Below are positions 1 through 64,000 of a stretch of 64,000 nt of DNA, piece by piece (the stretch's first letter is position 1; every line of letters starts with the position of its first letter). Made by a program: the position numbers and the translations under genes. The DNA comes from Thalassomonas actiniarum (GTDB lineage: Bacteria; Pseudomonadota; Gammaproteobacteria; Enterobacterales; Alteromonadaceae), in assembly GCF_000948975.2 (NCBI RefSeq), contig NZ_CP059735.1, positions 4,278,001 through 4,342,000 on the forward strand, given 5' to 3'. Under the pieces are notes generated by a model. It did not search any database. It saw only the letters and a list, made by a program, of their open reading frames with translations, and was not told the DNA's origin.

Positions 1-808
1 GCCCCTGATCATAAGTGCCTATCCACAACATGCCATCCATAGATTCAAACATGGTACGGATCCTGTCACTGCTGATAGAGTTTTCATCCTGGGGATCATG
101 GCGAAAATGGCGCACGGTTTTCCTGCCGATATCCATTTGATTCAAACCGCCGCCATCGGTGCCGATCCACAAGGTCCCGTGTTGTTCCTGAAGTACAGCG
201 CGGATCTTGTTACTGCTTAACGACATAGGGTTGTTATCATCGGCAACAAAACGCTCAAAGTTCCCGGTCTCCATATTATATCGGTTCAGCCCCGAGTCCG
301 TGCCCAGCCATAAGTCTGAGGCACTATCTTCAACAATGGTGCGGACAATATTACCGGAAATACTGTTTTCATCCCCGGGATCATGCTTGAAATGGGTAAA
401 GCTGCGGCCATCTTTATTGAGCAGGTTTAAACCGCCGCCATCGGTGCCCACCCATAACCTGCCGTCGGAGCTTTCCAGCAACGACCAGATCCAGTCTTTA
501 CTCAGGCTCTGCTCTTTTTTCGGATCATGCAAATAAGTCACAAATTCATTACCGTCATACCGGTTAAGCCCTTCCGAGGTGGCAAACCAGACAAAGCCAT
601 AATTATCCTGCAATATCTGGTAAACGGAATCTTGCGATAAACCGTCATTCACGGTTAAGTGTCTGAATCTCACATTTTGGGCAATTTCAGATCCCCAGAC
701 AGGAAACAGCAAGCACAACAGCGCCAGCCCCAGGCAAATACGGCAAGCTGCCGGTAACCATTTATTAAAATTCAATAGCGCAGGTATTGTTAAATTAATC
801 ATGATCAT
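1..808 (-). CDS. Two-component sensor with Reg_prop beta-propeller, N-terminal part (cut by window edge)
   Basis: Reading leftward from ATG at 808 (a second in-frame ATG is at 802) gives an open frame that runs off the window. A hydrophobic signal or anchor (about residues 18-40) is followed by FRHLTVNDGLSQDSV and then repeated blades of the form D-x-x-G-x-[LV]-W-[VLI]-G-T, for example GRLWVGTDGGGLN and GTLWIGTDGGGLN. These are hallmarks of the two-component regulator propeller (Reg_prop) that forms the periplasmic sensor of HTCS-type hybrid kinases or of GGDEF proteins. Which output domain it carries lies outside the window. An AAGGA lies about 14 bases upstream of the ATG, rather far. The gene follows the sigma54 regulator at 901-4005 after 92 bp on the same strand, so the two may be one signalling pair; that link is inferred. 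Confidence 0.85.
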   Translation of the reverse strand, partial: MIMINLTIPALLNFNKWLPAACRICLGLALLCLLFPVWGSEIAQNVRFRHLTVNDGLSQDSVYQILQDNYGFVWFATSEGLNRYDGNEFVTYLHDPKKEQSLSKDWIWSLLESSDGRLWVGTDGGGLNLLNKDGRSFTHFKHDPGDENSISGNIVRTIVEDSASDLWLGTDSGLNRYNMETGNFERFVADDNNPMSLSSNKIRAVLQEQHGTLWIGTDGGGLNQMDIGRKTVRHFRHDPQDENSISSDRIRTMFESMDGMLWIGTYDQG

Positions 809-900
809 AACGAATATTCACATCCTTAATACTTTCACTTCAGCCTGGTATATCAACAAATAACAAATGATCACCACCCTTAAGCCAGCATAACCGAGCC

Positions 901-3900
901 TCAACTGGCTAATATCTTGCGCAAGGTCGGGGCAGAAACCCCGACAAAGGTTGCAATATCCTGCCGGTTCATCCCCCCCTGCTCCGCCAAGCGGCTTAAT
1001 ATTTGCCTTAACTGTTGCAGACGGTTGATGCCGGGCGTTGGCGGCAGTTCAAGCCAGTCGGTTAGCGCCTCCACCAGCAAAAATTCCTGAACCTGCAGGA
1101 CCGGCGGCAAGGCACTTTGGGATAAAGCCTCGATACGGCGCCGTAAAGTGGCTTCCGGTAGCCCCAGGATACGGGCAGACTTACTGATATTGCCCTTACC
1201 CTGTACTTTCGCTAAACGGATCACTTCAGCTTCAAGCCATTTTCCGCATTCAAAAATAGCATCACTGTCTTTTAAAATATTGATGCAGGAGGTCAGTGCC
1301 TGCACCATTTTATCCTGTGGCTGTACGCCGATATCGGCGACTTTATGCCCTTGTGTTTCAGCAGCAGTAAAATCTGCCATATCACTTACTGCTGACTGTC
1401 CGCTTCCCCCCTCAGCATTGCCATTAAAAGAGCATTCCCAACGATGACTCGGCTCCCGCAGCGTCAGATGGGTGGCATCGATATAGGGGCTGTTGCAAAT
1501 AATCACCGCCCGCATCAACTGGTTTCTCAACTCACGAACATTGCCCGGCCAGTCATGCTGGCGCATCGCCCGGCTTGCCGTTTCGGTAAAGCCTTTAATT
1601 TCTTTGTTATAATGCTGGTTAAATTGACGCAGGTAATGCTCGGCAATCGGCATAATATCCATTGCCCTTTGCCGTAAATTTGGACTGTGCAGTGAAAAAA
1701 CATTGAGACGGTAGAACAGATCCTTACGAAAACGCCCTTTTTCAACCTCGGTGGCTAAATCCCGGTTGGTGGCGACAATCAGGCGGACATCAACCGTTTC
1801 AACCTGGTTACTGCCCACCGGAGAAAAGGTGCCTTCCTGGGCAAAACGCAGCAAGTGAATTTGCAGCTCCAGCGGCAACTCACCGATTTCATCTAAAAAC
1901 AGGGTGCCGGTATCCGCTTCTTTAAATTTCCCTAAATGGGATTCATTGGCATTGGTAAATGAGCCTTTTTTATGGCCAAAGAGCTCGCTGGCGATCAAAC
2001 TCGGTACTATTGCCCCGCAGTCCACCACCACATAAGGTTTATGCTTGCGTAAACTGACCTTGTGTATCATGCGCGCCAGCAACTCTTTACCTGTGCCCGA
2101 TTCACCGGAAATCATCACAGGTGCATCGGTAGGCGCTAAGGTCCTGACCTCCTGCATCAAGCATTCCATGATTTTCGACTCAAATATCAACTCACTATCG
2201 AGCACATTTTCCTCAAATCCCTGTAATTCTTTTTGAATGCGCAACTGCTCTTTCGAGGCTAAAATCACCCGGTCAACGGCGACCCCTAAATAACCCGACA
2301 AGGTCTCCAGCGCCGAAATCTGTTTTTTGTCCAACAGATGCCCGCTCTTTCGGTATAACAGCAGCAAACCCAAGCCCCTGTGCTCGACGCTGAGCGGCAA
2401 GCCGTAACAGCAGGTATGCTCCGGGTTCTCGCTATCGACAGAAAAAAGTTTCGTTTCGCCGCTAAAAGCCAGTTCGTTGATTTGTGGAGTAAGTTTGAAA
2501 TTAAAATCTGCAGGGTCCAGGGAAGATAACTCGGTATTGATATCCTTGACAATCAACTCAACCGGCTCATTATCGAGTTTTAACCAGAAGGCGCCGGCAA
2601 CAAGCTGCAGGGACTGCATTAAATTACTCACTATCCCTTCGGATAGGGAGTGGATATCGGTGCAATGGACAACGGTATTGACCGAATTCCACAATAACAT
2701 CAACCCTTTAATATCATTATTGATATCAGGGGAAAATTTCCCGCTCATACGGTCAATATCGGCAAGAAAGTGATGCTGTTTGTCTTCCTCCCAGCAACGA
2801 ATACAATCCCCCCCGGCTTCATGGGCGGTATTTAATGCCCAGGTAGCATGTCTGAACAGGGTGATCGGTAAATTAATGCCGCTGGCATCATTACCTTGCT
2901 CTAATTCTGCAATACCTATGCTGAAGGTCAGCGACACCTTGTCGCTATAATACCTGTGATTATTCAATCGCTTGTGAATACGTTTGGCTACCACCATGCC
3001 CCCCTGCAGGCAAGTATTGGGTAACGTTGTGCTAAATACTGCGCCGCCGTAACGAGTAGCCAGATCTATCACCCGAATTTCTTTATTGATCACCTCGCTG
3101 ATTTCACCGATGATGACATCCCCGACCTTCTCTCCCCATTTCTCATTGACCCAGTCAAAATTATCCGGATTGATCAATAACAGGCAGGCCTGGCTTTTCT
3201 CTTCGCCCTGGCGATCAGATACCCGGTTTTTATATTCGGGCATTTTAAAATCCGACAAATCTGCCAGGCACCTGAGCATAATGGATGCCCCGGTACACTC
3301 TTGTTGTTCATTGAGGATAGGACCAACAATGCCATCTACCAGGGAAATGCCATTTTTAACTTCAATTTCAACCGGTAAGATCCTACTGACCGACTGGGTC
3401 CTGACGGTATTTTCAATCAAGCGGGTCAAACGCATTTTAGACTCTGGAGTGGTACAGACCAGCGCGGTATGCCAGGGTTTAAGAATGACATTGGCGCTTT
3501 CAAAGGTCAGCAGCTGGCAGGCATTGGAGTTGATGCCGTCGATAAAACCGTTAATATCGGTTAATAAGATGCAGTCACCGATACAGCTCAAAGCTGTTTT
3601 TAGAATATATTGATTATTAAGGAGTTTCTGTTGCCTGGCAAACTCATCCACCGCCAGGTCGATGGCAATTTCCAACTCCCGTCGGTTAATGGGTTTAAGA
3701 ATGTAACCCTGGGGGTTGATTTCCTTGACTCTTCTTAGGGTTTCTTTATCGGAATAAGCGGAAATAAAAATCACCGCCACCGACATAATTTTATTGAGCT
3801 CACGCAAAATTTCGATGCCGTCGCAGCCGTCACGCAGCCTAATATCGGACAAGACAATATCCGGTTTGACCACAGGAATTTCCTGCAACGCCTTCAGGCT

Positions 3901-4005
3901 ATCGTGGGCAACACCAAGTACTTGAAAACCGAGAGACTCAAGGTTGACCTTTAAATCATGTGCAACTATTGCTTCATCTTCAATGATATAAATTCTATGT
4001 GTCAT
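901..4005 (-). CDS. Multi-domain sigma54-type response regulator (REC-PAS-degenerate GGDEF-GAF-AAA+-HTH)
   Basis: A 1034-residue protein. Residues 1-120 form a receiver domain with acidic residues IEDE, phospho-acceptor D54 (LSDIRL) and K104. A PAS-like segment (about 135-245) and a GGDEF-like fold (about 272-405) follow; the GGDEF motif is replaced by GGAVF at 320-324, so no cyclase activity is expected. A GAF-like region spans about 435-590. The AAA+ sigma54-interaction module has Walker A GESGTGKE (634-641), Walker [10 protein letters not shown] (701-709) and WPGNVREL (819-826). The sigma54-contacting loop, normally GAFTGA, reads GSFTNA (681-686). A Fis-type helix-turn-helix (about 935-960) is followed by roughly 50 residues and a second HTH-like end ([18 protein letters not shown]). 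It stands directly beside the subtilase cluster, whose promoters look sigma54-dependent, so it is the natural candidate activator; that is inference. Confidence 0.88.
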
Positions 4006-4227
4006 AGTCCGTTATTTAACGATAATTAGTACGTGATTAAAGATTGATTCGCATGAAAAAGTTTATTATTAGTCTGCTAACAAGAGTGTAGTGCAGATGT
4101 AGAGATTTTGCGTTTTACTGACGCCAATAAATTTTATTTAACGCTTTGTTTACTATTTCCAGCACTTGCTATATCCCCAAAGGAAAAAAAGTGCTGACAG
4201 AGAAGCCGCTAAAGCGAAATACTGGTC
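4006..4227. other. Intergenic stretch
   Basis: Leader region of the response regulator gene (starts at 4005, minus) and tail of the subtilase transcript. It is AT-rich. I see no gene, no clear -35/-10 pair and no TGGCA-type sigma54 element here. Confidence 0.4.
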
Positions 4228-4263
4228 AAAAAAAGGAGCAAAGCCCTTAAGGTCTATTGCTCC
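4228..4263 (-). terminator. Rho-independent terminator of subtilase 1
   Basis: On the minus strand GGAGCAA pairs with TTGCTCC around a 15-base loop that itself contains CCTTAAGG, followed by a run of seven T. It lies about 90 bp beyond the subtilase 1 stop codon. Confidence 0.75.
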
Positions 4264-4354
4264 AAAAAATGTACCGGCTTTTACAATATAAAAACACCGA
4301 TGTCATCACTGCCGGCAACATTGATAACAGCTAACGAACAGATGATTTCAGTAT

Positions 4355-6673
4355 CTACTCCTGAGACACCCAAACATTCGCTTCGATTTTATCGGCCATG
4401 GTCGAATGACTATCCACCCATAGATAACCGTCCGCCCATAGATAGCCGTCCGCCCATAAATAGCCGTCTGCCCATAAATAACCGTCCGCCCACAAATAGC
4501 CGTCCGCCCACAGATAACCGTCCACCCACAGATAACCGTCTTGCCAGAGATAACCGCTGCCTTCAAGGCCGCTGATATAATATTGACCGTTTTCATCCTG
4601 ATTGGCCCGTCCGCCAAAATGGCTGGTACCGGCCAGATCGGCATCAACATCCAATCCCTGATTGGCACAGCCGGCGGCAGAAGAATAAACCGCCTGGTAG
4701 GCATCAATTAAGCCGCTCCCCTGCTGGAAGATACTGACCGCCAGCTGGCCCTGTCCATTGACGGCAGGCTGGCCGGCACTGAGCAGTCGGCATTTGAGCT
4801 CATCGGGTGATAAATTGACATCTTGCTCAAGTACCAGTGCGGCAATACCGGAGACTATCGCCGCGGCCTGGGAAGTACCGGACATCATAAACCAGCCGAT
4901 ACCGTCAAAGAATTCGGGGTGATCCTGTGCCAGCTTACCATCACTGGGCATAAAGCCGAGAATATGCCCGCCGGGCGCCACCAGCTCAGGTTTGACAAAA
5001 CCTTCATAGGTTGGGCCTGCGGCAGAGAAACGGGCTAGGAAATCATCGCTGCTGTTGGTCACCGAATAATTATCCGATACCGCACCAACCGTCATCACAT
5101 AAGGCACATTACCCGGCACCCCTATCGTCATGGCATCGGGACCGGTATTACCGGCGGAGGCAACAACAAAGATGCCCGCCTGCCAGGCTTTCATCACCGC
5201 CTGATTTAATAAATCATCCCAGTAGTGAGACTGAACTGACGTACTTAACGACAGGTTTAAAATACGGATATTGTATTTTTCCTTGTTGGCGATCACAAAA
5301 TCTATGCCGCGGATCACATCGGCATAAGTGCCCTGGCCGTTAGTGTCCAGGGCTTTTACCGCCACCAGGTTGGCATTGGGGGCAATGCCGTTATAACTGT
5401 TTTCATATTCGCCGGTCATGGCATCTACCTTAGGCAGGGAGCGGACGATAATCGAACTGATATGGCTGCCGTGACCGTTGCCGTCCTCCAGATAACCGTG
5501 ACGCTCAGCGTCAAATTTATCAAATATATGAGTATCGACTAAGGTATCGCTGATCGCATTATAAAAAGCCTTGATGCGGTTGCCGCCGTTGACCTTATAT
5601 TGCATCGACCAGTCGAAATCTCCCCGCAGACCCGAGTCAACTACGGCAACGGTCACACCATCGCCGGTGATCCCCTGTTCATGTAAGATATCCGCCTTGA
5701 CCATAGCGGGATAAAAACTGTCCCGGTAGGCATCATTAAGGCTTTGGATCAAACTACCCTGCCCCTCGATAAAAGCTTTGCTGGAATCATCCAGGGCAAA
5801 AGTTAAGTTAATCTGGTATAAACCGGCATCCGTTGCCGGTTCATGGGTAAACACCAGGCCATATTCGGTGATTTTATTTTTGCTCAAATCAGCATGAGTC
5901 CCCAACATTTGTGAGGTTAAGGTCAGGTACATATACACACCGTCACTGGTGGCGGTTAAATTACCGGTATCCACACCGCCGGAGTTGTTCACGGTAAACT
6001 GAGCCAGAGGGCCATTTACTATCGGCCAGGCCAACTCGATTGAGCTTAAAGCAAAATTGTTGTTTGCCCGGTTGACCAGTTTCCAGCGGGTATAGTTGGC
6101 ATCAAAAGTTAAAAAGGGCTCGGCATCGATATAACTCGATACCGGGGCATTAAGAATAGGAATACTATTACCGCCGCCCTTGCCACCGCCCTTGCCATTC
6201 CCTTTTCCCCCGCCCTTACCATTTTTGCTTGCGGTAATCGCCAGGCTTTTACTGTTTTTTTGAATGCGGATAATGCCCGGGGTTTGCTTTAAGCGCTTGC
6301 GGGTCACATTATCCAGTGTCACCGCCAGGGCATTAATCGCTTCAAGCTTATGGCTGACCTCCAGATTAAACTGCTCGGCTATCGCCATCAGGATCTCCAT
6401 ACTTTGCCCTTGAATCAGGTAAGAATGGTGAGTATTCGCGGATAAAACCTCGGGAAAGGCCTCTAGCCGGGTATTTACTACCGGCTGATTTTCAGTTATC
6501 ACCGTAGGCAGGTTTTCCGCTTCCCCGTATCTTCCATCCCCGGCATTGCTGATATCGAACAGTAATAAGCCAAAGCCAATTAAAGTAATTCCTCCGATAA
6601 TGCTGGTCAGTCTATGCTTAATAATCACATTTAGCGCAATAAGCCAAGTAGTCTTCACCAAAGAAAAATTCAT
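4355..6673 (-). CDS. S8 subtilase 1 with WADGY hexad repeats
   Basis: A 772-residue secreted or anchored subtilisin-like protease. An N-terminal membrane segment (about 26-40) is followed by an I9-like propeptide (about 84-147, SYLIQG to IRIQKNSK) and a Gly/Lys linker (151-168). A beta-rich domain of about 150 residues then precedes the peptidase S8 domain (about 320-665). The triad is visible: D346 (VVDSG), H401 (GHGSH) and S601 (SGTSQAAA), with oxyanion N509 (SAGN). After a conserved CANQGLDVDADL segment come eight hexads of type GYLWAD (707-754) and the C-terminal tail VWVSQE. The start is fixed by a strong GGAGGTG 7 bases upstream. A sigma54-like element and 12-bp repeats lie upstream. 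Family function is endoproteolysis outside the cytoplasm; the substrate is unknown. Confidence 0.93.
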   Translation of the reverse strand: MNFSLVKTTWLIALNVIIKHRLTSIIGGITLIGFGLLLFDISNAGDGRYGEAENLPTVITENQPVVNTRLEAFPEVLSANTHHSYLIQGQSMEILMAIAEQFNLEVSHKLEAINALAVTLDNVTRKRLKQTPGIIRIQKNSKSLAITASKNGKGGGKGNGKGGGKGGGNSIPILNAPVSSYIDAEPFLTFDANYTRWKLVNRANNNFALSSIELAWPIVNGPLAQFTVNNSGGVDTGNLTATSDGVYMYLTLTSQMLGTHADLSKNKITEYGLVFTHEPATDAGLYQINLTFALDDSSKAFIEGQGSLIQSLNDAYRDSFYPAMVKADILHEQGITGDGVTVAVVDSGLRGDFDWSMQYKVNGGNRIKAFYNAISDTLVDTHIFDKFDAERHGYLEDGNGHGSHISSIIVRSLPKVDAMTGEYENSYNGIAPNANLVAVKALDTNGQGTYADVIRGIDFVIANKEKYNIRILNLSLSTSVQSHYWDDLLNQAVMKAWQAGIFVVASAGNTGPDAMTIGVPGNVPYVMTVGAVSDNYSVTNSSDDFLARFSAAGPTYEGFVKPELVAPGGHILGFMPSDGKLAQDHPEFFDGIGWFMMSGTSQAAAIVSGIAALVLEQDVNLSPDELKCRLLSAGQPAVNGQGQLAVSIFQQGSGLIDAYQAVYSSAAGCANQGLDVDADLAGTSHFGGRANQDENGQYYISGLEGSGYLWQDGYLWVDGYLWADGYLWADGYLWADGYLWADGYLWADGYLWVDSHSTMADKIEANVWVSQE
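4412..4555 (-). repeat. 18-bp coding tandem repeat, 8 units (GYLW[AVQ]D)
   Basis: Eight in-frame 18-bp units encode GYLWQD, GYLWVD, five GYLWAD and a final GYLWVD. Near-identity at DNA level suggests recent slippage or unequal exchange. Confidence 0.95.
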
Positions 6674-6711
6674 ACTTCCACCTCCATTGAATTTTCATCA
6701 GCAAAGGTTCT

Positions 6712-6728
6712 ACACTTTTTATGCCAAT
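6712..6728 (-). promoter_or_regulatory. Sigma54-like -24/-12 promoter of subtilase 1
   Basis: Minus strand TTGGCATAAAAAGTGTA: GG and GT are separated by exactly 10 bases, matching the TGGCA(N8)TTGC spacing except for T in place of C in the -12 GC. The same 17-mer pattern occurs before the other intact family transcription units. It lies 39 bp before the start codon. Confidence 0.6.
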
Positions 6729-6850
6729 AACTGTAAGCCATAGCAAAAAAATGATAGTAACTTGATTTAAAAGACTATTCACCTTTATTTGACTCAAAAT
6801 CTCTGTTGCCAGTCACGAATAAACACTAAATCGAACAAAGAATAAAAAAA

Positions 6851-6909
6851 TGACGAAAGAAGTGGCGAAAGAAGTGACGAAAACGAATGGAACTGAAACA
6901 TACGGCGAA
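6851..6909 (-). promoter_or_regulatory. 12-bp-period repeats, putative activator site of subtilase 1
   Basis: On the plus strand three 12-bp units, TGACGAAAGAAG, TGGCGAAAGAAG and TGACGAAAACGA, run from 6851 to 6886, with a further GGCGAA at 6904-6909. In gene sense the core is TTTCG[TC]CA. The repeats lie about 120-160 bp upstream of the -24 element, the usual distance for an enhancer-binding protein. Confidence 0.6.
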
Positions 6910-7024
6910 AATAAAACATGCACTTTTAACAAGCAATAAACATCAAACAATAGCGCAACACGGCAGAGCCCCGCCAATCGACGGGATTGCTCATCCACTC
7001 ATTGCTGACAAGAAATGAAGGAGA

Positions 7025-9153
7025 TTACTCCTGATCTACCCAGGAGTTCCCCCCCATAACACCGGAGGCAATTTCATTCCAAAATGAGCTTTCGTTCCGG
7101 AACGAGCCCTCATTCCAAAAAGATCCCTCATACCAGATACTGCCTTCATTCCACATCGAACCTTCATTCCACAAACTGCCATCGGGGGCTGGCAGGGCAA
7201 AACGGCCGTTTTCATCGATCAGCGCCGGCCCCTGAAAGTGTCGGCTGCCTTCAAGATCGGCATCAATATCTAATCCCTGGTTGGCACAGCCGGAAACATC
7301 ACTCTTGCTGGCGGCATAAATATCCATTAATCCCGCCCCCTGCTGGAACGGCGAATAACGCAATAAACCATTCTCTGCCACCGCCGACCTAGCACTGTGC
7401 ATTAGCCGGCATTTAACATCATCCGGGCTAAACCCAGGTTCGGCTTGCAATAATAACGCGACGGCGCCACTGAACACGGCAACTGCCTGTGAGGTGCCCG
7501 ACATCACAAAAAACTTTTTACCGTCACTAAAGCCCGGATATTTGTTGGCAATGGTTGCCTGGCTGTGCATCATACCCAGCAGGTATCCCCCCGGCGCCAA
7601 CAAATCAGGCTTGACAAAAGCCTCCAGGGTCGGCCCCGACGCTGATCGCATAGGGCACGTTTCCGGGGACAGTAACAGAACCCGGCACCGGCCCGGTATT
7701 GCCGGCTGAAGTCACCGCCACAATACCCGCCTGCCAAGCCTTCATCACCGCCTGATTCAGAAGATCATCCCAATAATAGGGACGGGACTGTGCGCCATAT
7801 GACAAATTCAATACCCGGAGATTGAGCGCCTCAGCATTGTTCACAACATAATCGATACCGGCAATAACATCCATATAATTCCCCCCTAAATCATCAAAGG
7901 CGCACACTAACACCAGGCCAGCCTCAGGTGCCATGCCCTGGGCATTGACCTGCCTCGTACACCTTGTCAGGTCAAACTCAGAGCTGGCATAACTGCTGGC
8001 GATAACACTGGCAACATGGCTGCCGTGACCATGCAGATCCAGCACATCTGTTCTACCATCATCTAAAAGGTTTAAGGTATCAATGATCCTGTTATCATCT
8101 TCAGCGCCTATACTTTCATTGCTAAAACTGCCGGTATCAAGTATGGCTATATTCATCCCTTGCCCGGTGCTCCCCTGCTGATGCAAGTTATTCGCACCGG
8201 TTTGCATGGCCAGATAAGCAGACATATGGCCGGGATCTTTATAAAAGTGCACATTATCTATGGCGAAATAACCCCGATCGGCACTTTTCGGCGCACTTGC
8301 CAGCTCAAAACGCAACTGGTCGCCATGTCGGCATAACGGCTGACATGATAACGTCGCTTGCCCTTTAACCCGCTCTTTTTCGGGGTCAGGGTATCAAAAT
8401 TAACGGTATCGCCGCTAAACAGCACTTTCAATTTTTCATCCTGTGCCAACCCCGCCAGTTCAAAATCAAAGGTGAAGCATTAAAGACTCGGTACTTCTCG
8501 GCAGTGACACCTGACGACTGATCCAGCCGCCCCCTGGTTAGGGGTAAGGACCAGAAAGCCGTTATCAATACAGATATGGCCATTGTCGGCGCCATCACTA
8601 TTATCCGGCTCCCACTCCCACCATTTGCTTTCCCAGCGATCGACACCGTCATGATTGTCAAAACTGATACCGCTAAAAGTATCGAGGACATCAAAGTCCG
8701 GTCCACAGCTGTTCGGGGAAGGGAGTGCAACACTTTCTTTACTTCCGTCTTTACCCGCTAAAGCCAGTTGCTGATCAGGATAAAAAACCAGTTCCGGGTT
8801 GGCTTGCTCCAGTGTGGCTTTTTCCCTCAGGGTAAGCTCAGTACCTACGGCATTGATAATACCCAGGGTTTTAAGCACAGGTAACTCACTTTGCCTGAGC
8901 AAGCGGTTAAAAATTCAACATTTTTTCCCTGCACCAAGTAACGTTGGCTTGGCTTTACTTCACTACCGGGCCCGACAGCACTGAAATAGCCAAACCTAAC
9001 CAGCTCATTGTTGAGCTGTTGTATCAGTTCTTTGCCAAGCCCTGGCTTAAACGATAAAACAGGATAAAACTTGTCAGCAGGATCACCAGTAAGCCGATAA
9101 CCCGGGCAAAGCGATATTTTCGATAGAAAATGTTCAAGATAAAAAAGTTTCAT
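7025..9153 (-). pseudogene. Decayed S8 subtilase 2 (WNEGS type)
   Basis: Consecutive segments in different frames together spell one family member. They run from the start and propeptide (9153 to about 8890, ending RYLVQGKNVEFLT), through the jelly-roll-like middle domain (about 8890-8480 and 8449-8290), to the S8 core (8315 to about 7650) and the S8 end with hexads (7651-7025). Frame changes are needed near 8890, 8470 and 8290. Near 7650 about 24 residues between SVGA and SASGPT are missing. The triad motifs (ILDTG, GHGSH, SGTSQ) and SAGN survive in separate fragments. The six hexads are irregular (SLWNEG, SIWYEG, SFRNES) and the tail is SWVDQE. It begins 5 bp after the subtilase 3 stop, so it was probably the second cistron of that operon. 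Assembly indels could mimic some of the lesions, but not the deletion. Confidence 0.85.
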
Positions 9154-9158
9154 TACTC

Positions 9159-11441
9159 TTACTCCTGTGATACCCAGACATTCGAAGATATGCGACTATC
9201 CGCCCAGACATAACCGTCCGCCCAGACATAACCGTCTGCCCAGACATAACCGTCCGCCCAGACATAGCCATCTGCCCAGACATAGCCATCTGCCCAGACA
9301 TAGCCATCCGCCCAGACATAGCCATCTGCCCAGACATAGCCATCCGCCCAGACATAACCGTCTGCCCAGACATAACCGTCCGCCCAGACATAACCCGTGC
9401 CCTCAAGGCCGCTGATATAAAAGTCGCCGTTTTCATGCTGACGGCTGCGCCCGCCAAAATGCTGCTGCCCGGCAATATCGGCATCAATATCCAATCCCTG
9501 GTTGGCACAACCAAAAGCCAGGTTGTTTATCGCCTTAGTGACATCAATTAAACCGCTGCCCTGCTGAAAAATACTGACGGCCAACTGACCTTGCTCGTCA
9601 AGTGCCGGATTGGCGCTCATCATCAAGCGGCATTTCACTTCATCCGGGGTCAGCTCCGGATTATGCTCCAACATCAGGGCCACACTGCCCGAGACGACCG
9701 CCGCCGCCTGGGAAGTACCCGACATCATGAACCAGCGGTTGAGATCATGATATTCAGGGTGCGTGGTTGCCAGATAGGAATTTTTATTCATGCTGCCGAG
9801 AATATGCCCTCCGGGCGCCATCACTTCCGGTTTAACAAAGCCTTCATAGGTAGGCCCTGATGATGAAAAACTTACCAGCTTGTCATCACTGATATCTGTC
9901 GGGGTGAAACTATCCGTCATCGCCCCGACGGTGATCACATAAGGGACATTGCCCGGTACGCCGATTGACATAGGATCCGGGCCATTATTGCCGGCAGACG
10001 CCACCACCACTATGCCTGCGGCCCAGGCGCGCATCACCGCCTGATTTAATGGATCCTGCCAGTAATGGGATTTTACCGGGGCACTGAGGGAAAGGTTGAG
10101 CACCCGGATATTATATTTATTTTTGTTGTTAATAATAAAGTCGATGCCGCGTATGACATCGGCATAACTGCCATTACCGTTATCGTCAATAGCTTTGATC
10201 ACTAACAGCCGGGCATTAGGGGCGATACCGTTAAATGAGCCGCTGCTCTCCCCGCTAGTGATATCCAGGCTTTCCTTTGAATGGACAATCACCGAAGCGA
10301 TATGGGCACCGTGACCAAAACCGTCATCGTCGGCAATACCGGAACGGACAAGGTCGCCAAAAGTGTTGCTATCCAGCAAAGCCGTGTCGGTCAATTTGTC
10401 ACCAACCGCGTCATAAACCGCTGCCAGGCGGTTGTTACCGGCGATATCAAACTGCAAATTGTTATCCCGGGATAAACCGCTGTCGATCACCGCAATGGTG
10501 ACGCCGGCACCGGTAAGCCCGTTGCGGTGCGCCTTATCGGCTGTCACCACAGTAGGAAAAAAGGTATCCCGGTCACGCCCCTGTAACATCATCCCTTCAC
10601 CAAAAGTGAATTGGCCATAGCTGCCATCACTCAAGTGAAAGCGAACTTGATATTGGCTCATGTTATTCGCGGGCCTGTGCTCAAAAGTCCATTGAAAATA
10701 TTTATCTACGCCCCCTCTCAGTGCTTTTTGTTTCTTTAAAGCCGTACCCGGGATCACGCTGGTGTAATATAAACCATCGGCACTGAGTTCACCCGGCTCG
10801 GCCACACCGTTAGTTAAAGGCGTGTCTAATACTGAAAACTTGGTCAAGCGGCCATTTTTCTTCGGCCAGCTCATTTCAATACGCTCGATCTCTAACTTAT
10901 GATCACCGGTATTACGTACGCCTAAACTCATCTTTTTATGAATTAACGTCAGAAAAGGTTCTGTTTTCAGATAATCTGAAACATTGTCGCTTACCTCAGT
11001 TGCTGTCTCTGCCAACCCGCTAAATCCCAGCATAACTGAGCTACCATCATCATCTGCAGAGTCGCCGCCTCCCTTGACCTTACCACTCACGTGCACCTGG
11101 CTATTAAGGGTTAAGGCTGTGACTTGCGGCAGATGTTTCAGTTGTAAAAACTGGCTATGGGTGAGATCTGCAACCAGGCTGTTAATGATTGCCAGCTCAT
11201 GGCTGACAGCCAATTGCAATTGCCCTGCTACCGTCAGCAGTTCGGTCATACTGCTCCCCTGAATAATAAAGGATGCCTGTCTGGCGGCTGCTGCTGAAGG
11301 TAAAAAGCCAGCTCCCTCCTGAGGTTGTTGATTATTTATTGCCAGCATATACAACAACACGATGAGCAAAAAAACGCCAATGCCTCCTCTCAAAGCAGAT
11401 ATGTTAAAAATCAACCGTTTACTGCTATCAAATAATTCCAT
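9159..11441 (-). CDS. S8 subtilase 3 with WADGY hexad repeats
   Basis: 760 residues, same plan as subtilase 1: N-terminal membrane segment (about 20-36), propeptide (about 57-117, SFIIQGSSM to ALTLNSQ), beta-rich middle domain (about 155-290), S8 domain with D320 (VIDSG), H377 (GHGAH), oxyanion N484 (SAGN) and S577 (SGTSQAAA). The linker CANQGLDIDAD is followed by eleven exact GYVWAD hexads (683-748) and the tail NVWVSQE. It carries the longest WADGY array of the window. Its own promoter and 12-bp repeats lie upstream; the decayed subtilase 2 follows directly and probably shared its transcript. Expected to act outside the cytoplasm as an endoprotease; substrate unknown. Confidence 0.93.
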   Translation of the reverse strand: MELFDSSKRLIFNISALRGGIGVFLLIVLLYMLAINNQQPQEGAGFLPSAAAARQASFIIQGSSMTELLTVAGQLQLAVSHELAIINSLVADLTHSQFLQLKHLPQVTALTLNSQVHVSGKVKGGGDSADDDGSSVMLGFSGLAETATEVSDNVSDYLKTEPFLTLIHKKMSLGVRNTGDHKLEIERIEMSWPKKNGRLTKFSVLDTPLTNGVAEPGELSADGLYYTSVIPGTALKKQKALRGGVDKYFQWTFEHRPANNMSQYQVRFHLSDGSYGQFTFGEGMMLQGRDRDTFFPTVVTADKAHRNGLTGAGVTIAVIDSGLSRDNNLQFDIAGNNRLAAVYDAVGDKLTDTALLDSNTFGDLVRSGIADDDGFGHGAHIASVIVHSKESLDITSGESSGSFNGIAPNARLLVIKAIDDNGNGSYADVIRGIDFIINNKNKYNIRVLNLSLSAPVKSHYWQDPLNQAVMRAWAAGIVVVASAGNNGPDPMSIGVPGNVPYVITVGAMTDSFTPTDISDDKLVSFSSSGPTYEGFVKPEVMAPGGHILGSMNKNSYLATTHPEYHDLNRWFMMSGTSQAAAVVSGSVALMLEHNPELTPDEVKCRLMMSANPALDEQGQLAVSIFQQGSGLIDVTKAINNLAFGCANQGLDIDADIAGQQHFGGRSRQHENGDFYISGLEGTGYVWADGYVWADGYVWADGYVWADGYVWADGYVWADGYVWADGYVWADGYVWADGYVWADGYVWADSRISSNVWVSQE
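9198..9395 (-). repeat. 18-bp coding tandem repeat, 11 units (GYVWAD)
   Basis: Eleven in-frame units all encode GYVWAD; they differ only at synonymous third positions. Confidence 0.95.
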
Positions 11442-11478
11442 AATGATGACCTCAAGTATTTACATCTAAAGCAGGTAA

Positions 11479-11495
11479 TACAGGTTTTACGCCAA
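11479..11495 (-). promoter_or_regulatory. Sigma54-like -24/-12 promoter of subtilases 3 and 2
   Basis: Minus strand TTGGCGTAAAACCTGTA, with GG-N10-GT spacing as in the other family promoters. It lies 38 bp before the subtilase 3 start codon. Confidence 0.55.
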
Positions 11496-11592
11496 CTACT
11501 TACAAAACAAACAAAAACACATACCACCTTGTTTTTAAAGTACTTATAAAGTTAATTAACGCCACAAATAAATGTATTTCAGGTGCTGAAAA

Positions 11593-11669
11593 AATAATGA
11601 AAAAAATAACGAAAAAAATAACGAAAAGAATTACGAAATGGACAAATACAGTGAAAGATATGGCGAACA
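11593..11669 (-). promoter_or_regulatory. Four 12-bp direct repeats upstream of subtilase 3
   Basis: On the plus strand: AATAATGAAAAA, AATAACGAAAAA, AATAACGAAAAG and AATTACGAAATG, contiguous from 11593 to 11640, then TATGGCGAAC near 11660-11669. In gene sense the core is TTTCGTTA. They lie 98-145 bp upstream of the -24 element. Confidence 0.65.
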
Positions 11670-11980
11670 ATTTAAATACGAATGAAAATCAAAAGCTTAC
11701 TCTAGACATTTAAAAAATTACGCTTAATCAAATGTAATAACAGTCACTCATTAGCAGGAGCAAAATTTAATAAGACATGCAAGAGAATTGTGGGTTAGCT
11801 CTCGAATCTCAGGAAAAATATCAAAGAGGAGGGAAAAGTACGGCACATGCTTAAAACTAAATCAGAAAAAACAAATAAGCCCGAAAATTAATTCCGTTAA
11901 CACTTACCGCACTTTACTGCTTTCATATACTCCTTTAAATCCGGAACAACTGGCCTGCACGGACCATTACCGACAAAAAC
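11670..11980. other. Intergenic stretch
   Basis: AT-rich region between the subtilase 3 control region and the subtilase 4 stop codon. I see no gene and no convincing terminator; an open frame starting at 11788 on the plus strand is an antisense reading of the hexad repeats. Confidence 0.4.
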
Positions 11981-14218
11981 TTACTCTTGGCCAACCCAGA
12001 CATTTGGCTGTATGCTGCCACTGGCCTGGATATTACCATCGACCCATAAATAGCCATCAGCCCATAAATAGCCATCAGCCCATAAATAGCCGTCAGCCCA
12101 TAAATAACCGTCGGCCCACAAATAACCGTCGGCCCATAAATAACCATCGGCCCACAAATAACCATCAGCCCATAAGTAGCCACTGCCTTCGATACCGTCA
12201 ATATAATAATTGCCATTGGCATCCTGGTTGGCCCGACCGCCAAAATGACTGGTGCCGGCAAGATCGGCATCAATATCCAGCCCCTGGTTGGCACAGGCAG
12301 TTGCCGAAGAATAAACCGCTTCATAGGCATCAATTAAGCCGCTGCCCTGCTGGAAAACACTTACCGCCAGCTCCCCCTGAGCATTTAATACCGGGTTGCC
12401 GGCACTGATCAAGCGGCATTTCACTTCATCCGGCGTTAAAGTAGGATCTTGCTCCAAAACCAGGGCAACAACACCCGAGACCACCGCCGCCGCCTGTGAA
12501 GTCCCCGACATCATAAACCAGCCCTGCCCATCAGAAAAATTGGGATAATTACCCGGTATAAAGGCACCCGGGGGCATATAACCGAGAATATGGCCGCCGG
12601 GAGCAACCAGCTCAGGTTTAACAAACCCTTCATAAGTAGGACCCGCCGCAGAAAAAGTGGCCAGAAAATCATCGCTGTTATTGGTCACAGAGTAATTATC
12701 AGATACCGCCCCGACGGTAACCACATAAGGCACATTGCCCGGTACCCCTATGGTCATGGCATCCGGCCCGCTATTACCGGCAGATGCAACCACAACAATG
12801 CCCGCCTGCCAGGCACGCATGACCGCCTGGTTGAGGAAATCATCCCAGTAATGGGATTGCACCCCCGCACTGAGTGACATATTCAATACCCGGATGTTAT
12901 ACAGGTCTTTGTTGGCGATAACAAAGTCTATGCCGCGGATCACATTGGCGTAAGTGCCCTGGCCATTGCTGTCGAGGGCTTTCACCGAAACCAGGTTAAC
13001 ATTAGGAGCGATACCGTTATAAGCCCCTGTAAATTCGCCGGTATTGATATCCTGTTCAGGTAATGACCTGGCAATAATGGAGCTGATATGAGTGCCGTGT
13101 CCATGACCGTCCTGTAACAAACTCCCCTGCTCGGCATCGTTAAGATCAAATACAGCGGTATCGATCAAGGTATCATCTATGGCATTATAAAAAGCTTTGA
13201 TGCGATTACCCCCTTGTGCCAGATATTGTATTGACCATTCGGGATCGGCACGCAAACCTGTGTCTATCACCGCTACTGTCACCCCGAGCCCGGTGATCCC
13301 TTGCTGTTGTAAAATATCGGCATTGACCATGCCAAGATAAAAAGTATCGCGGTAAACACTGTTGTCGTTCGGCAACAAGGTTCCCTGCCCGTCGGTATAT
13401 TCTTTTACCGAGGCATCTCCGGCAAAGGTCAATTTAAGCTGGTATTGAGTGGAGGCAGTTGAAGGGACATTTTGAAAGAACAAATCATAGCTAAAAGTAT
13501 GGTTTGCTGCCAGGGAGGCATCAGTGCCCAGCATAGCCGGGGTTAACGTCAGATACATATGGGTGCTGTCACTGCTTGGGGTTAAAGCAGAAGTATCCAG
13601 CTGCAGACCATTGCTGGTACTAAACTGCATTAAGGTCCCGTTTTCCAGCGGCCAGGCCAAATCAATCGAACTTAAAGCAAGGCTGATCCCGGCACGGTTA
13701 ATCACTTTCCAGCTGCTGTTGTTACCACTGAAGATTAAAAAGGGTTCGCCGCCGATATTTTCAGCCTCCGACGCCCCTAAAAACAGCCCTTTCGGGTTTC
13801 CGCCTTTATCGCCACCTTTGCCACTGCCTTTAGCCGTAACTTTCAGGTTTTTACTGTTTTTCTGCATTCGGATAATACCCGGCTGCTGCTGTAACTGCTT
13901 ATAGGTCGCCAAGTCCATGGTGACAGCCAGGGCATTGATCGAACTAAGCTTATGGCTCACATCGAGCTTGAACCTGGCAGCAATTGCCATGAGCGCTTCC
14001 AGACTGTGACCCTGGATAAGATAGGAGTCCTTGCCCGTATTGTCGGGTATAGGCACTTTCGTCAGGTAGGGTGTAGGCGGGCTTGCTTTGAAATGTTTTC
14101 CCGAACTGGTATCAAAAAGTAACAGGGCGCAACCGAGCAGGCAAATAAGAGCAACAGCAAAGAGTAATTTATTGTTTTTAATCTGTAACAACAGATTTTT
14201 ATCAAGTGAAAAAAACAT
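11981..14218 (-). CDS. S8 subtilase 4 with WADGY hexad repeats
   Basis: 745 residues from the ATG at 14218, chosen because AAGGTGG precedes it and because the upstream promoter element would fall inside a longer reading (to 14353). The layout is N-terminal membrane segment (LLFAVALICLLGCALLLF), propeptide (SYLIQGHS to IRMQKNSK), Gly/Lys linker, beta-rich middle domain and S8 domain. The triad is D319, H374 and S574 with SAGN. Eight hexads follow (seven GYLWAD, one GYLWVD), then NVWVGQE. It closely resembles subtilase 1 in sequence, for example the S8 core HYWDD-LNQAVM, indicating recent duplication. The substrate is unknown. Confidence 0.92.
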   Translation of the reverse strand: MFFSLDKNLLLQIKNNKLLFAVALICLLGCALLLFDTSSGKHFKASPPTPYLTKVPIPDNTGKDSYLIQGHSLEALMAIAARFKLDVSHKLSSINALAVTMDLATYKQLQQQPGIIRMQKNSKNLKVTAKGSGKGGDKGGNPKGLFLGASEAENIGGEPFLIFSGNNSSWKVINRAGISLALSSIDLAWPLENGTLMQFSTSNGLQLDTSALTPSSDSTHMYLTLTPAMLGTDASLAANHTFSYDLFFQNVPSTASTQYQLKLTFAGDASVKEYTDGQGTLLPNDNSVYRDTFYLGMVNADILQQQGITGLGVTVAVIDTGLRADPEWSIQYLAQGGNRIKAFYNAIDDTLIDTAVFDLNDAEQGSLLQDGHGHGTHISSIIARSLPEQDINTGEFTGAYNGIAPNVNLVSVKALDSNGQGTYANVIRGIDFVIANKDLYNIRVLNMSLSAGVQSHYWDDFLNQAVMRAWQAGIVVVASAGNSGPDAMTIGVPGNVPYVVTVGAVSDNYSVTNNSDDFLATFSAAGPTYEGFVKPELVAPGGHILGYMPPGAFIPGNYPNFSDGQGWFMMSGTSQAAAVVSGVVALVLEQDPTLTPDEVKCRLISAGNPVLNAQGELAVSVFQQGSGLIDAYEAVYSSATACANQGLDIDADLAGTSHFGGRANQDANGNYYIDGIEGSGYLWADGYLWADGYLWADGYLWADGYLWADGYLWADGYLWADGYLWVDGNIQASGSIQPNVWVGQE
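12038..12181 (-). repeat. 18-bp coding tandem repeat, 8 units (GYLWAD)
   Basis: Eight in-frame 18-bp units in the 3' end of subtilase 4; the last encodes GYLWVD. Confidence 0.95.
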
Positions 14219-14256
14219 ACTAACCACCTTTATTGAGTTTACGTCTCCATGGCTAA

Positions 14257-14273
14257 TACACGCTTTATGCCAG
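14257..14273 (-). promoter_or_regulatory. Sigma54-like -24/-12 promoter of subtilase 4
   Basis: Minus strand CTGGCATAAAGCGTGTA, GG-N10-GT, 38 bp before the start codon; the same pattern as the sister promoters. Confidence 0.55.
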
Positions 14274-14397
14274 TAAGGAATAAAAACAGTGGTTTTGGCA
14301 ATAAAAAAACTAAGTAGTTGATATTTAATAAGATAGAATGCTTTCTCGGGCAAAATAAGTTTACGGTATGCTGACCTTACCGGCTGGCCAACCCGGC

Positions 14398-14440
14398 AAA
14401 TGAAAAAAGCGGTTGAAATTATTGATGAATAAACTGAAAG
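14398..14440 (-). promoter_or_regulatory. Degenerate repeat block upstream of subtilase 4
   Basis: TGAA cores at 14401, 14414, 14426 and 14435 on the plus strand, with spacings of 13, 12 and 9. The block sits 125-167 bp upstream of the -24 element, the same position as the clearer repeats of subtilases 1, 3 and 5. The match is weak. Confidence 0.3.
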
Positions 14441-14641
14441 TTATGATTGTCCAGTGAAACTTTTATAGAAAAAAATGATAACGTCAACCATGAAAAAGAT
14501 GGCCAAGATAACAAAATAGCAGATAAATAAGCCGGTTTATCCAGGACATGATGGCATCATCTGCTTGCCAACACAGTGCCCGAAACTGACATAGCCGCAG
14601 CCTGTTGTGTTTTAACATTAGCCTTCCCGCTTGATTAAACC

Positions 14642-14694
14642 GCCTAGCCCGGGCATTAAAAAGCCTTGCCGGCTCTTTAATGCCCGGACTAGGC
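14642..14694 (-). terminator. Long-stem terminator of subtilase 5
   Basis: An inverted repeat with a stem of about 24 bp and few mismatches (14642-14665 with 14671-14694) around the loop TTGCC, starting 5 bp after the subtilase 5 stop. The stem contains GCCCGGGCATTAAA; no strong T run follows on the minus strand. Confidence 0.65.
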
Positions 14695-14699
14695 ACCCG

Positions 14700-17087
14700 T
14701 TATTCTTGTACAGGTATCTGTTGCAGGCTCATAGGGAGCACAGTTTCATTCCACAGAGAACCTTCATTCCAGATAAAGCCCTCGTTCCAGATAAAACCCT
14801 CGTTCCAGATAGAACCTTCGTTCCAGATAGAACCTTCGTTCCAGATAGAACCCTCGTTCCAGATAGAACCCTCGTTCCAGATAGAACCCTCGTTCCAGAT
14901 AGAGCCCTCGTTCCAGATAGAACCTTCGTTCCAGATAGAGCCCTCGTTCCAGATAGAGCCCTCGTTCCAAATCGACCCCTGGTGCCAAATACTGCCATCG
15001 CTCCTGATGATATAGAACTCCCCCAGCTCATTTGCACGTACCGGCCCGGTATAATGAACAGAGCCGGCAAGATCCGCCTCAATATCCAAGCCCTGATTAG
15101 CACAGGCGTAGCTGGTATCGCTCAGGGCTGCAGCCAGATTTAAACTACCGGCTCCCTGACGCATAGGGCTATAGGCCAGGTTATTGTCATCCAGCGTTGC
15201 CAGCTTAGCACTGTGCATCAAGCGACATTTTATATCGTCCGGTTGCAGGCTCGGATCTTGCTGTAATAACAAGGCTACCGCCCCGCTAACCACAGCTGCC
15301 GCCTGGCTGGTTCCCGACATCACCATAAAATGCTCATTATCCCGGTCGAGAAATTTTGGGTATAGCTGGCTAAGATAGCTGTCCGGCACGGCATAGGACA
15401 GCATATGCCCGCCGGGAGCAACAATTTCAGGCTTGATAAAACCTTCATATGTGGGGCCAGCAGAAGAAAACCGGGTAATTCTGTCATCGCTGGTCAGTGA
15501 CTTGGTATAATTGTTGGTGATCGCCCCGACACTGATGATATAAGGGAGGTTGGCGGGTACAGTAATGGTCATGGGAGCCGGACCGGTATTGCCCGCAGAG
15601 GCGACCACAGTAACTCCCGCCTGCCAAAGTTTCATTACCGCCTGGTTGACCGGATCATCCCAATAATTGGACTGTACCTTACCGCCAAAGGATAAATTTA
15701 ACACCCTGATATTATATTGCTCCCGATTGGTTAACACCCAGTCAAAGGCGGCAATCACATCACCGTAGCTGGCCATGCCATTGGCATCAAATGCCTTAAC
15801 ACTGATCACATCCGCAGCAGGCGCTACCCCCAACTGCAAGCTACCGACGCACTTATTAGGCCCGGAAAAGTCACCAGTGGCTATACCAATAACATGGGAA
15901 CCATGGCCATGCTGGTCGTTATAACGAGTATCGGCATTGGTATCTGCAATCACGCTATGGCGAATAATTTGCTTAACGTCGGTTTCGATCATACCGGCAT
16001 TCGTATCCACTTCTCCAACTGCCCCTACGCCGCCAGTGCCCGTCATAGCATCCAGATAGCCTAGATATAAGCCGGTATCGATAAAAGCAATACCCACCCC
16101 TGCCCCGTCAAGCTCTTCGGACAAAGTCAAACCAGCATGTTGTCTGGCATAATTTCCGGGATGTTCGGTATCAACCACCAGCTGGACATTATCGATAAAA
16201 AAAGCCGACTCTCTGCTGGTAAAGCCCCCGGGAAACCGAAAGCCTAAGGTTTTATATTTCTGGTGATCGCCGGTTAAGTCGATAGATATTCTTCGTTTTA
16301 CCGCCAGGGCATCACCGGTAAAGCTTTGCAAAACCTTAACGCTGCCGGTTTCGGTAATAAGATAAAGCTGCATCACGTCATTCACCGTGGCACTCGCACT
16401 GGCCTGGAGATCAAACCCCAACTCTAAATAGGTTTCATTGGCAACGCTAAAGTCCCGTTGGATCTGGGGGGCGGCCAGATTAAAAGGGCCACGGATTTCC
16501 AATGCCTGGTTGTTGATCTTGATATTGCCGCTCAGGGCACCGCTGATCATGCCGCTATTGAGATCCTGCTCCAGCCAGTCACCATCAAAAGGCAGTGTGC
16601 CGTCATTATTGCTAAAGACCCCTGAGCTGAAACTGTCTAACATGGAAAATTCATGGCAGGTTTGCGGCGCCACCTCCTCAAGATTACTACCTCCTGTCGC
16701 TAAAACCATTCTCTGATCGATATAAATGCGTTTCACCTGAGGCTGGCGCTGCAGCCAGTTTTTTTGCTGCTTATTTAATACCACGCTTAACGCACTGATG
16801 ATCGCCAGCTCCCGCTTTATTTCAATATTTTCTTTTAACAGCAGGGCCTTAAGCTCATTTAAATCTCCCTGCACCAGATAGCTGCGCCCCTCCCAGGCCT
16901 TCTCCTGAACAAGTTGTGCCGGGACCGTTGGTGATACTGCTGCCCCTTGAGGCGCTTCGGAGTCAGTTAACACATGCTCTGTTTTTTGTTGCAATGCGAA
17001 TAAAATAAAGGCGCCGATCAGCAGAAAAGCCAAGAGAATTTTAACAATAAATAAATGTTCAAAAGCTCTGGATACATTTGCTTTCAT
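14700..17087 (-). CDS. S8 subtilase 5 with WNEGS hexad repeats
   Basis: 795 residues from the ATG at 17087, which overlaps the stop of the upstream gene (TAATG), a sign of coupled translation. N-terminal membrane segment (about 13-33), propeptide (about 68-130, SYLVQGDLN to IYIDQRM), then a jelly-roll-like domain (about 145-305, starting CHEFSMLDSFSSG) unlike that of the WADGY proteases. The S8 domain has D337 (FIDTG), H395 (GHGSH), oxyanion N500 (SAGN) and S594 (SGTSQAAA). The linker CANQGLDIEADL leads to fourteen hexads, mostly GSIWNE (698-781), and the tail IPVQE, a reduced form of the family ending. It has the largest hexad array in the window. The substrate is unknown. Confidence 0.93.
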   Translation of the reverse strand: MKANVSRAFEHLFIVKILLAFLLIGAFILFALQQKTEHVLTDSEAPQGAAVSPTVPAQLVQEKAWEGRSYLVQGDLNELKALLLKENIEIKRELAIISALSVVLNKQQKNWLQRQPQVKRIYIDQRMVLATGGSNLEEVAPQTCHEFSMLDSFSSGVFSNNDGTLPFDGDWLEQDLNSGMISGALSGNIKINNQALEIRGPFNLAAPQIQRDFSVANETYLELGFDLQASASATVNDVMQLYLITETGSVKVLQSFTGDALAVKRRISIDLTGDHQKYKTLGFRFPGGFTSRESAFFIDNVQLVVDTEHPGNYARQHAGLTLSEELDGAGVGIAFIDTGLYLGYLDAMTGTGGVGAVGEVDTNAGMIETDVKQIIRHSVIADTNADTRYNDQHGHGSHVIGIATGDFSGPNKCVGSLQLGVAPAADVISVKAFDANGMASYGDVIAAFDWVLTNREQYNIRVLNLSFGGKVQSNYWDDPVNQAVMKLWQAGVTVVASAGNTGPAPMTITVPANLPYIISVGAITNNYTKSLTSDDRITRFSSAGPTYEGFIKPEIVAPGGHMLSYAVPDSYLSQLYPKFLDRDNEHFMVMSGTSQAAAVVSGAVALLLQQDPSLQPDDIKCRLMHSAKLATLDDNNLAYSPMRQGAGSLNLAAALSDTSYACANQGLDIEADLAGSVHYTGPVRANELGEFYIIRSDGSIWHQGSIWNEGSIWNEGSIWNEGSIWNEGSIWNEGSIWNEGSIWNEGSIWNEGSIWNEGSIWNEGFIWNEGFIWNEGSLWNETVLPMSLQQIPVQE
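14745..14996 (-). repeat. 18-bp coding tandem repeat, 14 units (GSIWNE)
   Basis: Fourteen in-frame 18-bp units: GSIWHQ, ten GSIWNE, two GFIWNE and one GSLWNE. The antisense strand is also open across the array, which produces spurious reading frames. Confidence 0.95.
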
Positions 17088-17581
17088 TATAGTGACTCCC
17101 GGATCAGGCCAAAATTTGCTTCCAAATGCTTGTTTTCCCATAAATATCCCGCATTCAATGCGGAAAAGGCGTTTTCGGTAAAACAGCTCTGAGTGTCCGT
17201 ATTACCCAGGCATGCCTGATTTCCGACGTATTCACGAAAATATTCCTTTCCTGCCAAAAAGCTTAAAGGTAAAAGGCCCCACTGAGCAGAAACACCGGCT
17301 TCTGCGCTATGCTGCGCTGGCATCGGAAATACACTATCCGTCAGCTTCTGACCAAGCCCCAACGCCCATGCTGGCCTTTGTTCGTTCTGCACGTTTTTCA
17401 TTTCCAAAGACACTACAGGATGATGCGAGAACTTATCAGCTTCATCCTGATCATATTGCACATGCTTGATCACAAAATAGCAAAGGGCCAGAAACCCGGC
17501 ACTGAAAAAAAAGACCTCTATCAAACTTCTGAGCATACAAGTATTCGATGTCGATTGTTTGTTGTTAACAGAAAACTGCAT
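17087..17581 (-). CDS. Small membrane protein coupled to subtilase 5
   Basis: 164 residues, not recognised as a known family. One N-terminal membrane segment (about 19-42, LIEVFFFSAGFLALCYFVI) and a probably extracytoplasmic rest with two cysteines close together (CLGNTDTQSC). Near the C-terminus GYLWEN resembles one unit of the hexads found in the proteases. The stop TAA overlaps the ATG of subtilase 5 by one base, so the two are almost certainly co-translated. AAGGCGG precedes the start and the sigma54-like element of this operon lies 39 bp upstream. A role as partner, chaperone or inhibitor of the protease is possible but not shown by the sequence. Confidence 0.75.
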   Translation of the reverse strand: MQFSVNNKQSTSNTCMLRSLIEVFFFSAGFLALCYFVIKHVQYDQDEADKFSHHPVVSLEMKNVQNEQRPAWALGLGQKLTDSVFPMPAQHSAEAGVSAQWGLLPLSFLAGKEYFREYVGNQACLGNTDTQSCFTENAFSALNAGYLWENKHLEANFGLIRESL

Positions 17582-17619
17582 CGTTACCGCCTTATATCAA
17601 GTTACACCTTCAGGACTAA

Positions 17620-17636
17620 TACATGCTTTATGCCAA
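17620..17636 (-). promoter_or_regulatory. Sigma54-like -24/-12 promoter of the subtilase 5 operon
   Basis: Minus strand TTGGCATAAAGCATGTA, GG-N10-GT, 39 bp upstream of the first gene of the operon. Confidence 0.58.
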
Positions 17637-17760
17637 AAGAAGAGGTTTACTTTTTCCAAGTTATAACCACTTGTATCTATTAATTTAATAGATAGGGTTT
17701 ATCGCAGAGCAGTAAAAAATTAAAGATCTCCTGCCTCCCGGGAGATACGGAAAAAGAAAA

Positions 17761-17834
17761 AAATGAAGACGACAAAGAAAGAAGCTGCGAAAAAATTCAC
17801 TGCACCGAAAATAATGATTGAAATATCCGGCGAA
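17761..17834 (-). promoter_or_regulatory. Putative activator repeats of the subtilase 5 operon
   Basis: Plus strand 12-bp units AAATGAAGACGA, CAAAGAAAGAAG and CTGCGAAAAAAT (17761-17796), a CCGAAA at 17805-17810 and CCGGCGAAT at 17827-17834. The arrangement and distance (125-195 bp beyond the -24 element) match those of subtilases 1 and 3, with weaker units. Confidence 0.45.
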
Positions 17835-18078
17835 TCTTAGGGTTAATCCCAAACAGCCAGCCCTGTGCCGGTAACGATACCGTGCCCAGCCCTGGCTCGC
17901 TCTGAATAAATACAAAAGAATCTGACGGCTGAGGGGTTATCTTTACCTCAGCCAGAGAAAATTGATCATTTTCATCTGAGCTTGTTTCTTATAAGATCAG
18001 CCTTTATCGTCCAGCTTTGCCGAGTAAGTTTTGCCAGATCTCAAACCCGTTACCTTACCCTCGTTTTTAAGGAGAACC

Positions 18079-18399
18079 ATGAAGGCCTACGCCTTAAAGG
18101 CGCATATAAGAAGCACAGGCAGTGATCTGCAGCGCATCGGCCGTTCAAGAAACTGGCAATTAAAAGCAAACCGTCAGCAATTACGCGAGATTATTGACAT
18201 CATTCACCAGGAGAATGAACAGACCTGGTTATGGCTGGCCAAGTTATTAAAAAGCCACAGTGAAGATATCACCCATGATGAATTATTAGCTATCGCCCGG
18301 CGCAAACCCGGGATCACAGTCAATGAATTATTAACCCGGACAGATTGTACCCTGGCACAGGCAAGAACCGTAATCGACGAACTCGAAGGGCTTGATTAA
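18079..18399 (+). CDS. Small conserved protein, possibly of the ribosome recycling factor-like family
   Basis: 106 residues from the ATG at 18079, preceded by AAGGAG at 5 bases; an in-frame upstream ATG (18031) has no such site. The segment LQRIGRSRNWQLKANRQQLREI and the C-terminal winged-helix-like stretch (KPGITVNELLTRTDCTLAQARTVIDE) recall the small gammaproteobacterial proteins annotated as ribosome recycling factor family protein. That assignment is from memory of the family pattern and is tentative. It is transcribed divergently from the subtilase 5 operon and seems unrelated to it. Confidence 0.6.
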   Translation: MKAYALKAHIRSTGSDLQRIGRSRNWQLKANRQQLREIIDIIHQENEQTWLWLAKLLKSHSEDITHDELLAIARRKPGITVNELLTRTDCTLAQARTVIDELEGLD

Positions 18400-18563
18400 C
18401 TCCGCTTAAGGCAATATAAGGCTTACTGCCATAATTCACGCCCACCTCTGCCGGCAGTTTACCGTCATTAACGCTTACTTGAGAATTATATCAACAATAC
18501 CATAACAAGATCAGTTGTTTACATATATAATAGCTAATTATCACTTCTATTAAGGTCAGCAAA

Positions 18564-19004
18564 ATGTCATATACCCAGGAGCAGGTAGAAACCTTGAGCC
18601 AAGCCCTCACCCGGCAATTAGGTGAGCAACACCAATGGCAATGGGAAGATCAAAGGGAAGTATTATTGTCTGAGTTTTCTAAAGATAAAATAGAAACGAC
18701 CCTGGAGGTGCTCAGGGAAAATTATCCCCACGAGTGGGACAGGAAAAATATCAAAAAAGCCCCTAAAGCCTTAAAACAACAGCTGGGAGATCTGGCGGTT
18801 TTATATAAAGAGCAGAAGTTATTCACCCAACCGGCGCAAGCCGATCAACCGGGTGGCGTCGCCGTCTGGTGGCCCTGGGGGCATGGCGGTACCATCTCTT
18901 TACGTATTAAACCATTACCGGAAAGTTATGCCACGGTACAAACTTCCGGACAAAACGGCTTGTTTAGCCGGATAAAACAACTCTTTTCCCGCTCTTCCGC
19001 CTAA
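18564..19004 (+). CDS. Hypothetical protein
   Basis: 146 residues, soluble, no signal peptide. The N-terminal 95 residues are predicted helical and charged; a Trp/Gly-rich patch (GGVAVWWPWGHGG, about 107-119) and a short basic C-terminus follow. I do not recognise the family. AAGG lies upstream of the ATG, and a strong hairpin follows the stop. Confidence 0.65.
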   Translation: MSYTQEQVETLSQALTRQLGEQHQWQWEDQREVLLSEFSKDKIETTLEVLRENYPHEWDRKNIKKAPKALKQQLGDLAVLYKEQKLFTQPAQADQPGGVAVWWPWGHGGTISLRIKPLPESYATVQTSGQNGLFSRIKQLFSRSSA

Positions 19005-19018
19005 CTCAGCGACAAAAA

Positions 19019-19049
19019 AACCAGGCTGAAATATATTTTCAGCCTGGTT
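19019..19049. terminator. Bidirectional terminator between 18564-19004 and gsk
   Basis: A perfect 13-bp stem AACCAGGCTGAAA/TTTCAGCCTGGTT with loop TATAT. A run of A on the left gives a T tract for the minus-strand gsk transcript. Confidence 0.85.
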
Positions 19050-19067
19050 CCTTGTGACAACAGCTTG

Positions 19068-20372
19068 CTATAACGCCCAGTACGCCTGTTCCAGGCTATC
19101 TTCTCTTTCCGGTAAACCACGGGAAAGCCTGGGCGAGTGCTGTACCAGCACTTCATAGCTGACCCGGTTGGCGTATTTACTGATTTGCGATAATGAAGAA
19201 TACGTCAGGGCTTTTTGCCTGTGCTTACTGGAATTATCAACATTAAGCTTATGATATACATTCGCGCATAAATCATGTAATAACGCAGACAAGGCACCGT
19301 CTCCGGCGCCATTGGTATTTTTAATGCTTTCCGGTCCGCCCATATAAGGTGCGGTATGGGTGTAGGCCCGGATAGGGTTCTTACAATCTTTATAGCGCAT
19401 TGCCCGGGAAAACTCATAGCGGTTAAAATCAGGAATTTTGCCCGGCAGTAACTGGTGCTCGGTGGCGCGCTTAAACTCTTCATCAACGTAACCCGCCATA
19501 AAGAGTCCCTGGGCACCGGCGGTACAAATCACTAAATCGACCCAGTCCAGGGCAGCATCGGCAGCAAGCAAAGGATCGTCAAAACCGGAAATCGCCAGCC
19601 CTTCTTCTTCATTCATCGCCAGAATATCGACATGTTTTTTGACAAAGTCCTGCCACCACTTGGGATCTTCTTCGATCAGAAATTTCGTTCCTAAGGTCAA
19701 TACTACAGGCACGCCGTGCTCATTGGCACATTCCACGGCCTTGATCGCCGCTTCAGTCATGGTATCTTCGCCTTCGGTGCGCATTAAATACGAACTGATC
19801 ACCAAAGCCGAAGACTCGGCAATTAACTTTTCATCAATTGATTCCGGTTTTAAACGGTTAATCAAGCCATAATTCAGGGCAAAAGTCCGTTCACCGGTAT
19901 CATCGATTAAAGTAAAACAACGGCCGATAGGGCCATTGATGGGTTGCAGATAATTCAAGTCCACCCGGCTGGAGGTGTTGCTGATAAAGCGGTAGGCATA
20001 ACCACCGATTTTAATGTCTTCTGACATCACCCCCAGCAGTACCGAACGATCGTCCGCCAGCACAGAATAATTATGCATGGTATTGGCAATGGTGCCACCG
20101 GCATATTCATAATCCACCAGGTCTTCCGATTTTAAGCGCTGATAAAGGGCGTGGGTCACCTCATCATCAATCACCTGGGACATACCTCTTTTCAAATTAA
20201 ATTCTTCAAGAAAGGCATTGTCCACTTTGGCTTCGATATCTACCAGGGTTTGATCGATACCGACAATATAGCTGCGCTCAAGCCGGGAATTGCGGTTGAT
20301 TTGATTAGTAAGGGGATCTTTATCTTCAACGGGAAAATAATGCTTATGTTGGCGACGACCAGGAAACTTCAT
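19068..20372 (-). CDS. gsk: Inosine-guanosine kinase
   Basis: 434 residues, the same length as E. coli Gsk and similar throughout. Shared stretches include the N-terminal MKFPGRR...KHYFPV, GIDQTLVDIEAKVD, GGTIANTMHNYSVLADDRSVLLGV, the PfkB-type catalytic NTNGAGDGALSALLHD (the Asp of GAGD is the expected catalytic base) and the end SPRLSRGLPEREDSLEQAYW. It phosphorylates guanosine and inosine with ATP in cytoplasmic purine salvage. It is apparently monocistronic, ending at the hairpin 19019-19049. Confidence 0.97.
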   Translation of the reverse strand: MKFPGRRQHKHYFPVEDKDPLTNQINRNSRLERSYIVGIDQTLVDIEAKVDNAFLEEFNLKRGMSQVIDDEVTHALYQRLKSEDLVDYEYAGGTIANTMHNYSVLADDRSVLLGVMSEDIKIGGYAYRFISNTSSRVDLNYLQPINGPIGRCFTLIDDTGERTFALNYGLINRLKPESIDEKLIAESSALVISSYLMRTEGEDTMTEAAIKAVECANEHGVPVVLTLGTKFLIEEDPKWWQDFVKKHVDILAMNEEEGLAISGFDDPLLAADAALDWVDLVICTAGAQGLFMAGYVDEEFKRATEHQLLPGKIPDFNRYEFSRAMRYKDCKNPIRAYTHTAPYMGGPESIKNTNGAGDGALSALLHDLCANVYHKLNVDNSSKHRQKALTYSSLSQISKYANRVSYEVLVQHSPRLSRGLPEREDSLEQAYWAL

Positions 20373-20567
20373 GAGCTGATAAAATCTTCAGAGAAACAAA
20401 GATGAAATTATAACTTAAATATCTCTGCCTAGACCAGCGCTTAAATAAAGTTTGTGCGCAATAACTTGATCAGACGTCTCTGCAGCAATAGCAACAGCAA
20501 GCAAACGCCGGCATTTGCTTGCTAATTATTGAGGAAGACCCCCTTGCTGAAAAAATGAACGCTATGG

Positions 20568-21659
20568 TTATAACTCGTGACCTTTTTTAATCTCATGAAT
20601 AGAGAATGAGCCATTGTTGGGCACTTCAAACATATGGCCTAATTTATCGGCCTTGGTCGAAAGATAAAAATGATTATGGCGATTATGCCCTTCCTGCAAT
20701 ATCACCCGCTCGACGATGTTGATGCCGATTTTTTTCAACGCTTTCACTTTCCTGGGATTGTTGGTCATCAATTTAACTTCGTTAATGCCGAGAAAACTCA
20801 ACATGCTTTCGCAAAAATGATATTTACGCAGATCCGCGGCAAAGCCCAATTGTTCATTGGCTTCTACGGTATCGGCCCCCTGATCCTGAAGCTGATAGGC
20901 GCGTATTTTATTAAGCAGGCCAATACCGCGCCCTTCCTGGCGCAAATAAAGCAACACACCGCTGCCATTTTTTACAATATTTTGTAAAGCTTTTTGCAGC
21001 TGAAAACCGCAGTCACAGCGCATACTAAACAAGGCATCGCCGGTAAGACATTCCGAGTGGATACGCATCAGTACCGGTTCATCTTTGCGCCACTGCCCGT
21101 AACTCAAGGCCAGGTGCTCTTTACCCGATTCCGGCTCAACAAAACCATGCATGGCAAAAGTTCCCCAGGGGGTCGGCAGCTTGGCCGTTTCGACATAATG
21201 CAGGAATTTATAGGGGAGCTGTTTTTTTAATAAACTTCTCACCTCCATTAATATTTTCCCCAGGTGATTTTCACCTTTGCCGTCTCCGCCATCCCCCCAA
21301 TAGGCATCCTTATGGGAGTGCTCTTTGATAATACAATTTCCGGTAGCAATTAATTTATGGGCAAGCAAGGGATGTTGCCGGAATTTCTCGCTGACCACAG
21401 TAAACATGGTTTGCCGTTTAATGCTATCCCAGTCCTGGCGCATTTGACTTTGGTGCTCCCGGCTTAAACGAAAGGCGTCATCCGGGGTGGGGGCTTGTTG
21501 GATCTCGGTAATTACCGATTGTTCAGTGAATTTATGGGCCTGGTAGTAGTGTTCACTGGTTTGCCATTTGCTCCCGTCAATATATAAAGGATAACTGGCA
21601 AAATTAGAAAGATAGCCGTCTCTGTCTTCCGGCTCGTAAAACCAAAGTTCGTTGTCCAT
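20568..21659 (-). CDS. ribA: Riboflavin-pathway N-glycosidase (NADAR/YbiA) fused to GTP cyclohydrolase II
   Basis: 363 residues from the ATG at 21659 (AAGGA 8 bases upstream); a longer reading from 21719 adds 20 residues without a ribosome site. Residues 1-145 are a NADAR domain ([44 protein letters not shown]). Residues about 165-350 are GTP cyclohydrolase II, with zinc cysteines in HSECLTGD and [20 protein letters not shown] and MTNNPRK. GTP cyclohydrolase II opens GTP to the first riboflavin intermediate. NADAR proteins of this type hydrolyse the reactive phosphoribosyl intermediates that follow (known damage-control role of COG3236). The fusion therefore joins production and disposal of the same unstable metabolites. 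Confidence 0.93.
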
Positions 21660-22082
21660 TACCGCATCCTTTTCAAACCAATGAATCTCGTTTACTGATA
21701 TAACCATAGTAAAAAACATCCAGTAAGCAAGTAAATGCCTGACCAGGCGTTACAGCGCATGAAAACACAAGTTTACGTTGCTATCCCCCTGGTTTCCCGG
21801 ATAACTCACCTTGCCTTATCCACACTTTTTATCTTTCGGCGGCCAGCTCCCCTGACGTTATTGCCCGTAACCATAAAAACCCTAAAAGAGCATAAACACA
21901 TAAATAGCCCGCTTACCATGTCATAATCAGAGAAAAAACACCTAAAAAACTTAATCTTATGATGATATTCCAGTCAGAAATAACTGCTGTTATCTAATTT
22001 GGGCCAACGGATAGACATTCGCCGCAATAGCCATTATCCTGCCTTCTTCCCGATCACCTTCAAAGCAAGAAGTCACAAGCAT

Positions 22083-22574
22083 ATGCTGCCACTTGATAAG
22101 ATCCCGTTGCTGCGTTTAATGGAAATAGCCAACCGGTTGGATTTTTTTGAACAGTTTTCCCTGGACGAGAGAAAATCTTTGCTGGATGAAAAAGCCCGTT
22201 GCTATATCTGCAAAAAAGGACAACACCTGCAAAGGGAAGGTGAATACGACAATAATTTTTTCCTGATCTTATCCGGGGAAGTCAGTATCAAACGCGCCAA
22301 AGATAAAACGCCCCTGGGCCGGGTCAATCCGGGCGAGTTTATCGGAGAAGGCAGCTTTATTGCCAATAAGCCCCGAAGCACCTCAGCTTTGGCCGAAAGC
22401 GATGTCATTTTACTTTGCCTGGACCGGGAGAAACTCTCACAACTATCGGCAAAAATTCGCGAAAAAGTCAAAGACGCTATTATCAGCGGCATGGCAAAAC
22501 GCATAGTAAAACTCAATGATATCAATGCCCGGCATCAGCAACAGCAGATCAGGGAAAAAACCTTGCCTGGCTAA
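22083..22574 (+). CDS. Cyclic nucleotide-binding-domain protein
   Basis: 163 residues from the ATG at 22083; the in-frame start at 21999 adds 28 residues with no better ribosome site, so the start is uncertain. The CNB beta-roll is clear: KKGQHLQREGEYDNNFFLILSGEVSI and, in the phosphate-binding cassette, GEFIGEGSFIANKPRSTSALAESDV (about 90-120). A C-terminal basic helix follows. There is no HTH, so it is not a CRP-type regulator; it may be a stand-alone sensor of a cyclic nucleotide. The partner is unknown. Confidence 0.85.
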   Translation: MLPLDKIPLLRLMEIANRLDFFEQFSLDERKSLLDEKARCYICKKGQHLQREGEYDNNFFLILSGEVSIKRAKDKTPLGRVNPGEFIGEGSFIANKPRSTSALAESDVILLCLDREKLSQLSAKIREKVKDAIISGMAKRIVKLNDINARHQQQQIREKTLPG

Positions 22575-22748
22575 AGGATACACATCAGGGCTATAAAATT
22601 TTTACCTGCAAGGCAGAGGTACACTCCTGATATACCTATAGCCCTTTCGGCCCTTGCACAAGGGGCCGCCAGCTACCATACTAAAATTACCGGGAAGGCC
22701 GCTACCGGCTTATAAACAGCAGCTGGCATGAAAATATCGGAGTTTCTG

Positions 22749-22970
22749 ATGTTTTTAAGACACAGAAAGAGTGGCGATCTGGTCGCCATCGTCGAAATGT
22801 TTGGCCTGGTCAATCCAGCAAAAGCCAATATCATCGGCCGCTATCAACATGGTGAAGAAGAACAGGACCCTGAAAGCTTCAATAAGGCAGATCTGATCTT
22901 CCCTTCCGGTGAAGCCTTGCCCCAGTGCTGGCAAGACTTACACTACCGGGACCATGAACTTAAACGATAA
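22749..22970 (+). CDS. Small hypothetical protein
   Basis: 73 residues from the ATG at 22749, which has GGAG 6 bases upstream; an in-frame ATG at 22728 lacks one. Contents: MFLRHRKSGDLVAIVEMFGLVNPAKA and an acidic middle. No family recognised. A strong hairpin follows the stop. Confidence 0.55.
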   Translation: MFLRHRKSGDLVAIVEMFGLVNPAKANIIGRYQHGEEEQDPESFNKADLIFPSGEALPQCWQDLHYRDHELKR

Positions 22971-22993
22971 CCGCCATTAAGCCCCTTAGATAA

Positions 22994-23021
22994 AAAGGTT
23001 ATCTGGCAGCAGATAACCTTT
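22994..23021. terminator. Hairpin terminator
   Basis: Perfect 12-bp stem AAAGGTTATCTG/CAGATAACCTTT with loop GCAG, between the convergent genes at 22749-22970 and 23064-23273; usable in both directions. Confidence 0.75.
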
Positions 23022-23063
23022 ACTAAGGGCGTTACATAGGTGCTTTACCGGGAAAGACTTTCG

Positions 23064-23273
23064 TTAATCTTCTATCCTGAAACCGACCTTAAGCGTTACC
23101 TGAAAATGTGCGATTTCGCCATTGACTAAATGCCCCCGGGATTCTGTAACTTCATACCAGTCAAGGTTACGCATGGTCTTACTGCACTGGGCGATGGCAT
23201 TGCGAATAGCGTCATCACTGCTGATTTTAGACGAGCCGACAATTTCTACTTTTTTATAGGTATGATCTGACAT
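23064..23273 (-). CDS. Dodecin
   Basis: 69 residues from the ATG at 23273 (AAGGA 7 bases upstream); an upstream-extended frame to 23444 has no support. The sequence TYKKVEIVGSSKISSDDAIRNAIAQCSKTMRNLDWYEV and GEIAHFQVTLKVGFRIED follow the dodecin pattern, including the flavin-stacking Trp in LDWYEV. Dodecins are small dodecameric flavin-storage proteins of the cytoplasm. Confidence 0.92.
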   Translation of the reverse strand: MSDHTYKKVEIVGSSKISSDDAIRNAIAQCSKTMRNLDWYEVTESRGHLVNGEIAHFQVTLKVGFRIED

Positions 23274-23455
23274 AACAGGTTCCTTATATAAGTTAGCTGT
23301 TATTGAATATAGGCTATAAAACAATATTTTACCTGATATAATAACCGGGTGTTTTTGTTCATTTAGCCAAAGTATCTGCCCTGAGAATACCGGCAAAAAA
23401 TGGTAGCCAAAGCTGGGCAGCATAAAACCAGCCAATACAACCAAGCAATAGTAAC

Positions 23456-23887
23456 ATGAAAATACTGACCCAAATCCTGGACTGGTTATTTAACCGACAA
23501 GGGCAAAAAGCACCGGCTAAATCCGGCAAAGTCCCCCGCTCCTCTCACCGGGAGAAAAAAACACAGCCGCCGGCTCAAACAACCCCAGGCCCAAAAGGTG
23601 ACGGAAAAAAAAAGCCCTTAACCAACTCCCAAAAAAATAACCAGGCAACAACAGCCAAAAGCAACTCTGAAAGTAAAAAGAGCAATAAACAAAACCCCCT
23701 TAGACAAACCAAGTCCTATCAAAAAACCTTGACCCTACTTAACCATGTCCACAAAGAAAAATTACTGAAACGGGTCAGGGTACGGGCAAATGAGCACCCG
23801 CAGTTAACCGCCGCCGTTATAAAAGGTTGGCTCAGTAAGGGGCAGGCAAAAAAAAGAGATCATACTCGTCAAAGTAAGACCTCTTGA
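23456..23887 (+). CDS. Basic, low-complexity hypothetical protein
   Basis: 143 residues, very rich in Lys, Gln, Ser and Pro. A short N-terminal helix (MKILTQILDWLFNR) is followed by a disordered linker (about 15-85) and a folded-looking C-terminal part (YQKTLTLLNHVHKEKLLKRVRV...HPQLTAAVIKGWLSK). It could bind nucleic acid or an acidic partner. Not recognised. Confidence 0.6.
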   Translation: MKILTQILDWLFNRQGQKAPAKSGKVPRSSHREKKTQPPAQTTPGPKGDGKKKPLTNSQKNNQATTAKSNSESKKSNKQNPLRQTKSYQKTLTLLNHVHKEKLLKRVRVRANEHPQLTAAVIKGWLSKGQAKKRDHTRQSKTS

Positions 23888-23950
23888 TATCGACACTTTA
23901 TTATAGTGCCGGTACAACACTTTTTATCTGTGTCTTATCCTGCAGAAAAC

Positions 23951-25414
23951 TTAATCTGTCTGCGAAGTTAATGTCAGGGTAAATTGCTCGCTGTCCGGGG
24001 TGCCGTCATCTTGCAGCACCAGAAACAAGTCACCGCTGTCCTCGTCTAAAGTAACAGCAAGGCTGGCCAGGATCAGTTCCCCTTCATTTTGTGTGGTGGT
24101 GACATAAATATCATAACTGTCGTTGGGCAAGGTCACCGAGGTAGAGTCAAAGACTTTGCTGTACAGGCTATACTGGGCGCTGTCTATGGTTTCATCATGA
24201 CGGACAAAATAGACATCGACGGCAGAATATTCGTCGGTAAGATGGATCATCTGGATCTGGTGATCATACAAGCTATGGCCATAACTGTTATCCACGGTTA
24301 AAGTATTGGTTTCATACTCTACCTCGGTGCAGTCATCATGAATATGGCAATCATCGTCATTTTCATCTTCATCCACTTCGGTTTCATAGAAAAACACGGT
24401 TTTGTCATTATTGGAATTAAGGGTGAGCAGATGGTTTTCCGTCATCACTTCCGTGGTATTTTCCGCCGTCAGGTGCATAGCATAATCGCCATTTTCAAGC
24501 AGTACACTTTCACTGAAGGCTCCCTCGGCAATAGCGGACATCTCCGGGCTGTCATCGACTTCATCCAAATATAAATCGACAGTACCGTGCCCTATCAGGC
24601 CGTTATAAACCCTGAATTCGGCACTGGACTCAACATTGGTATATTCTACCGTTGACGAAGACTTGGAAATCTTATCCATAGCAAAAGGCGACTCACCCGG
24701 GCCGGTGTTTTCCCTCAACGCCATAATGTACTGGCTGGAATAGGGAAATTCCAAAGTGTCGGTTTCAAACAATACCTCGGTATTGCCCGCTTCGGTAAGA
24801 TAAATTTTATAATCCCCGGTATCATAGTTAAACGCCTGGGACATCTCACTGTAACTGAGTTGGCCAAGCAATATCGCCTCTTCAAAAGTTTCATCATTCT
24901 CTGAGAGATAAACATCAACACCGGAAAAACCCGCCTGCATATTGAGAAACTTCAATACGAACTGGTCGTCTTCATCATCATCGGCGTCTTTAAGATCAAC
25001 TAAGTCTTCTTCTTCAAACTGGTAAAAAATGATATCCGGCTGTTGAATATCCCCCGCCACCACCAGCAGCTTGCGCTCGTCTTTGACAATTTCCAGCAGC
25101 TCTTCATAAATCACCTGCTCATTATCGTCATCTTCCTGCCAGGATAACTCCAGCTCATATTCATCATCTACCTCATAGGTATAATTGGAGGTGGTTTCCC
25201 CGAAACTGGCAGAAGAGCGGCTGATATCATCTATGGTCATCAAAATCGCCGGGGCATTGGATGAGACGTTATATAACTGGATTGTGCCTGAATCATCAGC
25301 AGAACTCGATCCTCCTGAGCCGCAGCCGGTTAACAAAGCCAGTGTTATAGCGCAAAGGGAGGCGGGCAACAGCGGTTTAGCCATTAATTTTTCACGCCGA
25401 TCTTCTTGTCTCAT
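23951..25414 (-). CDS. Lipoprotein with DUF4397-like repeats
   Basis: 487 residues. The start at 25414 has AAGGA 7 bases upstream; a later ATG at 25384 is possible but has no ribosome site. The signal ends in a lipobox (ALLTGC), so the mature protein is lipid-anchored. The rest is acidic and beta-rich, with about three repeats of a pattern like hhRVYNhhxGhxxVDhYLDE...NGDYxhhLTxAGNT, as in DUF4397 cell-envelope proteins. Very acidic loops (DADDDEDDQF) may bind calcium. Function unknown. Confidence 0.75.
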   Translation of the reverse strand: MRQEDRREKLMAKPLLPASLCAITLALLTGCGSGGSSSADDSGTIQLYNVSSNAPAILMTIDDISRSSASFGETTSNYTYEVDDEYELELSWQEDDDNEQVIYEELLEIVKDERKLLVVAGDIQQPDIIFYQFEEEDLVDLKDADDDEDDQFVLKFLNMQAGFSGVDVYLSENDETFEEAILLGQLSYSEMSQAFNYDTGDYKIYLTEAGNTEVLFETDTLEFPYSSQYIMALRENTGPGESPFAMDKISKSSSTVEYTNVESSAEFRVYNGLIGHGTVDLYLDEVDDSPEMSAIAEGAFSESVLLENGDYAMHLTAENTTEVMTENHLLTLNSNNDKTVFFYETEVDEDENDDDCHIHDDCTEVEYETNTLTVDNSYGHSLYDHQIQMIHLTDEYSAVDVYFVRHDETIDSAQYSLYSKVFDSTSVTLPNDSYDIYVTTTQNEGELILASLAVTLDEDSGDLFLVLQDDGTPDSEQFTLTLTSQTD

Positions 25415-25772
25415 TAAAGTATCCTTAATAAATAAAAGTAACTAAACCCAACCAAGCCCGGGACAAATTTCAGGTGCAAAAAGTCCTCAACATCACATTG
25501 ATATCTTAAGGTGACCCGGGTGTAATTGAGCGCATAGGGTAATGCAAATAGAACGCGAAATTAAAGCAAAGTTCGCCATCTTTACATTAGATTACTTTTC
25601 TTTACATCAGGCCCCTAAAGGGTTTACATAAATTGACAAGCCTTTACATTTGCCGGGGCCGCCTTCCCTCCCGGCAACGTCTTGCTCTCGGCTCAGCAAG
25701 CCAACAAAACACAAGATATAGACAATTAGAAAAACCAAGGCACTAAATATAGCTTCCCTTTCTCGTAAAAAC
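25415..25772. other. Intergenic stretch
   Basis: Shared upstream region of the divergent lipoprotein and nrdG genes. Apart from the FNR/NrdR region next to nrdG I see no gene and no clear promoter. Confidence 0.35.
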
Positions 25773-25786
25773 TTGATCTCCATCAA
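25773..25786 (+). promoter_or_regulatory. FNR box of nrdGD
   Basis: TTGATCTCCATCAA, a perfect match to TTGAT-N4-ATCAA. With a -10 TATATT at 25810-25815 the start of transcription would be near 25821-25822, putting the FNR centre at about -42, the classic position for activation under anaerobiosis. Confidence 0.85.
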
Positions 25787-25805
25787 GGTAAAACAAGAGG
25801 GAAAC

Positions 25806-25850
25806 ACACTATATTGTGCCTACAAAAACAAAAAGCAACCATATATGGTG
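25806..25850 (+). promoter_or_regulatory. Two probable NrdR boxes
   Basis: ACACTATATTGTG (25806-25818) overlaps the -10 element, and AACCATATATGGTG lies about 32 bp downstream (25837-25850). Pairs of such AT-centred palindromes three helical turns apart are typical of NrdR repression of ribonucleotide reductase operons. The match is by eye. Confidence 0.55.
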
Positions 25851-25854
25851 ATTT

Positions 25855-26403
25855 ATGCCTTTTAACTGTCTAACGCCTACCATAGTCTTTCAGGAAGTAC
25901 CGGGGGAGATCAGCCTGTGTTTTAGCATCACCGGCTGTAAACTGGCTTGTCGCGGCTGCCACAGCACAGAACTGTGGAATGAAAACAACGGGCAAGATTT
26001 AAACAAGGATACTTTTTGCCGTTACCTGGACCAATATGCCGGCCTGCTCAGCTGCATAGTCTTTTTCGGCGGCGAATGGCAAGCCCCCGAGCTGATAGAG
26101 AAACTTAAAATAGCCCGGGCACAGGGATTAAAAACCTGCCTGTATTCCGGACAGGAGCATATTGATATCAGTATCAGCCAGCACCTGACTTACCTGAAAA
26201 CCGGTAAATGGACCCCCAAAAGGGGCGGACTGGACAATCCGGCCACCAACCAGGTCTTCTTTGACCTCACCACAGGCAAAAAACTCAATCATCTATTTGT
26301 TAAATCCGCGTCCAACAACAGCGCAGGCTTAACGTTATTAACCAAAACCCCATTAAAAACAAAAATTTTACAACAAAAAGGAAACCTTCATGCTGCAGCT
26401 TAG
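25855..26403 (+). CDS. nrdG: Anaerobic ribonucleotide reductase activating enzyme
   Basis: 182 residues, radical-SAM enzyme that forms the glycyl radical on NrdD. The cluster motif C-x3-C-x2-C is seen in CKLACRGCHS (about residues 28-37), followed by FFGGEW, the counterpart of the SAM-binding GGE motif. The length fits short NrdG proteins. It is the first gene of the operon, overlapping nrdD by 14 bases, and sits behind an FNR site, consistent with use only without oxygen. Confidence 0.93.
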   Translation: MPFNCLTPTIVFQEVPGEISLCFSITGCKLACRGCHSTELWNENNGQDLNKDTFCRYLDQYAGLLSCIVFFGGEWQAPELIEKLKIARAQGLKTCLYSGQEHIDISISQHLTYLKTGKWTPKRGGLDNPATNQVFFDLTTGKKLNHLFVKSASNNSAGLTLLTKTPLKTKILQQKGNLHAAA

Positions 26404-28171
26404 TGAACAACAGCTTAATACTAAAAAAGCGTTCATCAGCGATTATTTTTCCGCACAAAATGCCGCCGACGGCTCTAAACTCGATGCCAATGCCAATGTC
26501 ACCGAGAAAAACATCGCCACCCTCGAAGCCGAACTGCTCAAAGACTGTTTTATCCAGATCAACCGCACCCTGGTAAAAGATAAAATCAGCGAGTTATTCT
26601 CCCCTGCCCTGGCGGATGAATACCAGAGACAAATCCAGGATCATGAAATTTATGTGCATGATGAAACCAGCTTAAAGCCCTATTGTACCTCGATCAGCAT
26701 GTACCCTTTCCTGCTCGACGGCCTGACCAAGCTCGGCGGCGAGTCAAAAGCGCCAAAACATCTGGAGTCTTTCTGCGGCTCTTTCGTGAATTTAATTTTT
26801 GCCATTTCAGCCCAGTTTGCCGGGGCGGTGGCCACGGTCGAATTTCTCACTTATTTCGATTATTTTGCCCGTAAAGAATATGGCGAGGATTATTTAAGGA
26901 GCCACAAAAACGCCGTTGAAAATCACCTGCAACATGTGGTTTATGCCATCAATCAACCGGCAGCGGCACGCGGCTACCAAAGCGTGTTTTGGAATATTTC
27001 CGTCTTTGATCAGTATTACTTTGCTTCCATGTTTGAAGACTTTGTCTTCCCTGATTTTTCCAAGCCCAGCTGGCAAAGTGTCGATAAGCTGCAGATGTTT
27101 TTCCTGAACTGGATAAACCATGAGCGGGAAAAAGCGGTGCTGACCTTTCCGGTGATCACCGCCGCCATGCTCACGCAAGAGGGTAAATGTAAAGACCGGC
27201 ACTTTGCCCGCCAGCTTGCCGATGAAAAAGCCCGCGGCAACTCATTTTTTGTCTATTTGTCAGACAGCGCCGATTCCCTGGCTTCCTGCTGCCGCCTGCG
27301 CAATGAGATCAGCGACAATACCTTCTCATATACCTTAGGGGCCGGCGGGGTCGCCACCGGCTCGATTAATGTCATCACCATCAATATGAACCGCCTGGTA
27401 CAAGATGGCAGGGATCTGGCCACCGAAATCAGCAAAATTCAACAATACCAGGTGGCGTACCGCAAGCTAATGGAAGATTATTTCGCCCAAGGGGCACTGT
27501 CTGTCTATAACGCCGGTTTTATCAGCCTGGATAAGCAATTTCTCACCATAGGCATCAACGGCATGGCAGAAGCCGCCGAATTTGCAGGACTTCAAGTCGG
27601 TAACAACAGCGAATACAAACGTTTTGTCAGCGAGCATTTAAAAGTGATCTACCAGGCCAACCAGGCGGCCAAAAAAGAATATGGCTATATGTTTAATACC
27701 GAATTTGTCCCGGCGGAAAACCTCGGGGTAAAAAATGCCAAATGGGATCATAAAGACGGCTACCGGGTTAACCGGGATTGTTATAACTCTTACTTTTACC
27801 TGGTGGAAGATGAAAGCACCAACCACCTGGATAAATTTATTTTACACGGCAAAGAAATTACCCAATACCTCGACGGCGGCTCGGCCTTACATTTAAACCT
27901 GGATGAAAGTTTAACGGCACAGGCCTATGTAAAATTATTCGATGTCGCCGCCGGTACCGGCTGCAATTATTTCTGCGTGAATGTCAAAATCACCATCTGC
28001 AATCAATGTGAAAAAATTGATAAACAAACCCGGCACCTTTGCCAACACTGCGGCAGTGAAGATATCGACCACGGTACCCGGGTGATAGGTTATTTAAAAC
28101 GGGTAACGGCGTTTAGCCAGGGGCGGCAAAAAGAGCATGGCCTGCGCCACTACCACAGGAAACCGGCTTAA
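26390..28171 (+). CDS. nrdD: Anaerobic ribonucleoside-triphosphate reductase, short form
   Basis: 593 residues. Class III reductase: conserved core (FLLDGLTKLGGESKAPKHLESFCGS, WINHEREKAVLTFPVIT), a C-terminal zinc site of four Cys (CNQCEKI...CQHCGS) and the glycyl-radical motif RVIGYLKR with G567. It makes dNTPs from NTPs under anaerobiosis. It is about 120 residues shorter than E. coli NrdD because the N-terminal ATP-cone is missing, so allosteric dATP control by that domain should be absent. The start overlaps nrdG in a different frame. Confidence 0.93.
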   Translation: MLQLSEQQLNTKKAFISDYFSAQNAADGSKLDANANVTEKNIATLEAELLKDCFIQINRTLVKDKISELFSPALADEYQRQIQDHEIYVHDETSLKPYCTSISMYPFLLDGLTKLGGESKAPKHLESFCGSFVNLIFAISAQFAGAVATVEFLTYFDYFARKEYGEDYLRSHKNAVENHLQHVVYAINQPAAARGYQSVFWNISVFDQYYFASMFEDFVFPDFSKPSWQSVDKLQMFFLNWINHEREKAVLTFPVITAAMLTQEGKCKDRHFARQLADEKARGNSFFVYLSDSADSLASCCRLRNEISDNTFSYTLGAGGVATGSINVITINMNRLVQDGRDLATEISKIQQYQVAYRKLMEDYFAQGALSVYNAGFISLDKQFLTIGINGMAEAAEFAGLQVGNNSEYKRFVSEHLKVIYQANQAAKKEYGYMFNTEFVPAENLGVKNAKWDHKDGYRVNRDCYNSYFYLVEDESTNHLDKFILHGKEITQYLDGGSALHLNLDESLTAQAYVKLFDVAAGTGCNYFCVNVKITICNQCEKIDKQTRHLCQHCGSEDIDHGTRVIGYLKRVTAFSQGRQKEHGLRHYHRKPA

Positions 28172-28309
28172 CACGGATATCACAGCATTGCCAACAAGGG
28201 GATAGGGTCTAACTTACCTCTGGAACGAATAAGTAGACCCTTCATCCTGAACAGCACTGCTCCCTGACATCCATATCACCGCAGTATACCGTTCATCCTG
28301 AACATAAAA
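28172..28309. other. Convergent intergenic region with a short direct repeat
   Basis: TTCATCCTGAACA occurs twice (near 28241 and 28292). No gene is seen. Confidence 0.35.
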
Positions 28310-28341
28310 AAACCGCGGTGATATTGCTATCGCCGCGGTTT
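28310..28341. terminator. Bidirectional terminator between nrdD and the DPP III gene
   Basis: A 14-bp stem AAACCGCGGTGATA/TATCGCCGCGGTTT with one wobble pair, loop TTGC and an A run on the left, giving a T tract for the minus-strand transcript. Confidence 0.8.
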
Positions 28342-28364
28342 GATTATCTCACAGAGATGAATAA

Positions 28365-30485
28365 TTAATTCATCACAGGCAGCAGGCTGTAATCCTGTCC
28401 ATATTCCATCATTTGCTGTTGGAAGTTATCCGGGTATGAGATAGTTACATCGACCATCTTGCCGTCCTTGTATACCGCTTCCAGTTTCGGGTTAATAAAG
28501 CCGGAATAAGGGGCAAGGTTAAGTTTTTCATAACGGCTAAGCACTTCTTTGTGCAGCTTCTCATCAACCTTAACCGCGTAGTTTTCGATCAGCGCCTGAC
28601 CGGCGGCAAAATCACCTTCGGACTTGATACGCTGTAATTCCCGCAGTAAATCACCGAACAAGCCACGCAGCTTGATATAGTCATTGATCACGAAATAGGT
28701 TTTGCCGTCGCGTACTCGTTTTTCAATGACATTATCTTTGGCGCCTTTTTCAAACACCCAGCTGGCTACCAGCTGGCGATTACGCATATGGGCTTCTTCG
28801 ATTTCTTCACCCAATTTCAAGCGGCGCAGCTGCAACATCATGCCGTTGCGGATGTATTGATCATAACTGGCTTTACCCACTTCCAGGCTAGGCATTACGC
28901 CCATTTGTACCAGTTTCTCGTCCATCAGGTAATACAGGGCTACCAAGTCGGCGCGGCCTTCTTCCAGTGCAGACGAATATTGCTTCAGGGTTTCCTTAGG
29001 CGTGCCGACACCCGGATTGATTTGCCCGGAAGCATGACCTACCACTTCATGTAAGTCGGTATGTAAATGAGAGCCTAATGGCCCGAATTCTTTACCGCGG
29101 TTAAGCTCTGCGTCATCCCAGGCAAATTCGGCCAAAGAGCCGCCACGGACATTATCGTAGGCATTCACTATGTTGGTTAAACTGACAGATTTAGAACCGT
29201 GCTCGGCGCGGATCCAGTTGGCGTTTGGCAGGTTGATACCAATAGGCGTAGACGGCGAAGCGTCCCCTGATTCAACCACAACCGTGATCGCCTTACCGGT
29301 AATGCCTTTTACGCTTTTCTTTTTATGGGCTTCGATCAAGGGCGAGTTATCTTCAAACCATTGTGCCTGCTTAGCAATAGCGGCAATCACTTTCGTGGCG
29401 TGATGATCTTTCACCGAAACCACAGACTCAAATGCACCGCGATAGGCCAGCGGATCGTCATACACTTCAATAAAGCCGTTAACCACATCAACATCGGAGT
29501 TAATATCTTTTACCCATTCGATGGAATAATCATCAAAGTCTTTTAAGTCACCGCTGCGGTAGTATTTCGCCAACAAGGTTAAGGCTTTGCGCTGCTGCTC
29601 ATTTTCTGCAACAGAGGCTGCCTTATCCAGCCAATGTACGATTTCGCTGATGGCCTTGTCATACATGCCGCCAACTTTCCATACCTGCTCAGTCAGCTTG
29701 CCGTCTTTTTTCACCAGCTTGGAATTCAACCCCCAGGATACCGGGCGCTTGTCATCAACATTGATTTTCGCTTTGTAAAAATCGGTTACCTCCTGCTCGG
29801 TAACCCCTTCATAAAAGTTAACCGCAGAAGCGACAACGTTATCGATACCTGCGCTTTGGTCCACCATTTTAGCGGCAACTTTAGGATCAAACATCACAGG
29901 GGTTAACAGCGCCAGTAAGTCATCGGCGTTTTGCTTGCCCGTCAGGGGTAACTTACCTTTGCCTTCCACGGCTTTCACATAACCGGCAAACGTATCGCTG
30001 CTGAACTCAGGTAAAATCTTACCCGACATATAATGATGGTGGATACCGTTAGAGAACCACACCCGCTTGGTATACTCGGTAAATTTAGCAAAATCTTCAC
30101 TGCTGCGATCACCGGGGTAATCCGCCATGATAGCTTCCAAAGTATGGCGTACGGTCAGGTTGTACTTGTTGTTTTGATCCCAGGTCATATCACGGCCGGA
30201 TAGCGCCGCTTTATAAAGGTAAAATAATAATTCTTTAGTTTTTACCGGCAACTCTTCAAACCCGGGCACCTGATATCTTAATACCCGGATATCGGCAAAG
30301 CGGTCCGCCTGCCACTGAAAATCTTTGGCGCTTTGTGTACTGTCATGTGCCGCTTTGCTGTCGTGGTCATGACCGGCAGATGCTTGTGTTTGCGGTGCAG
30401 AAGAGGTTTGTGATTCTTGTGGCTCAGAGCAGCCAGAAAGCGCAAGGGCAAAGCTTAGGGCCGCTGCAATTTTTGTTAATTTCAT
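28365..30485 (-). CDS. Dipeptidyl-peptidase III family (M49) zinc lipoprotein
   Basis: 706 residues. The signal with lipobox LALSGC (C19) indicates a lipid-anchored envelope protein; a His/Asp-rich low-complexity linker follows (about 38-52). The M49 signatures are present: HEVVGHASG with H479 as first zinc ligand, and EEGRADLVALYY, which supplies the third ligand. M49 enzymes release dipeptides from the N-terminus of oligopeptides. In this window, rich in secreted endoproteases, it could finish the digestion of imported peptides; that is inference. It is monocistronic between two hairpins. Confidence 0.93.
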   Translation of the reverse strand: MKLTKIAAALSFALALSGCSEPQESQTSSAPQTQASAGHDHDSKAAHDSTQSAKDFQWQADRFADIRVLRYQVPGFEELPVKTKELLFYLYKAALSGRDMTWDQNNKYNLTVRHTLEAIMADYPGDRSSEDFAKFTEYTKRVWFSNGIHHHYMSGKILPEFSSDTFAGYVKAVEGKGKLPLTGKQNADDLLALLTPVMFDPKVAAKMVDQSAGIDNVVASAVNFYEGVTEQEVTDFYKAKINVDDKRPVSWGLNSKLVKKDGKLTEQVWKVGGMYDKAISEIVHWLDKAASVAENEQQRKALTLLAKYYRSGDLKDFDDYSIEWVKDINSDVDVVNGFIEVYDDPLAYRGAFESVVSVKDHHATKVIAAIAKQAQWFEDNSPLIEAHKKKSVKGITGKAITVVVESGDASPSTPIGINLPNANWIRAEHGSKSVSLTNIVNAYDNVRGGSLAEFAWDDAELNRGKEFGPLGSHLHTDLHEVVGHASGQINPGVGTPKETLKQYSSALEEGRADLVALYYLMDEKLVQMGVMPSLEVGKASYDQYIRNGMMLQLRRLKLGEEIEEAHMRNRQLVASWVFEKGAKDNVIEKRVRDGKTYFVINDYIKLRGLFGDLLRELQRIKSEGDFAAGQALIENYAVKVDEKLHKEVLSRYEKLNLAPYSGFINPKLEAVYKDGKMVDVTISYPDNFQQQMMEYGQDYSLLPVMN

Positions 30486-30700
30486 TGTGTATAATTCCTG
30501 ATTTTATCCTGCTTAATGGCAATAAAGGAGTAATAAGCGGACTATTTTTATCTGTGGATCAGTTTTCCGGCAAAATCATACCAGCTTGCCGGGTCTAAGG
30601 GTATGTTTGTTCTTTTAATTAAGGTAGGGAATTGAGATAAAGCTGCAGGAAAACAGGCTCAAATTTGCCTCAGGTCAAAATTGCGCCGGATAAAAGGCAT
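30486..30700. other. Intergenic stretch
   Basis: Leader of the DPP III gene (minus strand). No gene or clear signal seen. Confidence 0.3.
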
Positions 30701-30723
30701 AAAAGGGGCTGAACAGCAGCCCC
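30701..30723 (-). terminator. Terminator of the HupE/anchor gene pair
   Basis: GGGGCTG/CAGCCCC stem with loop AACAG and a short T run on the minus strand, 18 bp after the stop at 30741. Confidence 0.7.
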
Positions 30724-30740
30724 CTGCTTAAAGAAAATCA

Positions 30741-31259
30741 CTAGCCCTTGATGGTATAATTCCCTTTGATGGATAAGGTCACAACCACTGGGGCATCACC
30801 GGTATTTTTCCAGTACCAGCCATGGGAGCCGGTAAAAGGCGCGGTCAAAGACCCTTTCATCTGGTGTGAAGTGGTAATGGCAAAACTTTCAAAATAACCT
30901 GTGGTATCCCCTTTAGGCTCACCGTGAAAATCAAAATAAAGCACCTCACCGCCGGTATGCCATTCATATTCCAAGTGGGCATATTTTTCCATCAGCAACT
31001 TATATTCCAAGCCTTTGCCCGCGGGAATTTCAATTTTCACGGTATCTGTACGTTTATCAGCGGCAGCACTTTGCTCCGGCATAGGCTGTACCCCGGCTAA
31101 CTGCGTCAGTCCTAAGGCTTTGCCCGCACCGGTCGGGTCAATATTATATTCCGACGGCAAGATACAGATAACTAAAACGATCGCGGCAAGTACCGCCGCC
31201 AGAGCACTGGCTTTGACCAGGCTGGTAGTGGAGTGCTCCGGTGTGGTGACTGAGTTCAT
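30741..31259 (-). CDS. Membrane-anchored periplasmic protein linked to hupE
   Basis: 172 residues: one N-terminal membrane segment (about 16-35) and a periplasmic beta-rich domain (IEIPAGKGLEYKLLMEKYAHLEYEWHTGGEVLYFDFHGEP...GSHGWYWKNTGDAPVVVTLSIKGNY). Proteins of this kind are annotated as transmembrane anchor proteins and are often found beside HupE/UreJ genes, as here (148 bp gap, same strand). Conserved Trp, His and Asp/Glu residues could bind a ligand or metal. Function is not established. Confidence 0.7.
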   Translation of the reverse strand: MNSVTTPEHSTTSLVKASALAAVLAAIVLVICILPSEYNIDPTGAGKALGLTQLAGVQPMPEQSAAADKRTDTVKIEIPAGKGLEYKLLMEKYAHLEYEWHTGGEVLYFDFHGEPKGDTTGYFESFAITTSHQMKGSLTAPFTGSHGWYWKNTGDAPVVVTLSIKGNYTIKG

Positions 31260-31407
31260 AACATATCCTTAAAAATACTTGTTTTACTTCAACAATAAAT
31301 AATGGGCTGAAGTAATGAATAAAATTTATCTCATCATCAAGATGAGCTTAACCGGTAATAACTGAATATCCCTTGGCTCGGCCAATATCAGTTAAGATTG
31401 GCTAACA

Positions 31408-32103
31408 TCAGCTAACAAAAAAGCCCGTCAACTGAAACCCTGTCAGCATCAAACCACAGCTCATCAGCAGCGTATTGCTTGCCAGTGAAAAACGAAAATA
31501 ACTGCTGTGCCTGCGCCAGAAACTCATCCCGATCAGCACCAGTGCCAGCGCCATAAACTGCCCGAGCTCAACCCCTAAATTAAAGGCCAGCATATTGGCG
31601 ACCAGGCCCTGCTCCGGCAGGTTAAACTCCTGAATTTTAGTGGCTAAGCCAAATCCGTGGAACAGGCCAAAAATCATCACCGCCGCCCTGGGGTTGGGCT
31701 GAAAACCCAGCAGGGCCTTAAAGCCCCCGATATTATCAAAGCCTTTATAAACCACGGACAAGCCGATAATGGCATCGATTAAGTAAGGATTGACGGCGAT
31801 ATTGCCGAGCACGCCGTATAATAAGGTAATGCTGTGCCCTAAGGTAAACAGGCTGACATAAAGTAAAATATCTTTACTTCTAAACAGGAAAAAAATCACA
31901 CCGAATAAAAACAGCAGATGGTCGTAACCTGTCACCATATGCTTCGCCCCGATGTAAATAAAAGGGATAATGGATATCCCCTGATTCTGGGTTAAAAATT
32001 GTTTCGTGTCTTCATCGACGCCATGGGCAAACAGTGAAAACGAGGCACATAAGGCGGTAAGCACCAATAAAGCCTTAAGGCCTCTCGCCATAAATTGGCT
32101 CAT
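31408..32103 (-). CDS. HupE/UreJ family membrane protein
   Basis: 231 residues, N-terminal signal-like helix and about six further membrane segments. Signature residues are GYDHLLFLFGV, the HSITL stretch and the LFHGFGLATKI motif with conserved His and Asp. Relatives are nickel or cobalt permeases, but many HupE-like proteins outside hydrogenase and urease loci have no proven metal; no hydrogenase or urease is seen here. An ATG at 32091 is an alternative start. Confidence 0.82.
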   Translation of the reverse strand: MSQFMARGLKALLVLTALCASFSLFAHGVDEDTKQFLTQNQGISIIPFIYIGAKHMVTGYDHLLFLFGVIFFLFRSKDILLYVSLFTLGHSITLLYGVLGNIAVNPYLIDAIIGLSVVYKGFDNIGGFKALLGFQPNPRAAVMIFGLFHGFGLATKIQEFNLPEQGLVANMLAFNLGVELGQFMALALVLIGMSFWRRHSSYFRFSLASNTLLMSCGLMLTGFQLTGFFVS

Positions 32104-32618
32104 GTAAAATACTCCATATTAAAATAATGCCGATGTTTTGCTACACAGCTTCATCTTTAGCCGCACCTTATCTTGGTTTAAACAAAAAGTGAAACCGACA
32201 CCAAAAGCATCGCATGAGCCCCTTGGGATACTCGAGTGAAAATAACAGGTTACCGGTAAAAACACGGCACAAAAAAAATACCGGCAAACAAGCCAATACG
32301 GCTCTCGACTGCGCTAAGCGCTTTCAGCTCCTGCCATTAACCAAGTATTTTAACCTCAACCGGGTGAGCAAAATAAAAGCCGTTATAGTAAAGCAGATAT
32401 CAAGAAAAAGCCATTATCCTACGCTGCTATCACCGCCGCGAACAGTCACCAACGAAAATTTTGGCGAGCTTTCTCCCGACCACCAGATCAAAAATATCTA
32501 TTTAAAATCAAATAGACTCCAACAAAACCATGAGTACCTGCCCGAGCGGAGTAAAAAATGGCGCCCGCCATACCGGGTGAATTCACCGATAAATCCGACA
32601 ATGAAACAACTGGCGAAA
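32104..32618. other. Intergenic stretch upstream of subtilase 6
   Basis: Long non-coding region between the divergent hupE-like and subtilase 6 genes. An open frame of 153 codons (32214-32675) runs into the repeat block of the subtilase promoter and has low-complexity, basic content, so I treat it as chance. Confidence 0.4.
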
Positions 32619-32654
32619 ACTTCGCGAGTTCTTTCGCCAAACTTTTCAAAACAT
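32619..32654 (+). promoter_or_regulatory. 12-bp-period repeats upstream of subtilase 6
   Basis: Three 12-bp units ACTTCGCGAGTT, CTTTCGCCAAAC and TTTTCAAAACAT, with the core C exactly 12 bp apart (32623, 32635, 32647). The core TTTCGCCA matches the gene-sense core of subtilase 1. The block lies 65-100 bp upstream of the -24 element, closer than in the cluster. Confidence 0.5.
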
Positions 32655-32718
32655 AAAGCGAAGAAGATTAACTAAAAAATAATGTCATAAAAATCAAACG
32701 TTAAAAGATTTTTTTCAA

Positions 32719-32735
32719 TTGGCACAGGAAATGCC
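32719..32735 (+). promoter_or_regulatory. Sigma54 -24/-12 promoter of subtilase 6
   Basis: TTGGCACAGGAAATGCC: GG-N10-GC, a near-canonical sigma54 element (TGGCAC then TGC). It is the best match among the family promoters and supports reading the others the same way. It lies 46 bp before the start codon. Confidence 0.78.
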
Positions 32736-32780
32736 TTATTAGCGCCAGGTTTACTTAAAATATATTCGCGGAGATGTTTA

Positions 32781-34535
32781 ATGAAATTTTGCAAAATGAA
32801 ACGAATAACGTTAAGGGCAATAATAGGCACCACAGCTTTGGCTCTGGTCTTAACCATGACGGCAATCATAGGATATCATTCAAGTCCCGCACAAGTAGAT
32901 CCCCTCTCTGCCAATGAACGCTTACCGGCAAATAAGCACAGGGAAGCCGCCAAAAGCTATATACTTCAGGGTGATACCCTGGAAGCCATGACAACTCAGG
33001 TAGAGCAGGTCGGGGGCAAAATATCACATCAACTGGCCATTATTGACGCCGTCGGCGCCAGGTTAACCCCAAGCCAGTTAGCACAAATTACCGCCACAAC
33101 ACAGCTAACAGTTTTTGCCGATGCTGCCCTGACCACCAGCAGTTTTTCCACCTCCACCCATATTGCCCGCCAAACCGGGGCAGACCAGCTTCACCAACTG
33201 GGCATCACAGGACAAGGAGTAACCATTGCCTTTATTGACAGCGGTATTTCGGTGAAAACAAGAAAAGGCCGTTTTTTAAGGTTAGACAGCCAGGGGCAAG
33301 AGCGTATCCTGGCCCAATATAACGCCGAAACCAGCAATATGTATTTTGTCCATAAAAACTCAGATGATCACGGCCACGGCAGCCATGTTGCCGGCATAGC
33401 CCTGAGCAGCGTACTTGATGAAAACGGCGAATATAACGGTATCGCCCCCGATGCCAACCTGGTGTCGGTCAGGGCCTTTGATGAAAATGGCCGGGGTACC
33501 TATGTTAAAGTTATCAACGGCCTGGATTGGATAGTCGCTAATAAAGACACCTATAATATCAAAGTATTAAACCTCTCTTTTGGCGCCTTACCCCGCTCTT
33601 ATTACTGGGATGATCCCCTGAACCAGGCAGTAATGCGGGCATGGCAGGCGGGCATAGTGGTGGTAACATCCGCCGGCAACCTGGGTCCGGACCCCATGAC
33701 CGTCAGCGTACCCGGCAATGTGCCTTATGTGATCACTGTCGGGGCGCTGACCGATCATTATACCCCTGACGATCAAAGCGATGACCGCATCACCAGCTTT
33801 TCCGCTTCCGGTCCGACCCATGCCGGTTTTATCAAACCGGATTTAATCGCCTGGGGCGGCCATATGATGGGAAAAATACACGATACCTATTTGCCAACCC
33901 TGGCATTACAACACCCGGAAGCGTTACTGGGGGAAAGTTATTTCGAAATATCCGGTACTTCACAGGCATCCGCCGTGGTTGCCGGCATTGTCGCCTTAAT
34001 GTTGCAAAATGATCCCAGCCTGACCCCGGATGATGTGAAATGCCGTTTAATGACTTCTGCGCAGATGGCTGTCGCCGCCGACGGCAAAGCCGCCTACAGT
34101 CCTTTTACCCAGGGAGCCGGTAAAGTCAACGCCTGGGGCGCGGTGCAAAGCACGGCGTCGGGTTGTGCCAACATTGGCCTGGATATCACGGCAGACCTTG
34201 ACGGCAATCAACACTTTCAAGGGCCTGCCCGGGTCGATGAAAACGATAATTTCTACCTGCTTGATGCTAACGGCAATATCTGGAACGAAGGCTCTATGTG
34301 GAACGAAGGCTCATTCTGGAACGAGGGAACAGTATGGAATGAAGGTTCGCTGTGGAACCAAGGCTCAGTGTGGAATGAAGGTTCATTATGGAACGAAGGT
34401 TCTGTGTGGAATGAAGGAGCGATCTGGAACGAAGGCTCAGTGTGGAATGAAGGAGTGATCTGGAATGAAGGCTCAGTATGGAACGAAGGCTTATCTGAAA
34501 ATATTGATGTTAATGCCTGGGTAGATCAGGAATGA
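32781..34535 (+). CDS. S8 subtilase 6, compact, with WNEGS hexad repeats
   Basis: 584 residues, the shortest family member. N-terminal membrane segment (about 12-32), propeptide (about 59-113, SYILQGDTL to TVFADA), then directly the S8 domain, without the middle domain of the others. D153 (FIDSG), H199 (GHGSH), oxyanion N300 (SAGN) and S394 (SGTSQASA) are in place. The linker CANIGLDITADLDG leads to twelve varied hexads (498-569; GSVWNE, GSLWNE, GAIWNE and others) and the tail AWVDQE. GGAG precedes the start. It lies 15 kb from the cluster on the opposite strand but keeps the family promoter layout. Confidence 0.93.
   Translation: MKFCKMKRITLRAIIGTTALALVLTMTAIIGYHSSPAQVDPLSANERLPANKHREAAKSYILQGDTLEAMTTQVEQVGGKISHQLAIIDAVGARLTPSQLAQITATTQLTVFADAALTTSSFSTSTHIARQTGADQLHQLGITGQGVTIAFIDSGISVKTRKGRFLRLDSQGQERILAQYNAETSNMYFVHKNSDDHGHGSHVAGIALSSVLDENGEYNGIAPDANLVSVRAFDENGRGTYVKVINGLDWIVANKDTYNIKVLNLSFGALPRSYYWDDPLNQAVMRAWQAGIVVVTSAGNLGPDPMTVSVPGNVPYVITVGALTDHYTPDDQSDDRITSFSASGPTHAGFIKPDLIAWGGHMMGKIHDTYLPTLALQHPEALLGESYFEISGTSQASAVVAGIVALMLQNDPSLTPDDVKCRLMTSAQMAVAADGKAAYSPFTQGAGKVNAWGAVQSTASGCANIGLDITADLDGNQHFQGPARVDENDNFYLLDANGNIWNEGSMWNEGSFWNEGTVWNEGSLWNQGSVWNEGSLWNEGSVWNEGAIWNEGSVWNEGVIWNEGSVWNEGLSENIDVNAWVDQE
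34272..34487 (+). repeat. 18-bp coding tandem repeat, 12 units (G-x-[VILMF]-W-N-E)
   Basis: Twelve in-frame 18-bp units, more diverged than those in subtilases 3 and 5; Trp, Asn, Glu/Gln and Gly are constant while the second and third positions vary. Confidence 0.95.
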
Positions 34536-34568
34536 TCCCAAACTGAGTACGCCCCCAGCTCAGTTGCC

Positions 34569-34592
34569 GGCCAGCCTGATAACAGGCTGGCC
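34569..34592. terminator. Terminator of subtilase 6
   Basis: Perfect 10-bp stem GGCCAGCCTG/CAGGCTGGCC with loop ATAA, 33 bp after the stop; shared with the convergent chemoreceptor gene. Confidence 0.75.
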
Positions 34593-34731
34593 GTTCAAAA
34601 ACACCTAAGTTTACAGCACTGCCAAACATCCCATTTGCCCTACAATTGAGTATTTGCTGGCGATAAACAAGGCTGGCAGCCAAATGCAGGAGCAGGCAAA
34701 ACTAGCCTTCCCGCGCACCTGCCACCCGGAA

Positions 34732-36303
34732 TTAACTCTTAAACTGTACAATCAAACTGTGCAGGGTTTTTAGTTCATCGAGCAAGTCATGGCTGAGCTG
34801 CTTGGAGTCTTCACCGTGACCGACCCCGATATTCGCGATATCATTGATCCTGTGAGTATTCTGGCTGACCTGCTCCGCCACCACCGACTGCTCTTCCACC
34901 GCGGTGGCAATTTGCTGGTTTAGCACGGAAATTTTATCCACTTCGCCGTTCACATCCCCCAAAGTATTACCGGTATCATTGGCAAAACGGACACAATCCC
35001 GGGCCAGATCCCGGCTTTTCGACATCGCAGCAATCGCCTCCCCCGACTCTTTATTGAGCTGCGCCAGCATGGTTTTTATTTCTTCGGTAGACTGCTGGGT
35101 GCGCTGCGCCAGCGCCCTGACTTCCTCGGCAACCACGGCAAAACCCCGGCCCTGCTCTCCCGCCCTCGCCGCTTCTATGGCGGCATTTAGCGCCAGTAAA
35201 TTGGTTTGATCGGCAATCGAGCTGATTTCATCGGAAATGGTTTCGATGGACTGGCTGCCCTGTACCAGATGAGTGATCACCTCATCCACTTCCTGCAGCT
35301 GTCCGGACAAGGTATGGATGGAGTCTACGGTATTGGTCACCACCGCCATACCGCTATTGCTGATACTCTGCCCCTGGGTGGAGGCATCGGCAGCGCTGAG
35401 CACACTTGATGATAATTCATTAATGGTGCCCACCATCTGGTTCATCGCGGTGGCTACCAGGTCTATTTCGCTGCTTTGCTCAGACAACATTTTCGACACA
35501 TCATTGCCGTTGGCCGCAGTATCTTCGGCGATACCGTTGACATTTTCCGACAGGTCACGGACCCGGCCAATCACGGCATTTAATTCGGATTTACGCATCT
35601 TTAACGCCAGCTCTACCCGGCCGAGTTTATCGGGGCAGCCGGAATAAAGGATACTCATCAAGTTATTATCAAACACCTGCTCCGCCTGATGCACCACCTG
35701 CTGATAACGTTTTCGCCACAAAACAAATAAAATACTGCACGCCAGACTGATAACAAAACCCGGTAAAGTCATCAGCAGCGAATCCTGGCTATAAGCCATG
35801 GCCATGCCTAAAAACAGCGTCAGCATCATCAGCAGAGACTGCATATAGGTGGTATAGTCGAGCCGGGAGAACCTCAGCCGCACCGGGGTTTTCCCTTCAT
35901 TAAGCTGGCGGTAAAGTTTTTTTGCCCGGCGCACCACCTTCTCTTCGGGCACGGTTCTGACCGACTGATACTCAACCACTTTGCCCTGATCATCCTTAAT
36001 CGGGGTGACATAGGCATTCACCCAGTAATAATCACCGTTTTTGCAGCGGTTTTTTACCGGGCCCATCCAGGATCGCCCTTGTTTCAGGGTGTCCCATAAA
36101 TCGGCGAAAGCGGCTTTAGGCATATCCGGGTGACGGACGATATTGTGCCCGTGGCCAATAAGTTCATCGAGCTCATACCCGGCAATCTCACAAAAATCAT
36201 GGTTGGCATAGGTGATTTTACCTTTAAGATCTGTGGTGGAGAGCAAAATGGAGGAAGAAGAAAATGTCTTTTCGGTTTGCGTAACTTGCTTGTTAACTGT
36301 CAT
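34732..36303 (-). CDS. PAS-domain methyl-accepting chemotaxis protein (Aer-like)
   Basis: 523 residues. A cytoplasmic N-terminal PAS domain (about 18-125; [51 protein letters not shown]) is followed by two close membrane segments (about 155-195), then a long signalling helix with the conserved hairpin tip [37 protein letters not shown]. There is no large periplasmic domain, as in Aer, which senses redox state through FAD on PAS. The conserved [21 protein letters not shown] pattern is typical of these receptors. An FNR site in the leader fits control by oxygen. Confidence 0.92.
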
Positions 36304-36756
36304 AAAATGCCTTTACTAATGGGGGGATAGTAAACTTCCATCATAGACATGGCCATTACCTGAGAAAAAGTGAAAAAAGCCTTTCCCGGGCAATCACCAG
36401 ACTATCACAACACTATAATGTCGCTATTATCCTAGATAGCCAGACAAGTTAAGTTGATCTGCATCAACTTGATTTTTAATAAAATTTACCTTTTTTAATA
36501 AGAACTCTTTCGTAATAACAGCCTGCGTGCTCCGCACCTCCGCCAACAGCAGCATTTTTTGTTTTCGACAAAAACCGGCGTAAATATTCCAACAGCAACT
36601 GCTTATATTTTCCAGGCTATACTATGCTGTAAATACATGTGCTGCATAACATTACATTTCAATTTGTATCTATGTTCAGCAGCTGAAAATAACCCTAAAG
36701 AGTTTACTTACCAACAGGTCAACTGAATGACCACAAACTTATAAGGAACCCCTTAC
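36304..36756. other. Divergent intergenic region holding the chemoreceptor promoter
   Basis: Besides the FNR element I see no gene in this AT-rich stretch between the chemoreceptor and the XRE regulator. Confidence 0.4.
36426..36467 (-). promoter_or_regulatory. FNR-type promoter of the chemoreceptor
   Basis: A perfect FNR box TTGATCTGCATCAA at 36454-36467 and, reading toward the chemoreceptor, a -10 GATAAT at 36431-36426. With transcription starting near 36419 the box centre is at about -41.5. Confidence 0.65.
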
Positions 36757-36984
36757 ATGGACGGCCGTATGTTACTCAATAGCAAAAACTTAAAAAAATT
36801 AAGAAAAATTAAAGGACTCAGCCAGGAAAAGTTAGCCCAGGAATGTAAAGATCACCGCATCCAGTTATCAATTGCTTCTATCAAGCGCGCAGAGACAGGT
36901 AAACAGGTATTATATCGCACTGCCGCCGCACTGGCCTCGTATTATCAAGTATCAATAGATGAAATATGCAGCCAGCCGGGCTGA
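36757..36984 (+). CDS. Small XRE-family HTH regulator
   Basis: 75 residues, essentially one Cro/C1-type helix-turn-helix: LKKLRKIKGLSQEKLAQECKDHRIQLSIASIKRAETGKQVLYRTAAALASYYQVSIDEIC. AAGGA lies 9 bases upstream. The HTH resembles the N-terminal module of larger regulators; here it stands alone, with no downstream domain in the same or a nearby frame. Target unknown. Confidence 0.8.
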   Translation: MDGRMLLNSKNLKKLRKIKGLSQEKLAQECKDHRIQLSIASIKRAETGKQVLYRTAAALASYYQVSIDEICSQPG

Positions 36985-37140
36985 TTTAACGCTTTTTGAT
37001 CCCAAGAGGCAGACAAATACCGCAATAAAGAATACCGGGCATCAAAGCCTATAAAAAGCAGGCTTTGATGCTGATATCCCTGAACTTCCCTTACTTAATC
37101 TTACGCCATACTCATCAGCCAAAAGCTATGAAATAGCCGG

Positions 37141-37602
37141 TTAAGCCTTAACAGACAAATACCGCTGCAGGCTTTTATTCACCAGGTAGCCCATAACCAC
37201 AATGATCAAAACCCCGCTCAGCACAGGGGACAGTAAAAAGGACCAGCTTTGCCCAGTCATCATAATGAGCATAGGGTTGGCACCTGCCGGCGGATGGGTG
37301 GTTTTCGTGGCCAGCATCAAGGTGATTGCCAGCCCGGTCGCCAGTGCCAGCGACCAGGGATAAACCCCGACATAAGTGACAAAAACCAGGCCGACGCTTG
37401 CCGATAACAAATGCCCTAAAATGACATTTTTTGGCTGCGCCAGCGGGCTGGCCGGCACGCCAAAAACCAGCACCGTAGTAGCGCCAAACGGCGCCATCAA
37501 CCATAACCCGGTTTGGGTGAATACCTCCAGATAAGACAATATTGCCAGGGTAAGGGTCGCACCGAGTCCCGCCAGCAGGGAAAAATATTTCGTTGCCATC
37601 AC
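37141..37602 (-). CDS. HPP family integral membrane protein
   Basis: 153 residues, four membrane helices, with the signature THPPAGANPML (about 100-110) and APFGATTVLVFG. HPP proteins have been linked to nitrite transport in plastids and cyanobacteria; in other bacteria the role is open. A start one codon later (37599) is equally possible. Confidence 0.85.
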   Translation of the reverse strand: MMATKYFSLLAGLGATLTLAILSYLEVFTQTGLWLMAPFGATTVLVFGVPASPLAQPKNVILGHLLSASVGLVFVTYVGVYPWSLALATGLAITLMLATKTTHPPAGANPMLIMMTGQSWSFLLSPVLSGVLIIVVMGYLVNKSLQRYLSVKA

Positions 37603-37891
37603 TTCACTCTTTTTCGTTGTTAATCATTTTATGTCAGCCTTTCTCCACGCGGCTGCCTGCACCGTACAAGCACCAAAAGGAGACAAATTGGTCTACATTC
37701 ATAGAGAGATGATAGACACATCTGTCTCCCTTTACAATAACTCGTAAAAAAACTGACGGACTTCCCCGAAATGAACAAAAGGAAAAAGCAACAGATGCCC
37801 ATAAACAAAGGGAGTATCCCAAAGATAACGCACCTTAACTTGAATGCATGCGCCCATGATAGCGACGCCAGCAAAAACCGGGAATAGACAT

Positions 37892-38806
37892 TTACCAGCA
37901 AACTTTTTTTGACATAAAAAAATCAATAAAAGCGCGTACTTTAGGCTGTTCAAATTTGACCTGCTGATAATAAAGAAAAACTTCTGCACCCGGCCACCAG
38001 TAGTTTTCCAGCACAGGCAATAGCGTTTTGGCCTTTAGGTGTTGTTGCAATAATGGATCATCGGCGGCAAGGTTGATCAAGCCAAGCCCCTGGGCCGCTA
38101 ATTCAACAAATCCGGTCACGGTTTTAACCGGCGAGGCTAACGTCAGATATTCCGGCTGATCTTTAGCCGACTTGTCGCTTTTATTGACAATTAATAAATT
38201 ACTGGGTTGGTTATGCAAATAACCGATCAGCTGATGATGTTGCAACTCGTCTGGTGTGGCTGGCGTGCCATATTTCGCCAAATAACCCGGTGATGCGTAA
38301 ATACCGTAATGCGACTGCCATAAGGATCGCCTTTTCAGGCCCGGATGCCTGACACCTAGATAATCCCCTACCCCCCAATAGATATCGTAGCGGGAGTGTT
38401 CAAGATCAATAATTTTTTCCACGACATCACATTCAAGTTTGATATCCGGATATTTTTGGTGGAATTCACCTAACCAGGGAAAAATGGTTTCCTGGTAAAT
38501 TTCAGGCGCCTGAGTAACTATACTTAAGGTACCGCTGATATTTCCCTGCCTTAATGCCAACCAGCTGTGCAAGAGTTCATGTTGGCTGAGGATCTTTTCT
38601 GCCTGTAAACGAAATTCTTCACCAAATTGCGTCAAATTAACCTTACGGGTAGTGCGCTCAAATAGCGCCTCCCCCAGTTTAGCTTCCAGCAAGGAAACTT
38701 GCTTACTCATCGCCATCGGCGTTTGCTGTATCGCTGCCGCCGCCGCGGTAAAACTGCCGTGCTTTGCCACCAGCATAAAAGCCGTTAAGGTTTCGGTTTT
38801 AAACAT
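37892..38806 (-). CDS. LysR-family transcriptional regulator
   Basis: 304 residues. N-terminal winged HTH (LTAFMLVAKHGSFTAAAAAIQQTPMAMSKQVSLLEAKLGEALFERTTRKVNLTQFG) and a substrate-binding domain (about 90-295) of the two-lobe type. It is divergent from the CPBP gene (108 bp between starts), the usual arrangement for a LysR regulator and its target, so the CPBP gene may be controlled by it; inferred. Confidence 0.92.
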   Translation of the reverse strand: MFKTETLTAFMLVAKHGSFTAAAAAIQQTPMAMSKQVSLLEAKLGEALFERTTRKVNLTQFGEEFRLQAEKILSQHELLHSWLALRQGNISGTLSIVTQAPEIYQETIFPWLGEFHQKYPDIKLECDVVEKIIDLEHSRYDIYWGVGDYLGVRHPGLKRRSLWQSHYGIYASPGYLAKYGTPATPDELQHHQLIGYLHNQPSNLLIVNKSDKSAKDQPEYLTLASPVKTVTGFVELAAQGLGLINLAADDPLLQQHLKAKTLLPVLENYWWPGAEVFLYYQQVKFEQPKVRAFIDFFMSKKVCW

Positions 38807-38914
38807 AGTCGCCCATTACAAACTAAAAGTTTAACAAGACTAAACTAGCATACCGTTACTTTACAATAATAAGTTTTCTAGAATGTGTCTCATCACTAAC
38901 TATTTGAGTTAACT

Positions 38915-39649
38915 ATGACCACACCAGAATACCTGCTGATTGCTTATTTTATTTTGAATCCGGTGTTTATCTTTTTTAGTTATCACAAAGACAAAAAAAC
39001 AGTAACGGAAAATCCCGCGAAAAAAATCACGCTATATCGATGGACCCTGCTCTTTTTATGGCTGCCAACACTTTTTACCCTGGCATTAAGTTATTCCGGG
39101 CAAATCAGTGTTAGCAACCTGGGCATAAGCTGGCATTGGAATTGGATTACAGCAGGCTGCCTGGTGTTGTTGTTATTCACCGTGACTTACCTGCTTTTTT
39201 CTTTAGCACAAATAAAAAAACGTATCCGAGATGATTGCCAGCTGCAAAAAAGCTTAAACGGTCAACTAGCCCAGTCTCAATGGTTTATGCCAACCACTCC
39301 CAGGGAAACCCGTTATTTTATATTTGCTATTTCGGTCTCTGCCGGTATTTGTGAAGAGTTACTCTTTCGAGGTTATTTGCTCAATTTACTCTCAGGATTG
39401 TTACCTGATTATGCCGCGGTCACCCTTTCGGCAATATTGTTTGCTTTACCGCATATTTACCAGGGAGTTATACCTGCGATGCGCACCTTTATAATGGGGG
39501 TGATCTTTGCTTTGTTATATCTGCTCACCGACAGCATTATTATTTGTATCTTGCTTCATATTACCCTTGATATCTACGCCGGCATCCTGGCTTATCTTGT
39601 TTTTCAGTCAAAAACAATAAGCTCAGACCACAGCCCCCAAGTCGCCTGA
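38915..39649 (+). CDS. CPBP-family intramembrane glutamic endopeptidase
   Basis: 244 residues with about seven membrane helices. The active-site motif EELLFRGYL (EExxxR), the ALPHIYQG segment and the late HITLDIYAGI segment supply the residues expected of Rce1-like/CPBP proteases. Bacterial members cleave within the membrane, some in bacteriocin self-protection. The start has a poor ribosome site. Divergent from the LysR gene. Confidence 0.87.
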   Translation: MTTPEYLLIAYFILNPVFIFFSYHKDKKTVTENPAKKITLYRWTLLFLWLPTLFTLALSYSGQISVSNLGISWHWNWITAGCLVLLLFTVTYLLFSLAQIKKRIRDDCQLQKSLNGQLAQSQWFMPTTPRETRYFIFAISVSAGICEELLFRGYLLNLLSGLLPDYAAVTLSAILFALPHIYQGVIPAMRTFIMGVIFALLYLLTDSIIICILLHITLDIYAGILAYLVFQSKTISSDHSPQVA

Positions 39650-39984
39650 AGTCAGGGTGAAATACCGGTCCAGGAAAACCACCTGATGGCCTTCCTGCTG
39701 ATTAATATAGAGCGCTAAATGCAATAAGCGCTCTAAAACCCGACATCAAAATTAACAAACAAAAAATACAGCAGTTAAATCAGCAATTTTTATTCCTGCC
39801 CCCAGCGACAATGATCTCGGATAACACATCTTCACTAAGCGCTTGGCATTAAAATAAAATTCCGGCCAACTCCCCTGCTATCAGCTGATTTATCCAATTA
39901 AAAATTCAGTGAAAAAATAAATTCAGTTACACAATTTTTAGCCTGCTTATTCCATCCTGCGCGTATCTAAGGTATAAGAGGCCA
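39650..39984. other. Intergenic stretch with a hairpin
   Basis: TAGAGCGCT/AGCGCTCTA stem (39708-39716 with 39727-39735), without a T run, perhaps the end of the CPBP transcript. Nothing else is seen before the RIO kinase gene. Confidence 0.4.
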
Positions 39985-40839
39985 ATGAAAATACCAAAAA
40001 GAATACAACCCCTGGTGGAAGACGGCCTGGTCGATGAAGTTCTGGGCCAGTTAATGAGCGGTAAAGAAGCCACTGTTTATACGGTGCGCTGCGGCGATGA
40101 AATTCGCTGCGCCAAAGTGTATAAAGATGCCGTAAAGCGCAGCTTTAAAAAAGCCGTGCAATACCGGGAAGGACGTAAAGTACGTAACAGCCGCCGTGCA
40201 AGAGCCATGGAAAAAGGCTCGAAATTTGGCCGGGAACAACAAGAGCAGGCCTGGCAAAATGCCGAAGTTGATGCCCTATACCGGATAGCAGATGCCGGTG
40301 TACGGGTACCACAGCCTTATGGCTGTTTCGACGGCGTGCTCTTGATGGAGCTGATCACCGATGAAGAAGGCGATGTCGCCCCCAGGCTGAACGATGTTGT
40401 AATGTCGGCGCAGCAGGCGATAGAAGATCACGCCATTGTCATGACCTATATTATGCGCATGTTATGTGCGGGATTAATCCACGGCGATTTGTCTGAATTT
40501 AATGTCCTGGTGGACGAATACGGCCCGGTGATCATCGACTTTCCCCAAGCGGTCGATGCCGCCGCCAATAATAATGCCAAAAGCATGCTTTTTCGCGATG
40601 TCGATAATATGACCGGCTATTATGCCCAGTTTGCCCCCCAGCTGCGAAAAACCCGTTACGGTAAGGAAATCTGGCAGTTATACCAGCAAGGACTGCTAAC
40701 TCCCTATACCGAGCTTAGCGGCAATTATCAGGAAGACAAACGCGCCGCCGATGTTGATACGGTACTGGAAGAAATCAAGGCTGCCTTTGCCGAGCAAGAA
40801 GCCCGACAGGAACGCCTGGCCACACAAGCGCTGGACTAA
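39985..40839 (+). CDS. RIO1-type serine/threonine protein kinase
   Basis: 284 residues. RIO kinase features: the nucleotide-binding STGKEATVY-like stretch here as MSGKEATVYTVRCGDEIRCAKVYKDAVKRSFK (catalytic Lys in CAKVY), catalytic loop HGDLSEFNVLV and metal-binding IIDFPQ. The length and the long basic segment (REGRKVRNSRRARAMEKGSKFG) match the bacterial PA4780-like RIO kinases. The target is unknown. Confidence 0.93.
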   Translation: MKIPKRIQPLVEDGLVDEVLGQLMSGKEATVYTVRCGDEIRCAKVYKDAVKRSFKKAVQYREGRKVRNSRRARAMEKGSKFGREQQEQAWQNAEVDALYRIADAGVRVPQPYGCFDGVLLMELITDEEGDVAPRLNDVVMSAQQAIEDHAIVMTYIMRMLCAGLIHGDLSEFNVLVDEYGPVIIDFPQAVDAAANNNAKSMLFRDVDNMTGYYAQFAPQLRKTRYGKEIWQLYQQGLLTPYTELSGNYQEDKRAADVDTVLEEIKAAFAEQEARQERLATQALD

Positions 40840-40920
40840 ACCGACTGCTGCAGGCCAGGAAGACAAATTTATACGCCGGTGTAATTTGCCGGGCGAGTGT
40901 TCAAAAGGATGACTAAGGAA

Positions 40921-41382
40921 CTATTCGCCACGGTATTTAATTTGCACCCCCTGCAGGAAATTGCGCAGGATTTGGTCTTTACACTGGCGATAATGTTTAT
41001 GCTCCGGCTTGCGGAAAAAAGCACTTAACTCCGGCTTGCTGACCCTTAGGTCCGCCAGCTTCAAGATATCAATGATATCTTCAGCTTTCATATTTAATGC
41101 AATTTTGAGCTTCATTAAGATCAAGTTATTGGTTAAGCGTTTTTCCGGTGGATGTTGCGGACCGTCTTTTTTACCCCGCTTTTCATTGATCAGGCCATTT
41201 AGGAAAATCGCCAGTTCGGTATCGCCGCAGGCTTTATAATCAGGATCGTCATCTTTCTTCAGCCAACAAGTTATCTGCTTCCTGGCTATCTGATGATCGG
41301 CCAAAGCCATGATAGCCACCATTTTGTCATCGTTATAATTGAAGATATAGCGGATGCGGCGAAGTACGTCGTTATTGGTCAC
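40921..41382 (-). CDS. DUF1456 family protein (YehS-like)
   Basis: 153 residues, two DUF1456 repeats: NDVLRRIRYIFNYNDDKMVAIM and NLILMKLKIALNMKAEDIIDIL, each followed by a segment ending at a Cys near ACGDTEL or QCKDQIL. Cytoplasmic, function unknown, widespread in gammaproteobacteria. Confidence 0.9.
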   Translation of the reverse strand: MTNNDVLRRIRYIFNYNDDKMVAIMALADHQIARKQITCWLKKDDDPDYKACGDTELAIFLNGLINEKRGKKDGPQHPPEKRLTNNLILMKLKIALNMKAEDIIDILKLADLRVSKPELSAFFRKPEHKHYRQCKDQILRNFLQGVQIKYRGE

Positions 41383-41623
41383 ACATGTTTCCTGAATAAA
41401 ATTGCAGCCTGGTCATTTTGACGACTGCCTGATAATGGCGGCAATTTTAGCAGACTTTAGGCTTATCAATAAAGCCTCAACAAGGGAGAATCAATCGCTC
41501 TTCCCACTTTAAGGTATTTACAAAGGTTAGCGTTGTTTATTACCCTCCCTTTTTACCACTCCAAAAACAACATCTTCTAGTTCTCCGGTTAAAGGTAGGT
41601 CATGCAAAAATTGCTTAACCTCA

Positions 41624-42490
41624 CTAACTTAACCTGACTTTAAATTCATCCCGGTAACGGCGGGATAAGTTTAACTGCTTGCCGTTTTTCAGCATGACTT
41701 CGCAATCGCCGCTCGGCTGGGGACTGATAGAATCGACGGCATCGAGATTAACGCCATATGAGCGGTGAATACGGCAAAAACCTTTATCCGATATCTGCTC
41801 TATTAAACCGCTTAGGGTGGAACGCAGCGGATAAACCCTGTCCTTGATATGCAGATTCACATAGTTGCCGCATGACTCCAGCCATTCAATATCTTCAACC
41901 TTAATGATAAATTCTTTACCCAGTTTTTTCACCAGCAGGCGATCACATTCCTGCTCTTTACTATTTTCTTCGCTCGCTTCTTCTCCGTCGGGCACCAGGC
42001 AGGCTTCGCCGATAAGGCGGCTGACAACAAAACGAAAACAATAGATCACCATCACAAAAAAGACATAGGTCCAGGCATCTTTACGGTATTCGTATAGCAG
42101 CTCTATCGGCAACTCACCAAATTGATAGTGCAGCTGCTGGCTGAGAAAGATCAGCTTGCGCAAGAAAACCATCAGGCCGACATGCATCAGGGAAAAGACC
42201 ACCGAAGCCAGCACATGCCAGACAATATTTTTTTTCAGCGTTAACCAGGTCAGCGGTACTTTATTTAAAAAAAGCATCAATAAAGGCAAGAGTAAGATAA
42301 AACTTACCGCACTGGTATATTCGAGTACAAAAGGTTGCCAAAGGGGAAAATCAACTCCCTGTTTTTCCCGGCCGGCCTCCATAAGAATAGAAGTGGCATT
42401 GATGGTATTGTTGATAAACAGGTAGCCTATCAGGAAGCACAATTCATAAAATTTCGGCCGTTTTTCAATTTCGGTTAATAAGTTCATCAT
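41624..42490 (-). CDS. Membrane-bound LytTR-type transcriptional regulator
   Basis: 288 residues from the ATG at 42490; a GTG at 42541 would add 17 residues. Four membrane helices lie in the first ~165 residues; the C-terminal LytTR DNA-binding domain reads VKKLGKEFIIKVEDIEWLESCGNYVNLHI...LIEQISDKGFCRIHRSYGVNLDAVDSI...LSRRYRDEFK. Such anchored LytTR proteins act without a receiver domain. It is divergent from the acyltransferase gene (starts about 180 bp apart), a likely target. Confidence 0.88.
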   Translation of the reverse strand: MMNLLTEIEKRPKFYELCFLIGYLFINNTINATSILMEAGREKQGVDFPLWQPFVLEYTSAVSFILLLPLLMLFLNKVPLTWLTLKKNIVWHVLASVVFSLMHVGLMVFLRKLIFLSQQLHYQFGELPIELLYEYRKDAWTYVFFVMVIYCFRFVVSRLIGEACLVPDGEEASEENSKEQECDRLLVKKLGKEFIIKVEDIEWLESCGNYVNLHIKDRVYPLRSTLSGLIEQISDKGFCRIHRSYGVNLDAVDSISPQPSGDCEVMLKNGKQLNLSRRYRDEFKVRLS

Positions 42491-42673
42491 TTCATCTTTA
42501 TTGTTGGCACCCAGGTAAATATTTTTATCCCCGGATACCACCGCTTATCCCTATCCCTTGTTATTTAAGCCTTTTTGACTTTTTCATCTTGAGCACAACC
42601 GCTACGCTGGCATTATAAAATCATGTTAAAGCAAACATGACAAAGACTTAAGGACACACTATTAGAGGCCAAT

Positions 42674-43945
42674 ATGATAACCCAAAATCCTCCTTCACAA
42701 CATCCGGGAAAGCCGCCGAAAACCAAAGCCGTTATGAGCGACAGGCGTTACGACATCGACTGGCTCAGATCCCTGGCCTTTATCTTATTAATTTTTTATC
42801 ACATAGCTCAGTTCTATGTATTTGACTGGAACTGGCATATTAAAAGCGCCTACCAAAGTGAGTTTTTGCAAAACATTATGCTCCTGGTGAATCAATGGCG
42901 TATGCCGCTTATTTTTTTGATTTCCGGCACCGCACTGGCGTTGGTTGAAGCAAGAACCACTACCCGGGCTTTATTAAAAACCCGCTTTGTCCGTATCTTT
43001 ATGCCCTTAGTGATCGGCATGTATTTGATTGTGCCTCCCCAGCTGTATTTTGAGCTGATACAAAAAGAAGGATTCAGCGGGGATTATTTCCGTTTTTTCC
43101 GCTTTTATATCGATGCCGATACCACCATGTATCCCGATCACCAGCATGGACCCCTGGGGTTATTAACCTGGAATCATTTATGGTACCTTGCCTATTTATG
43201 GCATTACACCCTGATTTATCTGGTATTAAAACCGCTATTAACTCGGATAAACTTCACACGTATCAACAAGGTTTCCCCGCCGGCTTTAGTCTTGATACCG
43301 GTAAGTCTGTTTATTTTCTATGGCCTGGTGATAGAGCCGCTTTACCCGTCAACGAATGCCCTGGTCGATGACTGGTATAATCATGCCCTTTATTTTACCG
43401 TTTTCCTGCTTGGCTATATGCTGGCTAAATCGCCGGCTATCTGGCAAAGCATTATCCACTATCGGAAAACCTGGTTGATACTGGCTATTTTCAATTACTT
43501 ACTGGTGATTATTCGTTATAACCGTGCCCTGGGCTTTGACATCGACTATCTCAATGGCTCGCTGTTAACCCAGGTAGCAATCCAGTTTATCTGGTGCGCC
43601 AATAAGGTCTTTTGGCTGCTGGCCATTATCGGTTTTGCCGGTGCTTACCTCAACAAGAAACATCCGCTGTTAGCCTATATGAATCAAGCCGTTTTACCCT
43701 GGTATATCTTACATCAAACCCTGATCATTATTTTTGCCGCCTGCCTGGCCAAGTTTGCCTTAGGGCCTGTGCTGGAGCCGCTGTTGCTGATCCTGATGAC
43801 CTTTGCCGGCTGTTTTATCGGTTACGAGGTCATTAAACGTTTTACCCTGACACGCTTTATTTTTGGCTTAAAAGTTAACAACCAAGTTCATGGCTCAGCT
43901 CTTAGTTCCCCGGTAACAGCAGCAGAAAAAAACGCACTTAATTAG
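42674..43945 (+). CDS. Acyltransferase-3 family membrane protein (OpgC-like)
   Basis: 423 residues, about ten membrane helices. It begins with the family signature RYDIDWLRSLAFILLIFYHIAQFY, where the His is the putative catalytic residue, followed by WRMPLIFLISGTALAL and RFVRIFMPLVIG. The plan is that of glucan-biosynthesis protein C and of O-acetylases that modify periplasmic or surface glycans. The substrate cannot be told from sequence. Confidence 0.87.
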   Translation: MITQNPPSQHPGKPPKTKAVMSDRRYDIDWLRSLAFILLIFYHIAQFYVFDWNWHIKSAYQSEFLQNIMLLVNQWRMPLIFLISGTALALVEARTTTRALLKTRFVRIFMPLVIGMYLIVPPQLYFELIQKEGFSGDYFRFFRFYIDADTTMYPDHQHGPLGLLTWNHLWYLAYLWHYTLIYLVLKPLLTRINFTRINKVSPPALVLIPVSLFIFYGLVIEPLYPSTNALVDDWYNHALYFTVFLLGYMLAKSPAIWQSIIHYRKTWLILAIFNYLLVIIRYNRALGFDIDYLNGSLLTQVAIQFIWCANKVFWLLAIIGFAGAYLNKKHPLLAYMNQAVLPWYILHQTLIIIFAACLAKFALGPVLEPLLLILMTFAGCFIGYEVIKRFTLTRFIFGLKVNNQVHGSALSSPVTAAEKNALN

Positions 43946-43968
43946 AACTGCTCTGCAAAATATCACCT

Positions 43969-44034
43969 GGCCAGCTCTTTTATTTACTTAGCTAACTAGC
44001 GGGTTAATTATCTAAGTAAATAAAGGGCTTGGCC
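43969..44034. terminator. Long imperfect inverted repeat after the acyltransferase gene
   Basis: About 27 bp on each side pair: left GGCCAGCTCTTTTATTTACT... with right ...AGTAAATAAAGGGCTTGGCC, enclosing ACTAGCGGG. It sits 24 bp after the stop and may serve as terminator, although its length and AT-rich centre also fit a small mobile palindrome. Confidence 0.5.
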
Positions 44035-44272
44035 TGAAACCAGCTTTAATTCCCCATGCCCCCAGGCCCCTGATAGTCAAGTAAACAGCCATTACAATGG
44101 CCATTTTTATTAATTTGAATTATCAATAAAAGTGAACTTTACTTAAATTCCTAACTGCTACTTTCTGTGATTTATTTTTACGCAAGACACGAAACCTGTC
44201 CGTTGGGTAAGGGATGATCCATTTAAAGATAATAAGTTTAAATAGATCCCAGATCAGAAGGACAACATCCCG

Positions 44273-44800
44273 ATGTATAAAATAAAGCTTTACACCCTGG
44301 TTGCCGCGCTATTATTAACTAGCTCCCTATCCGTACATGCGACGCTGATCACCTCAGACTTAGTACAGCTGGACGCCGATACCTGGCAAGGGACCTATAA
44401 AATTACCAACAATACCTTACCTTTTGATATTGAAGAATTTAGTATCTATTTTGATTTTAGCCTGTTTGAAAACCTTGTGGCCACAGGCGCGCCGCCTGAC
44501 TGGGATCCTTTGGTTATCCAACCGGATATCGGCCTGCCCGACGACGGCTTCTACGACGCACTGGCACTCGCTGTCGGGATTATCCCCGGCGATATGTTAT
44601 CCGGTTTTATGATTGAGTTTGATTATCTCGGCCTCGACCTGCCGCCGGCAATGCCTTTTGAGATCTTAGATCCTTTCACTTTTGACCTGCTCGACAGCGG
44701 TGAAGTGACCTTTACATCGATAACCGAATTACCTGTGCCTGCTCCCGCCGCCTTGGGCTTGCTGGTCCTGGGACTTCTCGGTGTAAGGCGGCGAAAATAA
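44273..44800 (+). CDS. PEP-CTERM sorting-domain protein
   Basis: 175 residues. Signal peptide (VAALLLTSSLSVHA), a beta-rich body and a C-terminal sorting signal: VPAPAALG, a hydrophobic stretch and RRRK. PEP-CTERM proteins are cut and anchored or exported by an exosortase (EpsH/XrtA type), which is not in this window. Here the motif is VPAP rather than VPEP. The body is acidic, with no Cys. Confidence 0.88.
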   Translation: MYKIKLYTLVAALLLTSSLSVHATLITSDLVQLDADTWQGTYKITNNTLPFDIEEFSIYFDFSLFENLVATGAPPDWDPLVIQPDIGLPDDGFYDALALAVGIIPGDMLSGFMIEFDYLGLDLPPAMPFEILDPFTFDLLDSGEVTFTSITELPVPAPAALGLLVLGLLGVRRRK

Positions 44801-44830
44801 AGTCACACAGCTGAATAACAGTGTTCCCCC

Positions 44831-44877
44831 CTGAAAATATGGATCCTTAATATAGGATCCATATTTTCAGTGTTTTT
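44831..44877 (+). terminator. Strong terminator after the PEP-CTERM gene
   Basis: A perfect 17-bp stem (44831-44847 with 44854-44870) with loop TAATAT, followed by TGTTTTTT. Confidence 0.92.
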
Positions 44878-45497
44878 TCTTCTTACCGCCAACAAGGCTT
44901 CTTCTCAACGGCAGTTGTTAACAGTTCGATACCAGCTTTCAATTCATCATTAAAATTCAAAGGGTTAAGGTGATAGCTTTAAAACCTTGCCAAAAGTGAT
45001 GCAATGTTCGCCCCAAAAAATAATTATCCCCTGACTGTAAAAATGATTTTCCAATCATTACAACAAGCTTCACCGGAGTAAAAAATTCTGACAGAAATTG
45101 ACGCCTTTTCCGTCTTGAATTTTCAAAACCTGTTAACTATTCTTTTTTACCAAATTAGATGCAGGGAAGCCGGTGCACACCGGTGGCCGTTGATACGCTA
45201 CCTCTGAGCACATAAAACCAGCTTTGTTGTATTTGATTTACTTGATGTACTCACTGACGACTTTCTTGTCAGCAATAATGACCCCGCCAGCAAAAGGTTG
45301 GTGGAATAAGCTGCTGACTCTGCAATATATCAGTGTTGTATCGTTTCCAAACAACTCTTCACATGATCCAGCTATAGTCCAGCATTTGATGACATACGCT
45401 CATTTTTGAGAATGATCTGAAACATGATCACTCAGTCAGTTTCAACCGAACGGTTACAGATCCCGTAATCTGTGCCCATCGGCCAAGGGGGAATGTT
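44878..45497. other. Long upstream region of the surface-protein operon
   Basis: 620 bp with no convincing gene; a 61-codon frame at 45224 has no features. A small hairpin CCGGT-GCAC-ACCGG lies at 45170-45183 within GCAGGGAAGCCGGTGCACAC. AAGGGGGA precedes the ATG at 45498. Confidence 0.4.
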
Positions 45498-48400
45498 ATG
45501 AATATCAGGCAAGCTTTACATCGCATTAGCCTTATAAGCTTTTACCTATTCGCTTGTTGGCTCCCCGCAGCCTTTGCCGATATTGTTGTCGACGACAGAA
45601 ATGTCGTCAGTTCTGCCCGTGTTTCCCGGGTGGAAATCGAATATATCAACACCTTAGATATCACCAATAATGGCGGCGCCTTTACCAATATCGTCATTAC
45701 CGTTTCCAGTACTTCGCCAAATACCGTGATCACCGATAACCAGGTGCTGGTCAACGAGATGTTGTCCCCCGGCAGTTTAACCACCACAGACACCTTTTCC
45801 TTCCGCCAAAACCGCAGCGCCCCTTTTAATCCGGACGACCTGCAGTTTGACATCAGCGTTGAGGAAGTTGATATCCTGCCCCCGGCTGTGGCCATTTTAT
45901 CGCCGCAGGACGGCGATACCGTCAATAACTCTCCGGTGCAGGTGTTGGTGGCGGCAAGCGATGATGTTGCCCTGGATACCGTTACCGTCAACGGTATTCC
46001 GGCAAGTTTTGACGGCAGCAACTTTAGCGCCGATGTTCCCCTGAGCTCAGGGCTCAACAGCTTAACGGCGGTGGCTACAGACACTTCAGGCAACTCCAGC
46101 TCAGACACCATAGATATTGAACTGGTGGCACTGGATTTAACCGCACCCTCGGTGGAGATCCTCTCCCCGCTAAACGGCGATACCGTCAATGAAAGCCCGG
46201 TCAGTGTCATAGTGGCAGCGAGTGACGATGTCGCCCTCGATACCGTCACCGTCAACGGCATACCGGCCAGCTTTGACGGCAGTAACTTTACCGCCAGTGT
46301 ACCCATCCTTCCCGGCAGCAACAGTCTGACGGCAGAGGCCACCGATACCTCGGGCAACAGCAACTCAGATACCATAGATATTGAGCTGGTGGCGCTGGAT
46401 TTAACCGCGCCCTCGGTCAACATTCTCTCTCCGCTGGACGGTGATATCGTCAATGAAAGTCCGGTCAGCGTCTTGGTGAAAGCAAGCGATGATGTCGCCC
46501 TCGATACCGTTACCGTTAACGACATACCGGCAAGCTTTGACGGCAGCAACTTTTTTGCCAGTGTGCCGATAGAGCCCGGCAGCAACAGCCTGACGGCAGT
46601 GGCCACAGATACTTCCGGCAACTCTAATTCCGATACCATAGACATAGAGCTGGTGGCACTGGATTTAACCGCGCCTTCGGTGCAAATCCTCTCCCCGACA
46701 GACGGCGAAGTCCTGGCAGAAAGCCCGGTGGATGTCTCCATTGCTGCCGACGATGATGTTGCCCTGGAAACCGTCACCATCAATGGTCTGCCCACCAGTT
46801 TTGACGGCAGCAATTTTATCGCCAGCGTACCGCTGGATGAAGGCAGCAATACCTTAACCGCCACCGCCACCGACACCTCGGGCAACAGCAGCTCCGACAG
46901 CATAGAGGTCACCCTGGATTTGTCCCTGGGAGATATCACGCCGCCGACCATCAGCATATTGGCGCCGACGGACGGCGCGCTGTTAATCGATAACACCCCG
47001 GAGCTGGAAATCATCTTTGACGACAATGTCGGTATCAACGAAGGCTCTTTGCTCATCAGCGTCAACGGTGAAGCCATTTCCCCGGATTGTAATGCCGATA
47101 CCACGGATGCCTTTTGCAGCCTGACTGCGCCATTGCCGGACGGCGATGTCACCATAGCAGCGCAGATCAGCGACCTTGCCGGCAACAGTGCCAGTGACCA
47201 GGTAACTGTACTGGTGGATGTCGAGCCGGTCACCATCGATATTAACGAGCCCTTAGACCGTTTGATCACTGACCTTGCACAAATCAACGTCGAAGGCGAT
47301 GTCAGCGACAATGCACAAACCGTGACCGTCAATGGCGTAGACGCCAGTATCACCGACGGCCAGTTCTCCGCCCTGGTGCCCCTGCGTGAAGGTAAAAACA
47401 TGTTGGTGGCAGTGGGCACCAAAGCTTCGGGACGCACCGCCACCGACTCGGTGGATATCACCCGGGATAATATCGCCCCGATCGTACAGATCACCTCCCC
47501 CTCCGACGGCCTGGTCTCGGTCAACGACACCATAGATGTCACCGGCCAGGTCAATGACATAGTCAACGGCGCCGTCAATGCCAGCGTGTTTATCAACGGC
47601 ATTGAAGCCACGGTCTCAGCCGGTAACTTTTTAGCCACCGCCGTGCCCCTGGTGAACGGTCCTAATACCATAGAAGCGGTTGCCACCGACCAGGTAGGCA
47701 ACCAGGGCAGCCACCAAATCGAGGTGACCTTCACCCAGCCTGCCGGCGCCCGTATGAGCCAGTTCTCCGGCAGCGGCCAGGCCAGCGAAGTGACTACCCA
47801 GCTATCACAGCCCCTTATCGCCCAGGTACTCGACAGCTTAGGCAACCCGGTAACCGGACGTTTGGTGAAATTTGAAGTCAGCCGCAACAACGGCGGCGTT
47901 GCTCCGGATGCCTCCGCCGAGCTACAACGTATCATCCAGGTACCCACCGACGGCTCCGGCAAGGCCCAGGTGTTCTTCACCTTGGGCGATACCGCAGGGG
48001 AAGGTAACAACCGGGTGATAGCTTCCGCCGTCGGCGTCGTCGGTGAAGTGGAGTTTTGTGCCACCGCCCTGACCCGCCCGGCGGATAAGATCTTAATGAC
48101 CAGCGGCGACAACCAGCGCGGCCTGGTGAGCAGCCCACTGCCCAATCCTCTTGAAGCCCTGGTGGTGGACAGGGGCGGTAATCCAATTCAGGGTATACAG
48201 GTCACCTTCCAGGTCACTAAGGGCGGCGGTAATCTCGACGGCAGCGACACTATCGTCAAGCAAACCGGCAATGACGGTGTTGCCCGGGCGGTGTTAACCT
48301 TAGGGCTGGAACCCGGCATCAATAACAATGTCGTCAATGCCACGTTCCCCGGCCTGACCGGCTTGCCCGCGACCTTTACCTCCTCAGGCCTGTCGCCGGG

Positions 48401-49745
48401 CAACCCGGAAGAAACCACCTTCTCCGGCGTGGTACTCGACAGCGGTTTGACCGCCATCCCCGGCGCCGTGGTATTTATTCCCAACAGCCCGGCAACCGGG
48501 GTCACCAATGATGAAGGCTTCTTCCTGCTTGAAAATGTGCCTACGGGCAAAATCGATCTGGAAATAGACCCCTCAGGCAGCCCGCGCCCGGAAACTTTCC
48601 CGGCGCTGCATTTTGAAACGGTAACCGTCGCTGGCCAGCAAAACGATCTCGGCATGCCCATTATCCTGCCGCCGATCCAAACCCAGGACTCCAAGCTGGT
48701 CGGTGGCGATGAAGATGTCACCCTGCAAATGGTGGGGGTTGCCGGACTGGAACTGACCGTCTTTGCCAATTCCGCCACTTTCCCGGGCGGCAGTAGCACA
48801 GGACAGGTCACCATCAGCCAGGTACACCTGGATAAAGTGCCTATGCCGCCGCCAAGCGGCACCTTCTTTATGCCGCCGGCCTGGACGGTGCAGCCTGCCG
48901 GGGTCATCTTTGATCCGCCGGCCAGGATCAGCATTCCCAACGATGGACTGCCCCCGGGCCGGGTGATCGACATCTTCCAGTTTGACCATGGCCTTAACGA
49001 GTTTATCAACATTGGTAAAGGCACGGTATCGGAAGACGCTTCTGTCATCGTCTCAGACCCAGGTTTTGGCATTACCCGCGCCGGCTGGGGCGGTTGTGGC
49101 CAACCGCAACCGCCGACCACCTGCGCCGCCAAATGTGGCCCTTGCCAGAAATGTGAAAACAACGCCTGTGTCGCCGATACCTCGAAAAACGGCCAGGCCT
49201 GTGCCGACGGGCCGCAAGAGGCCAAGTCCAACGGCGTCACTTACTCAGTGGACGATTCCTGTAAAGGGGTATGCGATAACGGCACCTGTAAAGACAAGGA
49301 CGGCTTTAATGTCAAAAAACTGTTAAATGCCTTGAAAACCGCCGGTGACAAGGCCTTCTCCAGCTGTGTTAAAGATCCGCTGAAGAAGAAAATGACCGAT
49401 TTCCTCAAAGATAAAAACTTTAAAATCAAGTGCAGCGCCACCAATCCCAACTGCGGCGGCGCCGCCCCGGGATCCAATACCCTGACCTTAGGTAAAGCGG
49501 CGCTTGATGCCTCTAAATGCGATGATCTTTCCTCAAGCACCTTGCATGAACTCGTGCATGCCGCCGGCGGCCATCGTCATCGCAAATGTAAGGCCGACGG
49601 CACCGTGCTTGGAGAAATTGCCTGTACCGTCGGGGCAGATTGTAAAACCTGTGTCGATCCTAATACCGACAAGGCCTATGGCTGTGAAGCATCCTGCTTC
49701 CCCACCACAGGCTCTAAAGTCGGTAAAGCATCGGCCTGTAAATAA
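45498..49745 (+). CDS. Large secreted Ig-repeat protein with cysteine-rich HExxH tip
   Basis: 1415 residues with a signal peptide (LISFYLFACWLPAAFA). After an N-terminal domain of about 100 residues come four nearly identical Ig-like repeats of 87 residues (about 130-475; DDVALDTVTVNGIPASFDGSNF). Further Ig-like domains follow, then two Big_1-like domains (about 755-970, GxPVTGRLVKFEVSRNNGG) and a carboxypeptidase-regulatory-like domain (about 975-1055). The last ~210 residues are cysteine-rich (over 20 Cys) and contain HELVHAAGGHRH (H1350, E1351, H1354), the zinc-binding form of a metallopeptidase. It heads a four-gene operon. It may be a surface adhesin carrying an enzymatic tip; the target is unknown. 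Confidence 0.88.
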   Translation: MNIRQALHRISLISFYLFACWLPAAFADIVVDDRNVVSSARVSRVEIEYINTLDITNNGGAFTNIVITVSSTSPNTVITDNQVLVNEMLSPGSLTTTDTFSFRQNRSAPFNPDDLQFDISVEEVDILPPAVAILSPQDGDTVNNSPVQVLVAASDDVALDTVTVNGIPASFDGSNFSADVPLSSGLNSLTAVATDTSGNSSSDTIDIELVALDLTAPSVEILSPLNGDTVNESPVSVIVAASDDVALDTVTVNGIPASFDGSNFTASVPILPGSNSLTAEATDTSGNSNSDTIDIELVALDLTAPSVNILSPLDGDIVNESPVSVLVKASDDVALDTVTVNDIPASFDGSNFFASVPIEPGSNSLTAVATDTSGNSNSDTIDIELVALDLTAPSVQILSPTDGEVLAESPVDVSIAADDDVALETVTINGLPTSFDGSNFIASVPLDEGSNTLTATATDTSGNSSSDSIEVTLDLSLGDITPPTISILAPTDGALLIDNTPELEIIFDDNVGINEGSLLISVNGEAISPDCNADTTDAFCSLTAPLPDGDVTIAAQISDLAGNSASDQVTVLVDVEPVTIDINEPLDRLITDLAQINVEGDVSDNAQTVTVNGVDASITDGQFSALVPLREGKNMLVAVGTKASGRTATDSVDITRDNIAPIVQITSPSDGLVSVNDTIDVTGQVNDIVNGAVNASVFINGIEATVSAGNFLATAVPLVNGPNTIEAVATDQVGNQGSHQIEVTFTQPAGARMSQFSGSGQASEVTTQLSQPLIAQVLDSLGNPVTGRLVKFEVSRNNGGVAPDASAELQRIIQVPTDGSGKAQVFFTLGDTAGEGNNRVIASAVGVVGEVEFCATALTRPADKILMTSGDNQRGLVSSPLPNPLEALVVDRGGNPIQGIQVTFQVTKGGGNLDGSDTIVKQTGNDGVARAVLTLGLEPGINNNVVNATFPGLTGLPATFTSSGLSPGNPEETTFSGVVLDSGLTAIPGAVVFIPNSPATGVTNDEGFFLLENVPTGKIDLEIDPSGSPRPETFPALHFETVTVAGQQNDLGMPIILPPIQTQDSKLVGGDEDVTLQMVGVAGLELTVFANSATFPGGSSTGQVTISQVHLDKVPMPPPSGTFFMPPAWTVQPAGVIFDPPARISIPNDGLPPGRVIDIFQFDHGLNEFINIGKGTVSEDASVIVSDPGFGITRAGWGGCGQPQPPTTCAAKCGPCQKCENNACVADTSKNGQACADGPQEAKSNGVTYSVDDSCKGVCDNGTCKDKDGFNVKKLLNALKTAGDKAFSSCVKDPLKKKMTDFLKDKNFKIKCSATNPNCGGAAPGSNTLTLGKAALDASKCDDLSSSTLHELVHAAGGHRHRKCKADGTVLGEIACTVGADCKTCVDPNTDKAYGCEASCFPTTGSKVGKASACK
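45885..46925 (+). repeat. 261-bp tandem coding repeats, four copies
   Basis: Copies start near 45885, 46145, 46406 and 46667. Their proteins differ at few positions, for example NGIPASFDGSNF, NGIPASFDGSNF, NDIPASFDGSNF and NGLPTSFDGSNF. Confidence 0.9.
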
Positions 49746-49798
49746 CACATGTGGTAGTGTTACGTGACAAATCATAAGAACAGAGAAAGGATGAAAAA

Positions 49799-50344
49799 AT
49801 GAAATTAAAAGGATGGGTAATGTTACTGCTCTCGCTGGCATTATTTGCCAATGCCGGTGCGGGATTAACCACGGGCAAACATATGCATAAAGCAGAGGAA
49901 GAGGAACCGGCCGAGCAACACAAGTTTTCCAAAGCCAACCGTTATGATTTTGATGGTGAGCAGTATTGGTATTACAAGATGATGGAAAAAGTCACCAACG
50001 AAAGCGTTACCAACGGCACACTGCTCGGGGAAATTCAGGAAAGGGATCGAAAAATCTATTTTCAGCTGCCGAAAACGGAGGCGGACAATGCCGGAAAACG
50101 GAACAAGGGTTATACCATGGCGGTGGCAAAAATCGTGGCATTTTTAGAGCCGGGCTTTCTACCGGACAACGATGCCAATAAACAATATATGGCAAACCTG
50201 AAAAAGATACTGCAAAAAAATACCCAGTTATCGAAAAGGATCCTCGAAGACCATAGTCGATTAAGCCTATGGTTTTCAAGAAATAAAAATCGGCTAATCT
50301 GGTCTGAACAGGCCCAGCAGTTAGTCATAGCTGAATTGAAGTAA
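49799..50344 (+). CDS. Small secreted protein of the surface operon
   Basis: 181 residues with a signal peptide (MKLKGWVMLLLSLALFANAGA). The mature part is charged and helical and starts with an acidic stretch (KAEEEEPAEQH); it has no cysteine. Not recognised. It sits 53 bp after the HExxH protein and 84 bp before the giant Ig protein. The position right after a protein with a probable enzymatic tip would fit an inhibitor or immunity partner, but nothing in the sequence proves it. Confidence 0.7.
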   Translation: MKLKGWVMLLLSLALFANAGAGLTTGKHMHKAEEEEPAEQHKFSKANRYDFDGEQYWYYKMMEKVTNESVTNGTLLGEIQERDRKIYFQLPKTEADNAGKRNKGYTMAVAKIVAFLEPGFLPDNDANKQYMANLKKILQKNTQLSKRILEDHSRLSLWFSRNKNRLIWSEQAQQLVIAELK

Positions 50345-50428
50345 AACGTTTAACAGCATTTTAACAAGTTAACTGTCTAGCAAGACAAGATTTTAGCAAG
50401 TTAAACTAGATGTGGAGGTCGTAAACAA

Positions 50429-53400
50429 ATGAAGACCGGACGATTTTCTCAGACTACAGGCAAGGGATTTCTCGATACCTTGCGGCAATACCTCCCTGCG
50501 GTGTTTTTGTTAACTTGTTTTAGCTTTACATCACTGCCCTATGCCAACGAAAATAAAGATGACGATGAACTGCCGGGCCCGCCGGAAATCATCGACATCC
50601 CGGATGCCGGGCCGGTACTCAATGAAGACTGTATCGCCACCATTTTAAACCGCCAGACCCAGGTCAATACCGACGGTACCTTTGTCATTCCCAATGTGCC
50701 CGTGCCGCAGGGGGCTTTTCGGGTACGGGTAGTTTGTGACCGCGCCGACGGCAGCGTCGATAACGGCCAGTCACCCTTTGTGCTGGGCAACCCCAACGGT
50801 GAAACCCTGTTTGATGAAATCTCCTTTGCCGACGATGACCCCGTACCTGTCTCTATCGAGATCAGCTCCCCTGCACTGGAACTCACCCCTGAAGCCAACG
50901 GCGTCCAGTTGGTCACCACAGGCACCTTACCCGACGGCACCGAGATTGATATCACCCTGGCAGATACCGGTACCTTTTATCTGGTATCAAACCCCGCCAT
51001 TGCCACCGTCAGCGACGACGGCTTCATTAACGCCGTTTCCAGTGGCACGCTACTGGTCACGGCTACCCACGAAGGGGTTATCGCCACTATCCAGCTCACC
51101 GTAAACCTGACCCTGGATGCGGATGATGACGGCCTGCCGGATGACTTTGAAAGCCTCAATGCAGTCAACCCCGGCGGCGCCAATTTATCCCGCCTGCCCG
51201 GCGTCACCGTCGATGCCAGCAGCTTCTCCGGCTCCAATGTGCCGGATCGCGCCATAGACGGCAATATTTTCACTTCCTGGTTTACCAGTGTCGGCGATGC
51301 CGCCAACAAACGCAGCGCCCCCTTTATTGAAGTTTTGCTGCCGGACGATGTCGATGTCGCCCAGGTACGCCTGCTCGGTAACCGCACCAACCCGGTGGGT
51401 TTCGACTTTTTTGCCGGCCGCATCCAGGCCTTTGATGTCGCCGATAATGAAGTTTTTAACTCCGGCGAAGTTTTACTGCCGGCGCCCAGCCGTGACTTAG
51501 CCGTGCCGCTTGATGTCGATATGATCCGCCGGATACGTTTTACCGCCACAGACGATGAAAGCAATACCCCGGGACTGTCGGAATTCCAGATCTTATCCCG
51601 CCCCGGCGGCATAGGCTTAGACTTAAATGACGACGGCGACGCCCTGCTCGACTTTGATCTCGACGGCCTGAACAATACCGAGGAATTTAACTTAGGCACC
51701 AGTATCTTCCTTAACGATACCGACGGCGACGGCCTTGATGATGCCCAGGAAGGCAGCTTAGGCTCGAACCCGTTATTATCGGATACCGACGGTGACGGCC
51801 TGCTCGACGGCTCTGAAGTCAACCCGACCTCGGACAGCGACGGCGACGGTATTATCAATATGCTCGACCCCGACAGCGATAACGACCTCTTACCCGACGG
51901 CGTCGAACTTGCCCTGGGCCTGGATCCGCTGCGCGCCGACACCAACTTTAACGGTATCCCCGACGGCAGTGAAGACAGTGACAACGACGGCCTGCCCAAC
52001 AGTGAAGAAGTGCTGGAAAACACCGACCCGCTTAATCCGGATACCGACGGTGACGGCTTGCTCGACGGTGAAGAAGTCCTGCCGGGGGCAGACGGTCATA
52101 TTACCGATCCGCTGCGCGCCGATACCGACGGCGACGGCATGGATGACGGTTATGAATCCCAGTTTGGCCTCGACCCCACAGATCCCAACGATGCCCTGGA
52201 CGACCCGGATAATGACGGCCTCACCAATCTGGAAGAATCACAGCTGGGTACAGATCCCTTTAACAATGATACCGTGCCGCCAGCAGTCTCCCAGATCACG
52301 CCGTTAGATACCGCCTCCGATGTGCCCACCAACTCAGTGATCGTGGTGCGTTTTAATGAACAGCTGCTGGACACTTCCATCACCGACGGCGTGATCAGCC
52401 TCACCAATGGTGTTCCGATCACAGGCGACCTGAGTTTATCCAACGATTTATTGTCGGTCACCTTTACCCCGGATGAGCAGCTGCCGGGCCTGACCACTTT
52501 AGCCGTTGAAGTACAAGGCATACGGGATATTGCCGGTAACCTGATGGTGGGCAGCTTCAACAGCAGCTTTACCACGGCGGAATTTGTCGATGATATACGT
52601 CCGACGGTTATCCGCACCAGCCCGCTCAGCAGCAGCTCGAATGTGCCGGTCAATGCCCCCTTTACCATGGAATTTAGTGAACCTATGGATCCGGCCACCC
52701 TGATCCCGGCCAATATCATCGTCCGGGATAACATCACCTTTAGCAACGTTCCCGGGATGATACAGGTGGATCCCGACGGCCGGGTGGCGTCCTTCGTGCC
52801 CGACAGCACCTTTGCCATCGGCCGCAGCCACAGCGTTTTTGTGACCACCAATACCCAGGATGTGTCCGGTAATGCCTTGCAGTTCCAGCATAACTTCTCC
52901 TTTACCACCGCCTTTGTCCAGGACAGCGAGCGGCCCAACTTTATCGCCAGCAGTCCGAAAAACTTTGATTCGACCATTCCCGTCAATGCCCTGATCCAAT
53001 TGCAGTTCGACGAACCCATGAATATCGTCGATGCCGTACGCGGGGTCATAGTGACCACGCCGGGAGGCACAGTAGACGGCTCTATCGCCCTGGAAGATGC
53101 CAACCGCCGCATCAGCTTTACCTCGGCCAGTGCCCTGGCCCCCAATACCACGCATACCGTCAATGTCAGTACCGGCCTCACCGATCTGGTGGGTAACCCG
53201 ATAGACAACCCCATCAGTTTCAGTTTTGATACCGATGATGTCGGCGATGTCATCAGGCCAAGCTTTACCCAGGCAGATCCGGTCAATAACCGCTCGGATG
53301 TGCCCACCAATATGGCCGCCCGGATCACCTTTAACGAAAGGTTTAACGACTTAACCTTAAATAGCAGCAGCTTCTTTATTGAAAAAACCAATCCCTGCTG

Positions 53401-56400
53401 CTTCCCGGTGACCAGTACCATAGTGGTGGCAAACGACAGGTTAAGTGCCACCCTGACCCCGGATAACCCGCTTGAGCCCCTGACCTCATACCGGGTAAGG
53501 TTAAATACCGGTGCCCGGGATCTCGCCAATAACCTTTATACCGGCACCTCGGTACCGACAAACTTTAGTACCGGCGCAGGACAAGACAATAACGCCCCGG
53601 TAGTAGACAACCTCAGCCTTGAAGACGGCTTAACCGGCGTGCCCGCCAATGCCAGGATCCAGATAAGGTTATCCGAACCCGTTAACCTGGTGAACCTGCC
53701 AACAGACAGCATGACCTTGTCCCTGGGCGGCTCCGACATACCGGGCACCGTCAGCCTGAGCAGTGATCGCAGAACCATTATCTTTACCCCGGATGCACCG
53801 CTGGCCGCCGGGTTGTACCAGTTAAACTTAACTGGCCTTACAGATATCGCCGGTAATACCGGCATAGCCTTTAACAGCAGCTTTACCGCACTGGATACGG
53901 TAGATAACACCCGGCCAACCGCCAGTTCGGTTTCCCCCGTTAACGGCAGCAACTCGGTGGCCGCCGATGCCAGCATGTCGGTTACTTTCTCCGAGCGCAT
54001 CAACCCGCTTACCCTCAACAGCGGTAATTTCTTTGTTGAAAAAACCACAGGCGGCACGGTACGTATAGCCGGGGACTTAAGCCTTTCAGCCGACGGCCTG
54101 ACCGCCACCTTTACCCCGTTGACGCCGCTACTGCCGGGATTCACTTACCGCATCCGCACCTTTAACAGCATCCAGGATCTTTCCGGCAACGCCTTCTCCG
54201 GCAGCTCGGTGCCAAGTAACTTTACCATAGGGGGCGGCGAACCCGCCGATACCACTAAACCTCAGGTCCAGCTGATCACTCCCAATAACGGCGCCAGCGA
54301 TATCGGGGTGATCAATACCTCCGTGGTGGTCACCTTTACCGAGTCGTTAAATCCGGGTACGGTTACCAGCTCGACCATGGAGCTCTACGCCAACAGTGTC
54401 CGGCTGTTCCCGTCTATTTCCCGCTCCAGTGACAACCGTACCGTGACCCTGCGGGATAACTTACCCGGCAACAGCACCATAACCGTGATCATTACCGATG
54501 ACGTCACCGACCTTGCCGGCAATGCCATGGACAACTTTACCAGCGAATTCTCCACGGTGGCACCGACCGATACCGGCAGGCCTTCGGTGTTTAGCCAGCG
54601 CCCCGGAAACGGCGCCAGTAATGTCGCCACTGACCTGAGCCTGGTGCTCTTTACCAACGAACCTATGGATATAACCACCCTGCCCGGCGCCCTGCATATT
54701 TCACAAAACGGCGACGCCGTGCCCGGTACCATAGCCATTACCGGCGATGGCCGTAATATCGAATTTACCCCGGATGCCGATTGGCAGCCAGATGCCCTGA
54801 TCCAGGTCTTTTTAGACACCAATGCCAAAGATACCTCGGGCAACAGCATCTTTAACTACCAGGGATCATTCAGGACCCAGGCAGACGGCAGCAGCGACAG
54901 CCCGTTTGTGATCCGCGAATCCCTGTTCCAGCAAAACACCAATGAGCTCTTAACCAACAGCTTTTTTGATATTGAATTTAGCGAAGCACTCGATCCGACA
55001 ACCGTTAACAGCACCAATGCCTTTATACAGGAAAACTTCAGCGGCGGAGGCCTGATCAGCGCGACCGTCAACCTGCTTGGCGGCGATACCATACGTATCA
55101 CCCCAAATGCAGCGCTTGCCACAGGTACCAACTATTTCTACCGCTTACTCCCGGGGTTGCGTGACCTCGACGGCCAGGCCCCCAACTTTGGCAACTTTAC
55201 CCGCTTCTTCAGGACCGGCTCAGGCGGCGATAATACCGCGCCGAACGTACTGGCGGTATCACCGCCGGATGCCGCGATAGACATCCCTACCAATGCCGTG
55301 ATCCGCCTGCTTGTCGATGAACTGACCGACTTAAGCTCAGTCAATGACACTAACGTGCAGCTTAATGACGGCTCAGGCAATGCCATCGCCTGTACTATTT
55401 CCAGCCAGAATTTTACTGACGGCCAGCAGGAAATTTTGATCGTGCCCCATGCGCCACTCAAAGAAAACACACTCCACCAGTTAACCCTGGACGGCATTAC
55501 AGATCTGGTGGGTAACAGCATCAGCGTACAAACCACCTCCTTTACTACAGGCATACAGCCGGATACGGTATCACCGGCCCTGGTGCGCACTAACCCCTTT
55601 AACGGCGCGACCAATGTTGCCGTCAATTCCGTGGTCGACTTTGAAGTCACCGAAGCCCTGGATCCGGCCAGGTTCCAACATGCCGGTACCACATTACGGG
55701 ATAACACCACCTTCCAGAACTTGGCCGTCACCAGCAGTTTGAGCAGCGATGCCCGTAAAGTTACCGTCGCCCCGGATAATCCGCTGCTGGTCAACCGCAG
55801 CCACAGCGTATTCCGCTCCGGCAATACCATGACAGATTATGCCAACAACCAGCTCTTTAACTGGACCTTTAGCTTTACCACTTCATTTGATCCCGATACC
55901 ACCGCGCCCCAGGTGGCCGGTATCAGCCCGTCAGATGGCCTGGCTGACATCGCCAGAAATGCCCGGGTACAAATTGACTTTGATGAACCGATCCGCACTT
56001 CCAGCCTTGACGGTATTACCCTCAGCGACAGCGGCGGCACACTGACCGTCAGCAAACAATTTAGCAACGGCAACCGTACCGTTACTTTAGTGCCGCAGAA
56101 CCTGCTGACCGAAAACAGCTTACATACCGTCAGCATCGCCAATATAGAAGACTTGAGCAACAACCTGCTCACCGGCCCGGTCACCTCCAGCTTCACCACA
56201 GAAGACGGCGTTGATTTCTTCAGGCCGACCTTGGCGGTTGCCGATCCGGTCAACAACAGCACCAATGTACCCACCAATATGGTGGCCCATATCTCTTTCA
56301 ACGAGCGCCTCAATCCGTTATCCGTTAACAGCGATACTTTCTTTATTGAGCAGACTTCACCTTGTTGTCCAAAAGTCACCGGCACGGTAGCCGTCTCCGC

Positions 56401-59400
56401 CGACTTGCTCCATGCCTCCTTTACCCCGGATGAGCCGCTTAAACCGAGAACCAATTACCGCATCCGCATGTTCAGCGGTGCACGTGACTTTGCCGATAAT
56501 ACCTACTCCAGTACCTCGGTACCGGCAAATTTCATTACCGGCGATGGTGCAGACAACAGCGCACCTGATTTTATCGGTAGCAGCCTGGCCGACGGCATCA
56601 GCAATGTGCCCGCCAATGCCGTGATCTCGGTGCGTCTCGATGAAGCCGTCACCCTGGTAGACTTAGCAGGCGATGCCATAGTCGTCAGCACAGGCGGCGT
56701 ACCGGTAAACGGCACGATCAGCTTAAGCAGTGACCGCCGTACTATCTTCTTTACCCCGTCAGCGCTGCTGGCCATTGGCAACTACCAGATTGATGTCAGC
56801 GGTTTAACCGATCTCGCAGGTAATACCAGCGGCGCCTTTAGCAGCAATTTTGAAGTCACCAACAGCAATGCCGACACGACCCGTCCGACCCTGGTTTCCA
56901 CCTCGCCGGTTAACGGCGCCGCTACTGTCGCCAGTAATGCGGTGATCTCCGCAACGTTAAGCGAAAGGGTCAACCCGCTCACGGTTAACTCGGGCAGTGT
57001 TTTTGTTGAGCAAACCTCCGGCGGTACCGCCCGTATCGCCGGTAGCCTGAGCCTGTCCAACAATGACCAGACCATCAGCTTTACCCCGTTAAATCCTCTG
57101 GTTGCCGAACAGACCTACAGGTTAAGAATGTTTAACAGCGTGCAAGATCTGGCGGGCAATACCTATGCCAGCACCAGCGTACCGACCAGTTTCACCATAG
57201 ATCCCGCCGGACTCCAGGATACCACGGCGCCAACGGTACAAGTGATCACCCCGCCAGATGGCGCCACCGACGTCAGCTTAGTCAACAACCCGGTTGTGAT
57301 CACCTTCTCCGAGTCTCTGCGTCCGAATACAGTCAACAGCAATACCGTGGAATTTTTCGCCAACGGCAGCCGGTTATTCCCGTCCCGCAGTTTATCCAGC
57401 GATAACCGCACCCTGTTCGTCAATGATACTTTACCGGCCAACAGCCTGATCACCCTGGTGCTCACCGACGGTATCAGCGACTTGTCAGGTAATGCCCTGG
57501 CCAACTTTAGCTCGGAATTTACCACCGCACCGGCACTGGATACCGGCAGGCCTTCAGTGGTTGGCCAAAGACCCAACAACGGCGCCAGCAATGTCCCGGT
57601 TGACAACAATTTCACCCTGTTTATTAACGAGCCCATGGATGAACTGACCATAAACGATGCCTTAAATGTCACCCAAAACGGCGTCCTGGTAAGCGGCACC
57701 ACAGATATCACCGGCGATGGCCGCAGCATTACCTTTACCCCGGATACGCCCTGGAGCGACAACGCCCTGATCCAGATATTCCTTGACCCAAGCGCCCGGG
57801 ATACCAGCGGTAATGCCTTAAACAATTACCAGGGCTCTTTCCGCACCGTACTGGCCGATGCCAATATCGCTCCTGCGGTCATTAATGAGAGTCTGTTCCA
57901 GCAAAGCACCAATAATGTCCTGGTCAACAGCCGGTTTGATATTAAGTTCAACCAGCCGCTAGACCCGTCAACGGTCAATAATACCAATGTTGAACTCAGG
58001 GAAAACTTCGGCAGTAGCAACCTGGTTACCGCCACCGTCACCCTGGTCGGGGACAGGATCATTCGTATCACCCCGGATGCCAATCTCAGTGACAGCAGCA
58101 ACTACTTCTACCGCTTATTTAACGGGCTGAGGGATCTGGATGGCCAGCAACCGACCTTTGGTAACTTTACCCGCTTCTTCGCCACCGGCACCGATGAAGA
58201 TAACAGCGCACCGGGTATCGTCTCGGTCTCACCGCCTGACAGCAGTGTTGATATCCCCATCAATGCCCTTATCCGGGTATTGTTTGACGAACAGGTGAAT
58301 ATGACCGCCCTTAGCGACAGCAACATAGAGATCAATGACGGCAGCGGCGGCGCCATCTCCTGCAGTATCTCCAGTCAAAGCTTTGCTGACGGCCAGTTCC
58401 TGGTCTCTGTCGTGCCCCACAATCCGCTAAGTGCCAACACAGCTTATGACTTAACCGTCAGCGGCGTGGAAGATCTGGCAGGCAATATTGTCAGCAGCCA
58501 AACCACCTCCTTTACCACGGGAGTGCAGCCCGATACCGTATCACCGGTATTCGTACGCAATACCCCGGTAAGCGGCTCTGTCGATGTGCCGGTCAATGCC
58601 GTGATCGAAATGGAGGTCAACGAACCGCTGGATCCGGCAATTTTTGTCCATATCGGCGTGTTGATCCGGGAAAATACCGGCTTCACCAACCTGCCCTTTA
58701 GCCAAAGCCTGAGCGCCGATGCCCGCACCATGATGTTTGTGCCCGACAGCGGTTTGGCACTAAACAGCAGCCATAGCGTATTCCGCTCCGGCGCTGTGCC
58801 CACAGACTATGCCGGCAACAGCTTCTTTATGCCGACCACCAGCTTTACCACCAGCGCGGTTGAAGACTTAACCGCCCCGACTGTACTTGCCATCAGTCCG
58901 GAGAATAACTTAACCCAAGTGCCGATTAATGGTGTGATCGAGGTTCATTTTGATGAGCCGCTGCAAAGCGATGGCCTGAGCAATATCACCTTAAGCGACA
59001 GCGCAGGCGATATCGATCTCTTGTTTGCCTTAAGCAATGGTAACCGTAACCTGCTGATCACGCCGCGTAACCCGTTGAATGCCAATGAGCTCCATACCCT
59101 GACCATAGACGGCGTAAAAGACCTGGCCGACAATGTCATCGCCGCACCTGTGGTCAGCCTGTTTACCACAGAAGATAGCGTTGACTTTAGCCGGCCATTG
59201 TTGGCCTCGGTAGATCCGTTCAACAATGCGACTAATGTTCCCACCAACTTAGTGGCGCAAGTAAGCTTTAACGAGCGGGTCAACCCCTTATCCGTGACCA
59301 CCAGCAGCTTCTTTATTGAAAGCACCAACCCCTGCTGCCCGGCTGTCGCAGGTACGGTACAGGTGGCCAGTAACCTGCTTAGCGCCACCTTTACCCCGGA

Positions 59401-60172
59401 CAGCAACTTAGATACCTCCCACAGCTACCGTATCCGCTTGCTCACCGGGGTGCGTGATCTGGCCAATAATACCTATGCCAGCACCTCGGTACCGGCCAAC
59501 TTCACCACCAGCGACGCAGAAGATAATACCGCGCCTGTGGTAACGGGCATCAGTCCGATAGACGGTTTTACCGACGTGCCGGTAAATAGCCAGATCATGG
59601 TGGAATTTGATGAAGCGATCCGCAATGAAAGCCTGGCGAGCATTACCCTAAGCGATACCGGCGGCACGGTCGCCGTCAGCAAAAGCTTAAGTAACGGCAA
59701 CCGCAGGGTGACCCTGACTCCGATAAGCGCTTTGGCCAGCTCCGAGCTGCATACCGTAGATATCAGCGGCGTGGAGGATCTGGCGACCAATGTGCTTGCC
59801 GCCCCCGTCAGTTCAAGCTTTACCACAGGCAGCAACACAGATAGCACCAGGCCAACCCTGGTATCCATCACCCCGGCCAATTCCAGCAGCAATGTCCCGG
59901 TCGGCACTACCTCGGTAGCCGTGTTCAGCGAGCCCATCAACGCCCTGACCTTGCCCGGCAACTTCTTTATCGAGCGCACTTCCCCCTGCTGCACCGCCGT
60001 CAGCGGCAGCTACAGCCTTAGCGCCGACCAGATGACGGTGACTTTCACCCCGGATGAAGATCTGGTCAATAATACCAGCTATCGGGTGCGGACACTTTCG
60101 GGATTGCGGGATCTGGCTAATAATTCATTTAACGGCACCTCAGTGCCCAGTAACTTCACCACGGAGCCTTAA
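50429..60172 (+). CDS. Giant surface protein with 24 Ig-like (Big_5-type) domains
   Basis: 3247 residues, signal peptide at the start (LPAVFLLTCFSFTSLPYA). In order: a Big_2-like domain (about 145-235), a discoidin-like domain (about 255-390; NVPDRAIDGNIFTSW), a block of thrombospondin-3 type calcium repeats (about 400-615; DTDGDGLLDG), then 24 SbsA-type Ig domains of about 105 residues (pattern D-x-x-x-P-x-h-x-x-x-x-P-x-x-G-x-x-x-V-P...FTPxxPL...DxAGN). Domains 4-12 recur in the same order as 13-21. Domains 4, 13, 22 and 24 carry a CC pair in [NS]PCC. No membrane anchor, LPxTG or secretion-system tail is evident at the end (SVPSNFTTEP). A long stalk or adhesin is likely. Confidence 0.92.
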   Translation: MKTGRFSQTTGKGFLDTLRQYLPAVFLLTCFSFTSLPYANENKDDDELPGPPEIIDIPDAGPVLNEDCIATILNRQTQVNTDGTFVIPNVPVPQGAFRVRVVCDRADGSVDNGQSPFVLGNPNGETLFDEISFADDDPVPVSIEISSPALELTPEANGVQLVTTGTLPDGTEIDITLADTGTFYLVSNPAIATVSDDGFINAVSSGTLLVTATHEGVIATIQLTVNLTLDADDDGLPDDFESLNAVNPGGANLSRLPGVTVDASSFSGSNVPDRAIDGNIFTSWFTSVGDAANKRSAPFIEVLLPDDVDVAQVRLLGNRTNPVGFDFFAGRIQAFDVADNEVFNSGEVLLPAPSRDLAVPLDVDMIRRIRFTATDDESNTPGLSEFQILSRPGGIGLDLNDDGDALLDFDLDGLNNTEEFNLGTSIFLNDTDGDGLDDAQEGSLGSNPLLSDTDGDGLLDGSEVNPTSDSDGDGIINMLDPDSDNDLLPDGVELALGLDPLRADTNFNGIPDGSEDSDNDGLPNSEEVLENTDPLNPDTDGDGLLDGEEVLPGADGHITDPLRADTDGDGMDDGYESQFGLDPTDPNDALDDPDNDGLTNLEESQLGTDPFNNDTVPPAVSQITPLDTASDVPTNSVIVVRFNEQLLDTSITDGVISLTNGVPITGDLSLSNDLLSVTFTPDEQLPGLTTLAVEVQGIRDIAGNLMVGSFNSSFTTAEFVDDIRPTVIRTSPLSSSSNVPVNAPFTMEFSEPMDPATLIPANIIVRDNITFSNVPGMIQVDPDGRVASFVPDSTFAIGRSHSVFVTTNTQDVSGNALQFQHNFSFTTAFVQDSERPNFIASSPKNFDSTIPVNALIQLQFDEPMNIVDAVRGVIVTTPGGTVDGSIALEDANRRISFTSASALAPNTTHTVNVSTGLTDLVGNPIDNPISFSFDTDDVGDVIRPSFTQADPVNNRSDVPTNMAARITFNERFNDLTLNSSSFFIEKTNPCCFPVTSTIVVANDRLSATLTPDNPLEPLTSYRVRLNTGARDLANNLYTGTSVPTNFSTGAGQDNNAPVVDNLSLEDGLTGVPANARIQIRLSEPVNLVNLPTDSMTLSLGGSDIPGTVSLSSDRRTIIFTPDAPLAAGLYQLNLTGLTDIAGNTGIAFNSSFTALDTVDNTRPTASSVSPVNGSNSVAADASMSVTFSERINPLTLNSGNFFVEKTTGGTVRIAGDLSLSADGLTATFTPLTPLLPGFTYRIRTFNSIQDLSGNAFSGSSVPSNFTIGGGEPADTTKPQVQLITPNNGASDIGVINTSVVVTFTESLNPGTVTSSTMELYANSVRLFPSISRSSDNRTVTLRDNLPGNSTITVIITDDVTDLAGNAMDNFTSEFSTVAPTDTGRPSVFSQRPGNGASNVATDLSLVLFTNEPMDITTLPGALHISQNGDAVPGTIAITGDGRNIEFTPDADWQPDALIQVFLDTNAKDTSGNSIFNYQGSFRTQADGSSDSPFVIRESLFQQNTNELLTNSFFDIEFSEALDPTTVNSTNAFIQENFSGGGLISATVNLLGGDTIRITPNAALATGTNYFYRLLPGLRDLDGQAPNFGNFTRFFRTGSGGDNTAPNVLAVSPPDAAIDIPTNAVIRLLVDELTDLSSVNDTNVQLNDGSGNAIACTISSQNFTDGQQEILIVPHAPLKENTLHQLTLDGITDLVGNSISVQTTSFTTGIQPDTVSPALVRTNPFNGATNVAVNSVVDFEVTEALDPARFQHAGTTLRDNTTFQNLAVTSSLSSDARKVTVAPDNPLLVNRSHSVFRSGNTMTDYANNQLFNWTFSFTTSFDPDTTAPQVAGISPSDGLADIARNARVQIDFDEPIRTSSLDGITLSDSGGTLTVSKQFSNGNRTVTLVPQNLLTENSLHTVSIANIEDLSNNLLTGPVTSSFTTEDGVDFFRPTLAVADPVNNSTNVPTNMVAHISFNERLNPLSVNSDTFFIEQTSPCCPKVTGTVAVSADLLHASFTPDEPLKPRTNYRIRMFSGARDFADNTYSSTSVPANFITGDGADNSAPDFIGSSLADGISNVPANAVISVRLDEAVTLVDLAGDAIVVSTGGVPVNGTISLSSDRRTIFFTPSALLAIGNYQIDVSGLTDLAGNTSGAFSSNFEVTNSNADTTRPTLVSTSPVNGAATVASNAVISATLSERVNPLTVNSGSVFVEQTSGGTARIAGSLSLSNNDQTISFTPLNPLVAEQTYRLRMFNSVQDLAGNTYASTSVPTSFTIDPAGLQDTTAPTVQVITPPDGATDVSLVNNPVVITFSESLRPNTVNSNTVEFFANGSRLFPSRSLSSDNRTLFVNDTLPANSLITLVLTDGISDLSGNALANFSSEFTTAPALDTGRPSVVGQRPNNGASNVPVDNNFTLFINEPMDELTINDALNVTQNGVLVSGTTDITGDGRSITFTPDTPWSDNALIQIFLDPSARDTSGNALNNYQGSFRTVLADANIAPAVINESLFQQSTNNVLVNSRFDIKFNQPLDPSTVNNTNVELRENFGSSNLVTATVTLVGDRIIRITPDANLSDSSNYFYRLFNGLRDLDGQQPTFGNFTRFFATGTDEDNSAPGIVSVSPPDSSVDIPINALIRVLFDEQVNMTALSDSNIEINDGSGGAISCSISSQSFADGQFLVSVVPHNPLSANTAYDLTVSGVEDLAGNIVSSQTTSFTTGVQPDTVSPVFVRNTPVSGSVDVPVNAVIEMEVNEPLDPAIFVHIGVLIRENTGFTNLPFSQSLSADARTMMFVPDSGLALNSSHSVFRSGAVPTDYAGNSFFMPTTSFTTSAVEDLTAPTVLAISPENNLTQVPINGVIEVHFDEPLQSDGLSNITLSDSAGDIDLLFALSNGNRNLLITPRNPLNANELHTLTIDGVKDLADNVIAAPVVSLFTTEDSVDFSRPLLASVDPFNNATNVPTNLVAQVSFNERVNPLSVTTSSFFIESTNPCCPAVAGTVQVASNLLSATFTPDSNLDTSHSYRIRLLTGVRDLANNTYASTSVPANFTTSDAEDNTAPVVTGISPIDGFTDVPVNSQIMVEFDEAIRNESLASITLSDTGGTVAVSKSLSNGNRRVTLTPISALASSELHTVDISGVEDLATNVLAAPVSSSFTTGSNTDSTRPTLVSITPANSSSNVPVGTTSVAVFSEPINALTLPGNFFIERTSPCCTAVSGSYSLSADQMTVTFTPDEDLVNNTSYRVRTLSGLRDLANNSFNGTSVPSNFTTEP
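53250..59182 (+). repeat. About 2.96-kb super-repeat of nine Ig domains, two copies plus part of a third
   Basis: Equivalent points RPSFTQADPVNN (53250), RPTLAVADPVNN (56213) and RPLLASVDPFNN (59182) are 2963 and 2969 bp apart. The eight domains between them correspond in order by their motifs, for example QRPGNGASNV with QRPNNGASNV, and ESLFQQNTN with ESLFQQSTN. Confidence 0.85.
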
Positions 60173-60174
60173 AT

Positions 60175-60996
60175 ATGAACAGCACCAAACTCCCTTTATT
60201 GCCAATAATAGTGCTAACACTAGTAGTCACCTTAACGGCATGCAGCAAAACCAACACGAGTTTGGCGCAACAAAAGCAGACACAACAACAAAGCCAGGAG
60301 GCCAACGCGGCTATCCTGGCGATGCGGGACGATTTAAAACAATTAAAGCGGGAAGTAGCCGCCATTCGCCAGGCGGTCACCGATATTCATAAAATCGCCA
60401 TGGACACCCCGGAGCCGGTGGCCAAGCCCCTGCCCGCCCAGCTGGCATTGGATTTAGACGGTAATGATCCCTTACTGGGCAGTGAGGATGCCACTATCGC
60501 CATCGTCGAGTTCTCCGACTTTCAATGCCCCTATTGCAAACGTTTTGCCGACCAAACCTTCCCCGCCATCAAGAAAAATTACATCAAAACCGGCAAAGTC
60601 CGTTATATCGCCCGGGACTTCCCGCTCGACTTTCATCCCCAGGCACAAGGCGCTGCCGTGGCGGCCAACTGCGCCCTGGCGCAAGGCGCTTACTGGCAAA
60701 TGCGCGACAGCCTGTTCAGCAATATCCGCGAGTTAAGTCCTCAGCGCTATCAGGAGCTGGCAGGCGAATTAAAGCTCGACCTGGAGCAATTTAAACTGTG
60801 CAGCAGCGATAAACGCCACATAGAAGAAGTCAGTGAAGATCAGGGACTGGCGGCCTCCCTCGGCATCAGCGGCACACCGAGCTTCTTTATCGGCCGCATC
60901 GAAGGGGACAAACTGGTTAATGGCCGCCTGATCGTCGGCGCCCAGGGCTATCAAACCTTTTCAACGGTTATCGATTCCATTATCGCAGCCCCTTAA
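60175..60996 (+). CDS. DsbA-family thioredoxin-like lipoprotein
   Basis: 273 residues. A signal with lipobox (VTLTAC, C23) is followed by a coiled-coil-like stretch rich in Gln and Lys (about 30-75) and a DsbA/DsbG-like thioredoxin fold with CPYC (C118, C121) in FSDFQCPYCKRF and a cis-Pro loop SGTPSFF. The ATG is two bases after the stop of the giant Ig protein, so co-expression is almost certain. Its likely work is disulfide formation or shuffling in the envelope for the Cys-rich tip and CC-bearing Ig domains of the same operon; this is inference from position. Confidence 0.92.
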   Translation: MNSTKLPLLPIIVLTLVVTLTACSKTNTSLAQQKQTQQQSQEANAAILAMRDDLKQLKREVAAIRQAVTDIHKIAMDTPEPVAKPLPAQLALDLDGNDPLLGSEDATIAIVEFSDFQCPYCKRFADQTFPAIKKNYIKTGKVRYIARDFPLDFHPQAQGAAVAANCALAQGAYWQMRDSLFSNIRELSPQRYQELAGELKLDLEQFKLCSSDKRHIEEVSEDQGLAASLGISGTPSFFIGRIEGDKLVNGRLIVGAQGYQTFSTVIDSIIAAP

Positions 60997-61188
60997 CGGA
61001 AAACTCACAACTCCAGTTAACCAGCACTTTCCAAGCCGGGCAAATCTAATAGAGTTTTCCCATTAGCTTAATGCCTTGCAACTCTCAGCTTCCCCCTGTC
61101 ACCAGGGGGAATTGGCTAAACGATCTTTACAGCCCTTACCTGCTCGACAATAATCATATTAAGCTAACTACATCAGGGAAGAATCCAG

Positions 61189-61452
61189 ATGTCGCAACCA
61201 GAAGCAGTCAATGGAGCCGTTATTGATGCAGTAACGACCACCAATACAAAAGTAGTGGCAGAAGCCCCGGCTATGGCCATCGGCAGTTTATATCAAACCA
61301 TAGCTAACTCCGTAGCCATGGCAGCCGCCAACGCGGTATATGCCCAACAGCAGGCAAATGTCACCTACCAGGGGGCCTCAACTTTAGGCATTACCAAACT
61401 CTTTTCAACCAACAAGATAGTTGACGCGATCAATTCCCAAAGAAATCAATGA
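61189..61452 (+). CDS. RebB-family R-body protein
   Basis: 87 residues. The pattern VNGAVIDAVTTTNTKVVAEAPAMAIGSLYQTIANSVAMAAANAVYAQQQ...TYQGASTLGITKLFS is that of RebB-like subunits of refractile bodies, protein ribbons that extrude at low pH in Caedibacter and are encoded in many free-living proteobacteria. AGGGAAG precedes the ATG. R-body loci usually hold several reb genes; here only one is visible, closed by a hairpin. Confidence 0.9.
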   Translation: MSQPEAVNGAVIDAVTTTNTKVVAEAPAMAIGSLYQTIANSVAMAAANAVYAQQQANVTYQGASTLGITKLFSTNKIVDAINSQRNQ

Positions 61453-61489
61453 CCGGATAACAGCAACCTCAGGCACACAGCACGGGGCT

Positions 61490-61526
61490 AATAAAGAAAC
61501 GGCCCCCGGCTAACGCTTTCTTTATT
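61490..61526 (+). terminator. Terminator after rebB
   Basis: AATAAAGAAA pairs with TTTCTTTATT around a GC-rich loop (CGGCCCCCGGCTAACGC), 38 bp after the stop and followed by TTTAG. Confidence 0.65.
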
Positions 61527-61623
61527 TTAGACTTTAACAATCAGGTAAGAATTAGGCATTTAAATGTGAATGAATCTGCATTTCCTGTCTTATAAATCAA
61601 ACATTGCGACAGAATTAACTCTG

Positions 61624-62001
61624 TTAATAAAGCAATTTGGCGAATTCATTTAACACTTCTTTTACCTGGGGACTAAACCAAATAAAAGCACTGATATTTA
61701 CTAATACAGTTAGTGCCAACACCAGGCGAAAAAATAATTTCTTGGATTTATGTCGTAACAGCTGCTGAGCAATCATTGCACCTGGCCAGCCACCGGTTAA
61801 AGCCAACAAATGCAGGTGTTTTTCTTTAACACGCCATTCTCCTTTCCTGGCCTTTGATTTATCAATTGCGTATATGGCAAAGGTGCAGAGACTTAGCAAC
61901 CAATAACTTATTATTAGCGCTATAGGCAGGTAGGCTAAGTAGCAGGCAATGGTAATCGAGATTAAAAAGAGACATGCGAAATAAATAGAAAACAAACGCA
62001 T
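61624..62001 (-). CDS. DUF1294 family membrane protein
   Basis: 125 residues from the ATG at 62001 (AGAGGTAA upstream). A longer reading to 62181 runs through the tRNA gene and is rejected. Four membrane helices; signature AIDKSKARKGEWRVKEKHLHLLALTGGWPGAMIAQQLLRHKSKK. Function unknown. Confidence 0.85.
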   Translation of the reverse strand: MRLFSIYFACLFLISITIACYLAYLPIALIISYWLLSLCTFAIYAIDKSKARKGEWRVKEKHLHLLALTGGWPGAMIAQQLLRHKSKKLFFRLVLALTVLVNISAFIWFSPQVKEVLNEFAKLLY

Positions 62002-62071
62002 ACTATTACCTCTGTTGGAAAGTGAACTGTTGACCCTAATAGACTCATAAGAAATAAGTCTGCAGATAGCA

Positions 62072-62097
62072 AAAAGCCCTGCAGTTGCAGGGCTTTT
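62072..62097 (-). terminator. Terminator of tRNA-Ser
   Basis: AAAAGCCCTGCA/TGCAGGGCTTTT stem with T run on the minus strand, just downstream of the tRNA. Confidence 0.85.
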
Positions 62098-62107
62098 CGT
62101 TTTAATA

Positions 62108-62195
62108 TGGCGGTGAGGGAGGGATTCGAACCCTCGATACCTTGCGGTATACACACTTTCCAGGCGTGCTCCTTCGGCCACTCGGACACCTCACC
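62108..62195 (-). tRNA. tRNA-Ser (GGA)
   Basis: 88 nt including an encoded CCA. Acceptor GGTGAGG/CCTCACC, discriminator G, D-arm GAGTGGCCGAAGGAGC, anticodon stem CACGC/GTGTG with loop CTGGAAA (anticodon GGA at 62161-62159), a long variable arm (TATACCGCAAGGTATC) and T-arm GGGTTCGAATCCC. The long variable arm confirms a class II serine tRNA reading UCC and UCU. Confidence 0.97.
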
Positions 62196-62255
62196 AGATT
62201 GTTACTTTTAGCTGAAATTTCTCGTTCGCTGAAAGCTGCGCTATGGTAGGAAAAA

Positions 62256-62275
62256 AGCCTTGCGGGTGCAAGGCT
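62256..62275 (-). terminator. Terminator of nadA
   Basis: AGCCTTGC/GCAAGGCT stem with loop GGGT and a T run on the minus strand, about 63 bp after the nadA stop. Confidence 0.8.
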
Positions 62276-62338
62276 ATTTTTAACTTTTTATCAAAAAAAC
62301 TAACTGTTTGCTGATAAATTAGGCTTATTAGCGAAAAT

Positions 62339-63397
62339 TTACGCGTTGCCTTTTACTTTCAGTTTATTCTCTGCGGCAAAATTAAGCATGCGGTGCAGCG
62401 GGATTAACGCTTTTTCCGCCAGTGCAGGGTCAACGTGAATTTCACGGCCTACCGGGCTTTCTAATGCTGCTTTAATCGAGGCTAAGCCGTTCATTGCCAT
62501 CCAGGGACATAAGGCGCAGCTGCGACAGGTAGCGCCGTTGCCGCCGGTGGGTGCTTCAATGAATTTTTTATGCGGGCTCGCCTGCTCCATTTTATAGAAG
62601 ATGCCCTTATCGGTGGCAACAATAAAGGTCTCGTTATCCATTTCCTGGCTGGCTTTGATCAGCTGGCTGGTTGAGCCTACGGCATCGGCAATTTCAACAA
62701 CATTTGCCGGAGATTCCGGGTGAACCAGAACGGCAGCATCCGGGTACTGTACTTTTAAATCTCTTAGGGCTTTGGCTTTGAACTCGTCATGGACGATACA
62801 GGCGCCCTGCCACATCAGCATTTCTGCGCCGGTTTGTTTTTCGATATAAGAACCCAGGTGACGATCCGGGCCCCAGATGATCGGCTTACCTTCGCTTTCG
62901 AGCATATCGACAATTTCAAGGGCGATACTTGAGGTTACCACCCAGTCGGCACGGGCTTTTACCGCCGCCGAGGTATTGGCATACACAACTACGGTGTGAT
63001 CCGGGTGCTGGTCACAAAAAGCAGAAAACTCTTCGATTGGGCAACCTAAGTCTAACGAACAAGTCGCTTCCAGCTCAGGCATTAAAACAGTTTTTTCCGG
63101 CGTAAGAATTTTTGCGGTTTCCCCCATAAATTTCACACCGGCAACAATCAGGGTATCGGCAGGATGTTGATTACCAAATCGTGCCATTTCTAATGAATCG
63201 GCAACACAACCACCGGTTTCTTCCGCCAACGCCTGAATTTCAGGGTCGGTATAGTAGTGTGCCACCAATACGGCATTTTTCTCTTTTAGCAGCTGTTTGA
63301 TTTCTTCTTTATATTGTGCTTTTTCTTCGCTAGTTAAGGGCTTAGGCTTGGCAGGATATTGAAAATCAAATTCCACGGCTAAATTGGCTTGCGTCAT
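62339..63397 (-). CDS. nadA: Quinolinate synthase A
   Basis: 352 residues. It condenses iminoaspartate with dihydroxyacetone phosphate to quinolinate in NAD synthesis, using a [4Fe-4S] cluster. The cluster cysteines lie in [21 protein letters not shown] and [13 protein letters not shown], and the substrate motifs [29 protein letters not shown] and [10 protein letters not shown] are conserved. The C-terminal CxxCxxC is that of the long-known E. coli-type enzyme. Monocistronic between its own hairpin and the divergent region to the right. Confidence 0.97.
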
Positions 63398-63827
63398 TAC
63401 AAATCTCGTTAATGCTTTAAAAACAGGGCAATTATACGATAAAGCAAGGGTAAAGTGTACTAAGTAAAGTTCTGGAAAATTAAGGAGATAGCATAATAAC
63501 TAAAAGTAATTAGACCCTAGGGTTTGATATAATGAAAAGCGCCTGCACTCAAGTGCCTAAAGGCTATCTCTTCTACACAAATCCCCCTAAGCCAGCACTG
63601 TAAATTTTAACGGACATCTCCGCCGTTATGCCCTTTAAAAAGAGGCCTGCCCGCTATTGATTTACCCAGCTACGCGGTCTTTAGTTAAAGGTGGCAACAA
63701 CAGCTGTTCCCTTTGTTACCACCTGCGGCACTATAGCCTTAACTAAAGCCGCAACTAAAGTCGCAACCCCTGAGTGTTAGCCCACCCAGAGGTCGCTAAC
63801 CACAACGAACTTCCCAAGGAGTCCGCC
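63398..63827 (+). promoter_or_regulatory. Structured upstream region of the right-edge gene
   Basis: A -10-like TATAAT lies at 63528-63533. CTTTAGTTAAAGG (from 63679) pairs with CCTTAACTAAAG (to 63748), and GGTGGCAACAA (from 63690) with TTGTTACCACC (63713-63723), giving a branched or long hairpin. AACTAAAG[CT]CGC is directly repeated (63741 and 63753). No gene is seen. Confidence 0.45.
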
Positions 63828-64000
63828 ATGGCTAGTTATAAGCATACGCCAGACCCCGCCCCGGCAAAAGTAAATTATCCCATTTATCGGCAGTTTACCG
63901 TGCTGGAAACCATCTTTGAGTCGGCAGCCAAAACCCGCGGCATCGGCATTAACTATGTCCCGGTAAACCTTGAGCCTTGTATTGTGCTCAGGGGGAAATG
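63828..64000 (+). CDS. Possible SymE-type toxin, N-terminal part (cut by window edge)
   Basis: 57 residues are visible from the ATG at 63828 (AAGGAG 7 bases upstream). RQFTVLETIFESAA and NLEPCIVLRGK recall the SymE family (RxLTVxY...PxIxLxGxWLexAGF), small AbrB-fold-derived toxins restrained by an antisense RNA. Only the first strands are seen, so the assignment is tentative. The inverted repeats just upstream could belong to such an RNA locus. Confidence 0.5.
   Translation, partial: MASYKHTPDPAPAKVNYPIYRQFTVLETIFESAAKTRGIGINYVPVNLEPCIVLRGK

Follow-up and report, generated by a model that had tools for sequence, protein, structure and literature searches.

The subtilases described here and a membrane sensor with Reg_prop and Y_Y_Y domains and a GGDEF, EAL or kinase output form a gene pair that is strongly supported, both by neighbourhood and by co-occurrence across genomes. 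S8W, the label given here to the distinct S8 subtilase family to which six genes in the window (the whole stretch of 64,000 nucleotides analysed) belong, may be the sensor's partner in a protease-sensor signalling module, in which the repeat tail of the protease would be read by the sensor. This is the best of the explanations considered, and it is held tentatively, at a little under an even chance.

The S8W family in Thalassomonas actiniarum

The first-pass annotation had listed six S8 genes in the window, one of them decayed, and all are present. Those other than p6 form an array on the minus strand. In this array, p1 (4355..6673) has YLWADG-type repeats, with the tail at about 4358-4660, and ends in WVSQE, while p2 (7025..8315, in pieces) is a broken gene of the WNEG type ending in WVDQE, whose remnants lie in three frames and reach upstream towards 9050, and whose counterpart in a sister species (L055) is intact. 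The array is completed by p3 (9159..11441; YVWADG repeats, tail at about 9162-9500, end WVSQE), p4 (11981..14353; YLWADG repeats, tail at about 11984-12286, end WVGQE) and p5 (14700..17141; SIWNEG repeats, end PVQE). Apart from it, on the plus strand, lies p6 (32781..34535; WNEG repeats, tail at about 34176-34532, end WVDQE). All six endings are those originally noted. Gene starts were placed at the first start codon after a stop, a rule that makes some overlaps and lengths unreliable; judging from the sequence, ATG codons near 14218 and 17087 are the likelier starts of p4 and p5, respectively. The stop of a 164-aa protein with no Pfam match (17087..17581, minus strand) overlaps this likely p5 start (TAATG), and in three sister species its relatives, with 36, 49 and 80% identity, precede relatives of p5. 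Some genes beneath antisense frames (e.g. in L160) were overlooked by the longest-ORF gene caller.

The family is larger than the six members first counted, since the genome holds four more copies (sequences examined), making ten, of which all except p2 are intact. The five intact proteins of the window have the architecture that had been described, that is, a hydrophobic stretch at the N-terminus, a propeptide-like stretch (recognised by eye), the S8 core, a linker and a W-repeat tail. The HF ending attributed to the linker is replaced by HY in p5. The catalytic D, H, N and S (D153, H199, N300 and S394 in p6) are invariant in the nine intact genome members and in an alignment of 59 rows, and matches to Peptidase S8 (PF00082) range from a Pfam E value of 1.1e-13 (p2 piece) to 2.3e-48. 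The proteins fall outside the type VII secretion mycosin family TIGR03921, for which the best score is 130.9 bits against a cut-off of 278.75.

Pairing of S8W with a propeller sensor

The protease array continues into a cluster of propeller-sensor and c-di-GMP genes, which shifts the interpretation of the family away from sorting and towards signalling. Between the array and the sensors sits a REC-GGDEF-sigma54 AAA+ regulator (904..4005, minus strand; Pfam, with a sub-threshold PAS match), and 2..808 on the same strand encodes the N-terminal portion of the first of these sensors, a Reg_prop/Y_Y_Y protein with a degenerate GGDEF. The gene of this sensor extends past the window (9462-12809 of locus L138); beyond it lie a Reg_prop/Y_Y_Y/HisKA_2 kinase and then a REC-PAS-GGDEF-EAL protein. 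Pfam places eight of the sensors in the Reg_prop group, including those of L051, L139, L061 and L147 and two in L138, and the remaining ones were assigned by phmmer labels. Some sensors have no clear membrane segment by simple hydropathy, and the 24-residue Pfam Reg_prop model, run against whole genomes, was uninformative, giving nothing above the strict cut-off even in control genomes. Cyclase activity of the sensors of this genome is doubtful, because the two examined have degenerate GGDEF sites, RWGEGSF (L138) and RWSEDTF (L139); the canonical RWGGDEF is present in sensors of other genera, e.g. L051.

Among 196 genomes of the bacterial family from which the window comes, 68 contain S8W, 75 the sensor, 66 both and 119 neither (P 2e-39), and in 62 of the 68 the two are at most 6 kb apart. 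In a smaller, overlapping sample of 59 genomes, S8W and the sensor occupy an identical set of 13; a control S8 family occurs in 14, five of which also have S8W. Outside the genus, 67 of 76 S8W matches have a sensor within 6 kb. A wide set of named loci has the sensor beside S8W in 39 of 77 cases (34 of them within 500 bp) and no sensor at 22 loci with at least 3 kb of downstream sequence. The sensor lies downstream on the same strand in 43 of 50 pairs. For four of the ten S8W genes of the T. actiniarum genome, among them p6, the stretch examined contains no propeller sensor. More than one S8W match occurs in eleven genomes outside the genus, and in eight of these the matches fall into two distinct loci, both accompanied by a sensor of their own. 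In the titles and abstract openings of the best matches from a search of open-access journal articles, neither the repeat tail nor a subtilase-propeller pairing was found.

On the sensor tree, the S8W-linked label requires 5 changes against 13.8 after shuffling, and none of 500 shuffles was as low, a result to which near-copies contribute. Distances between S8W proteins and distances between sensors are correlated, with an r of 0.68 that none of 2000 permutations reached; a matching nearest neighbour is seen in just 16 of 49 cases, and a within-genome swap test gave moderate agreement, with 81 of 115 comparisons consistent and 2 of 10 in one of the five genomes. The sensor link was also considered as a feature of a particular S8W clade and discarded, the label being unclustered on the S8W tree (20 changes against 17.7 shuffled), a distribution that may be read as scattered loss or dispersal.

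Sigma-54-like sites

Strong sigma-54-like sites precede 11 of 91 S8W genes and 3 of 611 others (P 2.6e-8), where the S8W set also takes in shorter loci, and the control genes come from the window up to 40 kb and from L049-L125 and L138-L157, with near-copies retained and false frames possible. The three control matches belong to one sensor gene and two HK-HTH18 genes in sister-species loci, and all adjoin S8W. A -24/-12 promoter-like site, TTGGCACAGGAAATGCC (32719..32735, plus strand), is located about 62 bases before p6 and is conserved in one sister species save for its last base. Most S8W genes have no strong site. Within the array, none was found upstream of p1 and p3, and only weak ones precede p2, p4 and the gene before p5, on which grounds sigma-54 control of the array itself was rejected.

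Such sites, together with the REC-GGDEF-sigma54 or GGDEF-sigma54 regulators encoded in some S8W clusters, speak for S8W being a mere output gene of the sensor system, with the pairing reflecting co-regulation of proteins that never come into contact. This explanation is unlikely: co-occurrence in the 196 genomes is far above chance, which co-regulation alone does not require, and the array has only weak sites or none.

The repeat tail

Within the 79 clusters that carry the end motif treated below, consecutive tryptophans are spaced by 6 residues in 613 cases and, next in frequency, by 12 in 47. The hexapeptide tail initially proposed is not universal: L014, also from the T. actiniarum genome, has units of 11 residues. 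Main periods of 11, 12, 13, 16, 17 and 18 are found in relatives, and the repeats of L234 (FYDKE) contain no W. The units diverge strongly between loci (SQLWGNVRFNND, HLWPNA, EEAFIW, NAIIWPPGGSSKDLKT). In 30 of 80 proteins, the synonymous sites between repeat copies are saturated, and in these proteins the identity per repeat position, W excepted, is 0.72-0.85 within proteins against 0.21-0.50 between them. As judged from the coding sequences, this comparison shows that selection holds the repeat copies uniform in many S8W proteins. Recent duplication, by contrast, fits L018, L083 and L094, whose copies are near-identical at synonymous sites, and was rejected for the 30 with saturated sites. 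The tails would fit the classical hexapeptide left-handed helix poorly, because the position preceding W is variable (it may hold G, P, S or T) and periods from 11 to 18 exist; the left-handed beta-helix hexapeptide model gave no Pfam match at E 0.1, a search in which repeat filters can mask weak matches. Except for a sub-threshold WXXGXW match in p4, no Pfam or NCBIfam family was found in the tail at this threshold.

The uniformity of the copies also bears on whether the tail could be a multi-copy peptide precursor, the cleaved repeats of which would be sensed by the cognate propeller as an autocrine or population signal. Near-identical tandem copies under purifying selection in many proteins, strong divergence of units between loci, with main periods from 6 to 18, and the eight genomes whose two loci are each paired with a separate sensor all agree with this possibility. 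It is nevertheless improbable, as no obvious cleavage site was seen between copies, the widespread end motif is left unexplained, and a repetitive fold would likewise keep the copies alike.

To the first-pass annotation the fixed tail had looked like a sorting, anchoring or recognition signal, and the repeats seemed to suit a beta-solenoid. A C-terminal element of conserved sequence behind a variable repeat stack is in agreement with such a tag for sorting, or for anchoring in the outer membrane. A shared tag would be expected on other cargo, and the idea of a general sorting tag is set back by a tail-only profile that clearly matches S8W proteins only: it found no clear non-S8 carrier in 274 class-drawn genomes, this one included, a sample in which just 7 genomes gave matches and on which little weight can therefore be placed for rare tails. 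Two short matches at contig ends (G184 and G075) have no S8 core in the available sequence, and those in G249 and G262 resemble artefacts of low-complexity sequence. Furthermore, no sorting or transport gene is prominent by eye among the recurrent neighbour clusters, no known secretion domain matches in Pfam or NCBIfam at E 0.1, and the end motif is absent from many members. Sorting or anchoring is thereby disfavoured and seems very unlikely.

The C-terminal end motif

The four S8W proteins encoded elsewhere in the genome end in APVQE, WVDQQ, WVSHE and WVEQQ. As a DNA pattern, WVxQE followed by a stop matches at five sites in the whole 7.5 Mb genome, all of them in the window, and the reversed control pattern has no match. 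An ending of the form W[VIAS]x[QHPDN][EQ] is found in 79 of 97 clusters, spread past genus and phylum. This set comes mostly from a scan whose ranking followed likeness to the whole of p6 with its tail, and it favours tails of the p6 type; of the 20 proteins in a second sample (L218-L237), 7 keep the ending. Conservation beyond the genus, which the first-pass annotation had made a test of its proposal, is thus observed. A conserved C-terminal element is a reasonable interpretation of these sequences, because the ending occurs far outside the genus and has no known family match. The end motif is old and widespread, not universal, and given the second sample and the bias of the first, it was rejected as a universal family mark. 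It was likewise rejected as one more repeat, since its spacing is mostly no multiple of six: the final W follows the W before it at a distance of 13 in 45 and of 10 in 9 of the 79 clusters.

Many sensor-linked proteases lack the WVxQE end, namely those of L052, L057 and L091, both of L145 and 13 of the 20 from L218-L237, a count in which L057 and L091 appear a second time. The end motif cannot, therefore, be required for pairing. Its absence from 13 of 20 sensor-linked proteases slightly weakens the tail-reading explanation and slightly strengthens another, according to which S8W would be an upstream enzyme and the sensor would detect peptides released from its substrates, the tail being a stalk, a cap or a localisation element that is not read. 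Such product sensing would parallel Bacteroides, where sugar sensors adjoin glycan-degrading enzymes and where the two-component sensors that are the nearest solved relatives of the S8W-linked sensor are found; one of the Bacteroides proteins, BT4663, is reported to bind disaccharides on its propellers (PMC5121618). The invariance of the S8 catalytic residues is in line with this, as is a second, tail-less subtilase adjoining the pair in L061 (Pfam), with relatives, assigned by clustering, at further loci. The lack of a clear non-S8 carrier of the tail among the genomes searched and the likeness of repeat units within, and unlikeness between, many proteins would be left unexplained. In our analysis, detection of released peptides has an appreciable chance of being correct, and it is not probable.

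A possible protease-sensor module

In the preferred explanation, where the sensor reads the tail, the six genes would encode exported subtilases that represent the partner half of the module. The other half would be a receptor of the inner membrane. It would expose Reg_prop repeats, which form two seven-bladed propellers in solved relatives, and a Y_Y_Y domain on the outer side of that membrane, cross it with a single segment and carry a GGDEF, EAL or histidine-kinase output in the cytoplasm. S8W would be exported via its N-terminal segment and remain within the sensor's reach, where the cognate propeller may contact the repeat tail, the terminal WVxQE element perhaps being an older, dispensable cap or anchor. 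The c-di-GMP or phosphorelay output might be set by binding of the tail, or by the end of that binding once the protease becomes engaged or its tail has been cut, and the sigma-54 regulator, where there is one, might feed back on protease expression. It is possible, if rather doubtful, that the signal is the tandem tail, whose many copies of a unit specific to the locus would be recognised by that locus's own sensor, whether intact, as a multivalent ligand, or once released. If so, this would be a bacterial protease encoding the ligand of its own receptor, and the diversity of units between loci and their uniformity inside would represent drift in ligand-receptor specificity.

Reg_prop sensors are common, and to our knowledge their known ligands are glycans. 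A recurrent protein partner, present along with the sensor in about one third of the genomes sampled from the bacterial family (66/196) and also seen in other phyla, would give these receptors a defined protein partner, and the pairing would provide a new route by which extracytoplasmic proteolysis is coupled to c-di-GMP or phosphorelay output.

Comparison with known systems

S8W proteins share with the Peptidase S8 subtilases the catalytic core and a propeptide-like N-terminal region. The best solved match by profile is the subtilisin-like serine protease 3afg, whose similarity stops at profile position 445 of 570, leaving the repeat tail and the end motif outside. The sensor resembles Bacteroides two-component sensors (4a2l, 4a2m, 3v9f, 3ott), known from glycan loci, in its Reg_prop and Y_Y_Y domains; it differs from them in that its outputs include GGDEF and EAL and its recurrent neighbour is one protease family.

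A further comparison is offered by PorZ, which contains two propellers together with a C-terminal domain that has been likened to Y_Y_Y, and which acts with PorU on cargo bearing conserved C-terminal domains (PMC5121618). PorZ is a surface protein and is not described there as having a cytoplasmic output, whereas the S8W-linked sensor has one. The PorZ propeller model matches one sensor (L061) with 30.1 bits at a cut-off of 27, and S8W tails differ from T9SS cargo in having no Pfam or NCBIfam match to the cargo C-terminal domain at E 0.1.

Finally, in LapD-LapG and similar systems a periplasmic protease is tied to c-di-GMP signalling. LapG differs from S8W in being a cysteine protease, and the receptor that binds it is not of the propeller type; what the two have in common is the link between a periplasmic protease and c-di-GMP, as is proposed here for S8W.

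The S8W proteases

Six S8 genes had been assigned to the window by the first-pass annotation, and gene finding and domain search bore this out: p1 to p5 form one row on the minus strand (4355-17141), and p6 stands alone on the plus strand (32781-34535). These genes and their relatives are here named the S8W family, the enzyme of which came out as a subtilase in the tests that were made. p2 is a broken gene with an intact relative in a sister species (locus L055) and, when it is counted, whole-genome search finds ten members in Thalassomonas actiniarum. The closest named relative of p6, in Thalassomonas sp. RHCl1, is 92% identical to it, and of the p6 relative in a sister species only a fragment was found, which contains a stop codon (G003:C1:4189676-4190197).

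Several smaller reading frames accompany the family. A 164-residue protein without Pfam match (17087-17581, minus strand) overlaps the likely start codon of p5, and in three sister species its relatives lie upstream of the p5 relatives. Two long open frames (11788-12408 and 14631-15143, both plus strand), which run antisense to the p4 and p5 tails, look like by-products of the repeats rather than genes. Elsewhere in the genome, the whole-genome search found a stand-alone protein of 109 residues (locus L015, 2789-3118, minus strand) that resembles the S8W propeptide only and is perhaps a free inhibitor of S8W proteases.

Association with propeller sensors

Gene clustering around 77 named loci shows that signalling genes are the main recurrent neighbours of S8W. 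These include proteins of 1000 to 1500 residues that combine Reg_prop propeller repeats and Y_Y_Y with a GGDEF, EAL or kinase output (hereafter, sensors), as well as REC-GGDEF-EAL or sigma-54 proteins. The minus-strand array of T. actiniarum leads into a REC-GGDEF-sigma54 regulator, and on the same side domain search places the start of a Reg_prop/Y_Y_Y/GGDEF sensor within the window's first 808 bases, beyond which the cluster holds a Reg_prop/Y_Y_Y/HisKA_2 kinase and a REC-PAS-GGDEF-EAL protein. The single-copy member L014 (in locus L139) is followed by a sensor of its own, while p6 and three other members of the genome have no propeller sensor within the stretches examined. The GGDEF site is degenerate in two T. 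actiniarum sensors, reading RWGEGSF (L138, 9462-12809) and RWSEDTF (L139, 5139-8309), and RWGGDEF is retained in several other genera.

Within a sample of 59 relatives, the same 13 genomes carry both S8W (E up to 1e-40) and sensor (E up to 1e-100), and 46 carry neither. A control S8 family occurs in 14 of the 59, five of them S8W genomes, and on visual inspection its 18 matches all lie away from the sensor matches of that sample. An overlapping sample of 196 genomes from the family of the window, in which the best five sensor candidates per genome were scored and thresholds, as throughout, were our own choice, contains S8W in 68 and the sensor in 75 (both in 66, S8W only in two, sensor only in nine, neither in 119; Fisher P 1.7e-39, relatedness being ignored). 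The two genes lie at most 6 kb apart in 62 of the 68 S8W genomes; of the other six, G031 proved paired on closer reading, G403 and G448 are also paired with a sensor under the cut-off, and G434, G455 and G474 carry the genes on different contigs. Outside the genus, 67 of 76 S8W matches have a sensor within 6 kb. The pair is present in all 20 later-collected loci, 18 of which were chosen knowing both matches, and its frequency is lower in the wide named set (39/77), where 22 loci have no sensor although at least 3 kb downstream was examined and 16 are not evaluable.

When mapped on a tree of 68 sensor domains, of which 53 are linked to S8W and 15 are not, the linkage label requires 5 changes, versus 13.8 in shuffles; on the S8W tree, the sensor link is unclustered. 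S8W and sensor distances correlate at 0.68 over 49 pairs, above all 2000 permutations, with a contribution from species history, and nearest neighbours are concordant in 16 of the 49. A comparison free of species history, within five two-locus genomes, is consistent in 81 of 115 cases, with one genome contrary (2/10), and lends moderate support to pair specificity.

In several genera another gene adjoins the S8W-sensor pair. In L061 it is a 394-residue subtilase without W tail (Pfam), which clusters with genes of L083, L105, L115 and L118; L148, L149 and L151 hold a gene of roughly 610 residues whose start resembles, by eye, the L118 gene. A hybrid histidine kinase with HTH_18 (L139, 8556-11558, minus strand) is convergent with the sensor gene and recurs in other single-copy loci. 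In L184 (2664-10423), a propeller sensor that carries both GGDEF and EAL and is unlinked to S8W adjoins a 935-residue gene resembling an M16-type peptidase. For a Chloroflexota S8W ending in WSPQE (L123, 4988-10290), the stretch examined contains no propeller sensor; the S8W gene is separated by 169 bp from a histidine kinase (phmmer label), and a gene resembling a response regulator by eye lies on its other side.

Tail repeats and terminal motif

The tail, a stack of Trp-containing repeats, is the family-specific, non-catalytic part of the protein. Most members in T. actiniarum carry 9 to 17 Trp per tail. Period 6 prevails near p6; among relatives the main period is 11, 12, 13, 16, 17 or 18 and the units differ strongly, with tails extending to 29 Trp with main spacing 17 (L233, 6163-9156) and 23 with main spacing 13 (L237, 1641-4334). 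Copies within one protein are mostly alike. In 30 of 80 proteins the copies do not exceed an identity of 0.46 at four-fold synonymous sites, against a random-usage expectation averaging 0.37 over 79 proteins; in those 30, amino-acid identity per position ranges from 0.72 to 0.85 within proteins and from 0.21 to 0.50 between them, Trp identity being 1 by construction. Recent duplication alone thus does not account for the uniformity, and in these 30 proteins selection keeps the copies to each protein's own unit. A tail-only profile run over 274 class-drawn genomes, T. actiniarum included, gave no clear non-S8 carrier.

The earlier-collected loci yielded 193 S8W reading frames, 130 distinct, in 97 clusters at 75% identity. 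The end W[VIAS]x[QHPDN][EQ] occurs in 79 of the 97, a biased set since most loci were the best 80 of 345 relatives by match to p6, tail included. Among the 79, N occupies -7 in 64, I or V -8 in 57, V -4 in 74, Q -2 in 62 and E -1 in 69, although counts at -5, -4, -2 and -1 are partly circular because the pattern itself defines the class. The 18 other clusters comprise five that retain the final QE, a piece of the broken p2, the near misses WVDFE, WVDAY, WVSDD and WVPAE, and a remainder that has lost the end. Sources include records titled Gammaproteobacteria, Acidobacteria and Chloroflexota, and only seven of the 20 later loci from the window's own family (two of which repeat L057 and L091) keep the end; the motif is old and widespread, yet not universal. 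The final Trp stands 13 residues past the preceding one in 45 of the 79, which marks the end as an element separate from the hexads.

Sigma-54-like sites

Using a sigma-54 -24/-12 consensus and a cut-off score of 11.5, sites were found upstream of 11 of 91 S8W clusters versus 3 of 611 other genes; most S8W genes have no site at this score. All three control matches lie in S8W loci, before a sensor gene (L117) and two sister-species HK-HTH18 genes (L139, L154). The p6 site lies about 62 bases upstream, and a sister species keeps all but one base of it.

Proposed mechanism and known systems

The strongest hydrophobic stretch is N-terminal in nine S8W genes checked, weakly so in L014, so the proteases are probably exported. 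Most sensors show a hydrophobic start, a membrane segment following Y_Y_Y, or the two together, and protease and sensor would meet in the periplasm. Repeat units diverge by locus while the sensor usually travels with the locus, which points to the repeats as what the sensor would read, proteolysis or substrate engagement then altering the signal. The terminal motif cannot be the essential contact, since many paired proteases lack it. Given the two degenerate GGDEF sites, output in T. actiniarum may run through the kinase to both REC proteins.

No description of the W-repeat tail or the S8W-sensor pair was found in the titles and abstract openings of the open-access journal papers listed by the literature searches. 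The nearest precedent found for a propeller protein acting with a protein-processing enzyme is PorZ with PorU (PMC5121618). A PorZ propeller model, the part of that system covered by the search, matches one S8W-linked sensor. The S8W-linked sensor itself belongs to the Reg_prop sensor class, of which Bacteroides members have been solved.
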